Under the pieces are notes generated by a model, which made no database searches, was not told the origin of the DNA, and saw only the letters and a program-made list of their open reading frames with translations. Made by a program: the position numbers and the translations under genes. Source: Actinokineospora diospyrosa (GTDB lineage Bacteria; Actinomycetota; Actinomycetes; Mycobacteriales; Pseudonocardiaceae). From it: a stretch of DNA of 64,000 nt. How positions within the stretch are numbered: position 1 is the first letter of the stretch; every line of letters begins with the position of its first letter. The stretch is from contig NZ_JAMTCO010000002.1 in assembly GCF_024171925.1 (NCBI RefSeq), positions 275,041 to 339,040 of the forward strand, given 5' to 3'. Positions 1-64,000 of this stretch are shown here, piece after piece.

Positions 1-280
1 TCCGCTCCCGGTCACGCAGCGGCGGATTCTCGACAGGGATTGGTCTAGCGCCCCCGGCCGGTACGTGAGCGTGCCTCAGCACCGGGTGGCGCCGACTGCG
101 CCAAAGGTGTCGCCACGGGAACTACTGAGGGTGACACCGCAGGTCAGGGCCTACGTCGGGGACCGTGCCCGTCATCTCCCGGTCATCTCCGAGCGCACCG
201 GGCGCCAGGCGGCCGGTGGTCGGCAGCGCCGCGCCGGGGTCGGTCGCGGCGGCGGGCAGAGCGGGAATGGTCCGAGTGCG
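1..280. other. No gene recognised at window start
   Basis: Short frames here overlap one another without a ribosome binding site and none resembles a known family. The stretch lies downstream of the stop of the minus-strand gene at 281-1075, so it may hold that gene's terminator or the end of a gene outside the window. I see no convincing hairpin. Confidence 0.4.
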
Positions 281-1075
281 TCAGTGCTTGTCGGCGTGGT
301 CGGAGAAGACCCGCACGGCCTCGTCCACCGCGGCGAGCCGGGCAATGCGCACCGCGTCGAACAGCGGGCGCAGCGCGTCGGCGCGCCTGCGGGCCGAGGA
401 GGACGACAGCGCCCCACCCGGGGAGTCCTCGGCGGCCAGGTCCAGGATCGCCGACACCTCGTTCGCCCGCTGCAGCACCCGCAGCGCCCGCGGCGGGGTG
501 CCCTCCGGCCACGGCGCCGCCGAGCGGTGCGCGACCCGGGCGGTGATCTCCTCGCGGACCCCGGCGCGGTGCTTGGCCACCCCCAGCTCGGTGAGCACGC
601 CCGCGGCGACCCGCATGGCCCCGGTCAGCTCGTGCTCGGCCTCGCCGAGGGGCATGTGCTCGGCGGCGGGGGCGTCGCCGATGTCGAAGGCGGTCCAGCG
701 CAGCACACCGTCGGCGATCGGCTCGGGGACCAGGCCCAGCGGCGCGCCGTGCAGCACGACGGCCTCACCGGCGTGCAGGGCGACCCCGGCGAACTCGCTG
801 CGGCCACCGAGGCCGCGCACGTCACCGGGAACCGGCAGGACCATCCGCCCGCCGCTGACCTCGGCGCGGCGGACCGCGGCCAGCAGCCCGGCCACCTGGC
901 CGCCCGCCTGCCCGCGCACCGGGACGTCGAGGGAATCCGCGGTGGACTGGTCGACGGCGACCACGTCGTGCAGCGGGGCCCAGTGGCTGAGCGCGTCCAG
1001 CACGTCGTCTGCCGCGGCGGACCCGTTCAGCCACGCCGAAACCCACACCGCGAAGGTGGCACTCGGAGTTGACAC
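281..1075 (-). CDS. Conserved hypothetical protein, 264 aa
   Basis: The GTG-started frame has strong GC at third codon positions. I do not recognise a named domain. The protein is soluble (no signal peptide or membrane segment) and alanine-rich. Its middle contains a hydrophobic, strand-like stretch and the C-terminal half looks helical, ending in an acidic/histidine tail. It is divergent from the YcxB-like gene at 1137 with about 60 bp between them, so the two may share a promoter region. The start is the first in-frame GTG; no strong Shine-Dalgarno sequence supports it, so the N-terminus is uncertain. Confidence 0.7.
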   Translation of the reverse strand: MSTPSATFAVWVSAWLNGSAAADDVLDALSHWAPLHDVVAVDQSTADSLDVPVRGQAGGQVAGLLAAVRRAEVSGGRMVLPVPGDVRGLGGRSEFAGVALHAGEAVVLHGAPLGLVPEPIADGVLRWTAFDIGDAPAAEHMPLGEAEHELTGAMRVAAGVLTELGVAKHRAGVREEITARVAHRSAAPWPEGTPPRALRVLQRANEVSAILDLAAEDSPGGALSSSSARRRADALRPLFDAVRIARLAAVDEAVRVFSDHADKH

Positions 1076-1136
1076 GGGGACCGAGGGTACGCGACCGGTT
1101 CCCGCTGGGGCAGATCAGCTCCCTAAGCTGCCCGTC

Positions 1137-1625
1137 ATGCGCTTGAGCTGGACCCCGGAACCCGCCGACTGGGGCGACGGCACCAGCGCCGCCCTGCCCT
1201 TCGTCCGGTGGGTGCCCTGGTTCGCCGCCGCCTTCGGCCTGTTCTCCGCCGTGCTGCTGCTGACCGGCCTGACCTGGCCGGGGGTGTTCGGGCTGGTGTG
1301 CGCGGCGGGCATCGGCGCCTTCCCCGCCGTCGCCATCCGGGCCGCCTTCCGCCGCGAACCGGTGGCGGGCCACCCGGTCACCGCCGAGGTCGACGACCAC
1401 TCGCTGCGGATGATGACCACCAGCGGCAGCGCCTACAGCGACCTCACCCTGGGGGAGCTCACCGGCTGGGTGGAGACCAAGCGCAGCTTCGTGCTGCTCA
1501 CCGGCCCCGGCTCGTTCCACCCCGTCCCCGGGCGGGCCTTCGACAGCACCGAGGACATCGACCGGTTCCGCGACCTGCTCACCCGGGTGCTCGGCCCGGC
1601 AGGCGTGCCACCATCTGCGCCATGA
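1137..1625 (+). CDS. YcxB-like small membrane protein
   Basis: 162 aa. Two hydrophobic segments lie near residues 25-43 and 45-62. A soluble C-terminal domain of the YcxB/PH-like kind follows (Gly-rich turn, then strands around SFVLLTGPGSFHPVPGRAF, ending in an amphipathic helix). Proteins of this type sit at the inner membrane; their function is unknown. The ATG at 1137 places the hydrophobic pair directly after a short cytoplasmic N-terminus; a longer upstream frame exists but runs antisense through the gene at 281-1075. The stop overlaps the start of the LtrA gene (ATGA), so the two are translationally coupled. Confidence 0.65.
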   Translation: MRLSWTPEPADWGDGTSAALPFVRWVPWFAAAFGLFSAVLLLTGLTWPGVFGLVCAAGIGAFPAVAIRAAFRREPVAGHPVTAEVDDHSLRMMTTSGSAYSDLTLGELTGWVETKRSFVLLTGPGSFHPVPGRAFDSTEDIDRFRDLLTRVLGPAGVPPSAP

Positions 1626-2857
1626 GCAAGCCGCACCGGACCAGGCTGCAGCGGGTCGGCGAGTCGTCGACGGCCACCACCCTGGAGCTGTTCTTCGACC
1701 TCGTCTTCGTGTTCGCGCTGACCCAGGTGACCGCGCTGATGGCCGAGAACCCGACCTGGCTCGGCCTGCTGCGCGGCTCGCTCGTGCTCGCCGTGGTGTG
1801 GTGGTGCTGGGTCGGCTACTCGTGGCTGTCGAACCTGGTCAAGGCCGACGAGGGGACCGCGCGCACGGCGATGCTGGGCGCGATGGCGGCCATGTTCCTC
1901 ATCGCGCTGGCCATCCCCGAGGCCTTCCACGACCTGCCCGGCGGGTTGTCCGGACCGGTCGTGTTCGCCCTGTGCTACCTGCTGGTGCGCGCGGTGCACC
2001 TGCTGCTGTTCTGGATCGGCGCCGCGGGGGACCCCGGCTTGCGCAGGCAGCTGCTGCGGTTCACCCCGACCGTGCTCGGCGGCACGCTGTTGCTGCTGCT
2101 CGCCGCGCAGACCAGCGGCGCCGCGCAGATCGGGCTGTGGGTCGCCGCGATCGCCGCCGACTACGGCGGCACCTTCGCCATCGGTGCCTCCGGCTGGCGG
2201 CTGAACTCGGCCAAGCACTTCGCCGAGCGGCACGGCCTGATCGTCATCATCGCCCTGGGCGAGTCGATCGTGGCCATCGGCGTCGGGGTGAACGAGCTCG
2301 CCATCTCCTGGCCGATCATCGTCGCCGCGGTCCTGGGGCTGACCGTGGCCGCCTGCCTGTGGTGGGCCTACTTCGACACGCACGCGATCATCGCCGAACG
2401 CGCGCTGGCGAAGGCGACCGGGGTGGAGCGGGCGAGCATGGCCCGCTCGGCCTTCAGCTTCCTGCACCTGCCACTTGTGGTGGGGATCGTGATGTTGGCG
2501 CTGGGGCTCAAGAAGGTCCTCAACTACGTGGCGGGCGCCGACGGGCACACCGCCGCCGACCACCTCTACGGACCGCCGCTGTGGGCGCTGTTCGGCGGGA
2601 CCGCGCTGTACCTGTTCGCCCAGGCCGGGGTTTCCTGGCGGTGCGGGCGCAACCTGAAGCCGCAGCGCATCGCGGTCGCGACCGCCCTCATCGCGCTCAC
2701 CCCGCTCGTGGCCTTCCTGCCCGCGCTGGTGTCGTTGGCGGTGCTCGCCGCGGTGCTGGTCGGTCTCATCGGCTACGAGTGGGCGCACTACCGGGACGTG
2801 CGCGACGAGATCCGCCACGCCGAGCACGAACACGAAGTCGACCACGGCCAAGCCTGA
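1622..2857 (+). CDS. Low temperature requirement protein A (LtrA) family
   Basis: 411 aa, the usual length for LtrA proteins. The N-terminal signature TTLELFFDLVFVFALTQVT (about residues 19-37) is the hallmark of the family. About ten to twelve hydrophobic helices follow, including a conserved RHGLIVIIALGESIVAIG stretch. LtrA was named from a cold-sensitive Listeria mutant; the biochemical role of this integral membrane family is unknown. The ATG overlaps the stop of the YcxB-like gene by four bases. The last residues are charged (HAEHEHEVDHG). No regulator is apparent nearby. Confidence 0.9.
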   Translation: MSKPHRTRLQRVGESSTATTLELFFDLVFVFALTQVTALMAENPTWLGLLRGSLVLAVVWWCWVGYSWLSNLVKADEGTARTAMLGAMAAMFLIALAIPEAFHDLPGGLSGPVVFALCYLLVRAVHLLLFWIGAAGDPGLRRQLLRFTPTVLGGTLLLLLAAQTSGAAQIGLWVAAIAADYGGTFAIGASGWRLNSAKHFAERHGLIVIIALGESIVAIGVGVNELAISWPIIVAAVLGLTVAACLWWAYFDTHAIIAERALAKATGVERASMARSAFSFLHLPLVVGIVMLALGLKKVLNYVAGADGHTAADHLYGPPLWALFGGTALYLFAQAGVSWRCGRNLKPQRIAVATALIALTPLVAFLPALVSLAVLAAVLVGLIGYEWAHYRDVRDEIRHAEHEHEVDHGQA

Positions 2858-2951
2858 CCCGGCCCCGCACGCGATCGCGCGCACCGGTGGGGGTCCACAG
2901 CTGGAGCCGCTCCACGTCGACCTCGCGGCCGAACCTGCGTAGCGTCAAGGC

Positions 2952-4370
2952 GTGACAGTTGTGAACACGCCGGTGACCCACGCCCCCGCACACCTGCCCC
3001 GCACCGCGGGCGAACTGCGCGCGGCGGGCCACCTGCCCCAGGGTGTGAAGGCCGAGGTCCGCGCCAACCTGCTCGCCGCGTTGCGCGCCGGGCGCGACCC
3101 GTGGCCGGGCATCGTCGGCTTCGGCCAGACCGTGCTGCCGCAGTTGGAGCGCGCCCTGCTCGCCGGGCACGACATCGTGCTGCTCGGTGAGCGCGGCCAG
3201 GGCAAGACCCGGTTGGCGCGCACGATCGCGTCGCTGCTCGACGAGTGGACCCCGGTGATCGAGGGCGCTGAACTCGGCGAGCACCCGCTGGCGCCCATCT
3301 CGCCGCGCTCGATCCGACTGGCCGCCGAACTCGGCGACGACCTGCCGGTGACCTGGCGGCACCGCAGCGAGCGCTACACCGAGAAGCTGGCCACCCCGGA
3401 CACCTCCGTCGGCGACCTCATCGGCGACGTCGACCCGGTCAAGGTCGCCGAGGGCCGCACCCTCGGCGACCCGGAGACCATCCACTTCGGACTCGTCCCG
3501 CGCGCCCACCGCGGCGTCGTGGCGATCAACGAGCTGCCCGACCTCGCCGAGCGGATCCAGGTGGCGCTGCTCAACGTGATGGAGGAGCGCGACATCCAGG
3601 TCCGCGGCTACACGCTGCGGCTGCCGCTGGACGTGCTGCTGGTCGCCACCGCCAACCCGGAGGACTACACCAACCGCGGCCGGATCATCACCCCGCTCAA
3701 GGACCGCTTCGGCGCCGAGGTGCGCACGCACTACCCGCGGTCGGTCCAGGCCGAGGTGGACGTGGTGCGCCAGGAGGCCGAGCTGGTGGCCGAGGTGGGC
3801 GACCCGCTGCTGCAGGTGCTGGCCCGGTTCGTGCGCAACCTGCGCGAGTCCAGCGCCATCGACCAGCGCTCGGGGGTGTCGGCGCGCTTCGCCGTGGCCG
3901 CGGCGGAGACCGTGGCCGCCGCCGCGTTGCGCCGCTCCGCGCTGATCGACGAGGACCCCGCCGTCGCCCGCCCGATCGACCTCGACGCCGTGCCCGCGGT
4001 GCTGCGCGGCAAGCTGGAGTTCGAGTCCGGCGAGGAGGGCCGCGAGGTCGAGCACCTCACCCACCTGCTGCGCCGCGCGGTCGCCGAGACCGCGCGCGAC
4101 CGGTTCGCCGGGCTCGACCTGGGCCCGCTGGTGGACGCGGTCGTCGACGGGCACCTGGTGGCCACCGGCGAGCGGGTGCCCGGCACGCAGGTGCTGGCCG
4201 CGCTGCCCGAGTTGCCGCTGCTGCACGAGGTCGCCGCCCGGCTGGACGTGCGGGCGAGCGACCCGCCCGGCCGGATCGCCGCCGCGGTCGAGCTGGCGCT
4301 GGAGTACCTGTACCTGACCAGGAAGCTCGCCAAGGACTCCGCCGACGGGGAGGCGGTGTACGGGCCGTGA
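2952..4370 (+). CDS. MoxR/Mg-chelatase-type AAA+ ATPase
   Basis: 472 aa. Walker A is GERGQGKT (residues 79-86); the Walker B-like segment VVAINELPDL lies near 187-196, followed by sensor residues in LLVATANPEDY. The architecture matches the ChlI/MoxR clade of AAA+ proteins, which act as chaperone-like remodelling ATPases together with VWA-domain partners. The partner is encoded immediately downstream with a 4-bp GTGA overlap. The pair resembles the mycobacterial Rv0958/Rv0959 arrangement (from memory). A true magnesium chelatase role is unlikely because no bacteriochlorophyll genes are present. The GTG at 2952 is the first start after the LtrA gene. Confidence 0.88.
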   Translation: MTVVNTPVTHAPAHLPRTAGELRAAGHLPQGVKAEVRANLLAALRAGRDPWPGIVGFGQTVLPQLERALLAGHDIVLLGERGQGKTRLARTIASLLDEWTPVIEGAELGEHPLAPISPRSIRLAAELGDDLPVTWRHRSERYTEKLATPDTSVGDLIGDVDPVKVAEGRTLGDPETIHFGLVPRAHRGVVAINELPDLAERIQVALLNVMEERDIQVRGYTLRLPLDVLLVATANPEDYTNRGRIITPLKDRFGAEVRTHYPRSVQAEVDVVRQEAELVAEVGDPLLQVLARFVRNLRESSAIDQRSGVSARFAVAAAETVAAAALRRSALIDEDPAVARPIDLDAVPAVLRGKLEFESGEEGREVEHLTHLLRRAVAETARDRFAGLDLGPLVDAVVDGHLVATGERVPGTQVLAALPELPLLHEVAARLDVRASDPPGRIAAAVELALEYLYLTRKLAKDSADGEAVYGP

Positions 4371-6304
4371 GCTACCGCTACGGGCCCTGGCGCGAGGGCC
4401 CCGACCCGCTCGCGCCCCCGGTCGACCTGCGCGCCGCCCTGGACGCCCTCGGCCGCGACATCATGGAGGGCTCCTCGCCCAGCGCGGCGCTGCGCGAACT
4501 GCTGCGCCGGGGCGCGGGCGACACGGCCGGGCTCGACGAGCTGACCCGCAGGCTCTGGGAGCGGCGCGCGCGCATCCAACGCCGCCACCGCCTCGACGGC
4601 ACCCTCAGCGAGGTCCGGCAGTTGCTCGAGCGGGCGCTGGAGGCCGAACGCGCCGAACTGTTCCCCGACCCCGACGACGACGCCCGCTTCCGCGAAGCGC
4701 AACTCGACGCGCTCCCCTCCGGAACGGCGGCCGCCGTCGCCGAACTCGCCGACTACGACTGGCGCTCGGAGCAGGCCAGGGCCGCTTACGCCGAGATCCG
4801 CGACAAGCTCGGCCAGCAGCTGATGGAGTCGCGGTTCCAGGGCATGAAGGAGGCGCTGAGCCAGGTGCGGCCGGAGGACTCCGACCGCATCCGCGCGATG
4901 ATGGCCGACCTCAACACCCTGCTCCTGGCCCACCTGCGCGGCGATGACACCGACGCCCAGTTCGCCCAGTTCATGCGCGAGCACGGCGAGTTCTTCCCCG
5001 AGAACCCCAGCACGGTCGAGGACCTGATCGACGCGCTCGCCGCCCGCGCGGCCGCGGCGCAGCGGATGATGAACTCGATGAGCGCCCAGCAGCGCCAAGA
5101 ACTCGGCGACCTGATGGCCAACGCCTTCGGAGACCCGAGGTTGGCCGAGCAGATCGCGACCCTCGACGCGAACCTGCGCGCCCTGCGCCCCGGCGAGGAC
5201 TGGACCTCCTCGGCCCGCTTCCGCGGTCAGAACCCCCTCGGCCTCGGCGAGGGCGCCCAGGCGATGGCCGACCTGGCGGAGCTGGACGCGCTGGCCGAGC
5301 AGCTCGGCCAGTCCTACCCCGGTGCCCGCCTGGAGGACATCGATCTGGAAACCCTGCAACGCCAACTCGGCGACGAAGCGGGCGTCGACGCCCGTAGACT
5401 GTCCGAATTGGAGCGTGAACTGCGCAACCAGGGCCTGCTGGACCGCGCCCCGGACGGCTCGCTCACGTTGTCCCCCAAGGCGATGCGCCGCCTGGGCGAG
5501 ACCGCCCTCGCGGACGTCCTCGGCGGCCTGCGCGGCCGCCAAGGCGAACGCGAGACCTCGCACGCGGGCGCCTCGGGCGAACTGACCGGCGCTACCCGCG
5601 CCTGGACCTTCGGCGCCACCGAACCCTGGGACGTGGCCCGCACGGTCCGCAACGCCGTCCTCCGCACCCTCTCCGTGAACGGTGACAAAGTCCGCCTCGA
5701 CGTCACCGACGTGGAGGTGTCCGAGACCGAACAACGCACCCGCGCCGCCGTCGCCCTGTGCGTGGACACCTCGTGGTCCATGGTCCAGGACGGCCGCTGG
5801 GTCCCGATGAAGCGAACCGCACTGGCGCTGCACCACCTGGTGAGCACGAGGTTCCGCTCCGACGAACTGGAACTGATCACGTTCGGCCGCCACGCGTCCA
5901 CTGTGGACATAGCGGGGTTGACGGCGCTGGAGGGGGTGTGGGAGCAGGGGACGAACCTGCACCACGCACTGCTACTCGCCGGCCGGCACCTGCGGCGCAA
6001 CCCGGACGCGCGACCGGTTGTGCTGATCGTGACGGACGGGGAACCTACGGCACATCTGGAGCCGGACGGCGAGGCGGTGTTCCGCTACCCGACCACGGCC
6101 GAGACGTTGCGCAAGACGCTGGCCGAGGTGGATTCGTTGGCGAAGCTAGGGGCTTCGGTGACGGTGTTCATGCTGGGGGAAGACCCGAGCCTGGCGGCGT
6201 TCGTGGACGTGATCGCGCGTAGAGGTGGGGGACGGGTGGTGGCGCCGGATCTGGACGGACTGGGAAGCGCTGTAGTGAGCGATTACCTGCGGCGGCGGGG
6301 GTGA
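4367..6304 (+). CDS. VWA-domain protein, partner of MoxR ATPase
   Basis: 645 aa. The N-terminal two thirds are helical and charged, with many Asp/Glu/Arg-rich segments and no membrane helix. The C-terminal von Willebrand A domain begins near residue 460 and shows the MIDAS motif DTSWS (467-471), followed by the conserved Thr and Asp positions (GTNLHHAL; VTDGEP). MoxR ATPases typically act on or with such metal-binding VWA proteins. Translation is coupled to the ATPase gene (GTGA overlap). The last ~130 codons use visibly more A/T at third positions than the rest, and the gene ends directly beside composite repeat A. Confidence 0.88.
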   Translation: MSYRYGPWREGPDPLAPPVDLRAALDALGRDIMEGSSPSAALRELLRRGAGDTAGLDELTRRLWERRARIQRRHRLDGTLSEVRQLLERALEAERAELFPDPDDDARFREAQLDALPSGTAAAVAELADYDWRSEQARAAYAEIRDKLGQQLMESRFQGMKEALSQVRPEDSDRIRAMMADLNTLLLAHLRGDDTDAQFAQFMREHGEFFPENPSTVEDLIDALAARAAAAQRMMNSMSAQQRQELGDLMANAFGDPRLAEQIATLDANLRALRPGEDWTSSARFRGQNPLGLGEGAQAMADLAELDALAEQLGQSYPGARLEDIDLETLQRQLGDEAGVDARRLSELERELRNQGLLDRAPDGSLTLSPKAMRRLGETALADVLGGLRGRQGERETSHAGASGELTGATRAWTFGATEPWDVARTVRNAVLRTLSVNGDKVRLDVTDVEVSETEQRTRAAVALCVDTSWSMVQDGRWVPMKRTALALHHLVSTRFRSDELELITFGRHASTVDIAGLTALEGVWEQGTNLHHALLLAGRHLRRNPDARPVVLIVTDGEPTAHLEPDGEAVFRYPTTAETLRKTLAEVDSLAKLGASVTVFMLGEDPSLAAFVDVIARRGGGRVVAPDLDGLGSAVVSDYLRRRG

Positions 6305-6380
6305 TGGTGGTGCTTGCCGCTGGGGGTTTTTGGCTCGGGTGAGCTGGGGCGCGGTGGTGGGATCTCCTGCTGCGGTGGTG

Positions 6381-6620
6381 GTTGTCCACAACGGCTCTGA
6401 CTGTCCACAGGCTGCTGGTTGGTGCTCCCGTTGTGTCGGGCTTCCTCGGTAGGCTGTATATCGGGGGCTCTTGATTCGGATGATCTTGTGGCGGTAGTTG
6501 GTTGTCCACAACGCCTTCTGGTGTCCACAGGGCGTTGTTCGCTGCTCCCGTTGTGTCGGTGCGTCTCGGTAGGCTGTGTATTTGGGGGCTTTCGATCAGG
6601 TTGATCTTGGCGTAGTTCGG
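6381..6620 (+). repeat. Two tandem 120-bp units with DnaA-box pairs (A1, A2)
   Basis: Two direct copies, 6381-6500 and 6501-6620, with a period of exactly 120 bp. Each begins with TTGTCCACA (6382, 6502), has a second TGTCCACA box whose 9-mer starts 19 bp later (6401, 6521), and then carries a conserved TAGGCTGTATATCGGGGGCT-type block and a GATNNTGATCTTG-type block. TTGTCCACA is the known actinobacterial DnaA box. The units lie right after the VWA gene and are not coding by my reading. Confidence 0.8.
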
Positions 6621-6679
6621 GGTTGGGAGTGCGTCGCAAGGGATTCGGGCCTCCGCCTTCGGCTCCGGTGGACGGCCTC

Positions 6680-6737
6680 GTCGCCTGGCGGCGACCTCGG
6701 CGACCCGGGATCGGACGCCTCGTTGCCTGGCGGCAAC
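6680..6737 (+). repeat. Two mini-hairpins GTYGCC-TGGC-GGCRAC
   Basis: Stem GTCGCC/GGCGAC at 6680-6695 and GTTGCC/GGCAAC at 6722-6737, both with a TGGC loop. They are part of composite repeat A. The C-to-T change on one arm is matched by G-to-A on the other, so the pairing is conserved. The same elements occur inverted in composite C. Confidence 0.6.
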
Positions 6738-6770
6738 CTCGGGCCCGATCCGCGATTTTCGAGCTTTGCT

Positions 6771-6908
6771 CGATGCGGTGGACCTGTTTTGCGCGGGGCC
6801 CCTACGACACCCGACGCAGAACCGCAAAGCAGGGGCCCAAAAGCAGGCCCTGCCGCGCGGAAACGCTACGGGTGCCGTCCCCCCACACAAAACAGGTCCA
6901 CCCCATCG
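6771..6908. repeat. 138-bp near-palindromic element, copy A
   Basis: The outer 21-base arms (6771-6791 and 6888-6908) share the core GGTGGACCTGTTTTG and pair at 20 of 21 positions. Inside, CCGCAAAGCAGGGGCCC and its imperfect complement around 6825-6860 continue the inverted symmetry, so the whole element could fold into one long hairpin. Related copies lie at 11673-11810 and 28423-28561. Confidence 0.75.
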
Positions 6909-6914
6909 AGCATT

Positions 6915-7160
6915 TGGCACCAGCGAGTCCGACTGTCCAGGTGCTGGGTAGGTGGGTTGGGGCGGACCTGACGGGGGGCCAGTTGGCCCCGGCGGGTCCG
7001 AGTGTCCAGGTGCTGGGTCGGCAGGGCCGACGAGAGCGGGCTGGGATGGCACCGCCAGGTCCGAGTGTCCAGGTGCTGAGTAGGTGGGGTGGGGCGGACC
7101 CGACGGCAGCTGGGATGGCATCGCCGGGTCCGAGTGTGCAGAGGGCTGGGTTGGTGGGCT
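6915..7160 (+). repeat. Tandem 63/69-bp GTCCGAGTGTCCAGG repeats, array A
   Basis: Four imperfect copies with GTCC anchors at about 6927, 6996, 7059 and 7128 (steps 69, 63, 69). Each has a GGCACC-like lead, the core GTCCGAGTGTCCAGG and a GGGGCGGACCTGACGG-like tail in the longer copies. The array continues more degenerately after 7290. Confidence 0.7.
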
Positions 7161-7169
7161 GGCGGGTGG

Positions 7170-7290
7170 GTTGTCCACAACGTGTTCTGTTGTCCACAGG
7201 CCCTGATCGCTGGCGCGGTTCTGTCGGGATCTCTCAATAGGCTGTATATCGGGGGCTCTTGCGGCAGATGATCTTGCGCGGGATGGGGTG
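7170..7290 (+). repeat. DnaA-box pair unit A3
   Basis: TTGTCCACA at 7171-7179 and again at 7190-7198 (start-to-start 19 bp), followed by AATAGGCTGTATATCGGGGG and CGGCAGATGATCTTGCGCGG. It is almost identical to the inverted unit at 28052-28171 (about 8 differences over ~119 bp by eye). Confidence 0.8.
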
Positions 7291-7508
7291 GAGCCAGCGA
7301 TTTCCAGTGTCCGGGTGCTGGGCTGGCGCCGCCGGGTCCGAGCGTGGATGGGCTGCTTTGGTGGGGGGCGGACCTGGCGGAAGTCCAGTTGGTATCGCTG
7401 GGGCTGAGTGTTCAGTGGTCGGCTGGGTGGATTGGGCTGGGGCTGGGTGGCACCGCTGGTCTGGGGTGTCGAGTGGTCTGCGGTGTGGGTTGGCGCCGCT
7501 TGGGGGGG
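7291..7508 (+). repeat. Degenerate tail of composite repeat A
   Basis: G-rich sequence with scattered remnants of the GTCCGAG/TGTCC repeat and GGGGGGCGGACCTGGCGG. No gene is seen. It abuts the stop of the minus-strand gene at 7509. Confidence 0.5.
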
Positions 7509-8285
7509 CTAGGCCAGGGCGGAGCCGATGGGGCCTAGGGACTCGAGTACGCCGAGGGCTTGGGCGACGTCTGATAGGTGGTGGCGTTGTGTGGGGGGTA
7601 GGTCTCGGAGGGCGGTTGCCAGGCGGGATTGGCTGGGGTGGTCCAGGTGGGTTAGGAGGGGGAGTAGGTCGTCGATGAGAGCGGTGGAGGCGATTGTTGT
7701 GGCCACGGCCGGGAGGCGGGTGTCCGGGATCAGGGCGAACAAGTCTGGTAGGCGGGCGGGGTTGTCCGTGTAGATGGCGGTGTGGAGGAGGGACTCCTCG
7801 TCCAGGGAGGTGACCAAGGCGCGCAGGGTGGGCGCGGGTAGGTCGCCGACGAAGCGGCCCATGGTTATGTGGTCTTGGCGGTTGGCTAGTTCGGTGCCTA
7901 CCTGGATGACCTTGTCCACGGGGAGGACCGCCAGTACCGGGGCGATTCGGCGGGGGTCCAGTTCGGCGGCTACGTCGGCTAGGAAGGTCACCGGTAGGCG
8001 GGATACGAGGTCTATCGCGCGGGTGGGGTCCAGGGCGCTTGCGACACGGGCGCTGAGCAGGGGGCCGAAGGTGCGTTGCGCGATGGCGGCCGTCAGGGCG
8101 GCGGGGACCAGGCGGCTGGCTAGGGCTATGCGGTCGAAGAGGGCTTTGTTTCCTCCGAAGAGGACTTCCGTCGCCCTGGTGCGGATGGCGCGGATGTCCT
8201 CCGCGGACAGTCCCACCAGGTAGTCGAAGCGGGACACCGGTTCGCCGAGGAGGCGGGCCAGTTTGGCGATCTCGGGGCGGCTCAT
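7509..8285 (-). CDS. Helical-repeat protein, function unknown
   Basis: 258 aa from the ATG at 8285. The sequence is almost entirely predicted helix with repeating leucine/alanine patterns and short repeats of the kind LPVDKVIQVG / LPAPTLRALV, reminiscent of an alpha-solenoid similar to the MgtE N-domain; I cannot name a family with certainty. No signal peptide or membrane segment is seen. The start overlaps the stop of the upstream small gene (ATGA), so the two form one operon, divergent from the TIR genes. Third-position GC falls towards the C-terminus next to repeat A. A longer in-frame extension to 8561 is rejected because it runs antisense through the partner gene. Confidence 0.7.
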   Translation of the reverse strand: MSRPEIAKLARLLGEPVSRFDYLVGLSAEDIRAIRTRATEVLFGGNKALFDRIALASRLVPAALTAAIAQRTFGPLLSARVASALDPTRAIDLVSRLPVTFLADVAAELDPRRIAPVLAVLPVDKVIQVGTELANRQDHITMGRFVGDLPAPTLRALVTSLDEESLLHTAIYTDNPARLPDLFALIPDTRLPAVATTIASTALIDDLLPLLTHLDHPSQSRLATALRDLPPTQRHHLSDVAQALGVLESLGPIGSALA

Positions 8286-8500
8286 AGGCCGATCGCCTTG
8301 CGGACCAGGGGGCGCAGGACGCGGGGGAGTTGGGCCAGCGAGTCCTCGGTCGCCGACACCAGGTGCTCGCCCTGGCGGCGGCGGGCGGTGCGCATCGCGT
8401 CGGCCAGGTCGAGGGCGGCGTCGGCGGGGAGGGCCTCCACCGCGGCGGGCAGGGGGCCGCGGAACTGCGCTCGCAGGGCGGCTCGGGGTTCGTCCGGCAC
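8282..8500 (-). CDS. Small helical protein upstream of the solenoid protein
   Basis: 72 aa from the GTG at 8500; an alternative start at 8566-8569 adds ~22 residues of poor coding quality (low third-position GC). The protein is alanine/arginine-rich and helical, e.g. ALDLADAMRTARRRQGEHL, with no membrane segment. Its stop overlaps the start of the 258-aa gene, implying coupled synthesis and possibly a complex. I recognise no family. The ~280 bp between this start and the TIR gene at 8785 must hold divergent promoters. Confidence 0.5.
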   Translation of the reverse strand: MPDEPRAALRAQFRGPLPAAVEALPADAALDLADAMRTARRRQGEHLVSATEDSLAQLPRVLRPLVRKAIGL

Positions 8501-8784
8501 AGTCGACCAGCCTGCCCGGGTGCGCGGGATCGGCCAAGTCGAACACGCAGGGTGAGTGCATCCCATCACATCGCGATGGCTGGACCGGTCAACCCCGGAC
8601 CGCTTACAAGATCATCGGGTGACTCACCGACGAACCGGGGTCACTGCCTCCGGCCTGCGATCTTTCCGGTACTCCTGGCTACCGCGGGCCCCGCGCCAGG
8701 GCCATTGGTCCCTGTCGTTGGCTCGATCCCCCACATAACGTGCGTGCACCCAAGAATTACTGCCTGTGAACGTGAGACGTGAGG

Positions 8785-10047
8785 ATGCACGTATTCATCA
8801 GCTACGCCCGCCGGGACCAAGCGTCGATCACCACCCTGCGCGCCGACTTCGAGCGGTTCGGCAACCGCGTGTGGTTCGACCGCGAGAGCCACGGCGGTCA
8901 GGACTGGTGGGACGACGTCCTGAGCCACGTGCGCGGCTGCGTCGTGTTCATCTTCGCGGTCTCGCCCGACTCGCTGCGCTCCAAGGCGTGCCTGGCCGAA
9001 CTGCGCTACGCCAAGGCGCTGCGCAGGCCGATCCTGCCGGTGCTGGTGCGGCCCGTTGACCGGGGCGCGATCCCCGATGGCCTGGAGTCGCCGGTCGACT
9101 ACGTGAACCGGACCGAGGAGACCGTGATCCGGCTGCGCAAGGCGCTCAGCGCCATGCCTGCCGCCCGCGCGCTCCCGGCCCGACTGCCCCAGGAGCCCGA
9201 GATCCCCACCTCCTACCTCAACGCCTACCTGGCGCGCATCGACGCGCCGAAGCTCGACGAGCGCGACCAGATCGAGCTGCTCGGTCAGCTGCGCGAGCGG
9301 ATGGCGCTGGCCGACGAGCGCGCCGAGGTCTGGGACCTGCTGGTGCGGCTGCGCGACCGGCCCGAGCTCAGCCGCGGGGTCGCCGACACCGTCGAGGAGA
9401 TCCTGGCGCCGGGCTGGCAGCCCGACCCGCGGGAGAACTTCGAGGCCCGCTACTGGGACGGCCAGAGCTGGACGACGCTGGTCTGGCAGAACGGCAAGGA
9501 GTTCAACGACCGCAACACCCCGCCCCGGCTGCACCAGCACCTGCCGTCCTCGACCGGGCCGGTCCCGGTGGTCACCCCGGAGCCCGAGCAGGCGCAGGCG
9601 CGGCGGGAACCGAAGCGGATCAAGCACAAGCTGCGCCGCCCGCGCAGCCCCCGGCAGAAGCTGCTGATCCTGGGCGCGGTCACCGCCGTGCTGCTCGGCG
9701 GCGGGATCACCGCCGCGGTCACGCTGCTCACCGGCGGACCCGACGAGCAGGCCGCGACCAGGATGGCCCGCGGGTTCGTCGACGCGGTCAACACCCGCGA
9801 CGAGAACGCCATGCAGTCCTACGTGTGCGGCTCGGACCGCGAGAAGAACGCCCACCTATACACAGCGTTCCTTGACGCGGCTAACGTTACCCTCGAAAGT
9901 GTCGATGTAAGCGGGTCCGACCCCCGTTTCACCGTCCTCGCGACACGCACCGTAGGAGCAACCTCGGTGCGGTTGCGTATTCCACTCGTCGACGAGAACG
10001 GCGCGTGGAAGGTGTGCGACATCAGCCGCGCGCTGTCGGGTCGCTGA
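8785..10047 (+). CDS. TIR-domain membrane protein with catalytic Glu
   Basis: 420 aa from the ATG at 8785; a GTG six bases upstream is equally possible. Domains in order: TIR domain (residues 1 to ~115, HVFISYARRD start, catalytic Glu72 in ACLAELRYA); helical linker; DUF2510 (about 209-234, GWQPDP...RYWDGQSWT); one membrane helix (about 293-317); external C-terminal domain of DUF4878/lumazine-binding-like type beginning ARGFVDAVNTRD. TIR domains with this Glu are commonly NAD+-cleaving. The topology puts the TIR inside and the C-terminal domain outside the cell. A paralogue follows after 14 bp. The last ~50 codons show unusually low third-position GC. Confidence 0.85.
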   Translation: MHVFISYARRDQASITTLRADFERFGNRVWFDRESHGGQDWWDDVLSHVRGCVVFIFAVSPDSLRSKACLAELRYAKALRRPILPVLVRPVDRGAIPDGLESPVDYVNRTEETVIRLRKALSAMPAARALPARLPQEPEIPTSYLNAYLARIDAPKLDERDQIELLGQLRERMALADERAEVWDLLVRLRDRPELSRGVADTVEEILAPGWQPDPRENFEARYWDGQSWTTLVWQNGKEFNDRNTPPRLHQHLPSSTGPVPVVTPEPEQAQARREPKRIKHKLRRPRSPRQKLLILGAVTAVLLGGGITAAVTLLTGGPDEQAATRMARGFVDAVNTRDENAMQSYVCGSDREKNAHLYTAFLDAANVTLESVDVSGSDPRFTVLATRTVGATSVRLRIPLVDENGAWKVCDISRALSGR

Positions 10048-10061
10048 CCGCGGAGTGTGAC

Positions 10062-11261
10062 ATGCAGGTGTTCGTCAGCCACGCGCCGTCCGATCGCGAC
10101 GTCGCCGCTGGTCTGCGCGCCGACCTGGCCCAGCTGGGTCGCCAGGTCTCCCTCGACCGGGGGGAACCGGTCGGGTCGCGCTGGTGGGAGGGCGTTTTGC
10201 AGCGCGTGCAGCGCTGCGACGTGTTCATCCTGGTCTCCTCACCGGCCGCCGTGCGCTCCCCGGGGTGCCTGGCCACCCTGCGCTACGCCCGCGCCCTGCG
10301 CCGCCCGGTCCTGATCGTCGTCGCCACCGCGACCGCGCTGCCCGCCGACGCCGAGACCGCCCCGGTGTTCACCCCGGCGGGCATGGAGATCAGCGAGCGG
10401 GTGCCCAAGCTGCGTGGCGCGTTGTTGGCCCTGCCCGCCGCGCCGCCGCTGCCCGACCCGCTGCCGCCCGACCCCGCCGTGCCCTACCTCGAGCCGATCC
10501 GCCAGCGCCTCGACGAGCCGAGCCTGGAGCCGGCCGAGCTGCGCGAACTGCTGCGCCAACTCCGATTACGGCTGCGCGACGAGCACGAGCGCGCTGCGGT
10601 GTGGGGGCTGCTCGTGCGGATGCGCGCGCGCACCGACCTGCCCGCGCCGCTGGCCGCCGAGGTCGAGAAGGTCCTCGCCCCCGGCTGGCAACCCGACCCG
10701 GAGCGGCGGGTGGAGAAGCGCTACTGGGACGGTCAGGCGTGGACCACCCTGGTGCGCCACGAGAACCGCGAGTTCAACGAGCGCCGGGTACCACCACCGG
10801 AGGCCACTTGGTCCGGTGATCCCACGCCTGCCCGGCCCCGCCCCGCGTCCGCGCCCCGCCAGGTGCAGAAGAAAGCGGGCGTGGGATCCCAAGAACGAAC
10901 CCGCCTCCTGCTGATCGGCGGCGGCGGCGTCATCGTGGCCGCGGTCGTCGTCGCGGGCTACCTGCTGTTCGACCCCACCTCCTCCGACCCGACCAGCACC
11001 GCCCGCGAGTTCGTCGACGCGGTGAACATCGCCGACAGGACCGCGTTGGGGCAGTTGACGTGCGAGCAGGACCGGGCCCGGGCGCCGGAGCTGTTCCTGC
11101 GCCCGGACGCGCGGTTCACGCTGGAATCGGTGGACGAGAACGCTGATCCGCCTACGTTCACGATCTTGGCGACGGACTCGGTGACCACGTCGACGGATCG
11201 GCGGACTTATCCGATGGTGGAGGAGTCGGGGAAGTGGATGGTGTGCCAGTCGCGGCGGTAG
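10062..11261 (+). CDS. TIR-domain paralogue lacking catalytic Glu
   Basis: 399 aa from the ATG at 10062, preceded by CGGAG; an in-frame upstream start at 10005 lies inside the first TIR gene. It has the same order as its neighbour: TIR (1 to ~115), DUF2510 (about 206-231, GWQPDP...RYWDGQAWT), membrane helix (about 282-303), external DUF4878-like domain (AREFVDAVNIAD). Aligned without gaps to the first protein, the position of Glu72 is Thr72 (GCLATLRYA) and the N-terminal FISYARRD becomes FVSHAPSD. It is therefore probably not an NADase and may act as regulator or scaffold of the first protein. Composite repeat B begins ~70 bp downstream. Confidence 0.82.
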   Translation: MQVFVSHAPSDRDVAAGLRADLAQLGRQVSLDRGEPVGSRWWEGVLQRVQRCDVFILVSSPAAVRSPGCLATLRYARALRRPVLIVVATATALPADAETAPVFTPAGMEISERVPKLRGALLALPAAPPLPDPLPPDPAVPYLEPIRQRLDEPSLEPAELRELLRQLRLRLRDEHERAAVWGLLVRMRARTDLPAPLAAEVEKVLAPGWQPDPERRVEKRYWDGQAWTTLVRHENREFNERRVPPPEATWSGDPTPARPRPASAPRQVQKKAGVGSQERTRLLLIGGGGVIVAAVVVAGYLLFDPTSSDPTSTAREFVDAVNIADRTALGQLTCEQDRARAPELFLRPDARFTLESVDENADPPTFTILATDSVTTSTDRRTYPMVEESGKWMVCQSRR

Positions 11262-11332
11262 TGGGTTGTCTGCTGCGGTGGTGACTGGTTGCGGTGGTGG
11301 CTGCGTGCGGTGCTGGTTGGTTGCCGGTGGTG

Positions 11333-11573
11333 GTTGTCCACAATGCCTCTGGCTGTCCACAGGCTCTGGTTGCTGCTGCTGGTTTGTCGGGCTTCCTCGG
11401 TAGGCTGTATATCGGGGGTTCTTGTGGCAGATGATCTTGTGGGGCTGGTTGTGCTTGTCCACAACGTCTTCCGCTGTCCACAGGCGCCGTTCGCTGCTGC
11501 CGTTGTGTCGGTGCTGCGAGGTAGGCTGTGTATTTGGGGGCTTTCGATCAGGTTGATCTTGACGTAGGACGGG
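11333..11573 (+). repeat. Two tandem ~120-bp DnaA-box units (B1, B2)
   Basis: B1 has TTGTCCACA at 11334-11342 and CTGTCCACA at 11353-11361; B2 has TTGTCCACA at 11455-11463 and CTGTCCACA at 11474-11482. Both pairs are spaced exactly 19 bp and the units repeat with period 121. B1 matches A1 and B2 matches A2 (including the TATTTGGGGGCTTTCGATCA variant), so A and B are copies of one composite in the same orientation. Confidence 0.8.
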
Positions 11574-11672
11574 GTTGGGAGTGCGGGGCAAGAACTTCGG
11601 GCCTCCGCCTTCGGCTCCGGTGAACGGCTCGCCTTCGGCATTGCATCTGATCCGCGATTTTCGAGCTTTGCT

Positions 11673-11810
11673 CGATGGGGTGGACCTGTTTTGCGCGGTG
11701 CCCCTACGACACCCGTGGCAGAACCGCACAGCAGGGGCCGAAAAGCATGGCCCTGCCGCGAACGACGCTACGGCTGCCGTCCCCCCACACAAAACAGGTC
11801 CACCCCATCG
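11673..11810. repeat. 138-bp near-palindromic element, copy B
   Basis: Outer arms 11673-11693 and 11790-11810 are perfect complements over 21 bases (core GGTGGACCTGTTTTG). The interior is again an imperfect inverted repeat. It has the same size as copy A. Confidence 0.75.
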
Positions 11811-11814
11811 AGCA

Positions 11815-12440
11815 TTTGGCACCAGCGAGTCCGACTGTCCAGGCGCTGGGAAGGTGGGCTGGGGCGGACCTGACGGCAGCCGAGTTGGCACCGACGGATC
11901 CGACTGTCCATGCGCTGAGTTGGCAGGGCAGCCGAGAGCGGGCTGGGCTGGCACCGCCGGGTCTGAGTGTCCAGGGCTGGGCAGGCGGGCCGGGGCGGAC
12001 CTGACGGAAGGCGAGATGGCACCGCTGGGTCCGACTGTCCAGGGGCTGGGTAGGTGGGCTGACGAGGGCGGGCTGGGCTGGCACCGCCGGGTCTGAGTGT
12101 CCAGGGGCTGATCAGGTGGGCTGGGGCGGACCTGACGGGGGCTGGCACTGCTAGGTCCGAGCGTCCAGGGGCTGGCACTGTGGGTTGGGGCGGACCTGAC
12201 GGGCGGGGGCTGGCACCGCAGGGTCCGAGTGTCCGGGGGCTGGGTTGGCAGGGCTGGCTCGGTGGGCTGGCCTGGCACCGGATCTTTGAGGGTTCATGGG
12301 CTGACTAGGTGGGTTAGGGCCGGAGCTGACGGAAGCTGGGGTGGCACTGGCGTGTCCGAGTGTTCAGGGGCTGGGCTGGGCTGGGCTGGCTCGGCGGGCT
12401 GGAGGGTACCGCTGTGGGTGAGTGGCCAGGGGGTAAGGCC
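11815..12440 (+). repeat. Tandem 62-70-bp repeat array B
   Basis: About nine imperfect copies. GTCC/GTCT/ATCC anchors lie at about 11829, 11898, 11961, 12029, 12091, 12155, 12223, a decayed copy near 12281, and 12353. The consensus contains GGCACCG, GTCCGAGTGTCCAGGGGCTG and GGGGCGGACCTGACGG. The array runs up to the end of the ADP-ribosylglycohydrolase gene and no other feature is seen in it. Confidence 0.7.
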
Positions 12441-12468
12441 GTCAGGGTGGGAGGGCTGGGTGGGGAGG

Positions 12469-13296
12469 TCAGGGGAGTAGGCGGGATTCCAGGGCGATGA
12501 GGTAGTCGCGGCCGTAGGGGCCGTTTTCCAGGCCGTCCACAAGGGAGGGTGGGAGGTCGTTGGGGAGGGTGCGGGAGGCTGCGGCTAGGGCGATCGTGGC
12601 TACTGTGTCGACGTCGCCGGTGTAGGAGGTGGTGGTGTGGAGGAGGCTGGACAGGGAGGTGGTTGATGCCAGGGCGGTGAGGGCGGCGCGGACGCTCATT
12701 CGGCCTTGGGAGCCGACTTTGCCGGTCCAGGGGGTGGACCAGTCGTCGGTCAAGATCGTGCTGATCCAGGTGCCAACACCGGACAAGGGGCCCAGGTCGC
12801 GGTCGCAGTAGTGGACGGCGAGGGCGGCGGCTTGGGCTGAGGCTATGCCGGACGGGGTGTTGTGGGTGATCTTGGCCTGGAGTTCGGCGTGGTGCAGGAC
12901 GTCGGGGGTGGTGGGGAGGAGGCCGATGGGGGTGGCCCGCATGGCGGCGCCGCTCTTGTCGGAGGTGGGGCGCAAGCGGGACAGCAGTTCCGCTCCTGTG
13001 TGCACTTCGGACAGCAGGGCGTGGAAGCCCGCGGCGTAGCCCGCGCGCGGGTCGCGGTGGAAGACGTCGACGAAGCGGTTGGCCAGTTCCAGGGGTGTCC
13101 ACTGTGCACCGTCGGCCATGAGTTCGGCGATGGCCAGGGTCATCTGGGTGTCGTCGGTGTACTGGCCGGGTTTGATGTCGGCGTGCCGGGGGTGTTGGCG
13201 GTAGGTGGCGCCGTCGTTGTGGGCGGCCACGAAGTCTGCGGGGGCGTATTCGAACCCCGCGCCGTAGGCGTCGCCCACGGCCAATTCGACGAGCAC
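12469..13296 (-). CDS. ADP-ribosylglycohydrolase family protein
   Basis: 275 aa. Metal-binding motifs of the DraG/ARH fold are present: N-terminal VGDAYG, YTDDTQM (residues 46-52) and a late TGDVDT (about 226-231, a variant of the usual GGDTDT). The family removes ADP-ribose from proteins, nucleic acids or small molecules using two Mg2+ ions. The GTG start at 13296 is chosen because AGGAGA lies just upstream; it makes a short N-terminus but keeps the first metal-site helix. The stop is adjacent to repeat array B, with the TIR genes beyond it. The MarR gene lies upstream on the same strand with only ~8 bp between, so they may be co-transcribed. Confidence 0.85.
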   Translation of the reverse strand: MLVELAVGDAYGAGFEYAPADFVAAHNDGATYRQHPRHADIKPGQYTDDTQMTLAIAELMADGAQWTPLELANRFVDVFHRDPRAGYAAGFHALLSEVHTGAELLSRLRPTSDKSGAAMRATPIGLLPTTPDVLHHAELQAKITHNTPSGIASAQAAALAVHYCDRDLGPLSGVGTWISTILTDDWSTPWTGKVGSQGRMSVRAALTALASTTSLSSLLHTTTSYTGDVDTVATIALAAASRTLPNDLPPSLVDGLENGPYGRDYLIALESRLLP

Positions 13297-13304
13297 TGTC
13301 TCTC

Positions 13305-13706
13305 CTAAGTGAACAGCCGCGCCAGGGTTTCCAGTGCGGCGATGGCTTCTCCGGCCCGCTCGGGGCCGACCGCCTCGGTGATGGCCGCCTCGATGGGCGC
13401 GTGCACCTGGACGGGCATGCCCTCGGCGCGGCGCACCAGGGTGCGGCGGCGGTCGGCGGGGTCTTGGGTGGTGGTCAGCACGCCGACCTCGCGCAGGCGG
13501 GCGACCGAGGCCGAGACGTGGCTCTGCGGCAGGCCCGTGCGGGCGGTGATGTCCTGGATGGGGCTGTCCGGGTGCTCGAACACGTCCACCAGCACCGACC
13601 GGACCCGCACCGGCAGGTCGTGGAACCCCGCTGGTGGGATCGCCTTCTCCCCGAGCCGCGTCAGCGTCCGCCCCAAGCGGAACAGTTCCACCCCGTCCAC
13701 GGCCAC
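13305..13706 (-). CDS. MarR/ArsR-type winged-helix regulator
   Basis: 133 aa from the GTG at 13706 (a second GTG lies two codons in). The winged-helix core is clear: DITARTGLPQSHVSASVARL recognition region and a DPADRRRTLV wing, typical of MarR proteins that bind DNA as dimers. The frame can be extended to 14480 but that part is antisense to the hydrolase gene. It is divergent from the alpha/beta hydrolase at 13755 with only 48 bp between, a usual arrangement for a regulator controlling its neighbour and itself. Confidence 0.8.
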   Translation of the reverse strand: MAVDGVELFRLGRTLTRLGEKAIPPAGFHDLPVRVRSVLVDVFEHPDSPIQDITARTGLPQSHVSASVARLREVGVLTTTQDPADRRRTLVRRAEGMPVQVHAPIEAAITEAVGPERAGEAIAALETLARLFT

Positions 13707-13725
13707 GATCGTATCAGCCTTGATG

Positions 13726-13739
13726 CATCTCGGCAGATG
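13726..13739. promoter_or_regulatory. Possible MarR operator
   Basis: CATCT-CGGC-AGATG, a perfect 5-bp inverted repeat in the 48-bp divergent intergenic region between the MarR-type gene and the hydrolase gene. Placement and symmetry suggest the regulator's binding site; binding is inferred. Confidence 0.4.
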
Positions 13740-13754
13740 GTTTATCGTTCGACC

Positions 13755-14537
13755 ATGCCCGCCATAGACGCCCCTGGCGCCACCGTGCACTACCAGGTTT
13801 CCGGCAGCGGCCCGCTGCTGTTGCTCCTCCCCGGCGGCGGTGGCGACGCGGACACGTTGTCCCACTTGGCTTCTCGGCTGTCCGATCAGTACACTGTGGT
13901 CACCTTCGACCGGCGCGGCCTCTCCCGCAGCACCCTGGTCGACACCGAGCAGTACCCGGGGATCGCCACGCACGCCGACGACGCGGCGCGCGTCCTCGAG
14001 GCCCTCGGCGACGGGCCCGCGGCGGTGTTCGGCAGCAGCCTCGGCGCGATCATCGCCCTCGACCTGCTCGTCCGCCACCCCGAGCGGGTGCGCGTGCTCG
14101 TCGCGCACGAGCCGCCGTTGCCGCACCTGCTCACGCCGGAGAAGGAGAGCCGGGCGCGCGCCGTGCAAGCCCTGCTGGAGCAGCCCGGTCCGCACTGGCG
14201 CGAAGTCTCCCGCGCGCTGGCCATCGACCACACCGACACCGAGCCCGGCGTCGAGATCGGCCGCCCCACCGAACAGGACTTCGCGAACCAGCGCTTCTTC
14301 CAGACCCGCGACGCGCCCGCCGCCCACAACTACCGGCTGGACCTGGACGCGGTGCGCCCCAACGCCGACCGCGTCGTCGTCCTCGGTGGCGCGAAGTCGA
14401 AAGCCGCTTTCCCGTACCACTGCGCCCAAGCGCTGGCCGCCGCGCTCGACACGCGGTTCGTCGAGGTCGCTGGCGATCACGTCGGCCCCGTCACCCGCCC
14501 CACCGCGTTCGCGGCGAGCCTGGTCGAGGTCCTCTAA
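13755..14537 (+). CDS. Alpha/beta hydrolase
   Basis: 260 aa. Alpha/beta hydrolase fold with the oxyanion region LLLPGGGGDADT, a nucleophile elbow GSSLG (about residue 94) and the C-terminal catalytic His in AGDHVGPV. The substrate is unknown; the family includes esterases and C-C hydrolases. It is divergent from the MarR-type regulator, which probably controls it. The ATG at 13755 is the only sensible start. The stop is 4 bp from that of the convergent J-domain gene. Confidence 0.82.
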   Translation: MPAIDAPGATVHYQVSGSGPLLLLLPGGGGDADTLSHLASRLSDQYTVVTFDRRGLSRSTLVDTEQYPGIATHADDAARVLEALGDGPAAVFGSSLGAIIALDLLVRHPERVRVLVAHEPPLPHLLTPEKESRARAVQALLEQPGPHWREVSRALAIDHTDTEPGVEIGRPTEQDFANQRFFQTRDAPAAHNYRLDLDAVRPNADRVVVLGGAKSKAAFPYHCAQALAAALDTRFVEVAGDHVGPVTRPTAFAASLVEVL

Positions 14538-14540
14538 GGA

Positions 14541-15653
14541 CTAAGCGGCGGGTTCGCGGACCACCCTGGCCCGAACAGCGCGCAGCACGTGGTGGTCCAC
14601 CACGGCGCAATCGCCCGCGAGCCAACTGCCGACCTCCCGCACGAAGCCGACTGGGGTCATCGCCGAGACGCCGAGGCCGGGGGTCTCGTCAGTGGTGACA
14701 TCACCGGATCGACTGGGGTACACCAAGACCACGCCCCGGACATCAACCCCAGGCAGGTGTTCGGCGAACGCCGCGACCGCCTCGAACAACCCGCTCGAAC
14801 CACCGCGGAACGGATGTCCGTTGCGCCACAACGACCCGTCGTCATCGACTTCGTAATGGCCGGGCAGCCACAGTTTCGACTCGATCAGCACCAAGCGGTG
14901 CCCACACAGCACGGCGTGCTCCACATCGGCGAATACCGATCCTGGTTGGGACAACCCGTGGAACACCCGCGCGCCGGGTAACCGGGCCAGGTAGTTCACC
15001 AACAAGTCCGCCGTCAACCGCTCGCCGACCGGCTCGGCGTCCGCGACACCGAAAACCGTGCGCTCACCGAACTCCGCCTGCGCCGCCCGCTGAGCCCTCA
15101 ACGCCGCCGCGTACAACCGCGCCAGGCGCACGGCCACAGCGATGGCGGCTGCTATCAAAGTCAACCAGCACACCAGCAAGAACGGTGGCATCCAGCCCGG
15201 TAGCACCAGTGGCACCGCCAACACCGCACCCGCCAACACCATCCCCGCCGCCGGAGCGTGCCCCGGAGTGCGGACATACCCGATACGCGGTTGGTGCTTT
15301 GTCAGGTGCCACCACGGCAGCGTCGACGGCGGCACGTCCACAGCGGGGGGCACGTACGCCGGTTCGTCCCGGTACATCCGCCGCCTGGGCCGGGGTGCCG
15401 GTGGGGGAGTGGTGGCCGGAGCGGCGATGCCCCGGTCGTACTCGGCGCGCCTGCGCGAGTCGGACAGGGTCTCGTACGCCGACTTCAGCAGCCGGAACGT
15501 CCCCGCGGTACCACCGGCGTCGGGGTGCATGACCTTGGCCAGGGCGCGGTACGCGGACTTGACCTCCCCGGCCGAGGCGTCCCTGCGGACCCCGAGCAGC
15601 TCGTAGTAGTCGACCTCGTCCAGCGTGGCACCCCTCCCCGGGCGGTCGGACAT
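14541..15653 (-). CDS. J-domain membrane protein with NERD-like C-terminus
   Basis: 370 aa from the ATG at 15653; a TTG five codons upstream is less likely. N-terminal DnaJ domain (about residues 14-70) with an intact HPD motif (43-45). A proline-rich linker follows, then two membrane helices (about 135-175). The cytoplasmic C-terminal domain has FADVEHAVLCGHRLVLIESK, resembling the NERD (nuclease-related) domain core with D...E-x-K. The J-domain would recruit Hsp70 to the membrane; the NERD-like part may be a nuclease or a binding module. This domain combination is uncommon. It is convergent with the hydrolase gene. Confidence 0.75.
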   Translation of the reverse strand: MSDRPGRGATLDEVDYYELLGVRRDASAGEVKSAYRALAKVMHPDAGGTAGTFRLLKSAYETLSDSRRRAEYDRGIAAPATTPPPAPRPRRRMYRDEPAYVPPAVDVPPSTLPWWHLTKHQPRIGYVRTPGHAPAAGMVLAGAVLAVPLVLPGWMPPFLLVCWLTLIAAAIAVAVRLARLYAAALRAQRAAQAEFGERTVFGVADAEPVGERLTADLLVNYLARLPGARVFHGLSQPGSVFADVEHAVLCGHRLVLIESKLWLPGHYEVDDDGSLWRNGHPFRGGSSGLFEAVAAFAEHLPGVDVRGVVLVYPSRSGDVTTDETPGLGVSAMTPVGFVREVGSWLAGDCAVVDHHVLRAVRARVVREPAA

Positions 15654-15686
15654 CCTGCGGCCGGACAACGGTAGCGGATCAGATGA

Positions 15687-16832
15687 TCAACTTCCGAGCA
15701 GCACCTCGGCCACCGCACCCAGCGTCGTCCAGTCCGCGCGCCCGTCGGCGAACAGGTCGCCGACCCGCCACACCACCGGGTAGGTGACCTCGGTGCCGTC
15801 GACGACCGGGCCCGCGGAGCGCAACCCGGCCATCTCGGCCGCGCTCAGCCGCACCGAGAACATCGCCTGCCGGTGCGTGGTCATCGTCGCCGCCAGCTGG
15901 CGGGACGTGTGGGCCACCAGCCGGTCGGCGGCCACCACCAGCCCGGTCTCCTCGCCGAACTCCAGGGCCGCCAGCGTCACCGGCTCCAGGACCGACGAGT
16001 GCGAACCGCCCGGGAGCTCCAACACGAACCCGTCCACCGTCCGCGCGGCGGGCCGGAACTCGCGGACCAGCACCACCTCGGTGTCGTGCGCGGTCTCGCC
16101 CGGCAGGTAGGCCACCACGGAGGCCAGGTCCGGCCGCGAGAGCACCACCTCGCCGACCTTGAGGCGGTCCTCGGAGGCCACCCACATCGACACCCGCAAG
16201 GCCCAGAACACCACGGGACCGGTCGTGGGGAACACCCAGACCTGCGACGCGTCAACGAGATCGTTGCCCGAGCGCTCGACCGTCACGATCCACCGGCGGA
16301 AGCCCTCCGTCCGCCACAACCGCAGCGGGATGAACCTCTTGCCGCCCTCGCGCTCGGCACCGTCGGACAGCTCGGCCAGCGCGAGGTCGATCGTGCCGGG
16401 CAACGTGTCCGCCGTCGGGATCCCGTTGTCCGCCGCGTAACCGCGTTGGTAGCGCACGCTTTCCGCCTCGGGCGGGGTGCCCAAGACCACCCGCCCGCTG
16501 TCCTTCCACCGGCCGAACTCGTCGTTCGTCGTCAACGCGGGCATCCCTGGACCGCGCGGGATCCAGAACAGCACCACGTCGCACCGGTCGCCCCAGCGCA
16601 ACTCCCACGCCCGCTGCTCGGCGTAGTCCGGCCACACCCCGCCCGCGGGCTCCGGAACGAACACCACCAGCGTGCCCGGCCCCGACCACCGCGCCTCGAT
16701 CTCCGCGACCGCCCCCGGCCGCCACGACGGCACCTCCGGCGACCTCGGCGTGGGTCCCGCGAGGAACACACTCGCCGACCACACCGCGGGCGGTTCTTCG
16801 CCCGCGCGCACCACTACGACCCGCTCCACCAT
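15687..16832 (-). CDS. Nucleoside deoxyribosyltransferase-like / Nudix fusion
   Basis: 381 aa from the ATG at 16832. The N-terminal ~170 residues start with SASVFLAGPTPRSPEVPSWR, typical of the nucleoside 2-deoxyribosyltransferase-like domain; DCVVLFWIPR-type strands (here CDVVLFWIPR) and a NDEFGRWKDSG segment fit it. The C-terminal ~200 residues form a Nudix-like domain with LELPGGSHS...LEFGEETGL, a slightly atypical Nudix box. The fusion suggests clean-up of modified nucleotides or NAD-like dinucleotides; the substrate is not known. The ~155 bp upstream contain inverted repeats. It lies 33 bp upstream of the J-domain gene start on the opposite side of no other gene. Confidence 0.78.
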   Translation of the reverse strand: MVERVVVVRAGEEPPAVWSASVFLAGPTPRSPEVPSWRPGAVAEIEARWSGPGTLVVFVPEPAGGVWPDYAEQRAWELRWGDRCDVVLFWIPRGPGMPALTTNDEFGRWKDSGRVVLGTPPEAESVRYQRGYAADNGIPTADTLPGTIDLALAELSDGAEREGGKRFIPLRLWRTEGFRRWIVTVERSGNDLVDASQVWVFPTTGPVVFWALRVSMWVASEDRLKVGEVVLSRPDLASVVAYLPGETAHDTEVVLVREFRPAARTVDGFVLELPGGSHSSVLEPVTLAALEFGEETGLVVAADRLVAHTSRQLAATMTTHRQAMFSVRLSAAEMAGLRSAGPVVDGTEVTYPVVWRVGDLFADGRADWTTLGAVAEVLLGS

Positions 16833-16872
16833 GCCCCTGCCCACATTCCCCCGCCACGACCTGGGTGCGAGC

Positions 16873-16992
16873 CTAGTGGCTCGACCCAGAACGTCGGCCA
16901 CGTCTCGACGTGCCCGGCGGCCGGAGGGGCCCGAGTACGAGCACGTTCCCGCCACGCCGATACACGGCCAACGCCCTGAGTCGAGCCACTAG
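16873..16992. repeat. Inverted repeat flanking ~94 bp
   Basis: CTAGTGGCTCGAC at 16873-16885 and its exact complement GTCGAGCCACTAG at 16980-16992; the right arm includes the stop codon of the ABC permease gene. A smaller palindrome CACGTCTCGACGTG lies at 16899-16912. It could be a terminator structure for the permease operon or a small mobile remnant. Confidence 0.45.
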
Positions 16993-17993
16993 CTGGTGAT
17001 GTCCTTGGTCCGGAACCGGCGGGCCGCCAGCAGGCCGAACACCGCGGCGTAGGCCACCGCCGAGAACGCGCCCTGGGTCATGTTCGACCAGTCGATGTCG
17101 GTGGAGATCAGGTCCGACCAGGCGAACGCGAAGTGCGTCGGCAGGTAGTCGCGGATCCCCTCCAGCGCGGTGATCTGGTCCAGGATCTGCGACAGGATCG
17201 CCACCAGCACCGTGCCGCCCACCGCGCCTAGCGGGGCGTCGGTGGTCACCGACAGGAACATCGCCAACCCGGCCACCCACAGCAGGTTCACCGCGATGTA
17301 GACCACCGCGAACACCATCGCCAGCAGCGAGTCGGAGAACGCGATCGCGTCCCCGGTCGGGCTCACCGCCTCACCCGCGCCGTAGAACACCACCCCGACC
17401 AGCAGCGCGACCGCGGGCAGCAACGCCAACGCGAACAGCGACAGCAGCCCCGAGGTCAACGCCTTCTGCCGCAGCAGCCGCCCGCGCGGGATCGGCATCG
17501 CCAGCAGGTACTTCAGGCTCGACCAGGACGCCTCCGAGGCCACCGTGTCGCCGAAGAACAGCGCCACGATCATCGGCAGCAGGAAGCTCCCGGCCGCGAA
17601 CAGCACGAACACCACGAAGTTCGGCGCGCTCGCGGTCGCCAGGTCGACGAACCCGCCGGAGCGCCTGCCGCTGTCGCTGGTGCCGAACTCGAACGCCGCC
17701 CACAGGATGAACGGCAGCAGCACCAGGAACCCCAGCAGCAACTGCGTCCTGCGCCGCCGCAACTGCCGGGCCAACTCCACCCGCAACGGCAGCGTCCGCC
17801 CCTGCCGGAACCCGTCGACCGCCCCGTCCGGCCCGAACCCGACGTGCTCGTGCGACGCCGCGTCCACCATCTCGTCGATCGCCGCTGGGTCGGTGTGCAC
17901 GGTGCTCACGTTCTCCACCACCGCACCCGCGCCCTTGCCCGCAGCGCCCTTGCCAGCGCTCTCGGTGGGCCTGTGCCCGTTGTCGCCGCTCAC
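16989..17993 (-). CDS. ABC-2 type transporter permease
   Basis: 334 aa, start GTG at 17993 overlapping the stop of the upstream fusion gene (GTGA). After a ~90-residue cytoplasmic N-terminus come six hydrophobic segments, the first at LLLGFLVLLPFILWAAFEFG and the last near AVAYAAVFGLLAARRF, which closes with the RFRTKDITS tail seen in ABC-2 permeases. It should pair with the ATP-binding domain of the preceding gene to form an efflux transporter. The substrate is unknown. The inverted repeat ending at 16992 may terminate the operon. Confidence 0.85.
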   Translation of the reverse strand: MSGDNGHRPTESAGKGAAGKGAGAVVENVSTVHTDPAAIDEMVDAASHEHVGFGPDGAVDGFRQGRTLPLRVELARQLRRRRTQLLLGFLVLLPFILWAAFEFGTSDSGRRSGGFVDLATASAPNFVVFVLFAAGSFLLPMIVALFFGDTVASEASWSSLKYLLAMPIPRGRLLRQKALTSGLLSLFALALLPAVALLVGVVFYGAGEAVSPTGDAIAFSDSLLAMVFAVVYIAVNLLWVAGLAMFLSVTTDAPLGAVGGTVLVAILSQILDQITALEGIRDYLPTHFAFAWSDLISTDIDWSNMTQGAFSAVAYAAVFGLLAARRFRTKDITS

Positions 17994-20848
17994 GCCGAGG
18001 ACTCCTCTCCGACCAACTGCAGGAACGCGTCTTCCAGGCGCCGCCGGGGGCCCGCCTGCTCGACCGCGACCCCCGCGCGCACCAGTGCCGTCAACGCCGC
18101 CGACCGGGGCAGACCGTCCAGGTCCGCGTGCACGAGATCCCCTTCGACCGTCACCGCGTTCACGCCGGTGACCCCGCGCAACGCCTCCGCCGCCGCGGCG
18201 GGATCGTCCACCCGGAACGTCGCCTCGCCGCCGCCAGCCACGATGTCCTCCACCGCGCCCGCCGCGACCAACCTGCCCTTGTGCATGACCACGACGTGGT
18301 CGCACGCCTGCTCGACCTCGGCCAGCAGGTGGCTCGACACCACCACCGTGCGGCCGGTCTTGGCGTAGCGGCGCAGCACCTCGCGCATCTGGTGGATCTG
18401 CGGCGGGTCGAGCCCGTTGGTCGGCTCGTCGAGCACCATCAGGTCCGGGAAGCCCAGCATCGCCTGCGCGATCGCCAGCCGCTGGCGCATGCCCTGGCTG
18501 TAGGTGCGGACCTTGCGCTCCACCGCCGACCCGAGCCCGGCGATCTCCAGCGCCTCGGCGAAGTGCGCGTGCTCGGCCGGTCGCCCGGTGGCCGACCAGT
18601 ACAGCTCCAGGTTCGCCCTGCCGGACAGGTGCGGCAGGAAACCCGCGCCCTCGACGAACGAGCCGATCCGCGACAGCACCGGCGCGCCGGGGTGGATCTT
18701 GTGGCCGAACACCCTGATCGAGCCGTCGGTCGGGGTGATCAGGCCCATCAGCATCCGCAGCGTGGTCGTCTTGCCCGCGCCGTTGGGGCCGAGCAGGCCG
18801 AGCACCTGGCCGCTGCCCACCCGGAACGACAGCGAGTTCACCGCCTTGAGCCCACCCGGGTACGACTTCGACAACCCGTCGATCACCAGCGGCACGTCCG
18901 CCAGTTCCGGGTCGACGTCATCGGCGCGCCGACGGCGCAGCACGCCCCACACCACGGCGAGCGCCACGATGCCCAGCACCACGGCGATGCCGATCAGCGG
19001 CCCGGCGGGCGGTGCCGTGCTCGACCGCGACCCGGACACCACCGGGACCGCCAGTTCCCCGCCCGGCGCCAACGAGACGCGGTACGCGGCGGCCTCGGCG
19101 GGCGTCGCGTAAGCCTGGTCGGTGGTCGACACGACCAACTCGACCCGGTGGTCGGCCTCGATCGGCCGCACGATCGCGGGCAGCGCCACCGACACCTCCA
19201 CCGCGGTGCCGTCGGCGGGCAGCGGGGGAGTGCGCAGCGCGGACACGGCCGACCCCGGCAGGGTCCGCACCCCGTCCGGGCCGACGTCGTAGAGCTTCGC
19301 GAACAGCACCGCGCCATCCGGGGCGCCGCCACGTGCGCTGGCCACCCGGATCCCGACCGTGCTCGCCCCAGCGATCAACAACTGCGAGGTCATCGGCTCG
19401 CTGCGGAACCGCGCCGCCTGCCCGGGCAGGTCAACCGAGATCCGCCCGGCCAACCGCGACGAACTGCCCAGCACCGAACCCAACCCCGGCATGGAGCTGA
19501 TCGACGCCGGGTTCCCGCCCGGCGGGTTCACCACCGTCTGCTCCTGGCCGGACACCGCGATCTCGCGCCGCTCCGCCGCCGGGGCACCGCCGATGCCCGG
19601 GTAGGCGCCCGCGCTGACCGTGCGCACCGAGGGCGCGCCCTGGGCCCGCAGCGCGCCCTGCACGGCGTACTCGAACCCGGTCCCCGGGTCGGTGCCCTGC
19701 CCGCGCAGGTGGAAGTCGAACCAGTCCGCGATCTCCCCGCGCAGCTCCGGTCCCGGCTTGCCGCCGTCGTGGCCGCCGGTGTACCAGACCACCTTCACCG
19801 GGGCGCCCGCCGCGCTGACCTGCCGCGCCGTCGCGTCCGCCTGGTCGAGGCCGAACAGCGTGTCCTGCTCGCCCTGCACGACCATCGTCGGCTGGGTGAT
19901 CCGGCTGGTCACCGACACCGGCGACACCCGGCGCAGCAGGTCGGTGGTCGCCTGGTCGGCCCGCCCCGTCGTGGCGACCTGCGCGTAGGCCTTGCAGACC
20001 GCGGCGGTGAACCGGCCGCACGGGTCGCCGGTGCCCTCGCGCTGCCGGTCACCGGAACCCCCACCGGTGGGCAGGTCCTGCGTCTGCGCCGGGACCGCCG
20101 CCGTCGCCGAGCCGTTGTCCTCGGTCCCCGGCTCGGTCGCGTCCCCGGTCGGGTTCGCCAACCCGGCGGCCCCCATGCCCGCGGCGAAGAAGATCCCCGC
20201 CCAGGAACGCTTGAACACCCCGTCCGCGCTGAACGGGTTGGCCGCGGCCGTGGTCTCCGCGCGGCCCGCGGAGTTCGGCAGCAGAGCCTGCCCCAGGTCG
20301 TTGTAGGTGATCACCGGTGCCAGCGCGTCCACCCGCTTGTCCGCCCCGGCGAGCAGCAGCGACAAGGCGCCGCCGTAGGACCCGCCGGTCACGCCCACCT
20401 TCGGGTCGTCGGGCGCGTCCTTGGTCACCTCCGGCAGCGTGGCCAGCCAGTCCACCAGCGCCCGCGCGTCGTTGACCTCGTAGTCCGGGTCGTTGAGCCC
20501 GATCTGCCCCTCGCTGCGGCCGAACCCGCGCGCCGACCAGGCCAGCGCGACGAACCCGCGCTGGGCCAGTTCCCTGGCGTCGGAGTCCACGCTGTCCTTG
20601 CTGCCGCCGAAGCCGTGCGCGACCAGCACCGCGGGCGCGGGGGTGCGCTGCGGCAGGTACAGCGTGGTGTCGATCCGGATGGGGTCGGCGCGGTCGGGAC
20701 CGCTCTGCAGCGTCAGCTCGGCGTCACGGGTGGTGACCGGCGGGGTGTCGGAACCGGAGTTCAGCCACACCACACCGGCGGCCGCCACCGCGACGACGAC
20801 CAGCGCTGCGGCGACCTGGCGGGGCCGTGGCCGGGGAAAAGAGGGCAC
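17990..20848 (-). CDS. S15/CocE-type hydrolase fused to ABC ATPase
   Basis: 952 aa. The N-terminal membrane anchor (about residues 11-30) is followed by an external alpha/beta hydrolase of the X-Pro dipeptidyl-peptidase/CocE type: VAHGFGGSKDS, nucleophile Ser157 in TGGSYGG, and a HDGGKPG catalytic His region, with a jelly-roll-like C-terminal domain. A second membrane helix (about 617-637) leads to a complete cytoplasmic ABC ATPase: Walker A GPNGAGKTT near 687-695, signature YSQGMRQR, Walker B LMVLDEP. The permease gene follows with overlap. One polypeptide thus links an extracytoplasmic hydrolase to the transport motor. The start is GTG at 20848. Confidence 0.88.
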   Translation of the reverse strand: MPSFPRPRPRQVAAALVVVAVAAAGVVWLNSGSDTPPVTTRDAELTLQSGPDRADPIRIDTTLYLPQRTPAPAVLVAHGFGGSKDSVDSDARELAQRGFVALAWSARGFGRSEGQIGLNDPDYEVNDARALVDWLATLPEVTKDAPDDPKVGVTGGSYGGALSLLLAGADKRVDALAPVITYNDLGQALLPNSAGRAETTAAANPFSADGVFKRSWAGIFFAAGMGAAGLANPTGDATEPGTEDNGSATAAVPAQTQDLPTGGGSGDRQREGTGDPCGRFTAAVCKAYAQVATTGRADQATTDLLRRVSPVSVTSRITQPTMVVQGEQDTLFGLDQADATARQVSAAGAPVKVVWYTGGHDGGKPGPELRGEIADWFDFHLRGQGTDPGTGFEYAVQGALRAQGAPSVRTVSAGAYPGIGGAPAAERREIAVSGQEQTVVNPPGGNPASISSMPGLGSVLGSSSRLAGRISVDLPGQAARFRSEPMTSQLLIAGASTVGIRVASARGGAPDGAVLFAKLYDVGPDGVRTLPGSAVSALRTPPLPADGTAVEVSVALPAIVRPIEADHRVELVVSTTDQAYATPAEAAAYRVSLAPGGELAVPVVSGSRSSTAPPAGPLIGIAVVLGIVALAVVWGVLRRRRADDVDPELADVPLVIDGLSKSYPGGLKAVNSLSFRVGSGQVLGLLGPNGAGKTTTLRMLMGLITPTDGSIRVFGHKIHPGAPVLSRIGSFVEGAGFLPHLSGRANLELYWSATGRPAEHAHFAEALEIAGLGSAVERKVRTYSQGMRQRLAIAQAMLGFPDLMVLDEPTNGLDPPQIHQMREVLRRYAKTGRTVVVSSHLLAEVEQACDHVVVMHKGRLVAAGAVEDIVAGGGEATFRVDDPAAAAEALRGVTGVNAVTVEGDLVHADLDGLPRSAALTALVRAGVAVEQAGPRRRLEDAFLQLVGEESSA

Positions 20849-21076
20849 GGACCGAACTTATTGGACTCTTCCTGAGAGTGCTCCCAGGGCCGCGCGGCGA
20901 TCACCTCCGGGTGACAGGGCTTCCGCATCCGGGCTGGTCAGGGCAGGCTGTCCCGGCAACCGGCGGTGAACGGGAGTCCCGTGGCCCCGGTGGTTGTGAC
21001 CAACCCGACCACCGCGGCGCAGCACCTCGACTGGTGTGCCGGGCCTGGACAGGGAAGAATCGGACACCGAATGTGT

Positions 21077-21169
21077 CGGAGGGGAGTATTCCTTCGCACC
21101 GGTGTCGTCAGCACGGACCTCGCGTCCCGGGACCGGTGGCCGGAGCAGTTGCGGCGGAAGAGACCTCCG
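21077..21169 (+). ncRNA. Probable yybP-ykoY (Mn2+) riboswitch
   Basis: The leader of the TerC gene contains GGGGAGTAT (21081-21089), GTGTCGTCAGCACGG (21103-21117 region) and GAAGAGACC near 21157-21165, the conserved blocks of the yybP-ykoY aptamer as known from actinobacterial TerC leaders. CGGAGG (21077-21082) can pair with CCTCCG (21164-21169) to form P1. The family senses Mn2+ and switches on manganese export genes. The identification is from memory of the consensus. Confidence 0.72.
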
Positions 21170-21207
21170 GTTGTCGGCGCGCGCCCGTACACCGGAGGTT
21201 TGTTTTC

Positions 21208-22275
21208 ATGGTCGTCCCCACCTGGGCTTGGTTCGCCACGATCGGCGGGCTGCTCGTGCTGCTCGCGATCGACTTGTTCATCGTGGACCGCAAGCCGCAC
21301 GAGGTCACCGTCGGTGAGGCGGGCCGCTGGGTGGCCTTCTACATCGGGTGCGCCATCGCCTTCGGCGGCGCCATCTGGGCGCTCTCGGGCGGCACGTACG
21401 CCGGGGAGTTCTTCGCCGGGTACATCACCGAGTACTCGCTCTCGGTGGACAACCTCTTCATCTTCCTCATCATCATGTCCGCGTTCAAGGTGCCGCGGAT
21501 CCACCAGCACAAGGTGCTGCTGATCGGCATCGTGCTCGCGCTGGTGATGCGCGGCGCGTTCATCGCCGTCGGCGCGGTCGCGATCGCGAAGTTCAGCTGG
21601 GTCTTCTACCTCTTCGGCGCCTTCCTCATCTACACCGCGTGGAACCTGTCCCGGCAGGGCCTGGGCGAGGACGAGGAATACGAGGAGAACGCGCTCACCA
21701 GGGTCGCCCGCAAGCTGTTCCCGGTGACCGACACCTACCACGGCGCGAACTCCTTCGTGCGCATCGACGGCAAGCGCTTCGTCACCCCGATGTTCATCGT
21801 GATGATCGCCATCGGCACCGCCGACCTGCTGTTCGCTGTGGACTCCATCCCGGCCATCTTCGGGCTGACCAAGGAGCCGTTCCTGGTCTTCAGCGCCAAC
21901 GCCTTCGCGCTGATGGGTCTTCGCCAGCTCTACTTCCTGCTCGGCGGCCTGCTCAAGAAGCTGGTGTACCTGTCGATCGGCCTCGCGGTGATCCTCGCCT
22001 TCATCGGCGTGAAGCTGGTGCTCGAGGCGCTGCACACCAACTCGCTGCCGTTCCTCAACGGCGGCGAGCCGCTGCCGGTCCCGGTGCCCAACATCGTGGT
22101 CTCGCTCGCGGTCATCGTCGGCGTCCTGGTCATCACGACCATCGCCAGCCTGCTCAAGTCCAAGCGCGACGATGCGCGGGGGATCACCGCCGCAGCCGCC
22201 GATTCCCCGGTCGCGGAATCACCCGCCGGGGAATCCGCCACCGAAACGGGTGAACCGGTCGACCACCGGCGCTGA
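21208..22275 (+). CDS. TerC family integral membrane protein
   Basis: 355 aa. The ATG at 21208 follows GGAGG (21194-21198) at good spacing. About nine membrane helices carry the TerC hallmarks EYSLSVDNLFIFL and GTADLLFAVDSIPAIFG with conserved acidic residues in the membrane. TerC/Alx proteins are implicated in manganese export and metal loading of exported enzymes. The upstream manganese-type riboswitch fits this role. The last ~30 residues are a hydrophilic, Glu/Ala/Ser-rich tail. A strong terminator follows. Confidence 0.9.
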   Translation: MVVPTWAWFATIGGLLVLLAIDLFIVDRKPHEVTVGEAGRWVAFYIGCAIAFGGAIWALSGGTYAGEFFAGYITEYSLSVDNLFIFLIIMSAFKVPRIHQHKVLLIGIVLALVMRGAFIAVGAVAIAKFSWVFYLFGAFLIYTAWNLSRQGLGEDEEYEENALTRVARKLFPVTDTYHGANSFVRIDGKRFVTPMFIVMIAIGTADLLFAVDSIPAIFGLTKEPFLVFSANAFALMGLRQLYFLLGGLLKKLVYLSIGLAVILAFIGVKLVLEALHTNSLPFLNGGEPLPVPVPNIVVSLAVIVGVLVITTIASLLKSKRDDARGITAAAADSPVAESPAGESATETGEPVDHRR

Positions 22276-22330
22276 ACCGGGCGTCGAACCGGGGTCGACG
22301 AACAACCCCGCCGGGGTGCGGGTGAAGCCG

Positions 22331-22370
22331 AAAAGCGGACGTGCGAACCATGCACGTCCGCTTTTCTGTG
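22331..22370 (+). terminator. Intrinsic terminator after TerC gene
   Basis: Perfect 14-bp stem AAAAGCGGACGTGC (22331-22344) / complement (22352-22365) with a 7-base loop and a T-run at the 3' side. Confidence 0.85.
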
Positions 22371-22429
22371 GACGAGTGGTAATAATCGAGGGGTCCTGGG
22401 TTTAACGTAACCTCGGGTACGGTCGTCGC

Positions 22430-24454
22430 GTGCGCCCAGAGGACATCGAACTGGCGGCGGCGCCTGGTGCGCCCGCCCTCCGCGGGGACCTGCTGCTGGT
22501 CGGTCTCGCCACCCCGGACCTGAGTACCAACTCCTACCCGGGTGGTCTGTACCGGGTGGGGCTGGCGGGCGGTGCGGTGCGCGAGTTCACCCGCGGCCAC
22601 CGCGACTGGGCACCGGCGATCTCGCCGGACGGCAGCCAGGTCGCGTTCCTGCGCAGCGCGAAAGCCGGTTCCCCGGCACAACTGCACGTCATCCCGGTCG
22701 ACGGCGGTGAGGCGCGCCAGCTCACCGACCTGCCGCTCGGCGTCGGCGCCCCGGTGTGGGCGCCGGATTCCCGGCGGATCGCTTTCGTGGCGCGGGTTCC
22801 CGAGCCCGGCCGCTACGGCGTCGCGGTCGGCGACCAGCCGCCGGGCACTGCTCCGGACGCCGCAGCCGAGGCGCCCCGGGTGATCACCCGTCTGGAGTAC
22901 CGGTTCGACGACATCGGCTTCCTGGGCGACCGTCCACTCCAGCTGTTCACTGTGGACATCAACACTGCGGACATCGGTGCGGTCAGCATCAACACCGCGG
23001 ACTTTGGCGCGGCGGATACGGACGCGGTGGGCGCCGGTGCGGCCAATACGGCGAATGCCCGGCAGCTCACCGAGGGGTACGGCACCCCGGAGCACCCGAC
23101 GTGGACGCCGGACGGCGCGCACGTGCTCGTGCGCGCCCGCCGCGACTGGGGCGTGGTGGACACGCTCAACACCGACCTGTACGCGATCCCCGCTGACGGC
23201 GGTGCGCCCGTCCTCGTCGCGCGCAGCGCGGGCACCGTGGAGCACCCGGTCGCGCTCGCCGACGGCACGGTCGCCTTCCTCGGCGACGATTTCCCCGACA
23301 CCCATTGCGTCGCGCGCAACGTCGGCCTGTGGACGGTCCCGCTCGTGCTCGACGGCGCACCCGGTCGACCGCACCGGTTGACCGACCCGGAGACCGTGGA
23401 CGCGGAGATCGCGGCCGGTCGGCCGGTGGTCACCGACTCCGGATTGCTGGTGGCCGTGCGCAACCGGGGCGCGGTCGAACTGCGCAGGGTCCCGCTGGGT
23501 GCTGACGGGGCCGCGCTCGCGGAGCTGCCCCTGGTCGCAGGCGAGCAGGCCGCGGTCAAGGGCTTCGCCGCCGACGGCGACCGGATCGTCTGCACGGTGT
23601 CCACATGGGACGCGCCGGGCGAGGTGGTGCTCGTCGAGGACGAGACCACCCGCCGCCTCACCGACTTCTCCGCCCGGTTGCGCGCCCGCGGTCTGCGCCA
23701 GCCGATCGAGGTCAAGGGCGTCGCGCCGGACGGCTACGCCACCCACGGGTGGGTCGTGCTGCCCGAGGGCGAGGGCCCGCACCCGGTCCTGCTGTCGGTG
23801 CACGGCGGCCCGTTCATGTACCACGGCTGGGGTTTCTACGACGAGGCCCAGGTCTACGCCGCGGCCGGATACGCGGTCGTGCTGCCGAACCCGCGCGGGT
23901 CCGCGGGCTACGGCGAGGCGCACGGCCGGTCCATCATCGGCGCCATGGGCACCGTCGACGTGGACGACGTGCTGTCGGTCCTCGACGCAGCCCTGGAGCG
24001 GCCGGACGTGGACCCCGCCGACGTCGGCGTCATGGGCGGCTCCTACGGCGGCTGGATGGCGGGCTGGCTGGCCGCCCACCACGGGCACCGCTTCCGCGCC
24101 GCGTGGAGCGAGCGCGCGGTCAACTCGTGGGAGTCCTTCGTCGGCACCTCGGACATCGGCTGGTGGTTCGCCGAGGCCTACTGCGGCACCGACCCGGCGC
24201 AACTGCTGGCCAGGAGCCCGCTGACGCACGCGCACCGGATCACGCTGCCGTTCGCGGTCGTCCACTCCGAACACGACTGGCGCTGCCCGGTGGAGCAGGC
24301 GCAGCGGATGTACGTGGCGTTGCGCCGCAACGGTGTCGACGCCGAGCTGATCCTGTTCCCCGGCGAGGGTCACGAGCTGACCCGCTCCGGCAAGCCCCGC
24401 CACCGCGAGCAACGTTTCCGCGAGGTATTGCGGTGGTGGTCACGGCACCTGTGA
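22430..24454 (+). CDS. S9 family prolyl oligopeptidase-like peptidase
   Basis: 674 aa, GTG start. The N-terminal WD40-like beta-propeller (to about residue 390) has repeats such as DWAPAISPDGSQVAFLR and APVWAPDSRRIAFV. The C-terminal alpha/beta hydrolase carries the triad Ser538 (GGSYGGW), Asp616 (EHDWRCP) and His648 (GEGHELTR), as in acylaminoacyl peptidases. No signal peptide is present, so it is cytosolic and should cleave small peptides. Around residues 175-212 there is an unusual low-complexity insertion with repeats INTADIG/INTADFG. It is convergent with the RES toxin gene, separated by a 19-bp-stem hairpin. Confidence 0.9.
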   Translation: MRPEDIELAAAPGAPALRGDLLLVGLATPDLSTNSYPGGLYRVGLAGGAVREFTRGHRDWAPAISPDGSQVAFLRSAKAGSPAQLHVIPVDGGEARQLTDLPLGVGAPVWAPDSRRIAFVARVPEPGRYGVAVGDQPPGTAPDAAAEAPRVITRLEYRFDDIGFLGDRPLQLFTVDINTADIGAVSINTADFGAADTDAVGAGAANTANARQLTEGYGTPEHPTWTPDGAHVLVRARRDWGVVDTLNTDLYAIPADGGAPVLVARSAGTVEHPVALADGTVAFLGDDFPDTHCVARNVGLWTVPLVLDGAPGRPHRLTDPETVDAEIAAGRPVVTDSGLLVAVRNRGAVELRRVPLGADGAALAELPLVAGEQAAVKGFAADGDRIVCTVSTWDAPGEVVLVEDETTRRLTDFSARLRARGLRQPIEVKGVAPDGYATHGWVVLPEGEGPHPVLLSVHGGPFMYHGWGFYDEAQVYAAAGYAVVLPNPRGSAGYGEAHGRSIIGAMGTVDVDDVLSVLDAALERPDVDPADVGVMGGSYGGWMAGWLAAHHGHRFRAAWSERAVNSWESFVGTSDIGWWFAEAYCGTDPAQLLARSPLTHAHRITLPFAVVHSEHDWRCPVEQAQRMYVALRRNGVDAELILFPGEGHELTRSGKPRHREQRFREVLRWWSRHL

Positions 24455-24491
24455 GCAGGTGCGGCCCGGGGACGGCGTAGGACCTCGGGCC

Positions 24492-24535
24492 GTTCGCAGC
24501 CGGTGGGCGAGGGCGTTCGCCCACCGGCTGCGAAC
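24492..24535. terminator. Bidirectional terminator hairpin
   Basis: Perfect 19-bp stem GTTCGCAGCCGGTGGGCGA (24492-24510) and complement (24517-24535) with a 6-base loop, between the convergent S9 peptidase and RES toxin genes. Confidence 0.8.
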
Positions 24536-24650
24536 CGTGTGCTCGCCGGTGGCCGGAATGCCCGGTGGCCGGAATGCGCTGAAGAACCGACCGCCGAAGA
24601 CTTCGGACCCATTTCGCCGGTTCGTCCCTGCGGGTCGGTAAACACCGAAT

Positions 24651-25304
24651 CTAAAGCAAGGTGTAATTCAATTCCTCGCACACCCTGGCCAGGGGAAGAT
24701 CCAAGCCGGGGTAGTCCAAGGGCAGCAGGACATCCGGGGTTCGCGGTAATACGCCACTGCCCGGCGGGTCCCACAGGCACACCGCCGGTTCGCCGCTGTC
24801 CATCGAGGACCGGTACCAGACCCCGTCGAGGTCGGGGTGCGCCTGGCGGATCGCCCGCGCCCAGGCCTGGGTCACCGATTTGCTGCCGGTGCTCAACTCC
24901 TGCGACGCGCCCGCCCTGGTCGGCCACAGGCCGCACAGGTCGAGCAGGCGCAGGGTGCGCCGCGGCCGGAACACCACCATGTGCGGTTTGCGGGTGGTGC
25001 GGTCGACCACCGAGGTCTGCTGGTACACCTCGGCGATGCTGGTGCGCACGCTCAGTCCGAAGTAGAGCACGCCGTGCCCCGGCGCGGTCGCGGGACCGCC
25101 GTCGGGACCCAGCGGCTGCGGGTCGAAGCGGGCGTGCGGCAGCGGACCGGTGTAGCGGAAGGAGTTCCACCGCTGGCGGTGCGCGCCCGCCGCGGCGAAC
25201 ACGCGGACCAGGTGGGTGCCGCCGTGCAGCGCCACCACGTCCTCGTCGACGCGCAACAGTGTCTTCAAGTCGGCTGCGGCTGGCGGCTGGGGGAGCCGGG
25301 ACAT
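24651..25304 (-). CDS. RES-domain toxin
   Basis: 217 aa. RES family signatures: Arg-containing NSFRYTGPLPHARFDP, the Glu in SVRTSIAEVYQ, and the Ser in GVWYRSSMDSG. Characterised RES toxins (MbcT, ParT, RES of Pseudomonas/Photorhabdus) degrade or modify with NAD+, stopping growth. The antitoxin-like gene lies 23 bp upstream on the same strand, the usual order. The ATG at 25304 is followed by a typical start MSRLPQPPAAADLKTLL. No membrane segment. Confidence 0.85.
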   Translation of the reverse strand: MSRLPQPPAAADLKTLLRVDEDVVALHGGTHLVRVFAAAGAHRQRWNSFRYTGPLPHARFDPQPLGPDGGPATAPGHGVLYFGLSVRTSIAEVYQQTSVVDRTTRKPHMVVFRPRRTLRLLDLCGLWPTRAGASQELSTGSKSVTQAWARAIRQAHPDLDGVWYRSSMDSGEPAVCLWDPPGSGVLPRTPDVLLPLDYPGLDLPLARVCEELNYTLL

Positions 25305-25327
25305 CTCTGGACGCGGACCTTCTCAGC

Positions 25328-25912
25328 TCAGGCCGGGGTGCCCAGCATCGAGGCCAACGCCGCCACCCGCGCGGGGGAACCACCCGCGAGCAGCCACTGC
25401 CGGGGCGTGGCTGGCTGGTCGTCGACGCGCAGGTCCGGCTGGGGACTGGTCATGAACGCGGCCACCACCAGCGGCGGCTGGTCGTCGGGCACCGCGGCGA
25501 GCACGGCCTCCAGGCCGGGCAGCACCCCGGCGGGCGCGAACTGCCAGGCGGGCAACCGCCACCCGCCCCGGTCCTTCCAGCCCGCGAGCCGACCGGCGGC
25601 GAGCCGGTGCCGGATGCGGCTGGTGTCCACGCCGACGGCGTCCGCGGCGTCGGCGACGGTCAGCGCCGAGTCGCGCAGCACGGCCTGGGCGGCCACCGCG
25701 CGGGCCCGCGAGTCGACCTCGTCGCCGCGCCGGGGGGTCAGGTCCAGGCCGACCTCGGTCAGCGCGTCGCGCTGGTCCGGGGAGAAGTAGTCGGCCGGGT
25801 CCGGGTTGGCCGGGGACAGCCGCCGGGCGGCCTCCTCCACCAGCTCGAGGAACTCCACCGGGTTGACCCTCAGGCCCGCCTTCGCGAGCACGTGCTCCAA
25901 CGCGACCGTCAT
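25328..25912 (-). CDS. Xre/MbcA-like antitoxin of RES toxin
   Basis: 194 aa from the ATG at 25912; the frame extends to 26014 but the added part overlaps the promoter region. A helix-turn-helix lies near residues 85-115 (ALTVADAADAVGVDTSRIRHRL). The C-terminal region (TPRQWLLAGGSPARVAALA) resembles the MbcA/ParS/Xre toxin-binding domain, which usually has a GSPEAV-type motif near the end. It should neutralise the RES toxin and repress the operon by binding its promoter at 25913-26050. Confidence 0.75.
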   Translation of the reverse strand: MTVALEHVLAKAGLRVNPVEFLELVEEAARRLSPANPDPADYFSPDQRDALTEVGLDLTPRRGDEVDSRARAVAAQAVLRDSALTVADAADAVGVDTSRIRHRLAAGRLAGWKDRGGWRLPAWQFAPAGVLPGLEAVLAAVPDDQPPLVVAAFMTSPQPDLRVDDQPATPRQWLLAGGSPARVAALASMLGTPA

Positions 25913-26055
25913 GCGCCTAGAGTATCCCGGATGTGCGGGTTCGTGCGCCTTTGTGGGAAAACTCACCTGGATCACCACGCACCGCACACGGTCAAACACC
26001 GACGGTTGTCCCACTGTAGTGCAACGGATGGCACCGACTACTACGTCATCCGGGT

Positions 26056-27900
26056 ATGAGACGGCAATGGCTCACGGTGGGAGCCGTGGTGGTGGCGGGA
26101 GCATGTGTCGCCGGGGGGATCTTCTGGTCGGGGGACGCGACGCCCCCGGCGGCGGACAACGACGTGCCGTACACCGGTGGGGTGCGGTTGGTGGCCTACG
26201 ACTCCTGCGCGGACGTCGAGGCGGACTTGAAGCGGGCCGCGAAGAAGAAGGTGACCGCCTGGGGCCTCGACGACGTGCGGATCCTCGACTCCGGGCCGAT
26301 GCCAGCGCCCGCGGCGGGCGACGCCAAGGCCGAGCGCGCCGCGGCCGCGCCCGCGCAGCACTCGGGGACCAACAACCACGAGGCCGACGCCGACGAACCG
26401 GACCTGGTCAAGACCGACGGCGCCCGGATCGTCACGGTCGCCGACGGCACGCTGCGGGTCGTCGACACGGCCACCCGCGCGCTCACCGCCAGCCTGGAGT
26501 TGCCCGGCGGGCAGGCGACCGCGCTGCTGCTCGACCGCGACCGGGCGCTGGTGGCGGTGCCGAAGTTCGAGGCCGTCGACCGGGACTCGCCGAGCGGCAA
26601 CGACATGACCACCTCGTTGGTGCTGGTCGACCTCGCGGGCGGCGGCGCGCGCGTCGCGGGCACCCTCACCGTGGACGGCTCCTACCTCGACGGCCGCCAG
26701 GTCGGCTCGGTCGCCCGGATCGTGTCCCGCTCGCAGCCGCGGCTGCGGTTCCCCGTCCCGGCGGACCCGACCGCGGCGCTGGAGCGCAACCGGGAGATCA
26801 TCGAGGAGGCGCCGCTGGAGCAGTGGCTGCCCCGCGCGACCCTGGACGCCAACGGCCACCGCGAGGTGAAGCAGCTCGACTGCCGGGCGATGAGCAGGCC
26901 CTCCGGCTACACCGGGACCGCGGCGCTCACCGTGTACACCATCGACCTGCGCGCCGACCTCGGCACCGGCGACGCGGTGTCCATCGCGGCGGACGGCGAC
27001 ACCGTCTACGGCACCGCGACCAGCCTCTACATCGCCGACGACCAGTGGTCGCGCACGGGGAACATGCCCACCCCGCGCGGTCGCACCGCCGACGTCCACA
27101 CCGACATCCACCAGTTCGACATCAGCGCACCGGGCACGCCCGTCTACCTGGCGTCCGGGACCGTGGACGGCTCGCTGGTCAACCAGTACGCGCTGTCGGA
27201 ACACCGCGGCAACCTGCGGGTGGCGACCACGGCCGGACAGGCGAGCTCGGTCACCGTCCTCACCCGCCGCGACCGCGGCTTCACCAGGACCGGCCACATC
27301 GGCGGCCTCGGTGTCGGCGAGGCCATCCAGTCCGTCCGCTACCTGGGCGACACGGCGTACGTGGTCACCTTCCGCCGCACCGACCCGCTGTACACCCTCG
27401 ACCTGGCCGACCCAGCCCACCCGAGGGTGACCGGCGAACTGAAGATCACCGGCTACTCCGCCTACCTTCACCCCCTCGACGACGGTCGCCTACTCGGCGT
27501 AGGCCAAGAGGCCACCACCCAAGGCCGCGCGACCGGTACCCAGGTCTCGCTGTTCGACACCACGAGCGCACCCGCCCGCCGGATCGCCCAGCACCACCTG
27601 CCCGGCGCGAGCTCCGAGGCCGAGTTCGACCCGCACGCGTTCCTGTACTGGGCCGACCGCGACCTGATCGCCATCCCGGTCGACACCGCCCGCGGCTCCG
27701 GCGCCGTCCTGGTCCTGCGCCTCGTCGGTGATCAGCTGACCGAGCTCGCGACCCTGCGGCACCCCGAACCATCCCGGGTGGACAGCCGCATCCGCCGCAC
27801 CCTGGTCGCAGGCGACGCCCTCTGGACCGTCTCAGCGGCGGGCCTACAAGCGGTCAACCTCGAGACTGCGAACCAGCTCGCCTGGGTGCCGTTCGGATAA
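26056..27900 (+). CDS. Secreted beta-propeller protein
   Basis: 614 aa. N-terminal membrane/signal segment (residues 5-24: TVGAVVVAGACVAGGIFW). The family landmark SGTNNHEADADEPDLVKTDG (about 96-115) identifies the secreted beta-propeller family distantly related to WD40 (COG4880-like). Repeated blades contain Asp-rich turns; the rest is extracytoplasmic, and because the N-terminal segment lacks an obvious cleavage site or lipobox the protein may be anchored. The function is unknown. The ATG at 26056 is 10 bp after a GTCATCCGGG sequence with weak ribosome-binding potential. Confidence 0.8.
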   Translation: MRRQWLTVGAVVVAGACVAGGIFWSGDATPPAADNDVPYTGGVRLVAYDSCADVEADLKRAAKKKVTAWGLDDVRILDSGPMPAPAAGDAKAERAAAAPAQHSGTNNHEADADEPDLVKTDGARIVTVADGTLRVVDTATRALTASLELPGGQATALLLDRDRALVAVPKFEAVDRDSPSGNDMTTSLVLVDLAGGGARVAGTLTVDGSYLDGRQVGSVARIVSRSQPRLRFPVPADPTAALERNREIIEEAPLEQWLPRATLDANGHREVKQLDCRAMSRPSGYTGTAALTVYTIDLRADLGTGDAVSIAADGDTVYGTATSLYIADDQWSRTGNMPTPRGRTADVHTDIHQFDISAPGTPVYLASGTVDGSLVNQYALSEHRGNLRVATTAGQASSVTVLTRRDRGFTRTGHIGGLGVGEAIQSVRYLGDTAYVVTFRRTDPLYTLDLADPAHPRVTGELKITGYSAYLHPLDDGRLLGVGQEATTQGRATGTQVSLFDTTSAPARRIAQHHLPGASSEAEFDPHAFLYWADRDLIAIPVDTARGSGAVLVLRLVGDQLTELATLRHPEPSRVDSRIRRTLVAGDALWTVSAAGLQAVNLETANQLAWVPFG

Positions 27901-27949
27901 GAGCTCCCGGTCGGCGCCACGCGGCAGGGGTGTGGCGCGGACCAGGGAA

Positions 27950-28001
27950 GTGGTCTGGTGGGTGTTCGGACCTGCGGAAGTCCGACCACCCACCAGACCA
28001 C
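27950..28001 (+). terminator. Long hairpin after beta-propeller gene
   Basis: Perfect 15-bp outer stem GTGGTCTGGTGGGTG (27950-27964) / complement (27987-28001), continuing inward with TCGGAC (27966-27971) / GTCCGA (27980-27985) after one mismatch, and an 8-base loop. There is no T-run, as is common in actinobacteria. Confidence 0.7.
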
Positions 28002-28051
28002 CACAGCACTGCCCGGCGCCAGCCCTTGGACACCCGGAACTCGCTGGCTCT

Positions 28052-28171
28052 ACCCCACCCCGCGCAAGATCATCTGCCGCAAGAGCCCCCGATATACAGC
28101 CTATTGACGGATCCCGACAGAACTGGGGCAGCGATCAGGGCCTGTGGACAACGGAACACGTTGTGGACAAC
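28052..28171 (-). repeat. DnaA-box pair unit, composite C
   Basis: On the minus strand: TTGTCCACA at 28170-28162 and again at 28151-28143 (19-bp spacing), then TAGGCTGTATATCGGGGGCT and CGGCAGATGATCTTGCGCGG. It is the inverted near-copy of unit A3 (7170-7290). Confidence 0.8.
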
Positions 28172-28420
28172 TCACCCGCCAGCCCACCCAGCCAGCCCCT
28201 GGACTCTCGGACCGCTCCCCGTCAGGCTCGCCCCAACCCACAGCGCCAGCCCCTGGACACTGCGGAAGCAGCGGTGCCACCCCAGCGCCTGTCAGATCTG
28301 CCTCAACCCAGTCACTTAGTCCTGGACACTCGGACCCGTCGGTGCCAGCTCGCCCGCCGTCAGGTCCGCCTCAGCCCGCCTGCTCAGCGCGTGGACAGTC
28401 GGAGTCGCTGGTGCCAGGTG
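28172..28420 (-). repeat. Tandem repeat array C
   Basis: About four imperfect copies of the CCTGGACACTCGGAC-type core (complement of the A/B core), near 28200, 28255, 28320 and 28390, with GCCCCAACCCAC/GTCAGGTCCGCC spacers. The orientation is opposite to A and B. Confidence 0.65.
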
Positions 28421-28422
28421 CT

Positions 28423-28561
28423 CGATGGGGTGGACCTGTTTTGTGTGGGGGGACGGCACCCGTAGCGTTTCCGCGCGGCAGGGCCAGTCTTTTGGGCCCC
28501 TGCTTTGCGGTTCTGCGTCGGGTGTCGTAGGGGCCCCGAGCAAAACAGGTCCACCGCATCG
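28423..28561. repeat. 139-bp near-palindromic element, copy C
   Basis: Outer arms 28423-28443 and 28541-28561 pair at 20 of 21 positions (core GGTGGACCTGTTTTG). The interior is homologous to copies A and B but inverted relative to them. Confidence 0.75.
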
Positions 28562-28589
28562 AGCTTTTCGCATTGTCGCGGATCGGGCG

Positions 28590-28703
28590 CCGAGGTCGCC
28601 GCCAGGCGACGAGGCCGTCCGATCCCGGTGGCCGAGGTTGCCGCTAGGCAACGAGGCCGTCCGCCCGGGTCGCCGAGCTCGCCGCCAGGCGACGAGGCCG
28701 ACC
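28590..28703 (-). repeat. Three mini-hairpin repeats, composite C
   Basis: Stems GTCGCC-GCCA-GGCGAC (28595-28610), GTTGCC-GCTA-GGCAAC (28637-28652) and CTCGCC-GCCA-GGCGAC (28678-28693), each within a ~32-bp CCGAGGT...ACGAGGCCG unit. They are homologous to 6680-6737 in inverted orientation. The array ends just before the stop of the NO synthase gene. Confidence 0.6.
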
Positions 28704-28725
28704 CCGGGCCGAAGACGGGCTGGTG

Positions 28726-30054
28726 TCAGCTGATCGCCGACCCAGTCCCCCGCAGGTACGACCACAACGGCGGTCCCGCATCCACATGCCCCGGCTGCGG
28801 CGGCGGCGTGCCGTTCAGTGCCGCCTCCGTCGCGTAATCATCGGCGATGAACTCTGGCCGGAGGGGATCCGTGTCGTAGTAGCGGTGGAACAGCGGGGTT
28901 TGCGAGCCCGACATGGGCGGCACGATCCAGCTCCAGTCGGCTGGGCATTTGCGGCCCGCTTTGGCCTCTTGGTCCAGGTGCATCATGAACCGGGCGGCTT
29001 CGGTGTGGTGGTCGCTGATGGTGACGCCCGCCGCGGCGTAGGAGTGCAGGACCGCGATGTTGAGCTCGACGAGCGCCCGGTCGCGCCATAGCGAGGTCTC
29101 GCGGGTGGTGTCCAGGCCCAGGCGGTCGGCCAGGGTGGGGAGCAGGTTGTAGCGGTCGTGGTCGGCGAGGTTGCGGGCGCCGATCTCGGTGCCCAGGTAC
29201 CAGCCGTTGAACGGGGCCGCCGGGTAGTCGATGCCGCCGATCCGCAGGCGCATCGAGCTGATCGCGGGGACCGCGTGCCAGCGCAGGCCGAGCTCGGCGA
29301 ACCACGGGAGCTCGGGGTGGGTCAGCTCGACCTCGGTGACCGCGTCCGGGGGCAGCGTGAACAGCCGGGCGTGGCCGTCGGGGCCGGAGATCACCAGGGG
29401 GAGCACGTCGAAGTCGCTCGGTTCGGCCGGTGGTCGCCAGCCCATGGCCGTCACCGCCGCGGTGAACCCGGCGTAGCGCGGGTCGCCCGGCGCGCGCCCG
29501 GTCCCGTCCGCCGGGTGGCCCGCGTAGCGGATCAGCTGCTCGTTCCAGATCCGCGGCGCCGGGCGACCGGGGGCGTCCTGGGCGAAGACGGTGATCAGCG
29601 GGCGGATGCGGCCGCCGTTGGTGGCCAGCCGCAGGTGCCGCGCGCACTGGCGGGCGACCTCGGCGGGGGCGCGCACCGAGCGCAGGTCGCGCACCCGCAT
29701 GCTGCGCCAGTACAGCCTGCCGACGCAGCGGGCGCTGTTGCGCCAGGCGACCCGGGCACCGTGGGTCAGCTCCGCGCTGGTGTGCCGGTAGGTTCCGGTG
29801 AGCTCGATCTCGGCGCGCACCCAGGCCACCCGCGGCGCGGCCGGACCGGCCTGGGGGTTCTCGGCGTGGAACAGCTCCAGGAACTCCACGGCCTCGTCGA
29901 GGTCGGCGACCCCGGCCGCCGCGGGGGCCACCAGGGGCGTGGGGAGCGCGGGCGCCGGGATCGCGGGGGGCGGGATCGCCGTGGGTGCGGCCCCGGCTGC
30001 CGGGGCGTGGTGGTGGCCAAGGGGAGCGGGCGGTGCCCAGATCTGACCGGTCAC
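28726..30054 (-). CDS. nos: Bacterial nitric oxide synthase (oxygenase)
   Basis: 442 aa from the GTG at 30054 (a TTG at 30093 is less likely). Haem-ligand Cys110 sits in VAWRNSARCVGRLYW; the substrate-binding Glu290 lies in FNGWYLGTEIGARNL; SDHHTEAARFMMH and PADWSWIVPPMSGS complete the oxygenase fold. The enzyme makes NO from L-arginine using haem, tetrahydro-pterin/folate and a separate reductase, none of which is encoded nearby. The first ~50 residues are a Pro/Ala-rich extension not found in the short Bacillus enzymes. The 3' end touches composite repeat C. Confidence 0.93.
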   Translation of the reverse strand: MTGQIWAPPAPLGHHHAPAAGAAPTAIPPPAIPAPALPTPLVAPAAAGVADLDEAVEFLELFHAENPQAGPAAPRVAWVRAEIELTGTYRHTSAELTHGARVAWRNSARCVGRLYWRSMRVRDLRSVRAPAEVARQCARHLRLATNGGRIRPLITVFAQDAPGRPAPRIWNEQLIRYAGHPADGTGRAPGDPRYAGFTAAVTAMGWRPPAEPSDFDVLPLVISGPDGHARLFTLPPDAVTEVELTHPELPWFAELGLRWHAVPAISSMRLRIGGIDYPAAPFNGWYLGTEIGARNLADHDRYNLLPTLADRLGLDTTRETSLWRDRALVELNIAVLHSYAAAGVTISDHHTEAARFMMHLDQEAKAGRKCPADWSWIVPPMSGSQTPLFHRYYDTDPLRPEFIADDYATEAALNGTPPPQPGHVDAGPPLWSYLRGTGSAIS

Positions 30055-30410
30055 CCGGCAGAACCTACCCGCCCGCTCGGGCGAGTCCAGCAACTCTCAC
30101 TCGATCGGGTCACTAGGGAAAGCCATAAGGCAGAATCGGGCACCGTCGGCGCGGCGGCGCGGCCGCAATGCGTTCCGCGTGCGGGCCGCGCCGCCGAACC
30201 CGTGGCGACAAGGCCATTCGGTCGATCCGTGGTGGCGGTGGTCACCTCCGCGAATACCGGATCGGACCGATACGGCTATTTCGCCCTACTCATTCGATGT
30301 CGTGACACCCGATGAGGTGAATGATGACGGTTAGTGGAAGCCGTCGTGAACTACTCATCGGTTCACCCCCGCAATGCCGGGCCGGGTGCGCGCGGTCCGG
30401 TGGCGGGTAC
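30055..30410. other. Intergenic region upstream of nos
   Basis: About 355 bp without a gene. A GC-rich near-palindrome lies at roughly 30150-30202 (CGGCGGCGCGGCCGC facing GCGGGCCGCGCCGCCG), which could terminate the inhibitor gene transcript or regulate nos. The remainder should hold the nos promoter; no consensus is clear. Confidence 0.4.
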
Positions 30411-30803
30411 TCAGATGCCGAACACCGCTCCGGTGGCGGTGCGCAGCTCGCAGCGGTTGCCGAACACCGCGCGGTAGTGCACGGCCCGACGACCCCACAA
30501 GCCCGCCGCGGTCACCACGACCGGGTCGTATTCGAGCGTGCACATCGCGTTCGGCACCACATTGAGCCGCTCGAATCTGCCGTTGACCTGCGAGAGCTGA
30601 GCGCAGGCCGCGACCGGGTCGACCACCGTGCCCGCGTCCGGCGCGCACTGCAGGACCGCGAGTCTTGGCAGGTCACCCGCGCGGTCGACGGTCAGTACGA
30701 ACCCGGCGCGGACCGGGGCTATCGTCGCGTTGGCGGTCGTCGCGGGCACCAGTGCGGCCACCGAGGCGCACACGGCCGCGACGGCGAGGGACTTTGCGGA
30801 CAT
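30411..30803 (-). CDS. SSI-type secreted protease inhibitor
   Basis: 130 aa. The signal peptide is MSAKSLAVAAVCASVAALVP with a cleavage region TTANA; AAGGAG lies just upstream of the ATG at 30803. The mature part matches the Streptomyces subtilisin inhibitor fold (inhibitor family I16): four Cys (LQC, AAC, AMC, NRC) able to make two disulphides, and the reactive-loop region CTLEYDPVVVTA. By analogy with SSI (C-P-M-V-Y-D-P) the P1 residue is Leu and P1' is Glu. It probably inhibits secreted serine proteases of the organism or its competitors. Confidence 0.85.
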   Translation of the reverse strand: MSAKSLAVAAVCASVAALVPATTANATIAPVRAGFVLTVDRAGDLPRLAVLQCAPDAGTVVDPVAACAQLSQVNGRFERLNVVPNAMCTLEYDPVVVTAAGLWGRRAVHYRAVFGNRCELRTATGAVFGI

Positions 30804-31039
30804 GTCGGATCACTCCTTCTCGGCGGCCTGCTTAACCCGCCGAATGGGTGTAGGGAAAACGTGGCCCGGCCCGAGGTCGACGAACCGGGCGATTCCGAGG
30901 GTAGGTCTTCCGGAATTGTCTCGCGGTCCGGGGCCTCTGGCGCTCGGGTCCTCGCCGATGCTATTCATGTCGCCGCACTCGTCGACAAGATCGACTGGTC
31001 GTTACTTCCTTAAGTAGGCTTGGGTGAGGGGTCCTTTCT

Positions 31040-32119
31040 GTGGGCGGAATTACACGTGCGGCTAAGGCGTCGCGGGACCGTTTGTCCGACCGGGTCGCGA
31101 TCGGCATGCTGCTCAAGGCGTTCCCGCCCGAGGAGGTCGACGCCGCCATCGATGCCGCTGGCGCGCGCGAACAGCGCTCGCGCGCCTTGCCCGCGCGCAC
31201 AATGGTCTACTTCACCCTCGCCTTATGGCTGTTCGGCGGCGCGGGCTACGACGCGGTGCTCGCCAGGCTCACCGCGGGCATGCGCTGGGCCGGGGTCGCC
31301 ACCGGCACCCGCTCGGCGCCGAGCACCGGGTCGATCACCAAGGCCCGCAAGCGGCTGGGCCCCGAGGTGATGCGCAGGCTGTTCCTGCGCCGGGCGGCCG
31401 CCGACCGCGCCGAGGCGATCCGCTGGCGCGGCATGCGGGTGTGCACGTTGGACGCCGGGGTGGTCGACATCCCCGACACCGCGGCCAACCTCGCCGCGTT
31501 CGACCACTCCAAGGTGCGGGTCTCGGTGCTGGCGGGCCACGACACCGGCTCGCTGCTCGACGTCGCGGTCGGGTCGCCGCGCGAGGAGCTCGGCAGCCGG
31601 GTGCTGGACACGATCAGCCCGGGCACCCTGGTGGTGGCGCACCGCTCGGCCACCGAGCACGACCTGTGGCGGGCGGCCGCCGACCGGGGCGCCGACCTGC
31701 TCTGGCGGGCGCGCGCGCCGATCTCGCTGCCCCGGCTGCACGTGCTGCCGGACGGGTCGTTCCTGTCCAGGGTGCTCGCCGACGGCGACCCGGTGACCGA
31801 CTCGCTGGCGGTGCGGGTGCTGCAGTCACCGGAGGCGGTATTGGTCACCACCCTGCTCGACCCGGACCAGGCGCCCGCCGCCGAGCTCGCCGCGCTGCAC
31901 CGCACCCGCTGGCGGTTCGAGTCGCTGTTCGAGTCGCTGGAGGCCGGGCCGGTGGCGCTGCGCTCGCAGGATCCGCACGGCGTCGCCCAGGAGCTGTGGG
32001 CGATGCTCTGCGTGTACCAAGCGGTGCACCCGTGGCGTCGTAAGGAAGCGGCCCTGCGCGGCACGCTGTCCGGTACCGGCGGGTTCGGGATGCCGCACCG
32101 GCGCGGTACGCACCAGTAA
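31040..32119 (+). pseudogene. Degenerate IS4-type transposase
   Basis: 359 aa, GTG start. The N-terminal IS4 transposase domain is evident (DRVAIGMLLKAFPPEEVDAAI; PARTMVYFTLALWLFGGAGYDAVL). The DDE region is damaged: first Asp present in VCTLDAGVVDIPDT, but where active relatives have LADR the sequence reads VVAHRSATEHDLW, so the second Asp is replaced by His. The Glu in RTRWRFESLFESLE remains. The C-terminus is shorter than in full IS4 transposases and I see no terminal inverted repeats. It may be a decayed insertion or a domesticated protein, since the frame is fully open. Confidence 0.7.
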
Positions 32120-32136
32120 CGAGGCGGAGGAACGCG

Positions 32137-33192
32137 ATGTCCACCGAGGCGAGGGTGGTCTTGATCGGTTACGGACTGGCGGGCAGCGCGTTCCACGCGC
32201 CGTTCATCGCCGCCGCCGACGGGCTGCGCCTGGTGGCCGTCGTCACCGGTGACCCCGGCCGGGCCGCCGACGCGACCGGGCGCTACCCGGGGATCGAGGT
32301 GCTCGGCTCGCCCGCGCTGCTGTGGCCGCGCGCCGCCGAGTTCGACCTGGCGGTCGTCGCCTCGCCCAACCGCCACCACGTCGAGCAGGCGACCGCCGCG
32401 CTCACCGCGGGCCTGCACGTCGTGGTCGACAAGCCCGCCGCGGCGACCGGGCGCGAGGTCCGGGACCTGGCTGCCACCGCCGAGCGGGTCGGCCGGGTGT
32501 TCACCACCTTCCAGAACCGGCGCTGGGACGGCGACTTCCGCACCGTCCGCCGGTTGCTCGACAGCGGGGAGCTCGCCGGGGTCAGCCGGTTCGAGTCCCG
32601 GTTCGAGCGCGCCGCCGCGCCGGTCAAGACCGGGTGGAAGGGCAGCGCCGACCCGGCCGACCTCGCCGACATCCGCTACGACCTCGGCAGCCACCTGGTC
32701 GACCAGGCCGTCGTCCTGTTCGGCCGCCCGAGCGCGGTGTACGCCCAGGTCCAGGCGACCCGGCCGGGCGCGCCCGCCGCCGAGGACGCGACCTTCCACC
32801 TCACCCACCGCGGCGGCGTGGTGTCCTACCTGCGGACCAGCAAGGCGTCGGTGCCGCTCGGCCCGCGCTTCGCCGTGGCCGGACCCGACGTGGGCTACCA
32901 CTGCTGGGGCCTCGACCCGCAGGAGGCCGCCAGCCGGTCGGGCGGGCGGCCGACCGACCCCGGCTTCGGCGCCTACCCCGAGTCCCAGTGGGGCGAGCTG
33001 GTGACCGCCGACGGCTCCCGCCGCGTGCCCACCCTCGACGGCGACTACCTGGCCTTCTACACCGCCCTCGCCGCCTGCCTGCGCGGCGAGGCCCCGAACC
33101 CGGTACCCCCCGACCAGACCGCGGACGTCGCCGACACGATCGAGGCGGCCTTTCACTCGGCCGAGCGCGGGGCGCCGGTCCAGTTGGACTGA
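32137..33192 (+). CDS. Gfo/Idh/MocA family oxidoreductase
   Basis: 351 aa. N-terminal Rossmann fold VLIGYGLAGSAFHAPF (residues 8-23) with the GxGxxG-like turn, SPNRHHVEQA, and the family Lys in VVVDKPAA (usual EKP). The C-terminal alpha/beta domain has the substrate-site region YDLGSHLVDQAV. It is an NAD(P)-dependent dehydrogenase or reductase of sugars or related compounds; the closest type is YdgJ/IolX-like. The ATG at 32137 is preceded by GGCGGAGGAAC, a strong ribosome binding site. It lies 17 bp after the transposase-like gene and may be co-transcribed with it. Confidence 0.88.
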   Translation: MSTEARVVLIGYGLAGSAFHAPFIAAADGLRLVAVVTGDPGRAADATGRYPGIEVLGSPALLWPRAAEFDLAVVASPNRHHVEQATAALTAGLHVVVDKPAAATGREVRDLAATAERVGRVFTTFQNRRWDGDFRTVRRLLDSGELAGVSRFESRFERAAAPVKTGWKGSADPADLADIRYDLGSHLVDQAVVLFGRPSAVYAQVQATRPGAPAAEDATFHLTHRGGVVSYLRTSKASVPLGPRFAVAGPDVGYHCWGLDPQEAASRSGGRPTDPGFGAYPESQWGELVTADGSRRVPTLDGDYLAFYTALAACLRGEAPNPVPPDQTADVADTIEAAFHSAERGAPVQLD

Positions 33193-33490
33193 CCGTGCCC
33201 GCGATGCCGGCCAGACCGTGGCGCCTGCGACCCACTCGGCTGGTGTGTGCCCCGCCTGCCTGACCGCGTGTGCTCACCCTGGGTGGATGAGATGGGGATA
33301 AGCGCCCATGCGGACCGCGGCGCCTGCTGACGCGGCCGACCTGGGCCTATGCGCCGGGATCGGGGCGCGGTCGGTGCCCCGCTCGGGCCGTTGACACGGT
33401 TGTGGGGTGTTTGTCACTCGGTCGAGGGTCAGGTGCCGGTTCGGTTGGACTGATCGTGCACTTCGCCCCCGAAAGGGGTAGGACGATGGG
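33193..33490. other. Intergenic region before MFS gene
   Basis: About 298 bp without a convincing gene. TTGACA at 33391-33396 could be a -35 hexamer but no good -10 follows at normal spacing. GAAAGGGG near 33470-33478 may help ribosome binding for the GTG at 33491. Confidence 0.35.
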
Positions 33491-34924
33491 GTGACTGAGC
33501 CCGATCCCCGGCGCTGGCGTGCGCTCGCGGTGACCCAGACCGCGGGGTTCATGGCCCTGCTCGACGTCAGCATCGTCACCGTGGCGTTGCCGTCCATGCG
33601 GGCCGACCTCGGGGCGAGCGCGGGCGGCATCCAGTGGGTGATCTCCGGGTACGCGCTGACCTTCGGGCTCTCGCTGGTCGCCGGTGGCAGGCTGGGGGAC
33701 GCGCTCGGGCGGCGGCGGATGTTCCTGATCGCGCTGACCGGGTTCGTGCTCACCAGCGCCCTCGCCGGTGCCGCGCCGTCGTTGGGGTGGCTGGTGGTCG
33801 CCCGGTTGGCGCAGGGGCTGATGGGCGGCTTGCTCACCCCGCAGAACTCCGGCCTGATCCAGGACCTGTTCCACGGCCCCGAGCGCGGCAAGGCATTCGG
33901 GGTGCTCGGGGCGACGATCGGGGTGTCCACGGCGGTCGGGCCGATCGCGGGCGGGGTGATCCTCGCCGTGTTCGGTGACCCCGAGGGGTGGCGGTGGGTG
34001 TTCTACGTGAACCTCCCGATCGGGATCGCCGCGCTCGTGCTGGCGCTGCGCGTCCTCCCCAGGGTGGACGTCCGCCGCCGGGTCGACATCGATGTGGTGG
34101 GCGCGCTGTTGCTGGGGGCGGCCGTGTTGGCGGTGCTGCTCCCGTTGGTGCGCGCCGAAAGCGGGGGACTGGACGGTCAGTGGTGGCTGTTCCCGCTCGC
34201 CGCCGCGCTCGGGTGGGCGTTCGTGCGGTGGGAACGGCGGGTCGTCGGCCGGGGCCGGGCGCCGCTGTTGGACACCCGGCTGTTCACCGGGACGCCTGGC
34301 TACGTCGCGGGTGCCGGTATCGCGCTGGCCTACTTCTGCGGGTTCTCCGGGATCTGGCTGGTGTTCGCGGTGTTCTTCCAAGGTGGACTCGGGTACACGC
34401 CGCTGCAGTCCGGGCTGGCGGTGACCCCGTTCGCGCTCGGGTCGGCGGTGGCCGCGGCCGTCGCGGGCAGGCTCGTCGCGCGCTGGGGGCGGGTGATCAC
34501 CGTGGTCGGGCTCACCGCGGTCGGGGTCGGGCTGACCGCCGTCGCGGTCGTGCTGCTCGTGGTGCCCGGCCCGTCGGCGGGGGTGTGGATCGTGCTGCCG
34601 ATGGTGTTGGCCGGGGTCGGCGGCGGCGCGGTGATCTCGCCCAACACCACGATGACGCTGTCGTCGGTGCCCAACCGGTTGGCGGGCGTCGCGGGCGGGG
34701 TGCTGCAGACCGGGCAGCGGATCGGGACCGCGGTGGGCACGGCGTCGCTGGCCGCGGTGTTCCACGCGGTGCTCGGCGGGACCGGCCGGTACTCCTCGGC
34801 GATCGCGGTGGCCCTCTTCGCGGCGGTCGGCCTGGTGGTCGTGGCGTTCGTCCTGGCAGTACGGGACTGGCGTGCGCACACCGCCGCGGGCGCGGAGCGC
34901 ATCAGGTTGCCCGAGGGCGGCTAA
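33491..34924 (+). CDS. MFS transporter, DHA2 (EmrB/QacA) type
   Basis: 477 aa with about 14 membrane helices. Motifs: the DHA2 start MALLDVSIVTVALPSM, motif A GGRLGDALGRRRMF, and motif C GVSTAVGPIAGG. Proton-driven drug or metabolite efflux is expected; the substrate is unknown. It starts at GTG 33491 directly after GGACGATGGG. No adjacent regulator is seen, unlike many such exporters. The C-terminal tail is short and cytoplasmic. Confidence 0.88.
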   Translation: MTEPDPRRWRALAVTQTAGFMALLDVSIVTVALPSMRADLGASAGGIQWVISGYALTFGLSLVAGGRLGDALGRRRMFLIALTGFVLTSALAGAAPSLGWLVVARLAQGLMGGLLTPQNSGLIQDLFHGPERGKAFGVLGATIGVSTAVGPIAGGVILAVFGDPEGWRWVFYVNLPIGIAALVLALRVLPRVDVRRRVDIDVVGALLLGAAVLAVLLPLVRAESGGLDGQWWLFPLAAALGWAFVRWERRVVGRGRAPLLDTRLFTGTPGYVAGAGIALAYFCGFSGIWLVFAVFFQGGLGYTPLQSGLAVTPFALGSAVAAAVAGRLVARWGRVITVVGLTAVGVGLTAVAVVLLVVPGPSAGVWIVLPMVLAGVGGGAVISPNTTMTLSSVPNRLAGVAGGVLQTGQRIGTAVGTASLAAVFHAVLGGTGRYSSAIAVALFAAVGLVVVAFVLAVRDWRAHTAAGAERIRLPEGG

Positions 34925-35025
34925 GTGGGAAAATTTCCGTACACATGCTGGGTTTTCCCGTCGGCGACTACTACGCTACGCGCTGGAGTTGATCATCAGC
35001 CCAGTCCCCGGCGAAAGGTCCCCCC

Positions 35026-35562
35026 ATGCGCGTCCTCGCCCGTGCGGCCGCCGTCCTGGCCGCCACCGCGACCTCGGTCTTGCTCGTCACCGGTACCGCG
35101 GGTGCCACCACCGCGCCCGAGCACGACCCGGTGTTCACCCCGGCCGCGGGCACCGCGTCCGCCCTGGTCACCAAGCTGACCCACAGCCAGGCCAGCACCC
35201 GACTGCGCTCGTCGGGGATCACCTGGTCCTCCAGCGGCAACTGCAGCGACCGCAGCAAGCCCAACTGCACCTCGTTCGACCAGGTCAACCTGACCACGAT
35301 CCAGGGCGCGCAGACGCTCAAGAGCGCCACCGGCTGCGCCCTCAACGTCACCGGCGGCACCGAGGTCGGCCACGCCAGCGGCACGTACAGCCACTACAAC
35401 GGCTACAAGCTGGACTTCGCGCTCAGCAGCTGCCTGACCAACTACATCAAGGGCACCTTCACCGCCATCGGCGGCAACCAGTGGCGATCCGGCAGCGGCA
35501 ACATCTACTACCTCGAGAGCAACCACTGGGACGTCACCTATTACAACTGCGGCGGTTGCTGA
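35026..35562 (+). CDS. Secreted M15-like (LAS fold) small protein
   Basis: 178 aa. Signal peptide (residues 1-27, VLLVTGTAGATTA cleavage region); AAAGG lies 8 bases upstream of the ATG. The mature part has zinc-site-like elements: SHYNGYKLDF (H-x6-D) and a C-terminal ESNHWDVTYY with His, as in LAS-type (M15) D-Ala-D-Ala peptidases and endolysins. Five or six Cys (including a terminal NCGGC) suggest disulphides. It may cut cell-wall peptides, but the domain is minimal and the assignment is tentative. It is followed by an alpha/beta hydrolase gene after 23 bp. Confidence 0.65.
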   Translation: MRVLARAAAVLAATATSVLLVTGTAGATTAPEHDPVFTPAAGTASALVTKLTHSQASTRLRSSGITWSSSGNCSDRSKPNCTSFDQVNLTTIQGAQTLKSATGCALNVTGGTEVGHASGTYSHYNGYKLDFALSSCLTNYIKGTFTAIGGNQWRSGSGNIYYLESNHWDVTYYNCGGC

Positions 35563-35585
35563 GTCGGTAAGGCAAGATCGGGGCC

Positions 35586-36266
35586 GTGACTGAACTCCCG
35601 ACCCTGGTCTTATTGCACGGCTTGGCAGGCAGCGGCGCGCTGTGGGACGGCCTGGCCGGACAGTGGGACGGGCCGGTGCTGGCCCCGGACCTCGCCGGTC
35701 ACGCGGGTGCCGCTCCGCTGAAGCGCTACTCCTTCGGCGCGCTCGCCGCCCGCGTGGCGGAGGGACTCGACCCCGACCGGCCCGTGGCGGTCCTCGGTCA
35801 CTCCCTCGGCGGGGTGGTGGCCCTGGCGCTCGCCTCGGGCTGGTTCGGCGTCCGGGTCGGGGCGGTGGTGGCGCTGGGTGTGAAGGTCAGCTGGTCGCCC
35901 GACGACCTGGCGAAGGGCGCGGCGCTGGCCGCGCGGCCGCCGAAGGTGTTCGAGACCCGCGCGGAGGCCGAGGCCTGGGCGGGCAAGCTCGCGGGGCTGC
36001 CGAGCGGACCCGTCGCCGAGGCGGGCGGTGGGTGGCGGGCCGCGCTGGACCCGCGGGCGTTCGGCGTCGGTCGCCCGGACCTGCCCGCTCTGCTCGCCGC
36101 GGCCCGGTGCCCGGTGACGCTGGCGGCTGGGGAGCGGGACCCGATGTCGCCGGTAGAGCAGTTGCGCGCCCTGGTCCCGAACCCGGTGGTGCTGCCGGGG
36201 GTGGGGCACAACGCCCACGTCGAGGACCCGGCCGCGGTGGCGGTCTTGCTGGAGTACCTGCGCTGA
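35586..36266 (+). CDS. Alpha/beta hydrolase
   Basis: 226 aa, GTG start. Oxyanion region LLHGLAGSGALWDGL, nucleophile elbow GHSLGG (residues 78-83 region), acid in AGERDPMSP and His in PGVGHNAHVED. Cytosolic. The substrate is unknown; the short cap domain (residues ~110-150) suggests a small esterase. It is convergent with the FKBP gene, with a strong bidirectional hairpin between them. Confidence 0.8.
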   Translation: MTELPTLVLLHGLAGSGALWDGLAGQWDGPVLAPDLAGHAGAAPLKRYSFGALAARVAEGLDPDRPVAVLGHSLGGVVALALASGWFGVRVGAVVALGVKVSWSPDDLAKGAALAARPPKVFETRAEAEAWAGKLAGLPSGPVAEAGGGWRAALDPRAFGVGRPDLPALLAAARCPVTLAAGERDPMSPVEQLRALVPNPVVLPGVGHNAHVEDPAAVAVLLEYLR

Positions 36267-36285
36267 GTGGATCCCCGCGTGGATC

Positions 36286-36326
36286 CCCCGTCCGGCACCG
36301 CGACGTGCCGCCGGTGCCGGACGGGG
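36286..36326. terminator. Bidirectional terminator
   Basis: Perfect 15-bp stem CCCCGTCCGGCACCG (36286-36300) and complement (36312-36326), 11-base loop, between the convergent hydrolase and FKBP genes. Confidence 0.8.
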
Positions 36327-36339
36327 TGGGTTCTCCCGG

Positions 36340-36714
36340 TCAGTGCACGCCGAGCAGGTCGACCACGAAGATCAGGGTCTCGCCCGGCTTGATCTTGCCG
36401 CCCGCGCCGCGGTCGCCGTAGCCCAGGTGCGGCGGGATGACCAGCTTGCGCCGACCGCCGACGCGCATGCCCGCCACGCCCTGGTCCCAGCCCGCGATGA
36501 CCCGGCCACCGCCGAGCGGGAAGGCGAAGGTGTCGCCGCGGTTCCAGGAGGCGTCGAACTCCTCACCGGTGGAGTGGGCGACGCCGACGTAGTGCACCGT
36601 CACCTGCTGACCCGCGACGGCCTCGGTGCCGTCGCCGACGGTGATGTCGGTGATCTCCAACTCCTTGGGCGGCGCGCCCTCGGGGAAGTCGATCTCGGGC
36701 TTTTCCAGAGCCAT
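36340..36714 (-). CDS. FKBP-type peptidyl-prolyl isomerase
   Basis: 124 aa from the ATG at 36714, with GGAG just upstream. Single FKBP domain: VTVHYVGVAHSTGEEFDASW, PLGGGRVIAGWDQGVAGMRVG, RKLVIPPHLGYGDRG, and a final LIFVVDLLGV. No signal peptide, so it is a cytosolic folding catalyst. Active-site residues (Tyr, Phe/Asp, Trp, Ile, Tyr, Phe) are all present. An in-frame upstream extension to 36852 is Arg-rich junk and rejected. Confidence 0.93.
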   Translation of the reverse strand: MALEKPEIDFPEGAPPKELEITDITVGDGTEAVAGQQVTVHYVGVAHSTGEEFDASWNRGDTFAFPLGGGRVIAGWDQGVAGMRVGGRRKLVIPPHLGYGDRGAGGKIKPGETLIFVVDLLGVH

Positions 36715-36743
36715 GCGTGCTCCTCGGGTTCGACTGTTCGGTC

Positions 36744-36765
36744 CCGGCCATCCTCTCTTGGCCGG
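36744..36765 (-). terminator. Small hairpin upstream of FKBP gene
   Basis: CCGGCCA (36744-36750) / TGGCCGG (36759-36765) with an 8-base loop, between the ANTAR gene and the FKBP gene. It could attenuate read-through or be a target of an antiterminator; weak evidence. Confidence 0.35.
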
Positions 36766-36852
36766 TCGCGCTCTGCGCGCCCACCCCGTCGCGGCCGCTC
36801 GTCCCGCCCGCGACCGCCGCACCCGCAACGACCGCGCCCGCAACAACCGCAC

Positions 36853-37560
36853 TCAGCCGCGGGCGCGCAGCCTGCCGCGCGCCGCGCTGCGCACGACCTC
36901 CTCGGCGACCTGGGCGATCTTCATGTTGTGCGTGCGGGCCAGGGTGCGCAGCTGCCGGAACGACTCGGTCGGCTCGACGCCGCCGCGCTCGGCGAGCACC
37001 CCCTTGGCCTGTTCGATCAGCACCCGGGTGTCCAGCGCGGCCTGCAACTGCTCGGCGAGGGTCTGCCGCTGCCGCAGGGCGCGCTCGGTGCTGATCCCCA
37101 GCGCCGCCATGTCCGCGAGCGCGTGCACCGCGGTGATCGCCTCGGCGTCGAACGGCCGGTCGGCGACCCGGTACAGGCACACCGCGCCCACGGTGGCGCC
37201 GCGCAGCCGCATCGGGACGCCGTGCGCGTGCGCCAGACCCGCCGCCGCGGCGGTGTCGGCGAACCCGGGCCAGTCCGAGACGGGGCCCGCCACGTCCGCG
37301 CCGGTGTGGAACGCGATCGCGCCGGGACCGTGCGCGCACTGCCGGTCGAACAGGTCCGATAGCCGCTCATCGCCCGGGAGGGGGTCCGTCGACCGGAGGG
37401 TCCCGTCACCGTCGGCCAGCAGCACCGCGGTGGCGTCGGCGTCGGCGAACTCCGCGCAGGCCGCCGCGAGTTGTCGCAGGTAGGGCAGCAACGCGAAATC
37501 GATCGCCAGGGTGTCGGACAACTCGATCAGCACTTCGGCAAGTCGTGCTCGCGTCGCCAT
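36853..37560 (-). CDS. GAF-ANTAR antitermination regulator
   Basis: 235 aa from the ATG at 37560. GAF domain (about residues 15-150: DATAVLLADGDGTLR, VGAVCLYRVADRPF) followed by the ANTAR RNA-binding domain (about 165-225: LQAALDTRVLIEQAKGVLAER, FRQLRTLARTHNMKIAQVAEEVV). ANTAR proteins bind paired RNA hairpins to prevent termination. The GAF domain probably senses a small molecule or redox state. It is divergent from the response regulator/histidine kinase pair with ~210 bp between. Confidence 0.88.
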   Translation of the reverse strand: MATRARLAEVLIELSDTLAIDFALLPYLRQLAAACAEFADADATAVLLADGDGTLRSTDPLPGDERLSDLFDRQCAHGPGAIAFHTGADVAGPVSDWPGFADTAAAAGLAHAHGVPMRLRGATVGAVCLYRVADRPFDAEAITAVHALADMAALGISTERALRQRQTLAEQLQAALDTRVLIEQAKGVLAERGGVEPTESFRQLRTLARTHNMKIAQVAEEVVRSAARGRLRARG

Positions 37561-37772
37561 GGTTCGCGCCTCGCTCGGGTATTCGTGAAATGGCCTCGGG
37601 TTATCGCCTGATCGACGGTCACCCGACCACTGCGCCTTGTGTTCTCCCAGTGATACCGTCCTGCCTTGGCCAGGCCATCTGCGGACGGTCAACGTTTCGT
37701 CAACGGGCCGCCGTGCGACCAGCCAGCCGGGCCCGAATCAGCCGGCGCGCGAACCCCGGAGCGCGAACCACA

Positions 37773-38480
37773 GTGCAATCCGAGACCCACACCGAGCGAC
37801 CCGCGGTGGTGCTCGTCGAGGACGAGCCCGACCTCGCCGCGATGGCCGGGGACTTCCTGGTCCGCGAGGGCTTCCGCGTGCTGCCCGCCGCCGACGTGCG
37901 CGCCGGGCTGCACCTGGTCGAGACCGAGCACGTCGACCTCGTGGTGCTCGACCTCGGCCTGCCCGACGGCAACGGGCTCGACCTGCTGCGCGTGCTGCGC
38001 GCTCGCGACCACGCGGTGCCGGTGATCGTGGTGACCGGCCGCGGCGAGGAGGCCGACCGGGTCGTCGGCCTGGAGTTGGGCGCCGACGACTACGTCGTGA
38101 AGCCCTACTCACCAAGGGAACTCGCCGCCCGCATCCGCGCGGTCCTGCGCCGCAGCGGTGCCCCGCCAGCCGCGGCGACCGCGATCAGGGTGGGTGGTCT
38201 GGTGATCGACACCAACGCCCGGGAGGTGCGCCGCGCGGGCACGCCGATCGCGCTGACCCCGCGCGAGTACGGGCTGGTCGAGTTCCTCGCCGCGGCGCCC
38301 GGGCAGACCTTCTCCCGCGAGCAGTTGCTGGACAACGTGTGGGGCTCGTCCTCGCGCTGGCAGGCACCGACCACAGTGGACGAACACGTCTACCGGGTGC
38401 GCCGCAAACTCCTCGCCGCGGGCGTCACGGAACCGAGGATCACCACGGTGCGCGGATTCGGATACCGATTGGACCTGTGA
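37773..38480 (+). CDS. OmpR-family response regulator
   Basis: 235 aa from the GTG at 37773. Receiver domain with phospho-acceptor Asp60 (VVLDLGLPDG), acidic pair in LVEDEPD and Lys in DYVVKPYSP. The C-terminal winged helix (about 140-232) includes PREYGLVEFLAAAPG and TVDEHVYRVRRKL with FGYRLDL at the end. The stop overlaps the start of the kinase gene (TGATG), so the two are coupled. The in-frame extension to 37545 is antisense to the GAF-ANTAR start. Confidence 0.9.
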   Translation: MQSETHTERPAVVLVEDEPDLAAMAGDFLVREGFRVLPAADVRAGLHLVETEHVDLVVLDLGLPDGNGLDLLRVLRARDHAVPVIVVTGRGEEADRVVGLELGADDYVVKPYSPRELAARIRAVLRRSGAPPAAATAIRVGGLVIDTNAREVRRAGTPIALTPREYGLVEFLAAAPGQTFSREQLLDNVWGSSSRWQAPTTVDEHVYRVRRKLLAAGVTEPRITTVRGFGYRLDL

Positions 38481-39631
38481 TGGACTTCGGGCTGCTGTTC
38501 GAATGCACGCCTTCGCCCTACCTGGTGCTCGACCCCGGGCTGGTCATCGTCGAGGTGAATCCGGCGTATCTTTCCGCCACCGGGAAAGAACGCGCCGAAC
38601 TGCTCGGCAAACACATCTTCACCGCCTTCCCGGACAATCCCGACCTGCTCGCCGCCGACGGCGTGCGCAACCTGCGCCGGTCGCTGGACACCGTGCTGCG
38701 GACCGGCCGCGCCGACACCATGCCGATCCAGCGCTACGACATCGCCACCGGGCCGGACGGGGTGTTCGAGGAGCGGCACTGGAGCCCGGTGAACACCCCG
38801 CTGGTCGACCGGGACGGCGTGATCCGGTACGTGCTGCACCGGGTGGAGGACGTGACCGAGCTGGTCGCGGTGCGCCCGGACGCGCGCCTGGAGCGGTTGG
38901 AGGTGGACCTGTTCGTCCGCTCCCGCGAGCTCAAGGTGGCCAACGACCGGTTGGCCGAGGTGGGCGCCGCGCTGCGCCGCGAGCACCTGGCCAAGGACCG
39001 GTTCTTCGCCGCGGTCGCGCACGAGCTGCGCAACCCGCTCGGCGCGCTGCGGGCCGCCGCCGAGGTGCTGACCGGCGACGTCGGCGAGCACGCCGCGCTC
39101 GGGGTGCTCGAGCGGCAGGTCACGGCGCTCAACCGGATGACGGAGGACCTGCTCGACGCGGGCCGGGTCATCTCCGGCGGGCTGCGGGTGGACCGGCTGC
39201 CGGTCGACCTGCGCGAGGTGGTGGCCGACGGGGTCTCCGGGATCGGCGCCCGACCGGTGCTGGTGACCGTGCCGCCCGCCGAGGTGCGCGTGCTGGGCGA
39301 CCGGGTCCGGTTGGGGCAGGTGCTGGGCAACCTGCTGTCGAACGCGGTCAAGTACAGCCCGGCTGGCTCGACGGTCACGGTGACCCTCACCGCCGACGCG
39401 GGCGCCGCCGAGCTGGTGGTCCTCGACGACGGGATCGGCTTCGACGGGGCTCACTCGGACGAGTTGTTCGAGTCGTTCACCCGGGTGGCGGACACCCACG
39501 CCAGCGGTCTCGGGGTCGGCCTGTTCGTGGTGCGCGCGGTGGTCGGGTTGCACGGCGGCACGGTGACCGCGCACAGCGACGGACCGGGCACCGGGGCGCG
39601 GTTCACCCTGCGGCTTCCGCTGTTCGGGTGA
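38480..39631 (+). CDS. Soluble PAS-domain sensor histidine kinase
   Basis: 383 aa. PAS domain (about residues 1-125: TPSPYLVLDPGLVIVEVNPAY). Coiled linker, then HisKA with phospho-acceptor His181 in FFAAVAHELRNPLGAL, and an HATPase_c domain: N-box LLSNAVKYSP, G1 VVLDDGIGFDG, G2 SGLGVGLFVVRAV. No membrane helix, so a cytosolic signal is sensed. It acts with the response regulator encoded immediately upstream. A terminator with a T-rich tail lies downstream at 39716. Confidence 0.9.
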   Translation: MDFGLLFECTPSPYLVLDPGLVIVEVNPAYLSATGKERAELLGKHIFTAFPDNPDLLAADGVRNLRRSLDTVLRTGRADTMPIQRYDIATGPDGVFEERHWSPVNTPLVDRDGVIRYVLHRVEDVTELVAVRPDARLERLEVDLFVRSRELKVANDRLAEVGAALRREHLAKDRFFAAVAHELRNPLGALRAAAEVLTGDVGEHAALGVLERQVTALNRMTEDLLDAGRVISGGLRVDRLPVDLREVVADGVSGIGARPVLVTVPPAEVRVLGDRVRLGQVLGNLLSNAVKYSPAGSTVTVTLTADAGAAELVVLDDGIGFDGAHSDELFESFTRVADTHASGLGVGLFVVRAVVGLHGGTVTAHSDGPGTGARFTLRLPLFG

Positions 39632-39715
39632 CACCGTCCACTGCGGAGCGCACTCTCCGCTGACCGGTCCACACGGGTCGGTAACACCCCCAGGGGCTGC
39701 GGCGACTACACCATC

Positions 39716-39755
39716 GCGGCCCCGTCACCCCCCGACGGCGGGGCCGCTTCTTCTT
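39716..39755 (+). terminator. Terminator after histidine kinase gene
   Basis: GCGGCCCCG (39716-39724) pairs with CGGGGCCGC (39739-39747); TTCTTCTTCC follows. Confidence 0.75.
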
Positions 39756-39907
39756 CCCCGGCTGGCGCGCACAGCCATCCGGCGGCCACCGAAAAGCTCC
39801 ACCACGTTCACGCCACAGTGGGTTATTCCATGGCAGTCTTCACTCGAAAGTGAAACCAGGGTCACGCTCTGTCGACTTTGGTCACCGTCGGGGAGAGGAC
39901 ACCGCCC

Positions 39908-41128
39908 ATGCGCACCAGTCGCTGGTCCTTGTTAGCCCTCACCGCCTGCCTGGCCACCGCCGTGGTGGTGTCGCAGGCCCAACCTCCCGCCGCGGGAGCA
40001 GCCTCGGCCGCGCCCGCGCCGGGTGCCTCGGCAGCGGCGCCGATCACCGTGGCGCAAGCGATCGCGGGCCAGAACGGCGCGTCGGCCACCGTGCGCGGCT
40101 ACGTCGTCGGCCAGCCCACCGCGACCAGCACCGTGGTGCGGTCGGGCTTCCCGTCCGACTACGCCCTCGCGCTGGCTGACGCCGCGGCCGAGACGAACAC
40201 CGCGCGCATGGTCTACGTGCAGATCACCACGTCGTTCCGGTCGGCGTACGGGCTCAAGACGAACCCGTCGCTGCTGGGCGCGCAGCTCGACGTCACCGGC
40301 TCGCTCAGCGCGTACTTCAGCCACGCGGGCCTCACCTCGACGACCGCGTTCGCCCGGGTCGGCGCGCCGCCGACCAGCACCACCGGCCCGACCACGACGG
40401 TGCCCACGACCACCACGGCGCCGCCGACGAGCACCGGCCCGACCGACGACTACTACCGCGCCGCGCTCGGCAAGACCGGTCCGCAGCTCAAGGCCGCGCT
40501 GAACCAGATCATCCGGGTCGGCACCAAGCTCAACTACGACCAGGTGTGGGACGCGCTCAAGGTCACCGACCAGGACCCCAACAACGCCAACAACGTCGTC
40601 CTGCTCTACAGCGGGCGCTCGCAGAGCAAGTCCAGCAACGGCGGCGGCGCCAACGACTGGAACCGCGAGCACGTCTGGGCCAAGTCGCACGGCGACTTCG
40701 GCACCGCGACCGGCCCCGGCACCGATGTGCACCACCTGCGCCCGGAGGACGTCTCGGTCAACTCCAACCGCGGCAACAAGGACTTCGACCTGGGTGGCTC
40801 GCCCGCGGCCGAGGCCCCCGGCAACTTCACCGACGCCGACTCGTGGGAGCCGCGCGACACCGTCAAGGGCGACGTGGCCCGCATGATCCTGTACATGGAC
40901 GTCCGCTACGAGGGCGGCGACGGGTACGTGGACCTGGACGTGAACAACAGCGTCAACAACGGCACGCAGCCCTACCACGGCAAGCTGTCGACGCTGCTGG
41001 CCTGGAACACCCAGGACCCGCCGGACGCCTTCGAGAAGCGCCGCAACCAGGTGATCTACGACAGCTTCCAGCACAACCGCAACCCGTTCATCGACCACCC
41101 GGAGTGGGTGGCCGCGATCTGGGGCTGA
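39908..41128 (+). CDS. Secreted endonuclease I family nuclease
   Basis: 406 aa from the ATG at 39908. Signal peptide (about residues 1-30). An OB-fold-like domain (about 45-150, ITVAQAIAGQNGASATVRGYVVG) of the DUF6359 type follows, then a Thr/Pro-rich linker (TTTVPTTTTAPPTSTGPT). The endonuclease I domain has the ββα-metal signature DWNREHVWAKSHGDFG and GTDVHHLRPEDVSVNSNRGN. It should degrade external DNA or RNA non-specifically, for nutrition or competition. The OB-fold may bind nucleic acid. Confidence 0.9.
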   Translation: MRTSRWSLLALTACLATAVVVSQAQPPAAGAASAAPAPGASAAAPITVAQAIAGQNGASATVRGYVVGQPTATSTVVRSGFPSDYALALADAAAETNTARMVYVQITTSFRSAYGLKTNPSLLGAQLDVTGSLSAYFSHAGLTSTTAFARVGAPPTSTTGPTTTVPTTTTAPPTSTGPTDDYYRAALGKTGPQLKAALNQIIRVGTKLNYDQVWDALKVTDQDPNNANNVVLLYSGRSQSKSSNGGGANDWNREHVWAKSHGDFGTATGPGTDVHHLRPEDVSVNSNRGNKDFDLGGSPAAEAPGNFTDADSWEPRDTVKGDVARMILYMDVRYEGGDGYVDLDVNNSVNNGTQPYHGKLSTLLAWNTQDPPDAFEKRRNQVIYDSFQHNRNPFIDHPEWVAAIWG

Positions 41129-41147
41129 GCCGCGCCCGGTTGAGCCC

Positions 41148-41178
41148 GAGGGGGCCGTCCGATCCGGACGGCCCCCTC
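41148..41178. terminator. Bidirectional terminator
   Basis: Perfect 14-bp stem GAGGGGGCCGTCCG (41148-41161) and complement (41165-41178) with a 3-base loop; it includes the stop codon of the DUF4180 gene and ends the nuclease gene transcript. Confidence 0.8.
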
Positions 41179-41518
41179 ACAGCTTGGCGGTGAACTCCGC
41201 CAGGGTGTCCAGCAGCCAGAACTGCCTGCCCCGGTTGGTCTCCCGCTTGAGGTCGCGCAGCGGTCCGCTGCGCTCGAGGTGCTCGCTGATGTCGCCCACG
41301 ACCGCCAGCAGGATCCGGTAGTTCACGAACTTGCCCGCGAGCGCGCCCGCGAAACCGCTGCTGAGCGCGAAGAAGTTCGGGTCGAGCCGCTCGGCGGGGA
41401 TGACCACCACCGTCGCCTCGACGCCCCAGGCCTCGCCGATGATGTCGAGCGCGTCCTGCTCGCCGGTCAGCGGCGGCCCGTCCGCCGGGACGTACAACAC
41501 GTTCTCGGCCGTGGTCAT
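41177..41518 (-). CDS. DUF4180 domain protein
   Basis: 113 aa. Matches the DUF4180 pattern: DALDIIGEAWG, VVVIPAERLDPNFFALSSG, GKFVNYRILLAVVGDIS and a closing ETNRGRQFWLL. The fold resembles STAS/DUF4325-like proteins; no activity is established. The ATG overlaps the stop of the upstream HTH gene (ATGA), so the pair is probably a functional unit, perhaps a regulator with its partner. Confidence 0.85.
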   Translation of the reverse strand: MTTAENVLYVPADGPPLTGEQDALDIIGEAWGVEATVVVIPAERLDPNFFALSSGFAGALAGKFVNYRILLAVVGDISEHLERSGPLRDLKRETNRGRQFWLLDTLAEFTAKL

Positions 41519-41928
41519 CGGGGTTGTCCTCCCTGGTCGGTCACCGCGTCGATCAGCCGGAGCAGTTCCGCGGTCGTGATGAGCCCGCCGAGCAGCATCA
41601 CGGTCAGGCTCGCGCGCTCCTCGTCGTAGGACAGCTGGATCCGGACCCGGTCCTCGGTCCCCGGCGCGACCGAGGCGGTGAGCATCGTCGCCACCCGGTC
41701 CATGTCCGTGCGGCTGATCGCGTCCACGCGCACCGTGGTCGCCACCTCGACGTGCCTGCTCCGGCGGATCGGCGGTGCCCCGGTCACCGCCTCCAGGTCG
41801 GCGCGCGCGATCCGGTACTGCTTGCCGATGCGGACCGCCTTGAGCTTGCCGTCGCGCACGTAGCCGCGCACCGTGCGCACGTGCAGGCCCAACTCCTCCG
41901 CCACCTGGTCAACCGAAAGCCACTCCAT
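41515..41928 (-). CDS. Excisionase-type HTH regulator
   Basis: 137 aa from the ATG at 41928. The N-terminal MerR/excisionase helix-turn-helix reads LSVDQVAEELGLHVRTVRGY (residues 4-23), and KQYRIARADL closes the wing. The C-terminal ~80 residues (VATTVRVDAISRTDMDRVATML) form a separate ligand- or partner-binding domain. It is translationally coupled to the DUF4180 gene. The GTG at 41946 would add six residues. Confidence 0.82.
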   Translation of the reverse strand: MEWLSVDQVAEELGLHVRTVRGYVRDGKLKAVRIGKQYRIARADLEAVTGAPPIRRSRHVEVATTVRVDAISRTDMDRVATMLTASVAPGTEDRVRIQLSYDEERASLTVMLLGGLITTAELLRLIDAVTDQGGQPR

Positions 41929-41967
41929 GTCCCTAAAGTACCCCACGGAGCGCGCGAATAGGGATGT

Positions 41968-42405
41968 TTACGGAGTGGTGAGCGCGGTCACGACCTTCTC
42001 GACGCGGCGCTGGCGGGTCGCGTCGGTCTTGGCGTCCGCCACCGACAGCACGTGGGCGTTCTGGTGGCTGTAGGAGAGCTTGTCGAACGCGGCGCGGGCG
42101 CCCGCGTCGGCCAGCGCGGCGGCCAGGTCCTCGGGCACCTCGACCACGCGCGGCTCGGTGTCCAGTTCGATGTCGACCTCGACGTCGTCCCCCGCCGACA
42201 CCCCTGCCGCGGCGCGGTTCTCCGCGCTGAGCGGCACCATGTACTTCCCGCCGTAAGGACCAACCGTGGTGCGGTAGGTGTGACCGCCGATGGTGATCTT
42301 CACGGGTAGCCGCTTCTTGGTGCTTAGCGCGGTGACCACGTCTTCAGGGACCGGTAGGCCGGTCGCGTTCTTGCCGCCCAACTCGACGGTCGTCTGAAAT
42401 CTCAT
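41968..42405 (-). CDS. YdeI/OmpD-associated family, DUF1905 protein
   Basis: 145 aa. N-terminal DUF1905 beta domain (RFQTTVELGGKNATGLPVPE; TIGGHTYRTTVGPYGGKYMVP). The C-terminal bacteriocin-protection YdeI-like helix pair contains FDKLSYSHQ. Cytosolic; function poorly known. The start is 35 bp from the divergent chromate transporter gene. Confidence 0.82.
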   Translation of the reverse strand: MRFQTTVELGGKNATGLPVPEDVVTALSTKKRLPVKITIGGHTYRTTVGPYGGKYMVPLSAENRAAAGVSAGDDVEVDIELDTEPRVVEVPEDLAAALADAGARAAFDKLSYSHQNAHVLSVADAKTDATRQRRVEKVVTALTTP

Positions 42406-42440
42406 GGCGAGAGTATTAACCGGGGGTACTCAGAACCGCT

Positions 42441-43583
42441 GTGTCCACGCCGCAGTATTGGCGGGTGAGCACAGTCCAGGTCGGCCTCGGCACCATCGCG
42501 CGCGAGTGGGGGCGCATCGGGTGCGTCGGGTTCGGCGGGCCACCCGCGCACATCGCCCTGCTGCGGGACCTGTGCGTCACCCGGCGCGGGTGGCTGACCG
42601 ACACCGAGTTCGAGGACGGGATCGCGGTCACCAACCTGTTGCCCGGCCCGGCGTCCACCCAGCTCGCCATCCTCTGCGCGTGGCGGCTGCGCGGCGCGCT
42701 GGGCGCCATCGTCGGCGGGTTGTGCTTCATCGTCCCCGGCTTGGTGCTGATCCTCGCGCTCGCGGTCATCTTCCTCGCCGACAACGCACCGGCATGGGTG
42801 CTCGGCGCCGCGGCCGGGGCTGGGGCAGCTGTTCCCGCTGTCGCCGCGCACGCCGCCACGGGGCTCGTGCCCGGTAGCTGGAAGCGGGTGGGGACCGAGA
42901 CACCGGCTCGCGCCCGGTGGGTCGCCTACCTGGTCGCCGGTGGGATCGCCGCCGCAGTCACAGGGCCGTGGGTGGTGCTGGTCCTGGTCATCGCCGGGGT
43001 CATGGAGATGTCGGTGCGGGCGCCGTCTGATCGTCGACTGGCCTGGCCGCTGGTTGCCGCGCTCCCCGGCGGTGGGGGATTGGTGTGGGTCGCGGCGAAG
43101 GTCGGCGCGCTCTCTTACGGCGGTGGGTTTGTAATCATCCCGCTGATGCGACAGGACGCCGTGCACACCTACGGCTGGATGACCGACTCGCAGTTCCTTA
43201 ACGCTGTCGCGCTCGGGCAGATCACCCCGGGACCGGTAGTGCAGACAGTCGCTGTGGTCGGCTACGCGGCCGCCGGGATCGCGGGTGGGCTCCTCGCAGC
43301 GGCGGTCGCGTTCGCGCCGTCGTTCGTGTTCGTGATCGTAGGCGGGCCGCGGTTGGAACGCTTGCGCGACAACGACCGCGCGCAAGCGTTCCTCACCGGC
43401 GCGGGTGCCGCCGCCATCGGTGCCATCGCGGGCGCGGTCGTCCCGCTCGCTTGGTCGCTGCACCAGTGGTGGCAGTTCGCGCTGCTCGCCGTCGCGGTGG
43501 TCTGGCTGCTCGTGCTGCGCGGGGGAGTGGTGACCACGCTCGTGGGGGCGGGTGTCGTGGGCGGGTTGATCAGCCTTCTGTGA
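42441..43583 (+). CDS. chrA: Chromate transporter (CHR family)
   Basis: 380 aa, GTG start; a second GTG at 42465 is possible. Two homologous CHR halves with about ten membrane helices. The first half carries GCVGFGGPPAHIALLRD and NLLPGPASTQLAI; the second carries VGALSYGGGFVIIPLMRQD and GQITPGPVVQTVAVVGY. The family exports chromate. Its stop overlaps the 3' end of the convergent TetR gene by 14 bp. No ChrB regulator is present. Confidence 0.9.
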   Translation: MSTPQYWRVSTVQVGLGTIAREWGRIGCVGFGGPPAHIALLRDLCVTRRGWLTDTEFEDGIAVTNLLPGPASTQLAILCAWRLRGALGAIVGGLCFIVPGLVLILALAVIFLADNAPAWVLGAAAGAGAAVPAVAAHAATGLVPGSWKRVGTETPARARWVAYLVAGGIAAAVTGPWVVLVLVIAGVMEMSVRAPSDRRLAWPLVAALPGGGGLVWVAAKVGALSYGGGFVIIPLMRQDAVHTYGWMTDSQFLNAVALGQITPGPVVQTVAVVGYAAAGIAGGLLAAAVAFAPSFVFVIVGGPRLERLRDNDRAQAFLTGAGAAAIGAIAGAVVPLAWSLHQWWQFALLAVAVVWLLVLRGGVVTTLVGAGVVGGLISLL

Positions 43584-44349
43584 GGCGGGTGGCCTCGACC
43601 CCGGCCAGCAGCAGTTCGAGGCCGACCTCGAAGCTGGCGCGGGCCTCGTGCTCCATGTACGGCACGGTCTCGTTGGGCGTGCTGTCCTTGTTGGTCTCCA
43701 ACCAGGTCAGCAGCGGGTACCTGGCACCGAAGTCCGGGGCGACCTCGACCAGTTCCGCGGACCTGGCGTACCACCAGTCGTCGTCGGACTGGCCGGTCTC
43801 GCGCGCGGCCCGGCGCGAGTCGGTGACCATCCTGGCCGCCCCCTGGACCAGGTGGTTCAGCTGGCTCACCACCCCGCGCAGCACCGGCGCGGACAGCCCG
43901 GCGGGTTCCAGCGCGCGCAGCAGCCGCTCGGCCGAGTCCAGTTCGTTGGGGCCGAGCACGGGCCGGGCCATCGACACCTGGAGCACCCACGGGTGGCGCA
44001 GGTAGAACGCCCAGAGCTCCTCGGCCCACGCCCGCACCCCGGCCCGCCAGTCCGCGGCCGGACCGACGCCCAGCTCACCGTGGACGTGGTCGTACATCAG
44101 GTCCAGCAGCTCGCTCTTGTCGGCGACGTAGGTGTAGAGCGCCATCGCGGTGCGCCCGAGCCGCTCACCGACCGCGCGCATCGACAGCCCGGCCATGCCC
44201 TCGGCGTCGGCCACCGCCACCGCGGCCTCGACGATCACGTCCACGCTCAGCGTCGGCCGGGGCCCGGGGCGCACCTCGGCCGCGGCGGCGGCGCGCCAGA
44301 GCATGGCCATCGTGCGCCGCGGGTCGCCCTGTGCGGCGAAAACCACCAC
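43570..44349 (-). CDS. TetR family repressor
   Basis: 259 aa from the GTG at 44349, chosen because AAGGAG lies six bases upstream; an ATG two codons earlier abuts that sequence. HTH near residues 35-75 (AVADAEGMAGLSMRAVGERLGRTAMALYTYV), with a C-terminal TetR_C-type ligand domain. It is divergent from a class II UvrA gene with a clear operator between them, so it should repress that gene. The 3' end overlaps chrA. Confidence 0.87.
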   Translation of the reverse strand: MVVFAAQGDPRRTMAMLWRAAAAAEVRPGPRPTLSVDVIVEAAVAVADAEGMAGLSMRAVGERLGRTAMALYTYVADKSELLDLMYDHVHGELGVGPAADWRAGVRAWAEELWAFYLRHPWVLQVSMARPVLGPNELDSAERLLRALEPAGLSAPVLRGVVSQLNHLVQGAARMVTDSRRAARETGQSDDDWWYARSAELVEVAPDFGARYPLLTWLETNKDSTPNETVPYMEHEARASFEVGLELLLAGVEATRLTEG

Positions 44350-44366
44350 GCTCATCTCCTTATGGC

Positions 44367-44395
44367 GTAAAGTGACCGGGCCGAGGTCAGTTTAC
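44367..44395. promoter_or_regulatory. Probable TetR operator
   Basis: GTAAAGTGACC (44367-44377) and GGTCAGTTTAC (44385-44395) are inverted copies (10 of 11) around a 7-base spacer, with outer CCTTA/TAAGG symmetry at 44358-44362 and 44400-44404. It lies between the divergent TetR and UvrA-like genes. Confidence 0.7.
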
Positions 44396-44413
44396 CCTGT
44401 AAGGAATCAACAC

Positions 44414-46699
<2,286 letters not shown>

Positions 46700-46762
46700 C
46701 GGCGGCTTTGTGACAGCCCGCACCTGACCAGGTACTTACTGCGTAACATCACGGGCAGGGTC

Positions 46763-47818
46763 GTGGGCGAGGAGGCGCGCGTGGACGGCATCGGCATCTC
46801 CGTGACGCTCGACGGCGGCCACTTGTGGGTCACACCGACCAACGCGGTCGGCAGGCTCGCCTTGGGCGGTGGCCCGCTGACGGTCGACTTGCGCGAGATC
46901 GCGACGGTCACCGTGCACGACGCCGGGCCGCTGCGCAACGGCAGGCTGGACTTACGCCTGCGGGATGGCCGTAGTTACCAGCTCGCCTTCACCCGCGCTC
47001 ACCAAGACGACTTCGCTCGCCTGCAAGGCATCCTCGCCGCGCGGCGAGGTCCACAGGTACCGCTGCCTCGTGCTGCGGACCTCGCGACCCCGCTGCGCGG
47101 ACGGGGGGTGTTCTGCCAGGCGGTCGTGGAGGAAACCGCCGTGGTGCGCGCGTTATCCGGTCCAGCGCCTATAGGGGAGCGGGTGACCCAGGCGGAGTTG
47201 CGGTTGCGTGAGGGCTCGGTGCAGGTGCTTGTCGAGGGTTACGCCGTGGGAGTGTTGCCAGAGGATGCCGCCCGCGCGTACCGAGCGCCGCTAGAGCGGG
47301 TGGGCGGGTCTGGTCGATGTCGTGTTCGGTTGTGGTGGACTCGGGAGCACACCGAGTTCGCTTGCGCGGTCGCGCTGGACCTCGCCGAGCCGGAATTCGC
47401 CGTCCCGCTCAACTCGATCGACCCGCTGGAGCTCTACATCCCGCCGGGTCGGTCCTTCCAGCTGACCAACGAGAACGACCACCTCGACGCGCTCGTGCCG
47501 CTGATGGACCGGGCCTACCTGCCGGGTAAGGCGCTGGTGCTGGCCAGCCTGCACCTGGTCGAACGCGCCGGGCCCCGGTCGACCAGTGTGGTCGTGGCGC
47601 TGAGGGTGGACGGGCAGGAGATCGGGGAACTCGGGCGGCAGACCTCGGGGCGGTTCCGGTCGCTGGTCGGGCCGCTGGAGGAAGCCGGGGTGCCGTGCTT
47701 CGCCGACGTGGCGCTGGTGGGCAACGCCATCGCCGTCGAGGGCCGGGTCCTGCTCACCCCGCCGGAGGAGCTGCCGGACGAGTTCATCCAGCGTGTCCGG
47801 GGCCTTCTCCGAGCCTGA
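46763..47818 (+). CDS. DUF4429 domain protein
   Basis: 351 aa, GTG start. The N-terminal DUF4429 repeat (about residues 8-90) has [34 protein letters not shown] follows. The rest contains a strand-rich domain around [20 protein letters not shown]. Cytosolic; no known function. The 3' end overlaps the convergent peptidase gene by 35 bp. Confidence 0.75.
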
Positions 47819-49043
47819 GCATCGAGATCAGCCGGTCCAGCACCGCGCCGTCGCTGACCCGCAGCCCGTCGTGCTCGTACTCGGCGGTCAGCCACGGCCG
47901 CGCCCCGGCGATCGTGCGCGCGGTCTCCAGCGACAGCTCCCGGGCCACGTACATGTCGTCGTGGTAGACCGCCGCCGCGACCGGGACCTCGTTGGCCCGC
48001 AACCGGTCGACGTCGTAGAGCTCGGGCCAGGTCCGCTCGTGGGCCAGCAGGTGCGCGGTCTCCCGGAACGGGGCGAGCGCGGGGTCGGTGTCGAACAGGG
48101 CCGGGTAGACCATCTCGCCGGTGAACAGCAGCGGGTCGTCCTTGTCGAACTCGGGGAACTCACTGCGGACCCGCTGAGCGGACCACCCGGTGGCGCCTTC
48201 TCCCCGTGCGTAAGAGGCCTCGTGCAGCAGGAAGTACAAGGGAGCGCTGGAAGCCCAGGACAGCTCACGCTCGACGTCAGCCAAGAACGCGTCCGCGAGG
48301 TGGGTGCCGTCGAAGGGGGCTTCAAGCAGGTAGTGCAAGCGGGTGCTGCCGGTCGCTGAGCCCAGCAGGTTTCCCAGGGCCTGAAACGCTTCCACAGTGA
48401 GTGGGCGGCCGTTGGGGAGGTGGACTGCGTTGTCCTTGAGGAACCGGGCGACGTTGTGCGCGCGTTCGATGTCTTGTGGGTAGCGCTCGTAGTGTGCGGC
48501 GTTCTTGCCGACGACTGTCCTATAGAGGAGTCGGTAGACATCGTCCGCTGTGGACTCTAGGCCGGGGAGGCCACCCGTGATGAAGACCTCGCTGAGCCCG
48601 TGCGGCGCGAAAGACAGGTAGGTGACGGCGCAGTAACCGCCAAAGCTCTGGCCAAGGAGCGTCCACTTGTCACTGGTCATCTGCTGCCGGATGAGCTCCG
48701 CGTCGCGCACGATGGAGTCGGCGCGGAAGTGCTTCAGGTAGTCGGCCTGCTGCTGCGGAGTTCCTTGCTTGGCAAGGGAGTGCCGGGTGACCGGGGTAGA
48801 CCTACCGGTGCCGCGCTGGTCTAGGAGTAGGAGGCGATAGTCGGTAAGGGCGCGGCGGAGCCAGCCTTCGCCACCCAGCGGCCTTGGCGACGGGAAGCCG
48901 GGGCCGCCGTTGAGATAGAGGAGGTAAGGGAGGTCCGTTCGTCCTCTTGTGACCTCTCGCGCATAGACCTCAATGGTCTCGCCGTCCGGCTTGGCGTGGT
49001 CCAGCGGGACGCGGAAGGTGCGGTCGAGGGTGGTGATGGTCAT
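47784..49043 (-). CDS. Proline iminopeptidase-like hydrolase
   Basis: 419 aa from the ATG at 49043, overlapping the stop of the DUF4262 gene (ATGA). Alpha/beta hydrolase with the S33 peptidase features: YLNGGPGFPSPRP, LLDQRGTGRS, nucleophile GQSFGG, and a late HDDMYV/His region. S33 enzymes remove N-terminal proline or other residues from peptides. No signal peptide. It is the last gene of a likely three-gene operon with the DUF4262 and T4-beta-like genes. Confidence 0.87.
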   Translation of the reverse strand: MTITTLDRTFRVPLDHAKPDGETIEVYAREVTRGRTDLPYLLYLNGGPGFPSPRPLGGEGWLRRALTDYRLLLLDQRGTGRSTPVTRHSLAKQGTPQQQADYLKHFRADSIVRDAELIRQQMTSDKWTLLGQSFGGYCAVTYLSFAPHGLSEVFITGGLPGLESTADDVYRLLYRTVVGKNAAHYERYPQDIERAHNVARFLKDNAVHLPNGRPLTVEAFQALGNLLGSATGSTRLHYLLEAPFDGTHLADAFLADVERELSWASSAPLYFLLHEASYARGEGATGWSAQRVRSEFPEFDKDDPLLFTGEMVYPALFDTDPALAPFRETAHLLAHERTWPELYDVDRLRANEVPVAAAVYHDDMYVARELSLETARTIAGARPWLTAEYEHDGLRVSDGAVLDRLISMLRLGEGPGHAG

Positions 49044-49876
49044 ACCGTGCCCGCGCTCTGCCACGCGGCGATGCTGGCCTCCAGGTGCTCGGGTCCGCGC
49101 TCAGCGGGCGTCCAGATGCCTTCGTGGACCACGACCGCGGCGTCATCCGGCAGGTCTGCCGCCTTATAGAGGACCGGGTGCCGAGTCGTAATGTCACCCA
49201 AGTAGGCCAAGGCGAGGTCATCCGCGCCGTAGCCACGCTCGTCGAGGACGTCATAGAGCCCCTCGCTGCGCGCGAGCCACACCGGCGCCCTATCGCCGTC
49301 CACAATGGATTTGCTGGTCAACGCCCACACGTCCGGGCTGGTGGGGAAGGGGAACTCCGCGCCCAGCTCACCGAGCAACCGCCACGGCCCCGCCTGCTGC
49401 TCCGAAACCGGTCCCCAAGCCCACGGCTGCGACACCCGGCAATCCTCGTCCGCGTCGGCATCCCACGGCCACCGCCCGTCCCCGTCCGGCCACAGCAGCA
49501 CCGACATCGGCACCGGCTCGCGGTAGAAGTGCAGCACCGAGTCGAGCAACCCCCCGAACCACGACTCGTGCACCGGCCGCAACCGGGTCACCGCCCCGTC
49601 GACCACCCCACCGAACTCCTCGTCCGGCCCCGGCCACCCCTGCGCGCGCCCCACTTCGACGAACCGGCTCAACCACCCGATCATGTCGTCGGTGTCCAGC
49701 CCGAACATCACGACATCCGGCACCCCGGCGCTGTGCCACAGCCCCACGGTGTGCGCGAAGTCGAACTGCGCCCCGGTGACCTCGACAACCCCCGCCCCGT
49801 AGTCGGTGATCGCCTCGAGCATCTCGGCGAACCCCTCGTCCCGGTCCCCCACGCACAACTGGCAGCGGCATCTCAC
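49040..49876 (-). CDS. DUF4262 domain protein
   Basis: 278 aa from the GTG at 49876. N-terminal CxxC-like start RCRCQLC. The DUF4262 region reads TVGLWHSAGVPDVVMFGLDTD, typical of a family linked to immunity-like or metal-binding small proteins. Residues 100-278 are a second domain of unknown type, rich in Trp and Asp. The frame is open upstream to 50488 but that part is antisense or overlapping and rejected. Confidence 0.75.
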   Translation of the reverse strand: MRCRCQLCVGDRDEGFAEMLEAITDYGAGVVEVTGAQFDFAHTVGLWHSAGVPDVVMFGLDTDDMIGWLSRFVEVGRAQGWPGPDEEFGGVVDGAVTRLRPVHESWFGGLLDSVLHFYREPVPMSVLLWPDGDGRWPWDADADEDCRVSQPWAWGPVSEQQAGPWRLLGELGAEFPFPTSPDVWALTSKSIVDGDRAPVWLARSEGLYDVLDERGYGADDLALAYLGDITTRHPVLYKAADLPDDAAVVVHEGIWTPAERGPEHLEASIAAWQSAGTV

Positions 49877-49931
49877 GTCCGGACTGTACCGACCCGCCAC
49901 CGCCCCCCGTGATCGTTCCCGGTTGCCACGG

Positions 49932-50960
49932 TCACAGCCGACCACCCGCCACGTGCGCGAGGTGGTGCGAGGTCGCCATGGCGACCCACCGCGGCACCGC
50001 GCCCGCCGCGCGCCCCTGCCCGCACTCGCGCAACTCCCGATCACCCCACGAGAACTCCGCCCCGGCGAAGTCCTGGCGGGCGAGCAACTCCTCGGCGAGC
50101 TCACCGAACGCCTCCGCCGCCGCGCCCGCCGTGTCCGACCGCGGCTTCCGGCGGAGGCTGACCGTGCGGCGCTCGACGGTGTAATGCAGGAAGGGAAAGG
50201 GATTCCGGCCGTGCGAAGCGCCCACCGCGGGCGGGTTGGGGTGGACCACCCCGTAGTCCCCGTAGCGGACGTCGACCTCCGCGCTGACCCGTTCCCACAG
50301 CTCGACCTCGGCGCGGTCGCGCACGCTCGTGGCGTAGTCGGTCCGCTTGGCCGGGATCGACCCGGCCAGCAGCGTGGTCGAGACCTGCCCCACCTCCAGC
50401 GCCGACACCAGGTCGACCACCCGCTCGGCCCGCACCGGCCGCGCGGCGTCCACGAACCCGACGTCCAGCACGACGTGCACCGCCCCACCGACCGCGGCCA
50501 CCACCCGCCGCACCCGATCGCGGATGTGACCCGGCGGCCGGTCGAGGCCCCGCACCCGCACGGCCACCTCGCGGTCCCGGCGCCCGCGCAGCAGCGCCAC
50601 CCCGCGCAGGTCCCGTTCGCTGGGGGAGTCCGACAGCACCGGGACCAGGCACGGCACGTCCGGGGCCAACAGCCCCAACTCAGCCTCGATCAGCTCGTCC
50701 AGCAACACCAGCGGACCGCCGGGGTGGCGCGCCACCGAGTTCCCGGCCCCCAACAACCGGGCGTCGACCCACGGCGGCCGCCCCCGCTCGACCATGAGCG
50801 TCCCGGCCTTGACCAGCATCGGCAGCACCCGCCCGCCCTCGGCGGACAACGAGTCGAGCAACTCCACCACCGCGGTCGGCCCGTTCTCGCGCCCCCAATC
50901 CTCCCGCCCCGCGGCCTCCAGCTCGCCCGCCTTGGTCCGCAGCACGACCACAGCCCCCAT
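49932..50960 (-). CDS. Beta family protein (T4 beta-like)
   Basis: 342 aa from the ATG at 50960, with GGGGAGG upstream. Features of the phage T4 beta-protein family: LVLLDELIEAELGLL, VHVVLDVGFVD, VRYGDYGVVHPNPP, and FPFLHYTVERRTVSLRRK. The family occurs in phages and in bacterial islands with unknown role. It starts the minus-strand operon that continues with the DUF4262 and peptidase genes. Confidence 0.75.
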   Translation of the reverse strand: MGAVVVLRTKAGELEAAGREDWGRENGPTAVVELLDSLSAEGGRVLPMLVKAGTLMVERGRPPWVDARLLGAGNSVARHPGGPLVLLDELIEAELGLLAPDVPCLVPVLSDSPSERDLRGVALLRGRRDREVAVRVRGLDRPPGHIRDRVRRVVAAVGGAVHVVLDVGFVDAARPVRAERVVDLVSALEVGQVSTTLLAGSIPAKRTDYATSVRDRAEVELWERVSAEVDVRYGDYGVVHPNPPAVGASHGRNPFPFLHYTVERRTVSLRRKPRSDTAGAAAEAFGELAEELLARQDFAGAEFSWGDRELRECGQGRAAGAVPRWVAMATSHHLAHVAGGRL

Positions 50961-51059
50961 GAGCACGCCTCCCCGCCGGTAGGCCTTACTTCGATCATGG
51001 GCAGCGGCTCTTGCTGTGGCGCCCGCCAGACGAGTGAAGGTGTGCTTAAGGTGGTCAGC

Positions 51060-51860
51060 GTGAGCCAGGCGTCGCTCTATGCGGGGAGTGCTGAGTACTA
51101 CACGCGAGGCCGAATGCCGTACCCGCAAGCCGTTGTCGAAGTGCTCGCAGCAGAGGCTGGCTATGGCCGAGTTCTCGACGTTGGTTGCGGACCGGGGTCG
51201 TTGAGCCTGCCACTGGCCCGGTTGTGCGAAGAGGTCGTGGGGATCGATGCCGATCGGGGGATGGTCGACCAAGCCGCCCTTGCCTCGGATGGGCTGACCA
51301 ACACCCGCTGGCTGCACCTGCGCGCCGAAGACCTGCCCGCCGGTCTAGGTGCGTTCCGGCTCGTGACATTCGCCCAGTCGTTTCACTGGATGGACCGGCC
51401 GAGAGTTGCCCAGGCGGTGCACGGGATGCTGGCGGCCGGGGGAGTATGCGCCCACATCCACGCCACCACCCACCAAGGCATCGAGACGGACGCCGAGCTA
51501 CCCCACCCACAGCCGCCACACGCTGCAATCGCTGAGCTGGTGCGTAAGTACCTCGGCCCAGTCCGCCGCGCAGGCAACAAACTCCTCCCCAACGGCACAG
51601 CGTCCGGTGAGGATGAGATCTACCGGGCTGCCGGTTTCACCAAGTCCCGCCGCGTAGAGATCCCCGGCATCCTCATGACCCGCACGGCGGACGACGTAGT
51701 CGCAGCCGTGTTCTCCCTCTCTAGCTCAACCCCACACCTGTTAGGCACCAACCAAGCCGCCTTCGAGGCCGACCTACGCCACCTACTAGAGAACACCAGC
51801 CCAACCGGCACCTTCAGCGAACTAACCCACAAGACCGTCATCGACCTCTGGCGGCCGTGA
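51060..51860 (+). CDS. SAM-dependent methyltransferase
   Basis: 266 aa from the GTG at 51060; a GTG at 51051 is an alternative. Class I methyltransferase fold: motif I RVLDVGCGPGSLSLPLA (about residues 38-54), motif II VGIDADRGMVDQA, and LVTFAQSFHWMD. The substrate is unknown. The last ~90 codons use many A/T third positions (e.g. CTA, GTA), unlike neighbouring genes. It overlaps the convergent GIY-YIG gene by 39 bp. Confidence 0.85.
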   Translation: MSQASLYAGSAEYYTRGRMPYPQAVVEVLAAEAGYGRVLDVGCGPGSLSLPLARLCEEVVGIDADRGMVDQAALASDGLTNTRWLHLRAEDLPAGLGAFRLVTFAQSFHWMDRPRVAQAVHGMLAAGGVCAHIHATTHQGIETDAELPHPQPPHAAIAELVRKYLGPVRRAGNKLLPNGTASGEDEIYRAAGFTKSRRVEIPGILMTRTADDVVAAVFSLSSSTPHLLGTNQAAFEADLRHLLENTSPTGTFSELTHKTVIDLWRP

Positions 51861-52763
51861 GCTCTCATCCACGGAATGCTGCTGGTTCTCCTTCAACGTT
51901 CTACCGCGAGCGTCTTTCCACTCGGTCCGGCCGTTCTTGGCGCCCCCCGCGAGCACACTCGCGGCGCTCGAGGGACTGTCGAAGACGTAAGTCCTGGTGA
52001 GGCGGATCTGGTCATTGCCGTGGTCGACCAACACGCCCTCGCGCAGCAACTTCTCCCGAAGCGCCAAGTACCCCGACGACATCGTCTTGACGTCACGCCT
52101 TCCCACTGCGCCTTCGAACACGGTGAAGCCACGTGGGTCGTCCGCGCCCTCCGCAACGGTGAGCTGGGTCTTCAGGAAGTACTGGTTGACTGGGGGCGCC
52201 GACCTGGCTGCGGCAGGAGCGCCCACGGCCGTGCTGGAGACCGCGGGCGTCTCGAACGCGTGCACGCCGACAATGGGCAGGATCAGCAACATGTTGGCGA
52301 GAAAGGTCTCCATGTCGGCGATCTCGGGCTCGCTGAGCCACGGCACCTTGGGGGCTGTCCCGTTGTCGAGTTGCACGGAGTTGGCCTTTGCGGCCATGTC
52401 GATCAGCCGTGCTTCCAGGTAGCGGACGTGCGCCTTGTTGAGCGAGTCGTCGGTCGTGGTGAGCACGTAGGCGTTGGTCCAGAAGTCCTTGGACCGCTGG
52501 TGCGCGTCCAGCCGGATGTCGACCACATCACCCTCGCCGATGTAGAGGACATCGGTCCCTTTGCCCTCGGTGTCGGGTCCGGTCAGCAGGTAGACCCCGG
52601 TCTGCTGGAACTCCTTGCGAGACCGCGCTCGGGCGTAGTCCGCGCGGGAGAACGCGAGGCACATGCCCGTCCACTGGCTTCGCTCCACGAGCCGGATTCC
52701 CTGCGGCACGCCATCGGCGAGGAACAGGCGAATCGTGGCACCACGCGGCCCAGCTTGACTCAT
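51822..52763 (-). CDS. GIY-YIG nuclease family protein with DUF4357
   Basis: 313 aa from the ATG at 52763; an in-frame ATG at 52874 is too close to the upstream gene's end. The GIY-YIG core reads TGVYLLTGPDTEG...VLYIGEGDVVDIRL (about residues 55-90), with catalytic-type Arg and a Glu in VRYLEARLIDMA. The C-terminal DUF4357 region is YVFDSPSSAASVLAGGAKNG. Such proteins are often associated with restriction or genome-defence islands. Function in this cell is not established. Confidence 0.78.
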   Translation of the reverse strand: MSQAGPRGATIRLFLADGVPQGIRLVERSQWTGMCLAFSRADYARARSRKEFQQTGVYLLTGPDTEGKGTDVLYIGEGDVVDIRLDAHQRSKDFWTNAYVLTTTDDSLNKAHVRYLEARLIDMAAKANSVQLDNGTAPKVPWLSEPEIADMETFLANMLLILPIVGVHAFETPAVSSTAVGAPAAARSAPPVNQYFLKTQLTVAEGADDPRGFTVFEGAVGRRDVKTMSSGYLALREKLLREGVLVDHGNDQIRLTRTYVFDSPSSAASVLAGGAKNGRTEWKDARGRTLKENQQHSVDESSRPPEVDDGLVG

Positions 52764-52852
52764 GGCCCGATTGAACCAGGCGTGCTGCTCCCTATAGGCG
52801 GCAACAGCGGGGAGTTGGCCTGTTCGAGCGACCGAACAGACCAACCCTCTCG

Positions 52853-53527
52853 CTACCAGCCGCGCTCGCGCCATTCGGCGAGGTGTGGGCGTTGCTCACC
52901 CAAAGTCGAGTCGTCGCCGTGGCCTGGGTAGAACCAGGTGTTGTCGGGGAGGACGTCGAAGAGTCGGGTGGTTACGTCGTCTAGCAAAGAGGTGAAGGTT
53001 TCGGGGGACCACGTCTTGCCCACGCCCCCGGGGAAGAGCGAGTCGCCCGTGAAGAGGTGGGGTGTGCCGGTTGGGTCGCGGTAGAGCAGGGCGATGGAGC
53101 CTGGGGTGTGGCCGCGGAGGTGGATGACCTCCAGGTCGGCCTCACCGACCTTGATCACCTCTCCGTGCTCCACCAAGCGGTCCGGGGGGACCGGGAGGGG
53201 GTCGGCGTCCAGGGCGTGTGCGATGGTGTTGGCGCCGAACGCGCCCGCTGTGGCGCCGAGGGCTTGCCAGTGGTCGCCGTGCTGGTGGGTGGTGACGATG
53301 GTGCGCAGGGTCGGCCGGTCCTGGCCGTAGCCGATCAGGTCGGAGAGGCGCTCGGGGTCGTTCGCGGCGTCCACCAGCAGCGCCTCGCGGGTGGCCAGAC
53401 AGGTGAGCAGGTAGGCGTTGTTGTCCATCGGGCCGACCGACACCTTGGTGATGGTCAGCGCGGGGAGGGTGCGGCGGGCAGCGGCACCGCCGGGTTCGAC
53501 GTGCCCGGTGTAGTCGACGAGGTCCAC
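52853..53527 (-). CDS. MBL-fold metallo-hydrolase
   Basis: 224 aa, GTG start at 53527. Metallo-beta-lactamase fold with THQHGDHW (H-x-H-x-D-H motif), HTPGSIAL, FTGDSLFPGGVGKTW and YPGHGDDS. This pattern is typical of glyoxalase II-like or persulfide-type hydrolases. Cytosolic. The GIY-YIG gene follows after 89 bp on the same strand. Confidence 0.88.
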   Translation of the reverse strand: MDLVDYTGHVEPGGAAARRTLPALTITKVSVGPMDNNAYLLTCLATREALLVDAANDPERLSDLIGYGQDRPTLRTIVTTHQHGDHWQALGATAGAFGANTIAHALDADPLPVPPDRLVEHGEVIKVGEADLEVIHLRGHTPGSIALLYRDPTGTPHLFTGDSLFPGGVGKTWSPETFTSLLDDVTTRLFDVLPDNTWFYPGHGDDSTLGEQRPHLAEWRERGW

Positions 53528-53630
53528 GGGGGCCGACGGTACCTCCTCCAGCGGACCCCGGTCCCGCCCCTTATCCTGTTACCAGAGCGTGACCTGAAAC
53601 TCGCCCCCTGTCGCCGACACCTGTGAGCTC

Positions 53631-54857
53631 GTGCTGACCTCAGAGACAGCGAACCAGAAGCGGTCCCCGCGCAAGATCAGCTGGGACGTGCTGCGCGTCG
53701 TGGCCGTGTACTCGGTCGTGATCCAGCACATCACCCACCAGTCGCCGATCAACCACGCGGAACTCGGGCCTTACCCGTTCGTGCTCCCGCTGCAGTTCGG
53801 CGCGAGCACCCTGTTGGTGATCTCCGCCTTCTTCGTCTGCGTGACCGTGCGCCGCGGCGCCACCAAGCGCTGGTTGTTCAGCCGGGTCGCCCGGTTGCTC
53901 CCGGCGTACGTGGTCGCGGTCGTCATCACATACGCGGTCTCGCGCGCGGTCGCCGCCCAGTTCGGGTGGTACCTGCCGACGCACACCGACCTGGTGGCCA
54001 ACCTGTTCCTCGTGCAGGCGTGGTCACCGGAGTTCCACTGGGTCGACGCGTCCTACTGGACGCTGCCGGTGCAGATCATGTCCTTCCTGCTCGCCGCCCT
54101 GCTGTGGCCGCGCGGCTGGCTGCGCGGCAAGGCGCTGCCTGTCACCCTGTGGGCCCTGGTCGTGGTCCCGCTGGTGATCCGGTTCGCCTGGCGGCACGAC
54201 GACGCGGCGCAGTGGATCAAGTCCGCGTTCGACGGGCTGGCGCTGCACCGGGTCGCGCTCTTCGGCGTCGGCGTGGCGATCTGGCTGTGGACCAGGCACC
54301 GGCTCTCCGGCGCGCACCTGGCGGTCTACCTGGTCGCCGTGCTGGTCGCCCAGGACGCGCACTCCTACTTCGTCGACACCCCGTCGACCATCGCCTTCGG
54401 CGTCATCCTGGTCGGCATCGTCGCCGCCGCGGGCGGACCCGACTGGGGCGTCTTACGCGGCCTCACCCGCCCCATCCGCTGGCTGGCGGGGATCTCCTTC
54501 GGCGTCTACCTCGTGCACCAGGAACTCGGCTTCGTCCTGGCCAGGTACCTGCTCGACAAGGGCATCGGGCCCTGGGGCAGGTTGTTCGCCTGCGCCGCCA
54601 TGGCCGTGCTGCTCGGCTGGGCCATCACCAAGCTCGTCGAACGCCCCGCGCACCGCTGGCTGACCGCGCGCGGCCCGACCGCGTGGGCCTGGCTGCGGGC
54701 CAGGGTTCAGCCCCAGGCACCCAGCTCCGGCAGCGCCCCGGTCAGGCCGGTCCCGGCCGTCCTGCCGGTCAACCACCCCAGCACCGCCGCCGCGTCCCCG
54801 GCGACCTCGCGCGAGCTCGACGACTGGTCCGCGATGGCCAGCTCCCAGGTGCGCTGA
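53631..54857 (+). CDS. Acyltransferase 3 family membrane protein
   Basis: 408 aa, GTG start. Ten or so membrane helices. The N-terminal catalytic-type region is ISWDVLRVVAVYSVVIQHIT with His in the helix, and a conserved FSRVARLLPAYVVA segment follows. The family O-acylates cell-surface or secreted molecules. The final ~50 residues are low-complexity Pro/Ala/Ser and are encoded antisense to the 3' end of the next gene (151 bp overlap), so the true protein may be functionally complete at about residue 360. Confidence 0.82.
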   Translation: MLTSETANQKRSPRKISWDVLRVVAVYSVVIQHITHQSPINHAELGPYPFVLPLQFGASTLLVISAFFVCVTVRRGATKRWLFSRVARLLPAYVVAVVITYAVSRAVAAQFGWYLPTHTDLVANLFLVQAWSPEFHWVDASYWTLPVQIMSFLLAALLWPRGWLRGKALPVTLWALVVVPLVIRFAWRHDDAAQWIKSAFDGLALHRVALFGVGVAIWLWTRHRLSGAHLAVYLVAVLVAQDAHSYFVDTPSTIAFGVILVGIVAAAGGPDWGVLRGLTRPIRWLAGISFGVYLVHQELGFVLARYLLDKGIGPWGRLFACAAMAVLLGWAITKLVERPAHRWLTARGPTAWAWLRARVQPQAPSSGSAPVRPVPAVLPVNHPSTAAASPATSRELDDWSAMASSQVR

Positions 54858-55522
54858 CGCCCGTCCGGCAGGTCCGCGACCAGCCGCAGCGGCGCGCCGT
54901 CGGCGCGCGACCGGTACGGGCGGACCGCCAGGTCCAGCAGCCGGTCCAGGTGCGCGGCGGGGATCTCGGCGTAGCCGACGCCGCGGTCGAGGTCGACCAG
55001 GTGGTTCCACGCCTCGAACAGCGCGAGCTCCGGGACCTCCGCGGCGGGCAGCGCCCGACCGGACGGGTGCAGCACCGTCGCGGTCCAGTCGGCCTCCCCC
55101 ATCCGGGCGATGGCGGTGTGGAATCGGTCACACGCGGCGTAGAGGTCCTCGCGGATCACCTGCGGCAGCCGCGCCGCCCCGTCGGCGATGTCGGCGTCGC
55201 GGTCGGCCCTGCTGGTGTACGCCGGGTGCTCGACCCCGGTCCGCGCCCAGGTCAGCAGGTTGACCAGCGCGTCGGCGTTGCGCGCCAGGTGGCTCACCAC
55301 GTGCCCGCGCGACCAGCCGGGTAGCCCGCTCGGCTCCCGGTAGGCCGCGTCCGGCAGGTCGCCGACCACCCGGTGCAGCACCACCCACGCCTCGCGCACG
55401 GCCTGGTGGGCCGACTCGGCCCGGCTCGCGCCGTCGGCGCGGCGCTGACCAGGCAGCTCCGGCCGCGCGGCCGCCGCGTCGGCGGTCTCGGTCGTGTTCG
55501 TGGACGTGTTCGACACGCTCAT
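54707..55522 (-). CDS. Mycothiol-dependent maleylpyruvate isomerase-type enzyme
   Basis: 271 aa from the ATG at 55522. DinB-like four-helix bundle: PGWSRGHVVSHLARNADALVN carries a metal-site His, and FEAWNHLVDLDRG a second His/Asp. An N-terminal Ala/Thr-rich extension of ~40 residues precedes it, and a C-terminal MDMPI_C-like domain ends the protein. Members use mycothiol in isomerase or detoxification reactions; mycothiol is specific to actinobacteria. It overlaps the convergent acyltransferase gene by 151 bp. Confidence 0.85.
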   Translation of the reverse strand: MSVSNTSTNTTETADAAAARPELPGQRRADGASRAESAHQAVREAWVVLHRVVGDLPDAAYREPSGLPGWSRGHVVSHLARNADALVNLLTWARTGVEHPAYTSRADRDADIADGAARLPQVIREDLYAACDRFHTAIARMGEADWTATVLHPSGRALPAAEVPELALFEAWNHLVDLDRGVGYAEIPAAHLDRLLDLAVRPYRSRADGAPLRLVADLPDGRQRTWELAIADQSSSSREVAGDAAAVLGWLTGRTAGTGLTGALPELGAWG

Positions 55523-55646
55523 ACCCACCCCCGGACTGGAGTTGCTGCGGTGATCGGAGCAACGCGCTCCCGCCTCCAGCGTAGGCCGCTGCGCCTACCG
55601 GTGGGTACCGCTCCGCGAGTGCACGCCCGGAACCGGTCGGCCAGAA

Positions 55647-55669
55647 TTGTCGGTGCCCCGATCTACCAT
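55647..55669 (+). promoter_or_regulatory. PafBC-type (RecA_NDp) DNA-damage promoter
   Basis: TTGTCGGTG (55647-55655), 8-bp spacer, TACCAT (55664-55669). This is an exact match to the known actinobacterial motif TTGTCRGTG-N8-TANNNT, which drives LexA-independent damage induction through PafBC. It points toward uvrA, ~350 bp downstream. Confidence 0.75.
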
Positions 55670-55758
55670 GCCCCACGCCACCCCTGTGGCCTCCGACGTG
55701 CCTGTGGACCCGCCTGTGGATGTCACGCGAACGGGTCCCGCGCGGCGCCGTATGTTCG

Positions 55759-55849
55759 CCCTGGGCCGGTTGTCGCCCTGGGCCGGTTGTCGTCTTGAGT
55801 CGACAGCCGTCCCGGACCGACCGCTGTCCCGGTTCGACCGCCGTCCCGG
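55759..55849 (+). repeat. Two families of 17-bp tandem repeats in uvrA leader
   Basis: CCCTGGGCCGGTTGTCG occurs twice head-to-tail (55759-55775, 55776-55792). Then three imperfect 17-bp copies ending in TCCCGG follow at 55799-55815, 55816-55832 and 55833-55849 (core GACCGCYGTCCCGG). The rest of 55523-56015 shows no gene. Confidence 0.65.
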
Positions 55850-56015
55850 GACCGGCGGGTCGGCCCGGTGCACACCACACCGCCGGGTGGCGTCGACCAC
55901 GGCAGCCGCGGGTATCCGCGCCGGTGGCCGCCGGGGCCGCACACCCAAGAGCTCGAACCACCACGAACACCGTTGGTGCCATGCGCCGGTGTTCCGCACT
56001 ACCGAAGGGACCTCA

Positions 56016-58868
<2,853 letters not shown>

Positions 58869-58879
58869 TCGTCGGGGGT

Positions 58880-58907
58880 GCCGCCGGTGGCCTGGGTCAC
58901 CGGCGGC
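58880..58907 (+). terminator. Terminator after uvrA
   Basis: Perfect 10-bp stem GCCGCCGGTG (58880-58889) / CACCGGCGGC (58898-58907) with an 8-base loop, 12 bp after the stop codon. Confidence 0.7.
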
Positions 58908-59044
58908 GACTACCGCCGGAGATTGCTCATAAACATGCTGTAACCAGCGCAAACGACATCTGGACATGGTGTATCCCGGTCGCGGATGCTGACTCCTACC
59001 TCGTAGCCGCGACACGTTCGCGGGTCGCGCGAGGAGGACGTCAG

Positions 59045-59260
59045 TTGATCGAGCCAACGGAACTCGAGGCCAGAGTCGTGAAGCCGCACCGGGTCACCGC
59101 AGCCTCGCTCGCCCTCATCGATGGCGGCGCGGCCGTGCGCGCCTGGGACGGTCTCAAGGGGATCACCGCGCCAGCCGAGTTCCGGTTGGTGACGCGCGGC
59201 AGGCACCACCGGGGGCCGCGGCTGGATCCCGGACCGAGGGGGCCCGTGCGTGCGGGGTGA
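59045..59260 (+). CDS. Small ORF, candidate RiPP precursor or partner
   Basis: 71 aa from a TTG at 59045 with a strong GAGGAGG at 59031-59037; codon use is typical of the organism. The N-terminal half (IEPTELEARVVKPHRVTAAS) looks like a leader or small folded domain. The C-terminal end is basic and Gly/Pro/Arg/His-rich (RGRHHRGPRLDPGPRGPVR) with no Cys, so it is not an obvious thiazole substrate. Its stop overlaps the first possible start (GTG 59250) of the YcaO reading frame, implying coupling. It could be a precursor, an adaptor or unrelated. Confidence 0.5.
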   Translation: MIEPTELEARVVKPHRVTAASLALIDGGAAVRAWDGLKGITAPAEFRLVTRGRHHRGPRLDPGPRGPVRAG

Positions 59261-59510
59261 GAGCGCCGGTCCCGCCGCGCCCCCGCGTGCCGTTGCCGCG
59301 CCCGCGGCGGGGGTCGACGAGACCACGACGGTGACCCCGGCCGAGGTCGTGGCGGCCGCGGTGGACGAGCCGACCCAGGTGACCCCCGGCCCGGTGATCA
59401 CGGGGTCCGATCCGGCGACTGGGGTAGCGGGTTCGGCCGCCCTGCGGTCCGATGATCCAGTGCCCCCCCGAAGATCCGGTGCCGTCCGGCGGTCCAGCGG
59501 GTGCCGGTGA
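59250..59510 (+). pseudogene. Probable 5' part of YcaO gene in another frame
   Basis: 86-codon frame from GTG 59250, with GAGGGGG just upstream and an overlap with the preceding stop. Its composition (VDETTTVTPAEVVAAAVDEP) is the same acidic, Thr/Ala-rich type as the start of the downstream YcaO protein. At the C7 run 59463-59469 it runs out of phase; one C fewer would join it to the YcaO frame. Either the sequence has an indel error, or the gene is frameshifted or slips in expression. Confidence 0.5.
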
Positions 59511-61863
59511 CCCGGTGCGCCCGGCCGACACCGCTGGTCAGGAAGACACCGCTGGTCAGGCTGACCGGGATGACACCACTGGCTCGGACACGGCTGGCTC
59601 GGACGACGCCGCCGACCTGGCCGCACCCGTGGGAGCGGACGACACCGCGGTTGTGGCTGACGCGGTGGCCGAAGGTGCCGAGGTCTTGGCCGACGCCGCG
59701 GGTTCTGGTGGCGCTGCCGTCCCCGAGGACACCGCCGTTCCCGAGGACACTGCCGTCCCCGATGACACCGAGGCTGGTTGTCCCGCGGTTCGCGGTGATC
59801 TGGCCGCGGAGCCGGTCGTGGCACCGGAGCCCGACAGCGCGCTGGGTTCGAGTGCGACCGAGGTCGTGGCCGAAGCCGCCGGTGTGGACGAAGCTGCCGG
59901 TCTGACCGCGGCCGCGGTGGCGGACTCCGCAGCGGGGACCCCGGCAGCGGAGCCCCGGGCTGACAAGGCCCGGATCAACCAAGCCAGGATCGACGAGACG
60001 CGGGCCGACGAGACCCAGATCGTGCGCGGGGCGCGCGGGGACGAGACGACCCGGTTGCTGGTCGTGCCCAAGGTCGAGCGCGCCGCGGTCGACTCCCGCG
60101 ACTGGGACCGCCACCTGCGCGACTGCCTGCGCCGCGAGTTCGGGTCCCGGGTCGCGGTGTCCGGCGCGCCGCTGGGGACGGGCGTGCGGTTCGCCGTGGT
60201 GCGGGGCGAGGACTCCGCGTTCGAGCGCTTGGCGCGCACGGCGAAACTGCGGGCGGTGACGGTCACCGTCGACGACGGCGTGATCGAGCTCGGCCCCCTG
60301 GTGGTCCCGGGGCAGCCGGGGTGCGCCGCGTGCGCGCGGGCCCGCCGGACGGCGGCCGTGGCGGCGAAACCGCGCACCGGCGATCCCGACGCGACGGAGG
60401 TCGTGCGGTCCCGGAAGGTCCCGGCGGCCGCGATCGCGGTCTTCGAGCAGATGCTGCGCGCCGCCTTCGAAGGTGACAAGGCGTTGGCCGGGTACGTGGT
60501 CGAGATCGGTGCCGAGGAACCGCTGTGGCACAAGGTGATCCCGTTGCCCGATTGCGCTTCGTGCGGCGGAGCCGACGGTATCGCCACCGTTGGCCTGCCC
60601 GAGGACGACGACGATCCCGAGGCGCTGCTGCAGGCGCTAGCGGGGTGGGTCGACCCTCTTACCGGCGTCATCCCGTGGGTGTCGGTAAGTGAACCTTTGC
60701 CCGGTGGCCCTTACGTCGGCACGGCAGCGCCGCCGCACGTGATGGTTGGCCGTGAGGTCCGCGCGATGCCGATCGGCTGGGGTAAGGGCATGACCCGGCA
60801 CGCCGCGCTCGTGTCCGCGGTGGGGGAGGCCATTGAGCGGTACTCGGCGTCGCTGCCAGATCCAGACCGGATCGTGTGGGCGCGGGCCGCGGATCTAGAG
60901 GGCGAGGTCCTGGACCCGCGCGAGTTCCCGCTATACGAGCCCGACCAGTACACGAGCCGCGGATTCCCGTACGTGCCTTACGACCGGCGCATCGATCACC
61001 CGTGGGTGCGCGGTACCTGGCTCGGCACGGACAAGCCCGTCTGGGTGCCTGCCGTGTTCAGCTATCTCTCGATGGGCCTCTTGCAGGAACACCTGATCTG
61101 CCAAGGCACCTCCAACGGTCTCGCGGCCAGCACCGACGCAGATGGCGCTGCCGTGTGCGCGACACTCGAGCTGATCGAGCGCGACGCGATGATGTCCGCG
61201 TGGCTCACCGGTGCCAAGGGGCGCTACGTCGAACTGGATGACACCCTCGACATCGAGGTCACCGACGTCATCGAGGCGCTGCGCGCGGCAGGCCCGGCCG
61301 TCGAGGTGTACGTGCTGCCGACCTCCGCTTACGGCACCACCGCGGTCGCGCTCGCGGTCGGCGACGGCAGGCGGTGGCCCGCCATCGCGGTCGGCCTCGG
61401 CGCCGACCGCTCACCCCGGGCCGCCATCCGCGCCGCCGTCCTCGAACTCGCCCAGACCGCCCCGCACTTGGCCGCTCTGGTCCGCGACGGCCACCGGCCG
61501 CCGCGGCACGCCGGTGAGGTCCGGGAGATGCTCGACCACGCCGCCTACTACTTCCCGACCAGCCGCATGGAGGCCTTCGACCGGCTCCGCTGCGGCGGCA
61601 CCTCGCACCTGGCCGATCTGCCCGAGCCCGCCTTCGACACCTCGGTCACCGACCTGGCCGGGCACCTGGGCAGCGCGGGCATCCGGGTCGCGGTGGTCGA
61701 CGTGACCAGCGCGGACGTGGCCACCAGCCCGTTCCGGGTGGTCCGCGCGGTCAGCCCGGACCTGCAGCCGATCAGCTACGGCCACGGCGTCGACCGGGTG
61801 CCGGTGGCCCGGCTGCGCCACCGCGGCACCCCGATCCGCAGGCTGGTGCACCCGATCTGGTGA
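59452..61863 (+). CDS. TOMM leader-binding/YcaO cyclodehydratase fusion
   Basis: 803 aa from the ATG at 59452, which lacks a ribosome binding site. Residues 1-200 are low complexity (Asp/Ala/Thr/Glu) with three AVPEDT repeats. Residues ~215-380 resemble the degenerate E1-like leader-binding part, with zinc-type pairs GCAACARARR and DCASCGG. The YcaO domain (~395-803) has SAVGEAIERYSAS (near 456), GLAASTDADGAAVCATLELIERDA (ATP/Mg residues near 573) and PFRVVRAVSPDLQP. It ends in HPIW rather than the PxPxP tail of typical azoline synthetases. It should activate peptide backbone amides with ATP to make azolines or related groups on a RiPP. Only one possible precursor and no dehydrogenase or transporter is next to it. 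Confidence 0.85.
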   Translation: MIQCPPEDPVPSGGPAGAGDPVRPADTAGQEDTAGQADRDDTTGSDTAGSDDAADLAAPVGADDTAVVADAVAEGAEVLADAAGSGGAAVPEDTAVPEDTAVPDDTEAGCPAVRGDLAAEPVVAPEPDSALGSSATEVVAEAAGVDEAAGLTAAAVADSAAGTPAAEPRADKARINQARIDETRADETQIVRGARGDETTRLLVVPKVERAAVDSRDWDRHLRDCLRREFGSRVAVSGAPLGTGVRFAVVRGEDSAFERLARTAKLRAVTVTVDDGVIELGPLVVPGQPGCAACARARRTAAVAAKPRTGDPDATEVVRSRKVPAAAIAVFEQMLRAAFEGDKALAGYVVEIGAEEPLWHKVIPLPDCASCGGADGIATVGLPEDDDDPEALLQALAGWVDPLTGVIPWVSVSEPLPGGPYVGTAAPPHVMVGREVRAMPIGWGKGMTRHAALVSAVGEAIERYSASLPDPDRIVWARAADLEGEVLDPREFPLYEPDQYTSRGFPYVPYDRRIDHPWVRGTWLGTDKPVWVPAVFSYLSMGLLQEHLICQGTSNGLAASTDADGAAVCATLELIERDAMMSAWLTGAKGRYVELDDTLDIEVTDVIEALRAAGPAVEVYVLPTSAYGTTAVALAVGDGRRWPAIAVGLGADRSPRAAIRAAVLELAQTAPHLAALVRDGHRPPRHAGEVREMLDHAAYYFPTSRMEAFDRLRCGGTSHLADLPEPAFDTSVTDLAGHLGSAGIRVAVVDVTSADVATSPFRVVRAVSPDLQPISYGHGVDRVPVARLRHRGTPIRRLVHPIW

Positions 61864-61910
61864 TCGCGCGTTCACCGTACGGCCAAGGCCGGTGGGCAGG
61901 ATGACCGCCC

Positions 61911-63158
61911 ATGCGCACCGCAGCCCTCCTCGGTTCCCTGGTCCTGCTCCCGCTCCTGGCGCTACCCGCGGCCGCTGAACTCCCACGGGTCACGGCCGCC
62001 GTGGAGACGCCACCCAACTTCGACGACGACGCGGGTGGCAACGCCGACGCCGACGACCCCGCCATCTGGATCGACCGGGCACGCCCGGAGCGCAGCCGCG
62101 TCGTCGGCACGCTGAAGAACGGCGGCCTCGCCGTGTTCGACCTGCGCGGCAGGCAGGTCCAGCACATCCCGACCCCGCAGGCGCCGACCCCGGACGCCGA
62201 GGCTGGCCGCTTCAACAACGTCGACATCGTGCAGGGCGCCCGGATCGGCCGCCGCACCCTCGACCTCGCCGTGGTCTCCGACCGGGGCCGCGACCGGATC
62301 CGGGTCTACGCGATCCGCGACGGCGTGCTCACCGACATCACCACCGCCGCCCCGCCGCGCGCGTTCAGCGCCACCGAGGCCGAGGTCGACGAGCAGCGCA
62401 CCGCCTACGGCCTGACCGTCGCGCCCGACCCCGACGGCGGCGCGCCGTGGGTGGTCGTGAGCAGGCGGCACGACACCCGCCTCGGCGTGTTCCGCCTCGC
62501 CGACGACGGCGCCGGTCGGGTCACCTACCGCCGGGTGGACACCGTCGACCTGCCCGCGACCTTCGCCGTCCCGGGCGGCACGTGGGCGCCGTGCGCCGAG
62601 CCGGGGGAGGGGCCGCAGGTGGAGGGCATGGTCTTCGACCCGACCGACGGCGTGCTCTACGCGGCCCAGGAAGACGTCGGTGTGTGGCGGGTGCCGGTGC
62701 GCGACGGGCGCTTCGGCCGGGCGACCCTGGTCGACAAGGTCCGCGAGTTCGGTAGGCCCGCCGTGTACGACGAGGCCACGGAGGAATGCGCCTTCACCGG
62801 GCCGCCTTCGCCTGCCGCGGGTCGCTACCTCACTGCGGACGCAGAGGGTCTGACCATCGCTTATGGCAAGAACGGCGCGAAGCAGTTGCTCGCGTCGAGC
62901 CAGGGTGACAGCACCTTCGTCGCTTACGACATCAGCCGTGGGTACCCCCGCCACACCGGTGGGTTCGTGGTCTCCGATGGCTCCACTGTGGATGGGGTCC
63001 AGCACAGCGACGGCGCCGCGGTTGTCACTACCCCGCTCGGGCGGGACTACCCCCACGGGCTGCTCGTCCTCCACGATGGCGAGAACGCCCCTGGAGATCG
63101 CGAGAGCACGAACTTCAAGTTCGTCCGCTGGGAGAAGGTCGCCGGAGTTCTCCGTTAG
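61911..63158 (+). CDS. Secreted beta-propeller phytase
   Basis: 415 aa. Signal peptide (residues 1-22, ALPAAAE cleavage). Six-bladed phytase signatures: NADADDPAIWID, FNNVDIVQG, AYGLTVAPD, VEGMVFDPTDGVLYAAQEDVG, DAEGLTIAYG, SSQGDSTFVAYDIS, and a final DGENAPGDRESTNFKFVRW. These proteins use Ca2+ to release phosphate from phytate outside the cell. The ATG at 61911 is 47 bp after the YcaO stop; the relation to that locus is probably accidental. A near-perfect inverted repeat follows the gene. Confidence 0.9.
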   Translation: MRTAALLGSLVLLPLLALPAAAELPRVTAAVETPPNFDDDAGGNADADDPAIWIDRARPERSRVVGTLKNGGLAVFDLRGRQVQHIPTPQAPTPDAEAGRFNNVDIVQGARIGRRTLDLAVVSDRGRDRIRVYAIRDGVLTDITTAAPPRAFSATEAEVDEQRTAYGLTVAPDPDGGAPWVVVSRRHDTRLGVFRLADDGAGRVTYRRVDTVDLPATFAVPGGTWAPCAEPGEGPQVEGMVFDPTDGVLYAAQEDVGVWRVPVRDGRFGRATLVDKVREFGRPAVYDEATEECAFTGPPSPAAGRYLTADAEGLTIAYGKNGAKQLLASSQGDSTFVAYDISRGYPRHTGGFVVSDGSTVDGVQHSDGAAVVTTPLGRDYPHGLLVLHDGENAPGDRESTNFKFVRWEKVAGVLR

Positions 63159-63198
63159 CCCCTGAAGTGGCTAGACCCTGAACCAGCAGGTCCGCCTA

Positions 63199-63231
63199 CC
63201 CGTGTGTGTGGTGTAGAGCCACGCACACGGG
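63199..63231. terminator. Hairpin between phytase and small zinc-finger gene
   Basis: CCCGTGTGTGTGG (63199-63211) and CCACGCACACGGG (63219-63231) pair at 12 of 13 positions with a 7-base loop. It could terminate the phytase transcript. Its 3' arm also covers the GGG of the GGGAGGG ribosome binding site of the next gene, so it might instead limit translation. Confidence 0.6.
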
Positions 63232-63238
63232 AGGGCAG

Positions 63239-63421
63239 GTGGCGACCTTGCATCACATCGCCGGTTGTCCCGACTGCGCGAGGCTTCTCGAAGGCGTGGC
63301 ATCGGCTTTGGAGATGTTGGGTGAGGTACCACCGGAGTTCTTCATCCACGGGCCGCCTGAAGACGGTGAACTCCTCTTACACCGCGTCCTTCGCGAGGTG
63401 CGACTAGCCCGCGACGAGTGA
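63239..63421 (+). CDS. Tiny zinc-finger (anti-sigma-like) protein
   Basis: 60 aa from the GTG at 63239, preceded by GGGAGGG; an upstream in-frame start at 63206 is weaker. The H-x3-C-x2-C motif (HIAGCPDC, residues ~6-13) is that of zinc-binding anti-sigma factors, followed by an amphipathic helix (ARLLEGVASALEML). No membrane part and no sigma gene is adjacent. The 3' end overlaps the convergent membrane protein gene by 18 bp. Confidence 0.6.
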   Translation: MATLHHIAGCPDCARLLEGVASALEMLGEVPPEFFIHGPPEDGELLLHRVLREVRLARDE

Positions 63422-64000
63422 TCGGGTTGTATACCTGTCCACGACAGCGCCAACAGCCACAAGTGCCGCTGCCACGACTAACGCCAGGGTCACCCACCAC
63501 GTCGGATGGTTGTTGTCGAGCAGCAAGGCACTGTCCAGGTCCAGATCCGCCATCGGGCCCGCTGGCGCCCCGACCAGCCCGAGCACCACAACCAGCCCCA
63601 CCGACGCCTCGCCACACCGATCCGCCGCGACCGAGCTCACCAGAACGATCAACCCCACGCCGATCGAGAGCAGAGCGGACGCGTAGGCCGCGCCGTCGTC
63701 AACGAACACCGGCAGCGTCAACCCCGCAGCGGCGGCCACGACCGCGAACACCACCGCGCGCGCCGAACTCAGCCCGAACGCCGCGAATAGCAACACTCCG
63801 CCGACCAACGCCACCCACGCCAGGAGAGCGGGCCGCGCACCTACGGGATGTCCATCCAGCCGCACCCCCGCCCGCACCAACGCGATCCCTACAACAGCAA
63901 CCACAATCAGAGCCGTTGTCTCCAAAGTTGCTCTGACCGCAGTTAGCGCTGCCAGCCCCAACAACGCGATCAGCGACACCAGCGTCAAACGCCTATCAAG
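63404..64000 (-). CDS. Membrane protein, 5' end outside window
   Basis: The frame stays open to the window edge, so the start is not certain (a TTG at 63988 is the first in-window candidate). About six or seven hydrophobic helices make up nearly the whole protein, e.g. LLAWVALVGGVLLFAAFGLSS and WWVTLALVVAAALVAVGAVV, with a short Asp-rich loop (ADLDLDSALLLDNN). No family recognised. It may be a small transporter subunit or a multi-spanning protein of unknown role. Confidence 0.65.
   Translation of the reverse strand, partial: LDRRLTLVSLIALLGLAALTAVRATLETTALIVVAVVGIALVRAGVRLDGHPVGARPALLAWVALVGGVLLFAAFGLSSARAVVFAVVAAAAGLTLPVFVDDGAAYASALLSIGVGLIVLVSSVAADRCGEASVGLVVVLGLVGAPAGPMADLDLDSALLLDNNHPTWWVTLALVVAAALVAVGAVVDRYTTRSLVAG

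Follow-up and report, generated by a model that had tools for sequence, protein, structure and literature searches.

Features of the locus

The window, as we call the whole 64-kb stretch of DNA analysed, contains three copies (elements 1 to 3) of a composite element, which is made up of units with promoter-like features, a 144-bp hairpin and tandem repeats. The element is non-coding and lies mostly in convergent 3'-3' gaps between genes. The following features were located.

6382–6409, plus strand: box pair of unit A, element 1, with its boxes spaced at 19 bp (pattern search)
6434–6455, plus strand: TGTCGG (6434–6439) and -10-like TAGGCT (6450–6455) of unit A, element 1 (read from the sequence)
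6482–6488, plus strand: GATCTTG of unit A, element 1 (read from the sequence)
6502–6529, plus strand: box pair of unit B, element 1, with TGTCGG at 6554–6559 and TAGGCT at 6570–6575
6768–6911, plus strand: 144-bp hairpin (long inverted repeat) of element 1, downstream of units A and B (folding)
6915–7158, plus strand: diverged tandem repeats with motif GGGTCCGAGTGTCCAGG, families D1, D2 and D5 (repeat search)
7171–7198, plus strand: box pair of unit C, element 1, with TGTCGG at 7222–7227 and TAGGCT at 7238–7243
11334–11361, plus strand: box pair of unit A, element 2, with TAGGCT at 11401–11406
11455–11482, plus strand: box pair of unit B, element 2, with TAGGCT at 11522–11527
11670–11813, plus strand: hairpin of element 2 (inverted-repeat search)
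27941–28738, no strand assigned: stretch with element 3 and a gene-end hairpin (27950–28001); only 57 bp at this place in congener G006
28143–28170, minus strand: box pair of unit C, element 3 (inverted), with TAGGCT at 28103–28098 of the minus strand
28420–28564, minus strand: hairpin of element 3 (inverted-repeat search)

Box pairs in the window and in the genome

A sequence-only reading of this DNA had reported six box pairs, and reading of the sequence together with a pattern search recovered all of them at their positions. The pattern TNTCCACA-N11-TNTCCACA occurred six times in the window and never in 100 shuffles of it, and 12 of the 15 TNTCCACA sites in the window fell inside these six pairs. 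The genome-wide pair search proposed in that reading was run and gave 255 pairs, against one for the reversed-pattern control. The shared frame that it had described held for GATCTTG, present in all six window units, but only partly for TAGGCTGTATATCGGGGG, which was exact in four of six; units 6502 and 11455 have TAGGCTGTGTATTTGGGGG in its place. The units had also been taken as non-coding, and indeed none of 101 sampled units lay within genes called by a custom codon-usage caller. This sample (100–101 units) comprised the window and the places listed on contigs C1–C5, drawn from the 255 in total. In the sampled loci, 39 of 60 unit clusters sit between convergent genes.

The spacing of the boxes was checked with a box-independent anchor, TARGCTGTRTATNNGGGG, found 248 times in the genome and 0 times in the control. 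Among the places listed on contigs C1–C4, 70 of 94 anchors have an exact pair 64–69 bp upstream, and 12 of 82 exact pairs have no anchor. We inspected 25 anchors that lack an exact pair, of which 24 lie on C1–C4 and one on C5. Fourteen of them hold a pair with 1–3 mismatches, in every case spaced at 19 bp; the other 11 have essentially a single box, the one closer to the -10 hexamer, and in one of these 11 a second but poor match, with 3 mismatches, lies at 17 bp. The claim that the 19-bp spacing is kept across copies thus withstood both the anchor and the mismatched pairs. In a conservation table of 95 anchored units (97 blocks, 2 of which were dropped for more than 8 mismatches), box positions were 86–100% conserved, with 63% at the opening base of box 2 as the exception, the 10-base spacer separating the boxes was mixed (38–98%), and the stretch beyond box 2 reached 44–76% save two conserved Gs directly after the box, all these figures being biased upward because most loci were fetched for containing a pair.

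Promoter-like frame of the units

A TA(G/A)(G/C)CT hexamer stands 39–40 nt past box 2 in 91 of 100 sampled units, and TGTC(A/G)G lies exactly 16 nt ahead of the hexamer in 80 of these 91, the only shift between -40 and -6 at which it occurs. Six of the nine units without the hexamer belong to a TAGACTGG subtype. In the part of PMC5656591 that gives it, the consensus of RecA-NDp/PafBC promoters is tTGTCRgtg, 8 nt, TannnT, and the units agree with it, the lower-case gtg part being kept only partly. A generic sigma-70 and terminator scan did not detect the unit hexamer and core. Judged from their sequence, the units look like promoters more than DnaA sinks.

Units of congeners carry different parts of this frame. 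The pair was present in 6/6 units of G005, 7/7 of G006 and 0/2 of G012, and TGTCRG in 0/6, 5/7 and 2/2, respectively. These units show the box pair and the PafBC core as separable putative inputs. Because the G005 units are without the PafBC core, damage control would not be universal.

Hairpin and composite element

The hairpin of element 1, folded over 6767–6912, had an energy of -89.9 kcal/mol (z -10). A unit lies within 900 bp upstream of 19 of the 29 hairpins in the sampled loci, in one relative orientation for 18 of them, and hairpins likewise follow units in G005 and G006. The hairpin RNA could be what the element functionally produces, namely a small RNA in many copies that is induced together with recA, with the units as its ordinary promoters. 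Its z-score, the repeated order and the 6 of 44 predicted pairs in which both sides changed while pairing was kept (20 copies, four species) all agree with such a product. We nevertheless regard it as unlikely: the covariation term over the same copies was only -0.48 kcal/mol, 10 of the 29 hairpins lack an upstream unit with an exact pair, a palindrome serving DNA mobility would look alike, and no Rfam match was found in the window at gathering thresholds, by which a known RNA family was also rejected.

Several other sources and readings were tried and set aside. DUF222/13E12 HNH elements were dropped as source, PF02720 not being found in this genome. A plasmid-derived region, suggested in the sequence-only reading, found no support, since blastn gave no match in plasmid or phage collections, and phage origin was rejected likewise; one hairpin pattern searched in viral contigs also had no match. 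A composite transposon with terminal hairpins was rejected as each arm has its partner about 120 bp off, except for two near a locus end. A peptide starting at the conserved (A/T)TGATCTTG was rejected because the unit-to-unit spacings are not multiples of three and the B units soon stop (by eye). The L037 and L058 proteins had no Pfam match; the label AbiEi is presumptive.

Insertion and dispersal

Element 3 is absent at the matching place in four congeners. The gap there measures 57 bp in G006, 0 in G005, 32 in G009 and 22 in G003, against about 800–850 bp in the window, and in G012 the place is occupied by 607 bp of other sequence. An empty orthologous site in a relative, which marks an insertion, was thus found at the one site compared. 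The inverted repeat of the element is internal, and no target-site duplication was noticed by eye. Many copies of the element exist in G005, G006 and G012, and copies are 16–18% diverged.

A plain selfish repeat would also behave in this way. A MITE-like element might once have caught a recA-type promoter, and its motifs would linger by descent from few sources and have no present role. Presence or absence between congeners, the many copies in three of them and the lack of coding content all suit this account. Against it, boxes, core and hexamer are kept while neighbouring bases vary at 16–18% divergence, although the sampling favours intact boxes. The retention of different promoter halves in G005 and G012 has also been counted against it, but fits drift as well as function. 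On balance we find this account rather improbable, somewhat less so than the RNA product.

Box pairs ahead of recA, comEA and ssd

The recA gene of this genome has the same order of parts as the units, namely box pair, core-type sequence and hexamer, and its core, CGTCGG, is one base from the PafBC core. Its comEA has a box pair and a -10-type hexamer without the PafBC core, and a box pair is present at ssd. We searched across the order for a pair at 17–21 bp followed 35–110 nt later by an in-frame start codon, using the best-scoring 30 loci out of 61 genomes for comEA, 61 for ssd and 41 for recA. Among these best-scoring loci the pair was found ahead of comEA in 26/30, of ssd in 22/30 and of recA in 18/30, while pair plus start occurred in 0/467 called genes and 30/5560 random windows. 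An earlier and cruder frame finder, since replaced, had given 23/30 for comEA and 17/23 for ssd, seven frameless ssd loci having been dropped. Outside the order, a 17–21 bp pair was ahead of comEA in 0/24 loci. Parts of the M. luteus competence work (PMC8467076) were used for comparison.

Relation to DnaA

The boxes had been called the actinobacterial DnaA box, and this is borne out by Table 1 of PMC4285127, which lists TTGTCCACA for both S. coelicolor and M. tuberculosis. In our genome TTGTCCACA and variants also stand 3' of dnaA, the expected place of oriC, and include one tandem pair spaced at 20 bp; the unit 9-mers are the same as the boxes at this place in this genome and in congeners. 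The window itself is not oriC, as had been stated, because dnaA is on contig C7 and the window on C2.

Titration of DnaA as by datA, or its reactivation as by DARS, had been offered as the role of the units. About 500 boxes would then soak up or recharge DnaA and set replication timing, which is in line with the box sequence, the boxes 3' of dnaA and the 255 pairs. As stated, this proposal is unsupported, the conserved frame being promoter-like instead, and we hold it quite improbable, the least probable of the alternatives. It has no need of a fixed -10-type hexamer and PafBC core, and the number of pairs varies widely (0 to 179 by a strict pattern in 16 genomes of the genus). Passages of PMC11317965 describe E. 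coli DnaA as favouring boxes 2–3 bp apart, including regulatory pairs, versus 19 bp in the units, and passages of PMC7738170 report five regions in a mycobacterial DnaA map and name neither comEA nor recA.

A bolder and tentative extension, which we think possible but would not bet on, is that DnaA bound as a pair 18–20 bp apart may control the promoters, many of them leaderless, of uptake and recombination genes across the order (comEA, ssd/tad pilus, ssb and recA), and that replication stress would thereby switch on transformation. In Actinokineospora a mobile non-coding element would have captured this module about 250 times and made the genome a DnaA-responsive transcription array.

Proposed role of the element

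We think it likely, with a probability of roughly 0.65, that the units with paired boxes serve as promoter modules of DNA-damage or competence type within an insertion-type element that is dispersed and non-coding. Under DNA damage or replication trouble, PafBC on RNA polymerase would activate the unit promoters, and the box pair may bind a protein, either DnaA or a competence regulator of similar specificity, that boosts or gates them. Transcripts would run into the hairpin and yield a structured RNA family controlled in the manner of recA. With approximately 250 modules present, comEA, ssd and recA would also face competition for the box-pair protein.

For the control of natural transformation in actinobacteria, a cis motif common to comEA, ssd, ssb and recA in the order and identical to the DnaA box offers a defined bait with which to seek the regulator. 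An element that has dispersed and thereby multiplied a recA-type promoter would serve as a natural reporter array for the DNA-damage response and would exemplify the spread of regulatory sites through insertion. A literature search, with most subscription journals outside its reach, found no published account of the shared motif or of a promoter-multiplying element.

Comparison with known systems

The competence regulons of Firmicutes are of ComK or SigX types. They resemble the present case by a single cis motif ahead of comEA, ssb, recA and pilus-type genes, but the motif here is another one. The datA and DARS sites consist of a DnaA-box cluster with a nucleoid-protein site and change the nucleotide state of DnaA. 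With them, and with DnaA-regulated promoters and oriC, the units share TT(G/A)TCCACA and variants as box sequence; unlike such clusters, they have two putative boxes that are spaced at 19 bp and stand a constant distance from a -10-type hexamer.

MITEs have terminal inverted repeats, a target-site duplication and a parent transposase. Like BOX/RUP and MITE-type repeats, the element is short, non-coding, multicopy and intergenic, has an inverted repeat, and occupies a site in some species but not in others; unlike them, it carries putative promoter modules and its inverted repeat is internal. The RecA-NDp (recA P1)/PafBC promoters share with the units TGTC(A/G)G placed 16 nt ahead of a TA-N3-T hexamer with no evident -35, and the core class of the units also stands at recA. 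What the units add to such promoters is the upstream DnaA-type box pair, the setting in non-coding repeats and about 250 copies.

Box pairs and their spacing

Each of the six box pairs claimed in the window by the sequence-only reading was recovered at its position, and the pattern TNTCCACA-N11-TNTCCACA gave 6 matches there versus 0 in 100 shuffles. The genome-wide pair search which that reading had proposed was run on the whole host genome (8.11 Mb, 29 contigs) and returned 255 TNTCCACA-N11-TNTCCACA, against 1 for the reversed control.

Spacing was checked from an anchor, a motif downstream of the boxes and independent of them, which occurred 248 times in the genome (control, 0). On contigs C1-C4, 70 of 94 anchors had an exact pair 64-69 bp to their 5' side. 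Among 25 inspected anchors without exact pair (24 from C1-C4 and one from C5), 14 carried an imperfect pair, spaced 19 bp in every one, and 11 carried essentially just the box nearer the -10-type hexamer (box 2). Thus the proposed fixed 19-bp spacing is strict wherever two boxes, exact or imperfect, are present, and the far box is sometimes absent. In the sampled loci, which favour intact pairs, conservation was 86-100% at box positions, dropping to 63% at the first base of box 2 alone, and mixed (38-98%) at the ten inter-box bases. Locus L384 (C2:111100-112200) had three anchors ~300 bp apart with the near box alone at each, and L028 (C2, ~273.5-273.7 kb) had a run of extra TGTCCACA boxes ~18-19 bp apart, 5' of two normal units.

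Promoter-like frame

The hexamer TA(G/A)(G/C)CT was present in 91/100 distinct sampled units, 39 nt past box 2 in 50 of them and 40 nt in 41. TGTC(A/G)G stood exactly 16 nt 5' of the hexamer in 80 of these 91 units, and at no other shift from -40 to -6 in any of them. Of the nine units without the hexamer, six belonged to a TAGACTGG subtype, two were incomplete pairs within a box cluster and one had AAGGCT. The published LexA/RecA-independent DNA-damage consensus is tTGTCRgtg - 8 nt - TannnT (PMC5656591), which places TGTC at -16. The conserved frame resembles a promoter.

Among the congener loci examined, units of G005 had the pair in 6/6 and TGTCRG in 0/6, those of G012 in 0/2 and 2/2, and those of G006 in 7/7 and 5/7, respectively. 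Judged by sequence, box pair and TGTCRG core are separable inputs.

Two further subtypes were observed. In L079 and L087 (host contig C5) the pair was followed by TAGACTGG 37 nt past box 2 and by CCCCCCGGAGAGGGTGGGGGC further downstream, and similar units were present in G005 and G009. In L098 (genome G002) and L097 and L118 (genome G010) the pair was followed by TAGCGTTGAAAAC or TAGCGTTGACAAC; the G002 units formed a tandem array of three with a 137-bp period, each unit accompanied by a GGGGTCCCC-type hairpin.

Element architecture and placement

The units belong to a repeated element; this element and some other window features are placed as follows:

~6373-7321: site 1, in the order unit A, unit B, spacer, hairpin, tandem repeats, unit C
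6675-6742: repeated GCCTCGTCGCCTGGCGGCGACCTCGG hairpins, within the spacer ahead of the large hairpin
8785-11261, plus strand, just 5' of element 2: two adjacent genes, each with a TIR_2 domain and DUF2510, possibly immune-type proteins
28726-30093, minus strand: bacterial nitric oxide synthase oxygenase-domain gene, widespread among actinobacterial genomes

Site 2 matched the first part of site 1 (82% over 797 bp) and had no unit C; for site 3 the match was to the second part (84% over 669 bp), with neither unit A nor unit B. The full order thus occurs once in the window. The hairpin had a predicted fold of -89.9 kcal/mol (z -10). In 20 copies from four species, both-sides pair-keeping changes were seen in 6/44 predicted pairs, and the covariation term was small (-0.48 kcal/mol). 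An exact-pair unit lay at most 900 bp upstream of 19 of the 29 hairpins in sampled loci (counted from 58 rows, every palindrome appearing on both strands), 18 of them in one relative orientation.

None of 101 sampled units was inside a called gene. Unit clusters with both neighbours called (n=60) were convergent in 39, tandem in 19 and divergent in 2 cases; the convergent baseline was 90/482 called neighbour pairs, or 46/136 for gaps of at least 250 bp, unit sites included. The genes flanking site 3 were syntenic in congeners, and in place of the ~800-850 bp stretch of the window, at this one compared site, G006 had 57 bp, G005 none, G009 32 and G003 22; G012 had 607 bp, none of which aligned with the element there, and G013 gave no readable interval. 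Dozens of hairpin matches were found elsewhere in G005, G006 and G012.

Box pairs at comEA, ssd and recA

The host recA locus (L260) had the layout CCATCCACA, 19 bp, TTGTCCACA, 39 nt, TAGCGT, with CGTCGG at -16; host comEA and ssd had pairs 19 bp apart and, read by eye, no PafBC-type core. For each family, the 30 top-scoring loci (from 61 genomes for comEA, 61 for ssd and 41 for recA) were screened for a pair 17-21 bp apart followed, within 35-110 nt, by a start codon in frame. Both were found in 26/30 comEA, 22/30 ssd and 18/30 recA loci; 4/30, 8/30 and 12/30, within the order, were without pair by the same test. The controls gave 0/467 for called genes of host loci and 30/5560 for random windows of the retrieved loci, some of which may coincide with genuine promoters.

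At comEA, the hexamer lay 38-41 nt past box 2 in 23 counted loci (TAGCGT in 12/23). The comEA start codon lay 51-54 nt past box 2 in 24/26 pair-bearing loci, and therefore those messages would be leaderless; the ssd start was usually farther from box 2.

The strict pair TTGTCCACA-N10-TTGTCCACAG was present in 34/199 sampled genomes of the order and in 4/296 genomes of a class sample, all 4 within the order. Genes directly 3' of it in other genera encoded SSB, UPF0102, an M23/NlpC protein, DUF4192 (at three loci) and SLBB/HhH proteins resembling ComEA, and some strict pairs had no such gene next. Outside the order, 0/24 comEA loci (24 of 29 in a class sample) had a 17-21 bp pair; six of the 24 (L216, L219, L223, L226, L236, L240) had boxes 27-33 bp apart, which we read as about one extra helical turn relative to 18-20.

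Candidate regulators and comparison with known systems

The DnaA-box identity that had been claimed agrees with the literature, as TTGTCCACA is listed for both S. coelicolor and M. tuberculosis as the high-affinity DnaA box (PMC4285127). The region 3' of host dnaA (L210, contig C7) contained TTGTCCACA, TCATCCACA, TTGTACACA and TTCTCCACA. This presumed oriC, and likewise that of some congeners, had tandem DnaA-type boxes 20 bp apart, and com promoters had box variants in common with the region. E. coli DnaA is described as preferring boxes 2-3 bp apart (PMC11317965), in contrast to 19 bp in the units, which counts against DnaA, as does the mycobacterial DnaA mapping, which describes five regions, with comEA and recA unnamed in its main text (PMC7738170). 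DnaA is a possible binder of the pair, at clearly less than even odds. An HTH_17-type protein might be an alternative regulator; this lead comes by analogy from M. luteus, where such a protein, lying beside a pilus operon, has been connected with com genes (PMC8467076).

DnaA titration, one of the options raised by the sequence-only reading, is not what the promoter-like anatomy of the units shows, and may be a side effect. Best supported by the sequence comparisons is a dispersed, non-coding, insertion-type element with putative recA-like promoters, combining PafBC core and box pair, whose box pair would also mark a class of competence/repair promoters in the order. The consensus tTGTCRgtg - 8 nt - TannnT is the PafBC motif (PMC6789036, PMC8223512), and PafBC is reported to be activated by single-stranded DNA (PMC11804915). 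Promoters with this motif carry TGTC at -16, the same placement as in most units here.
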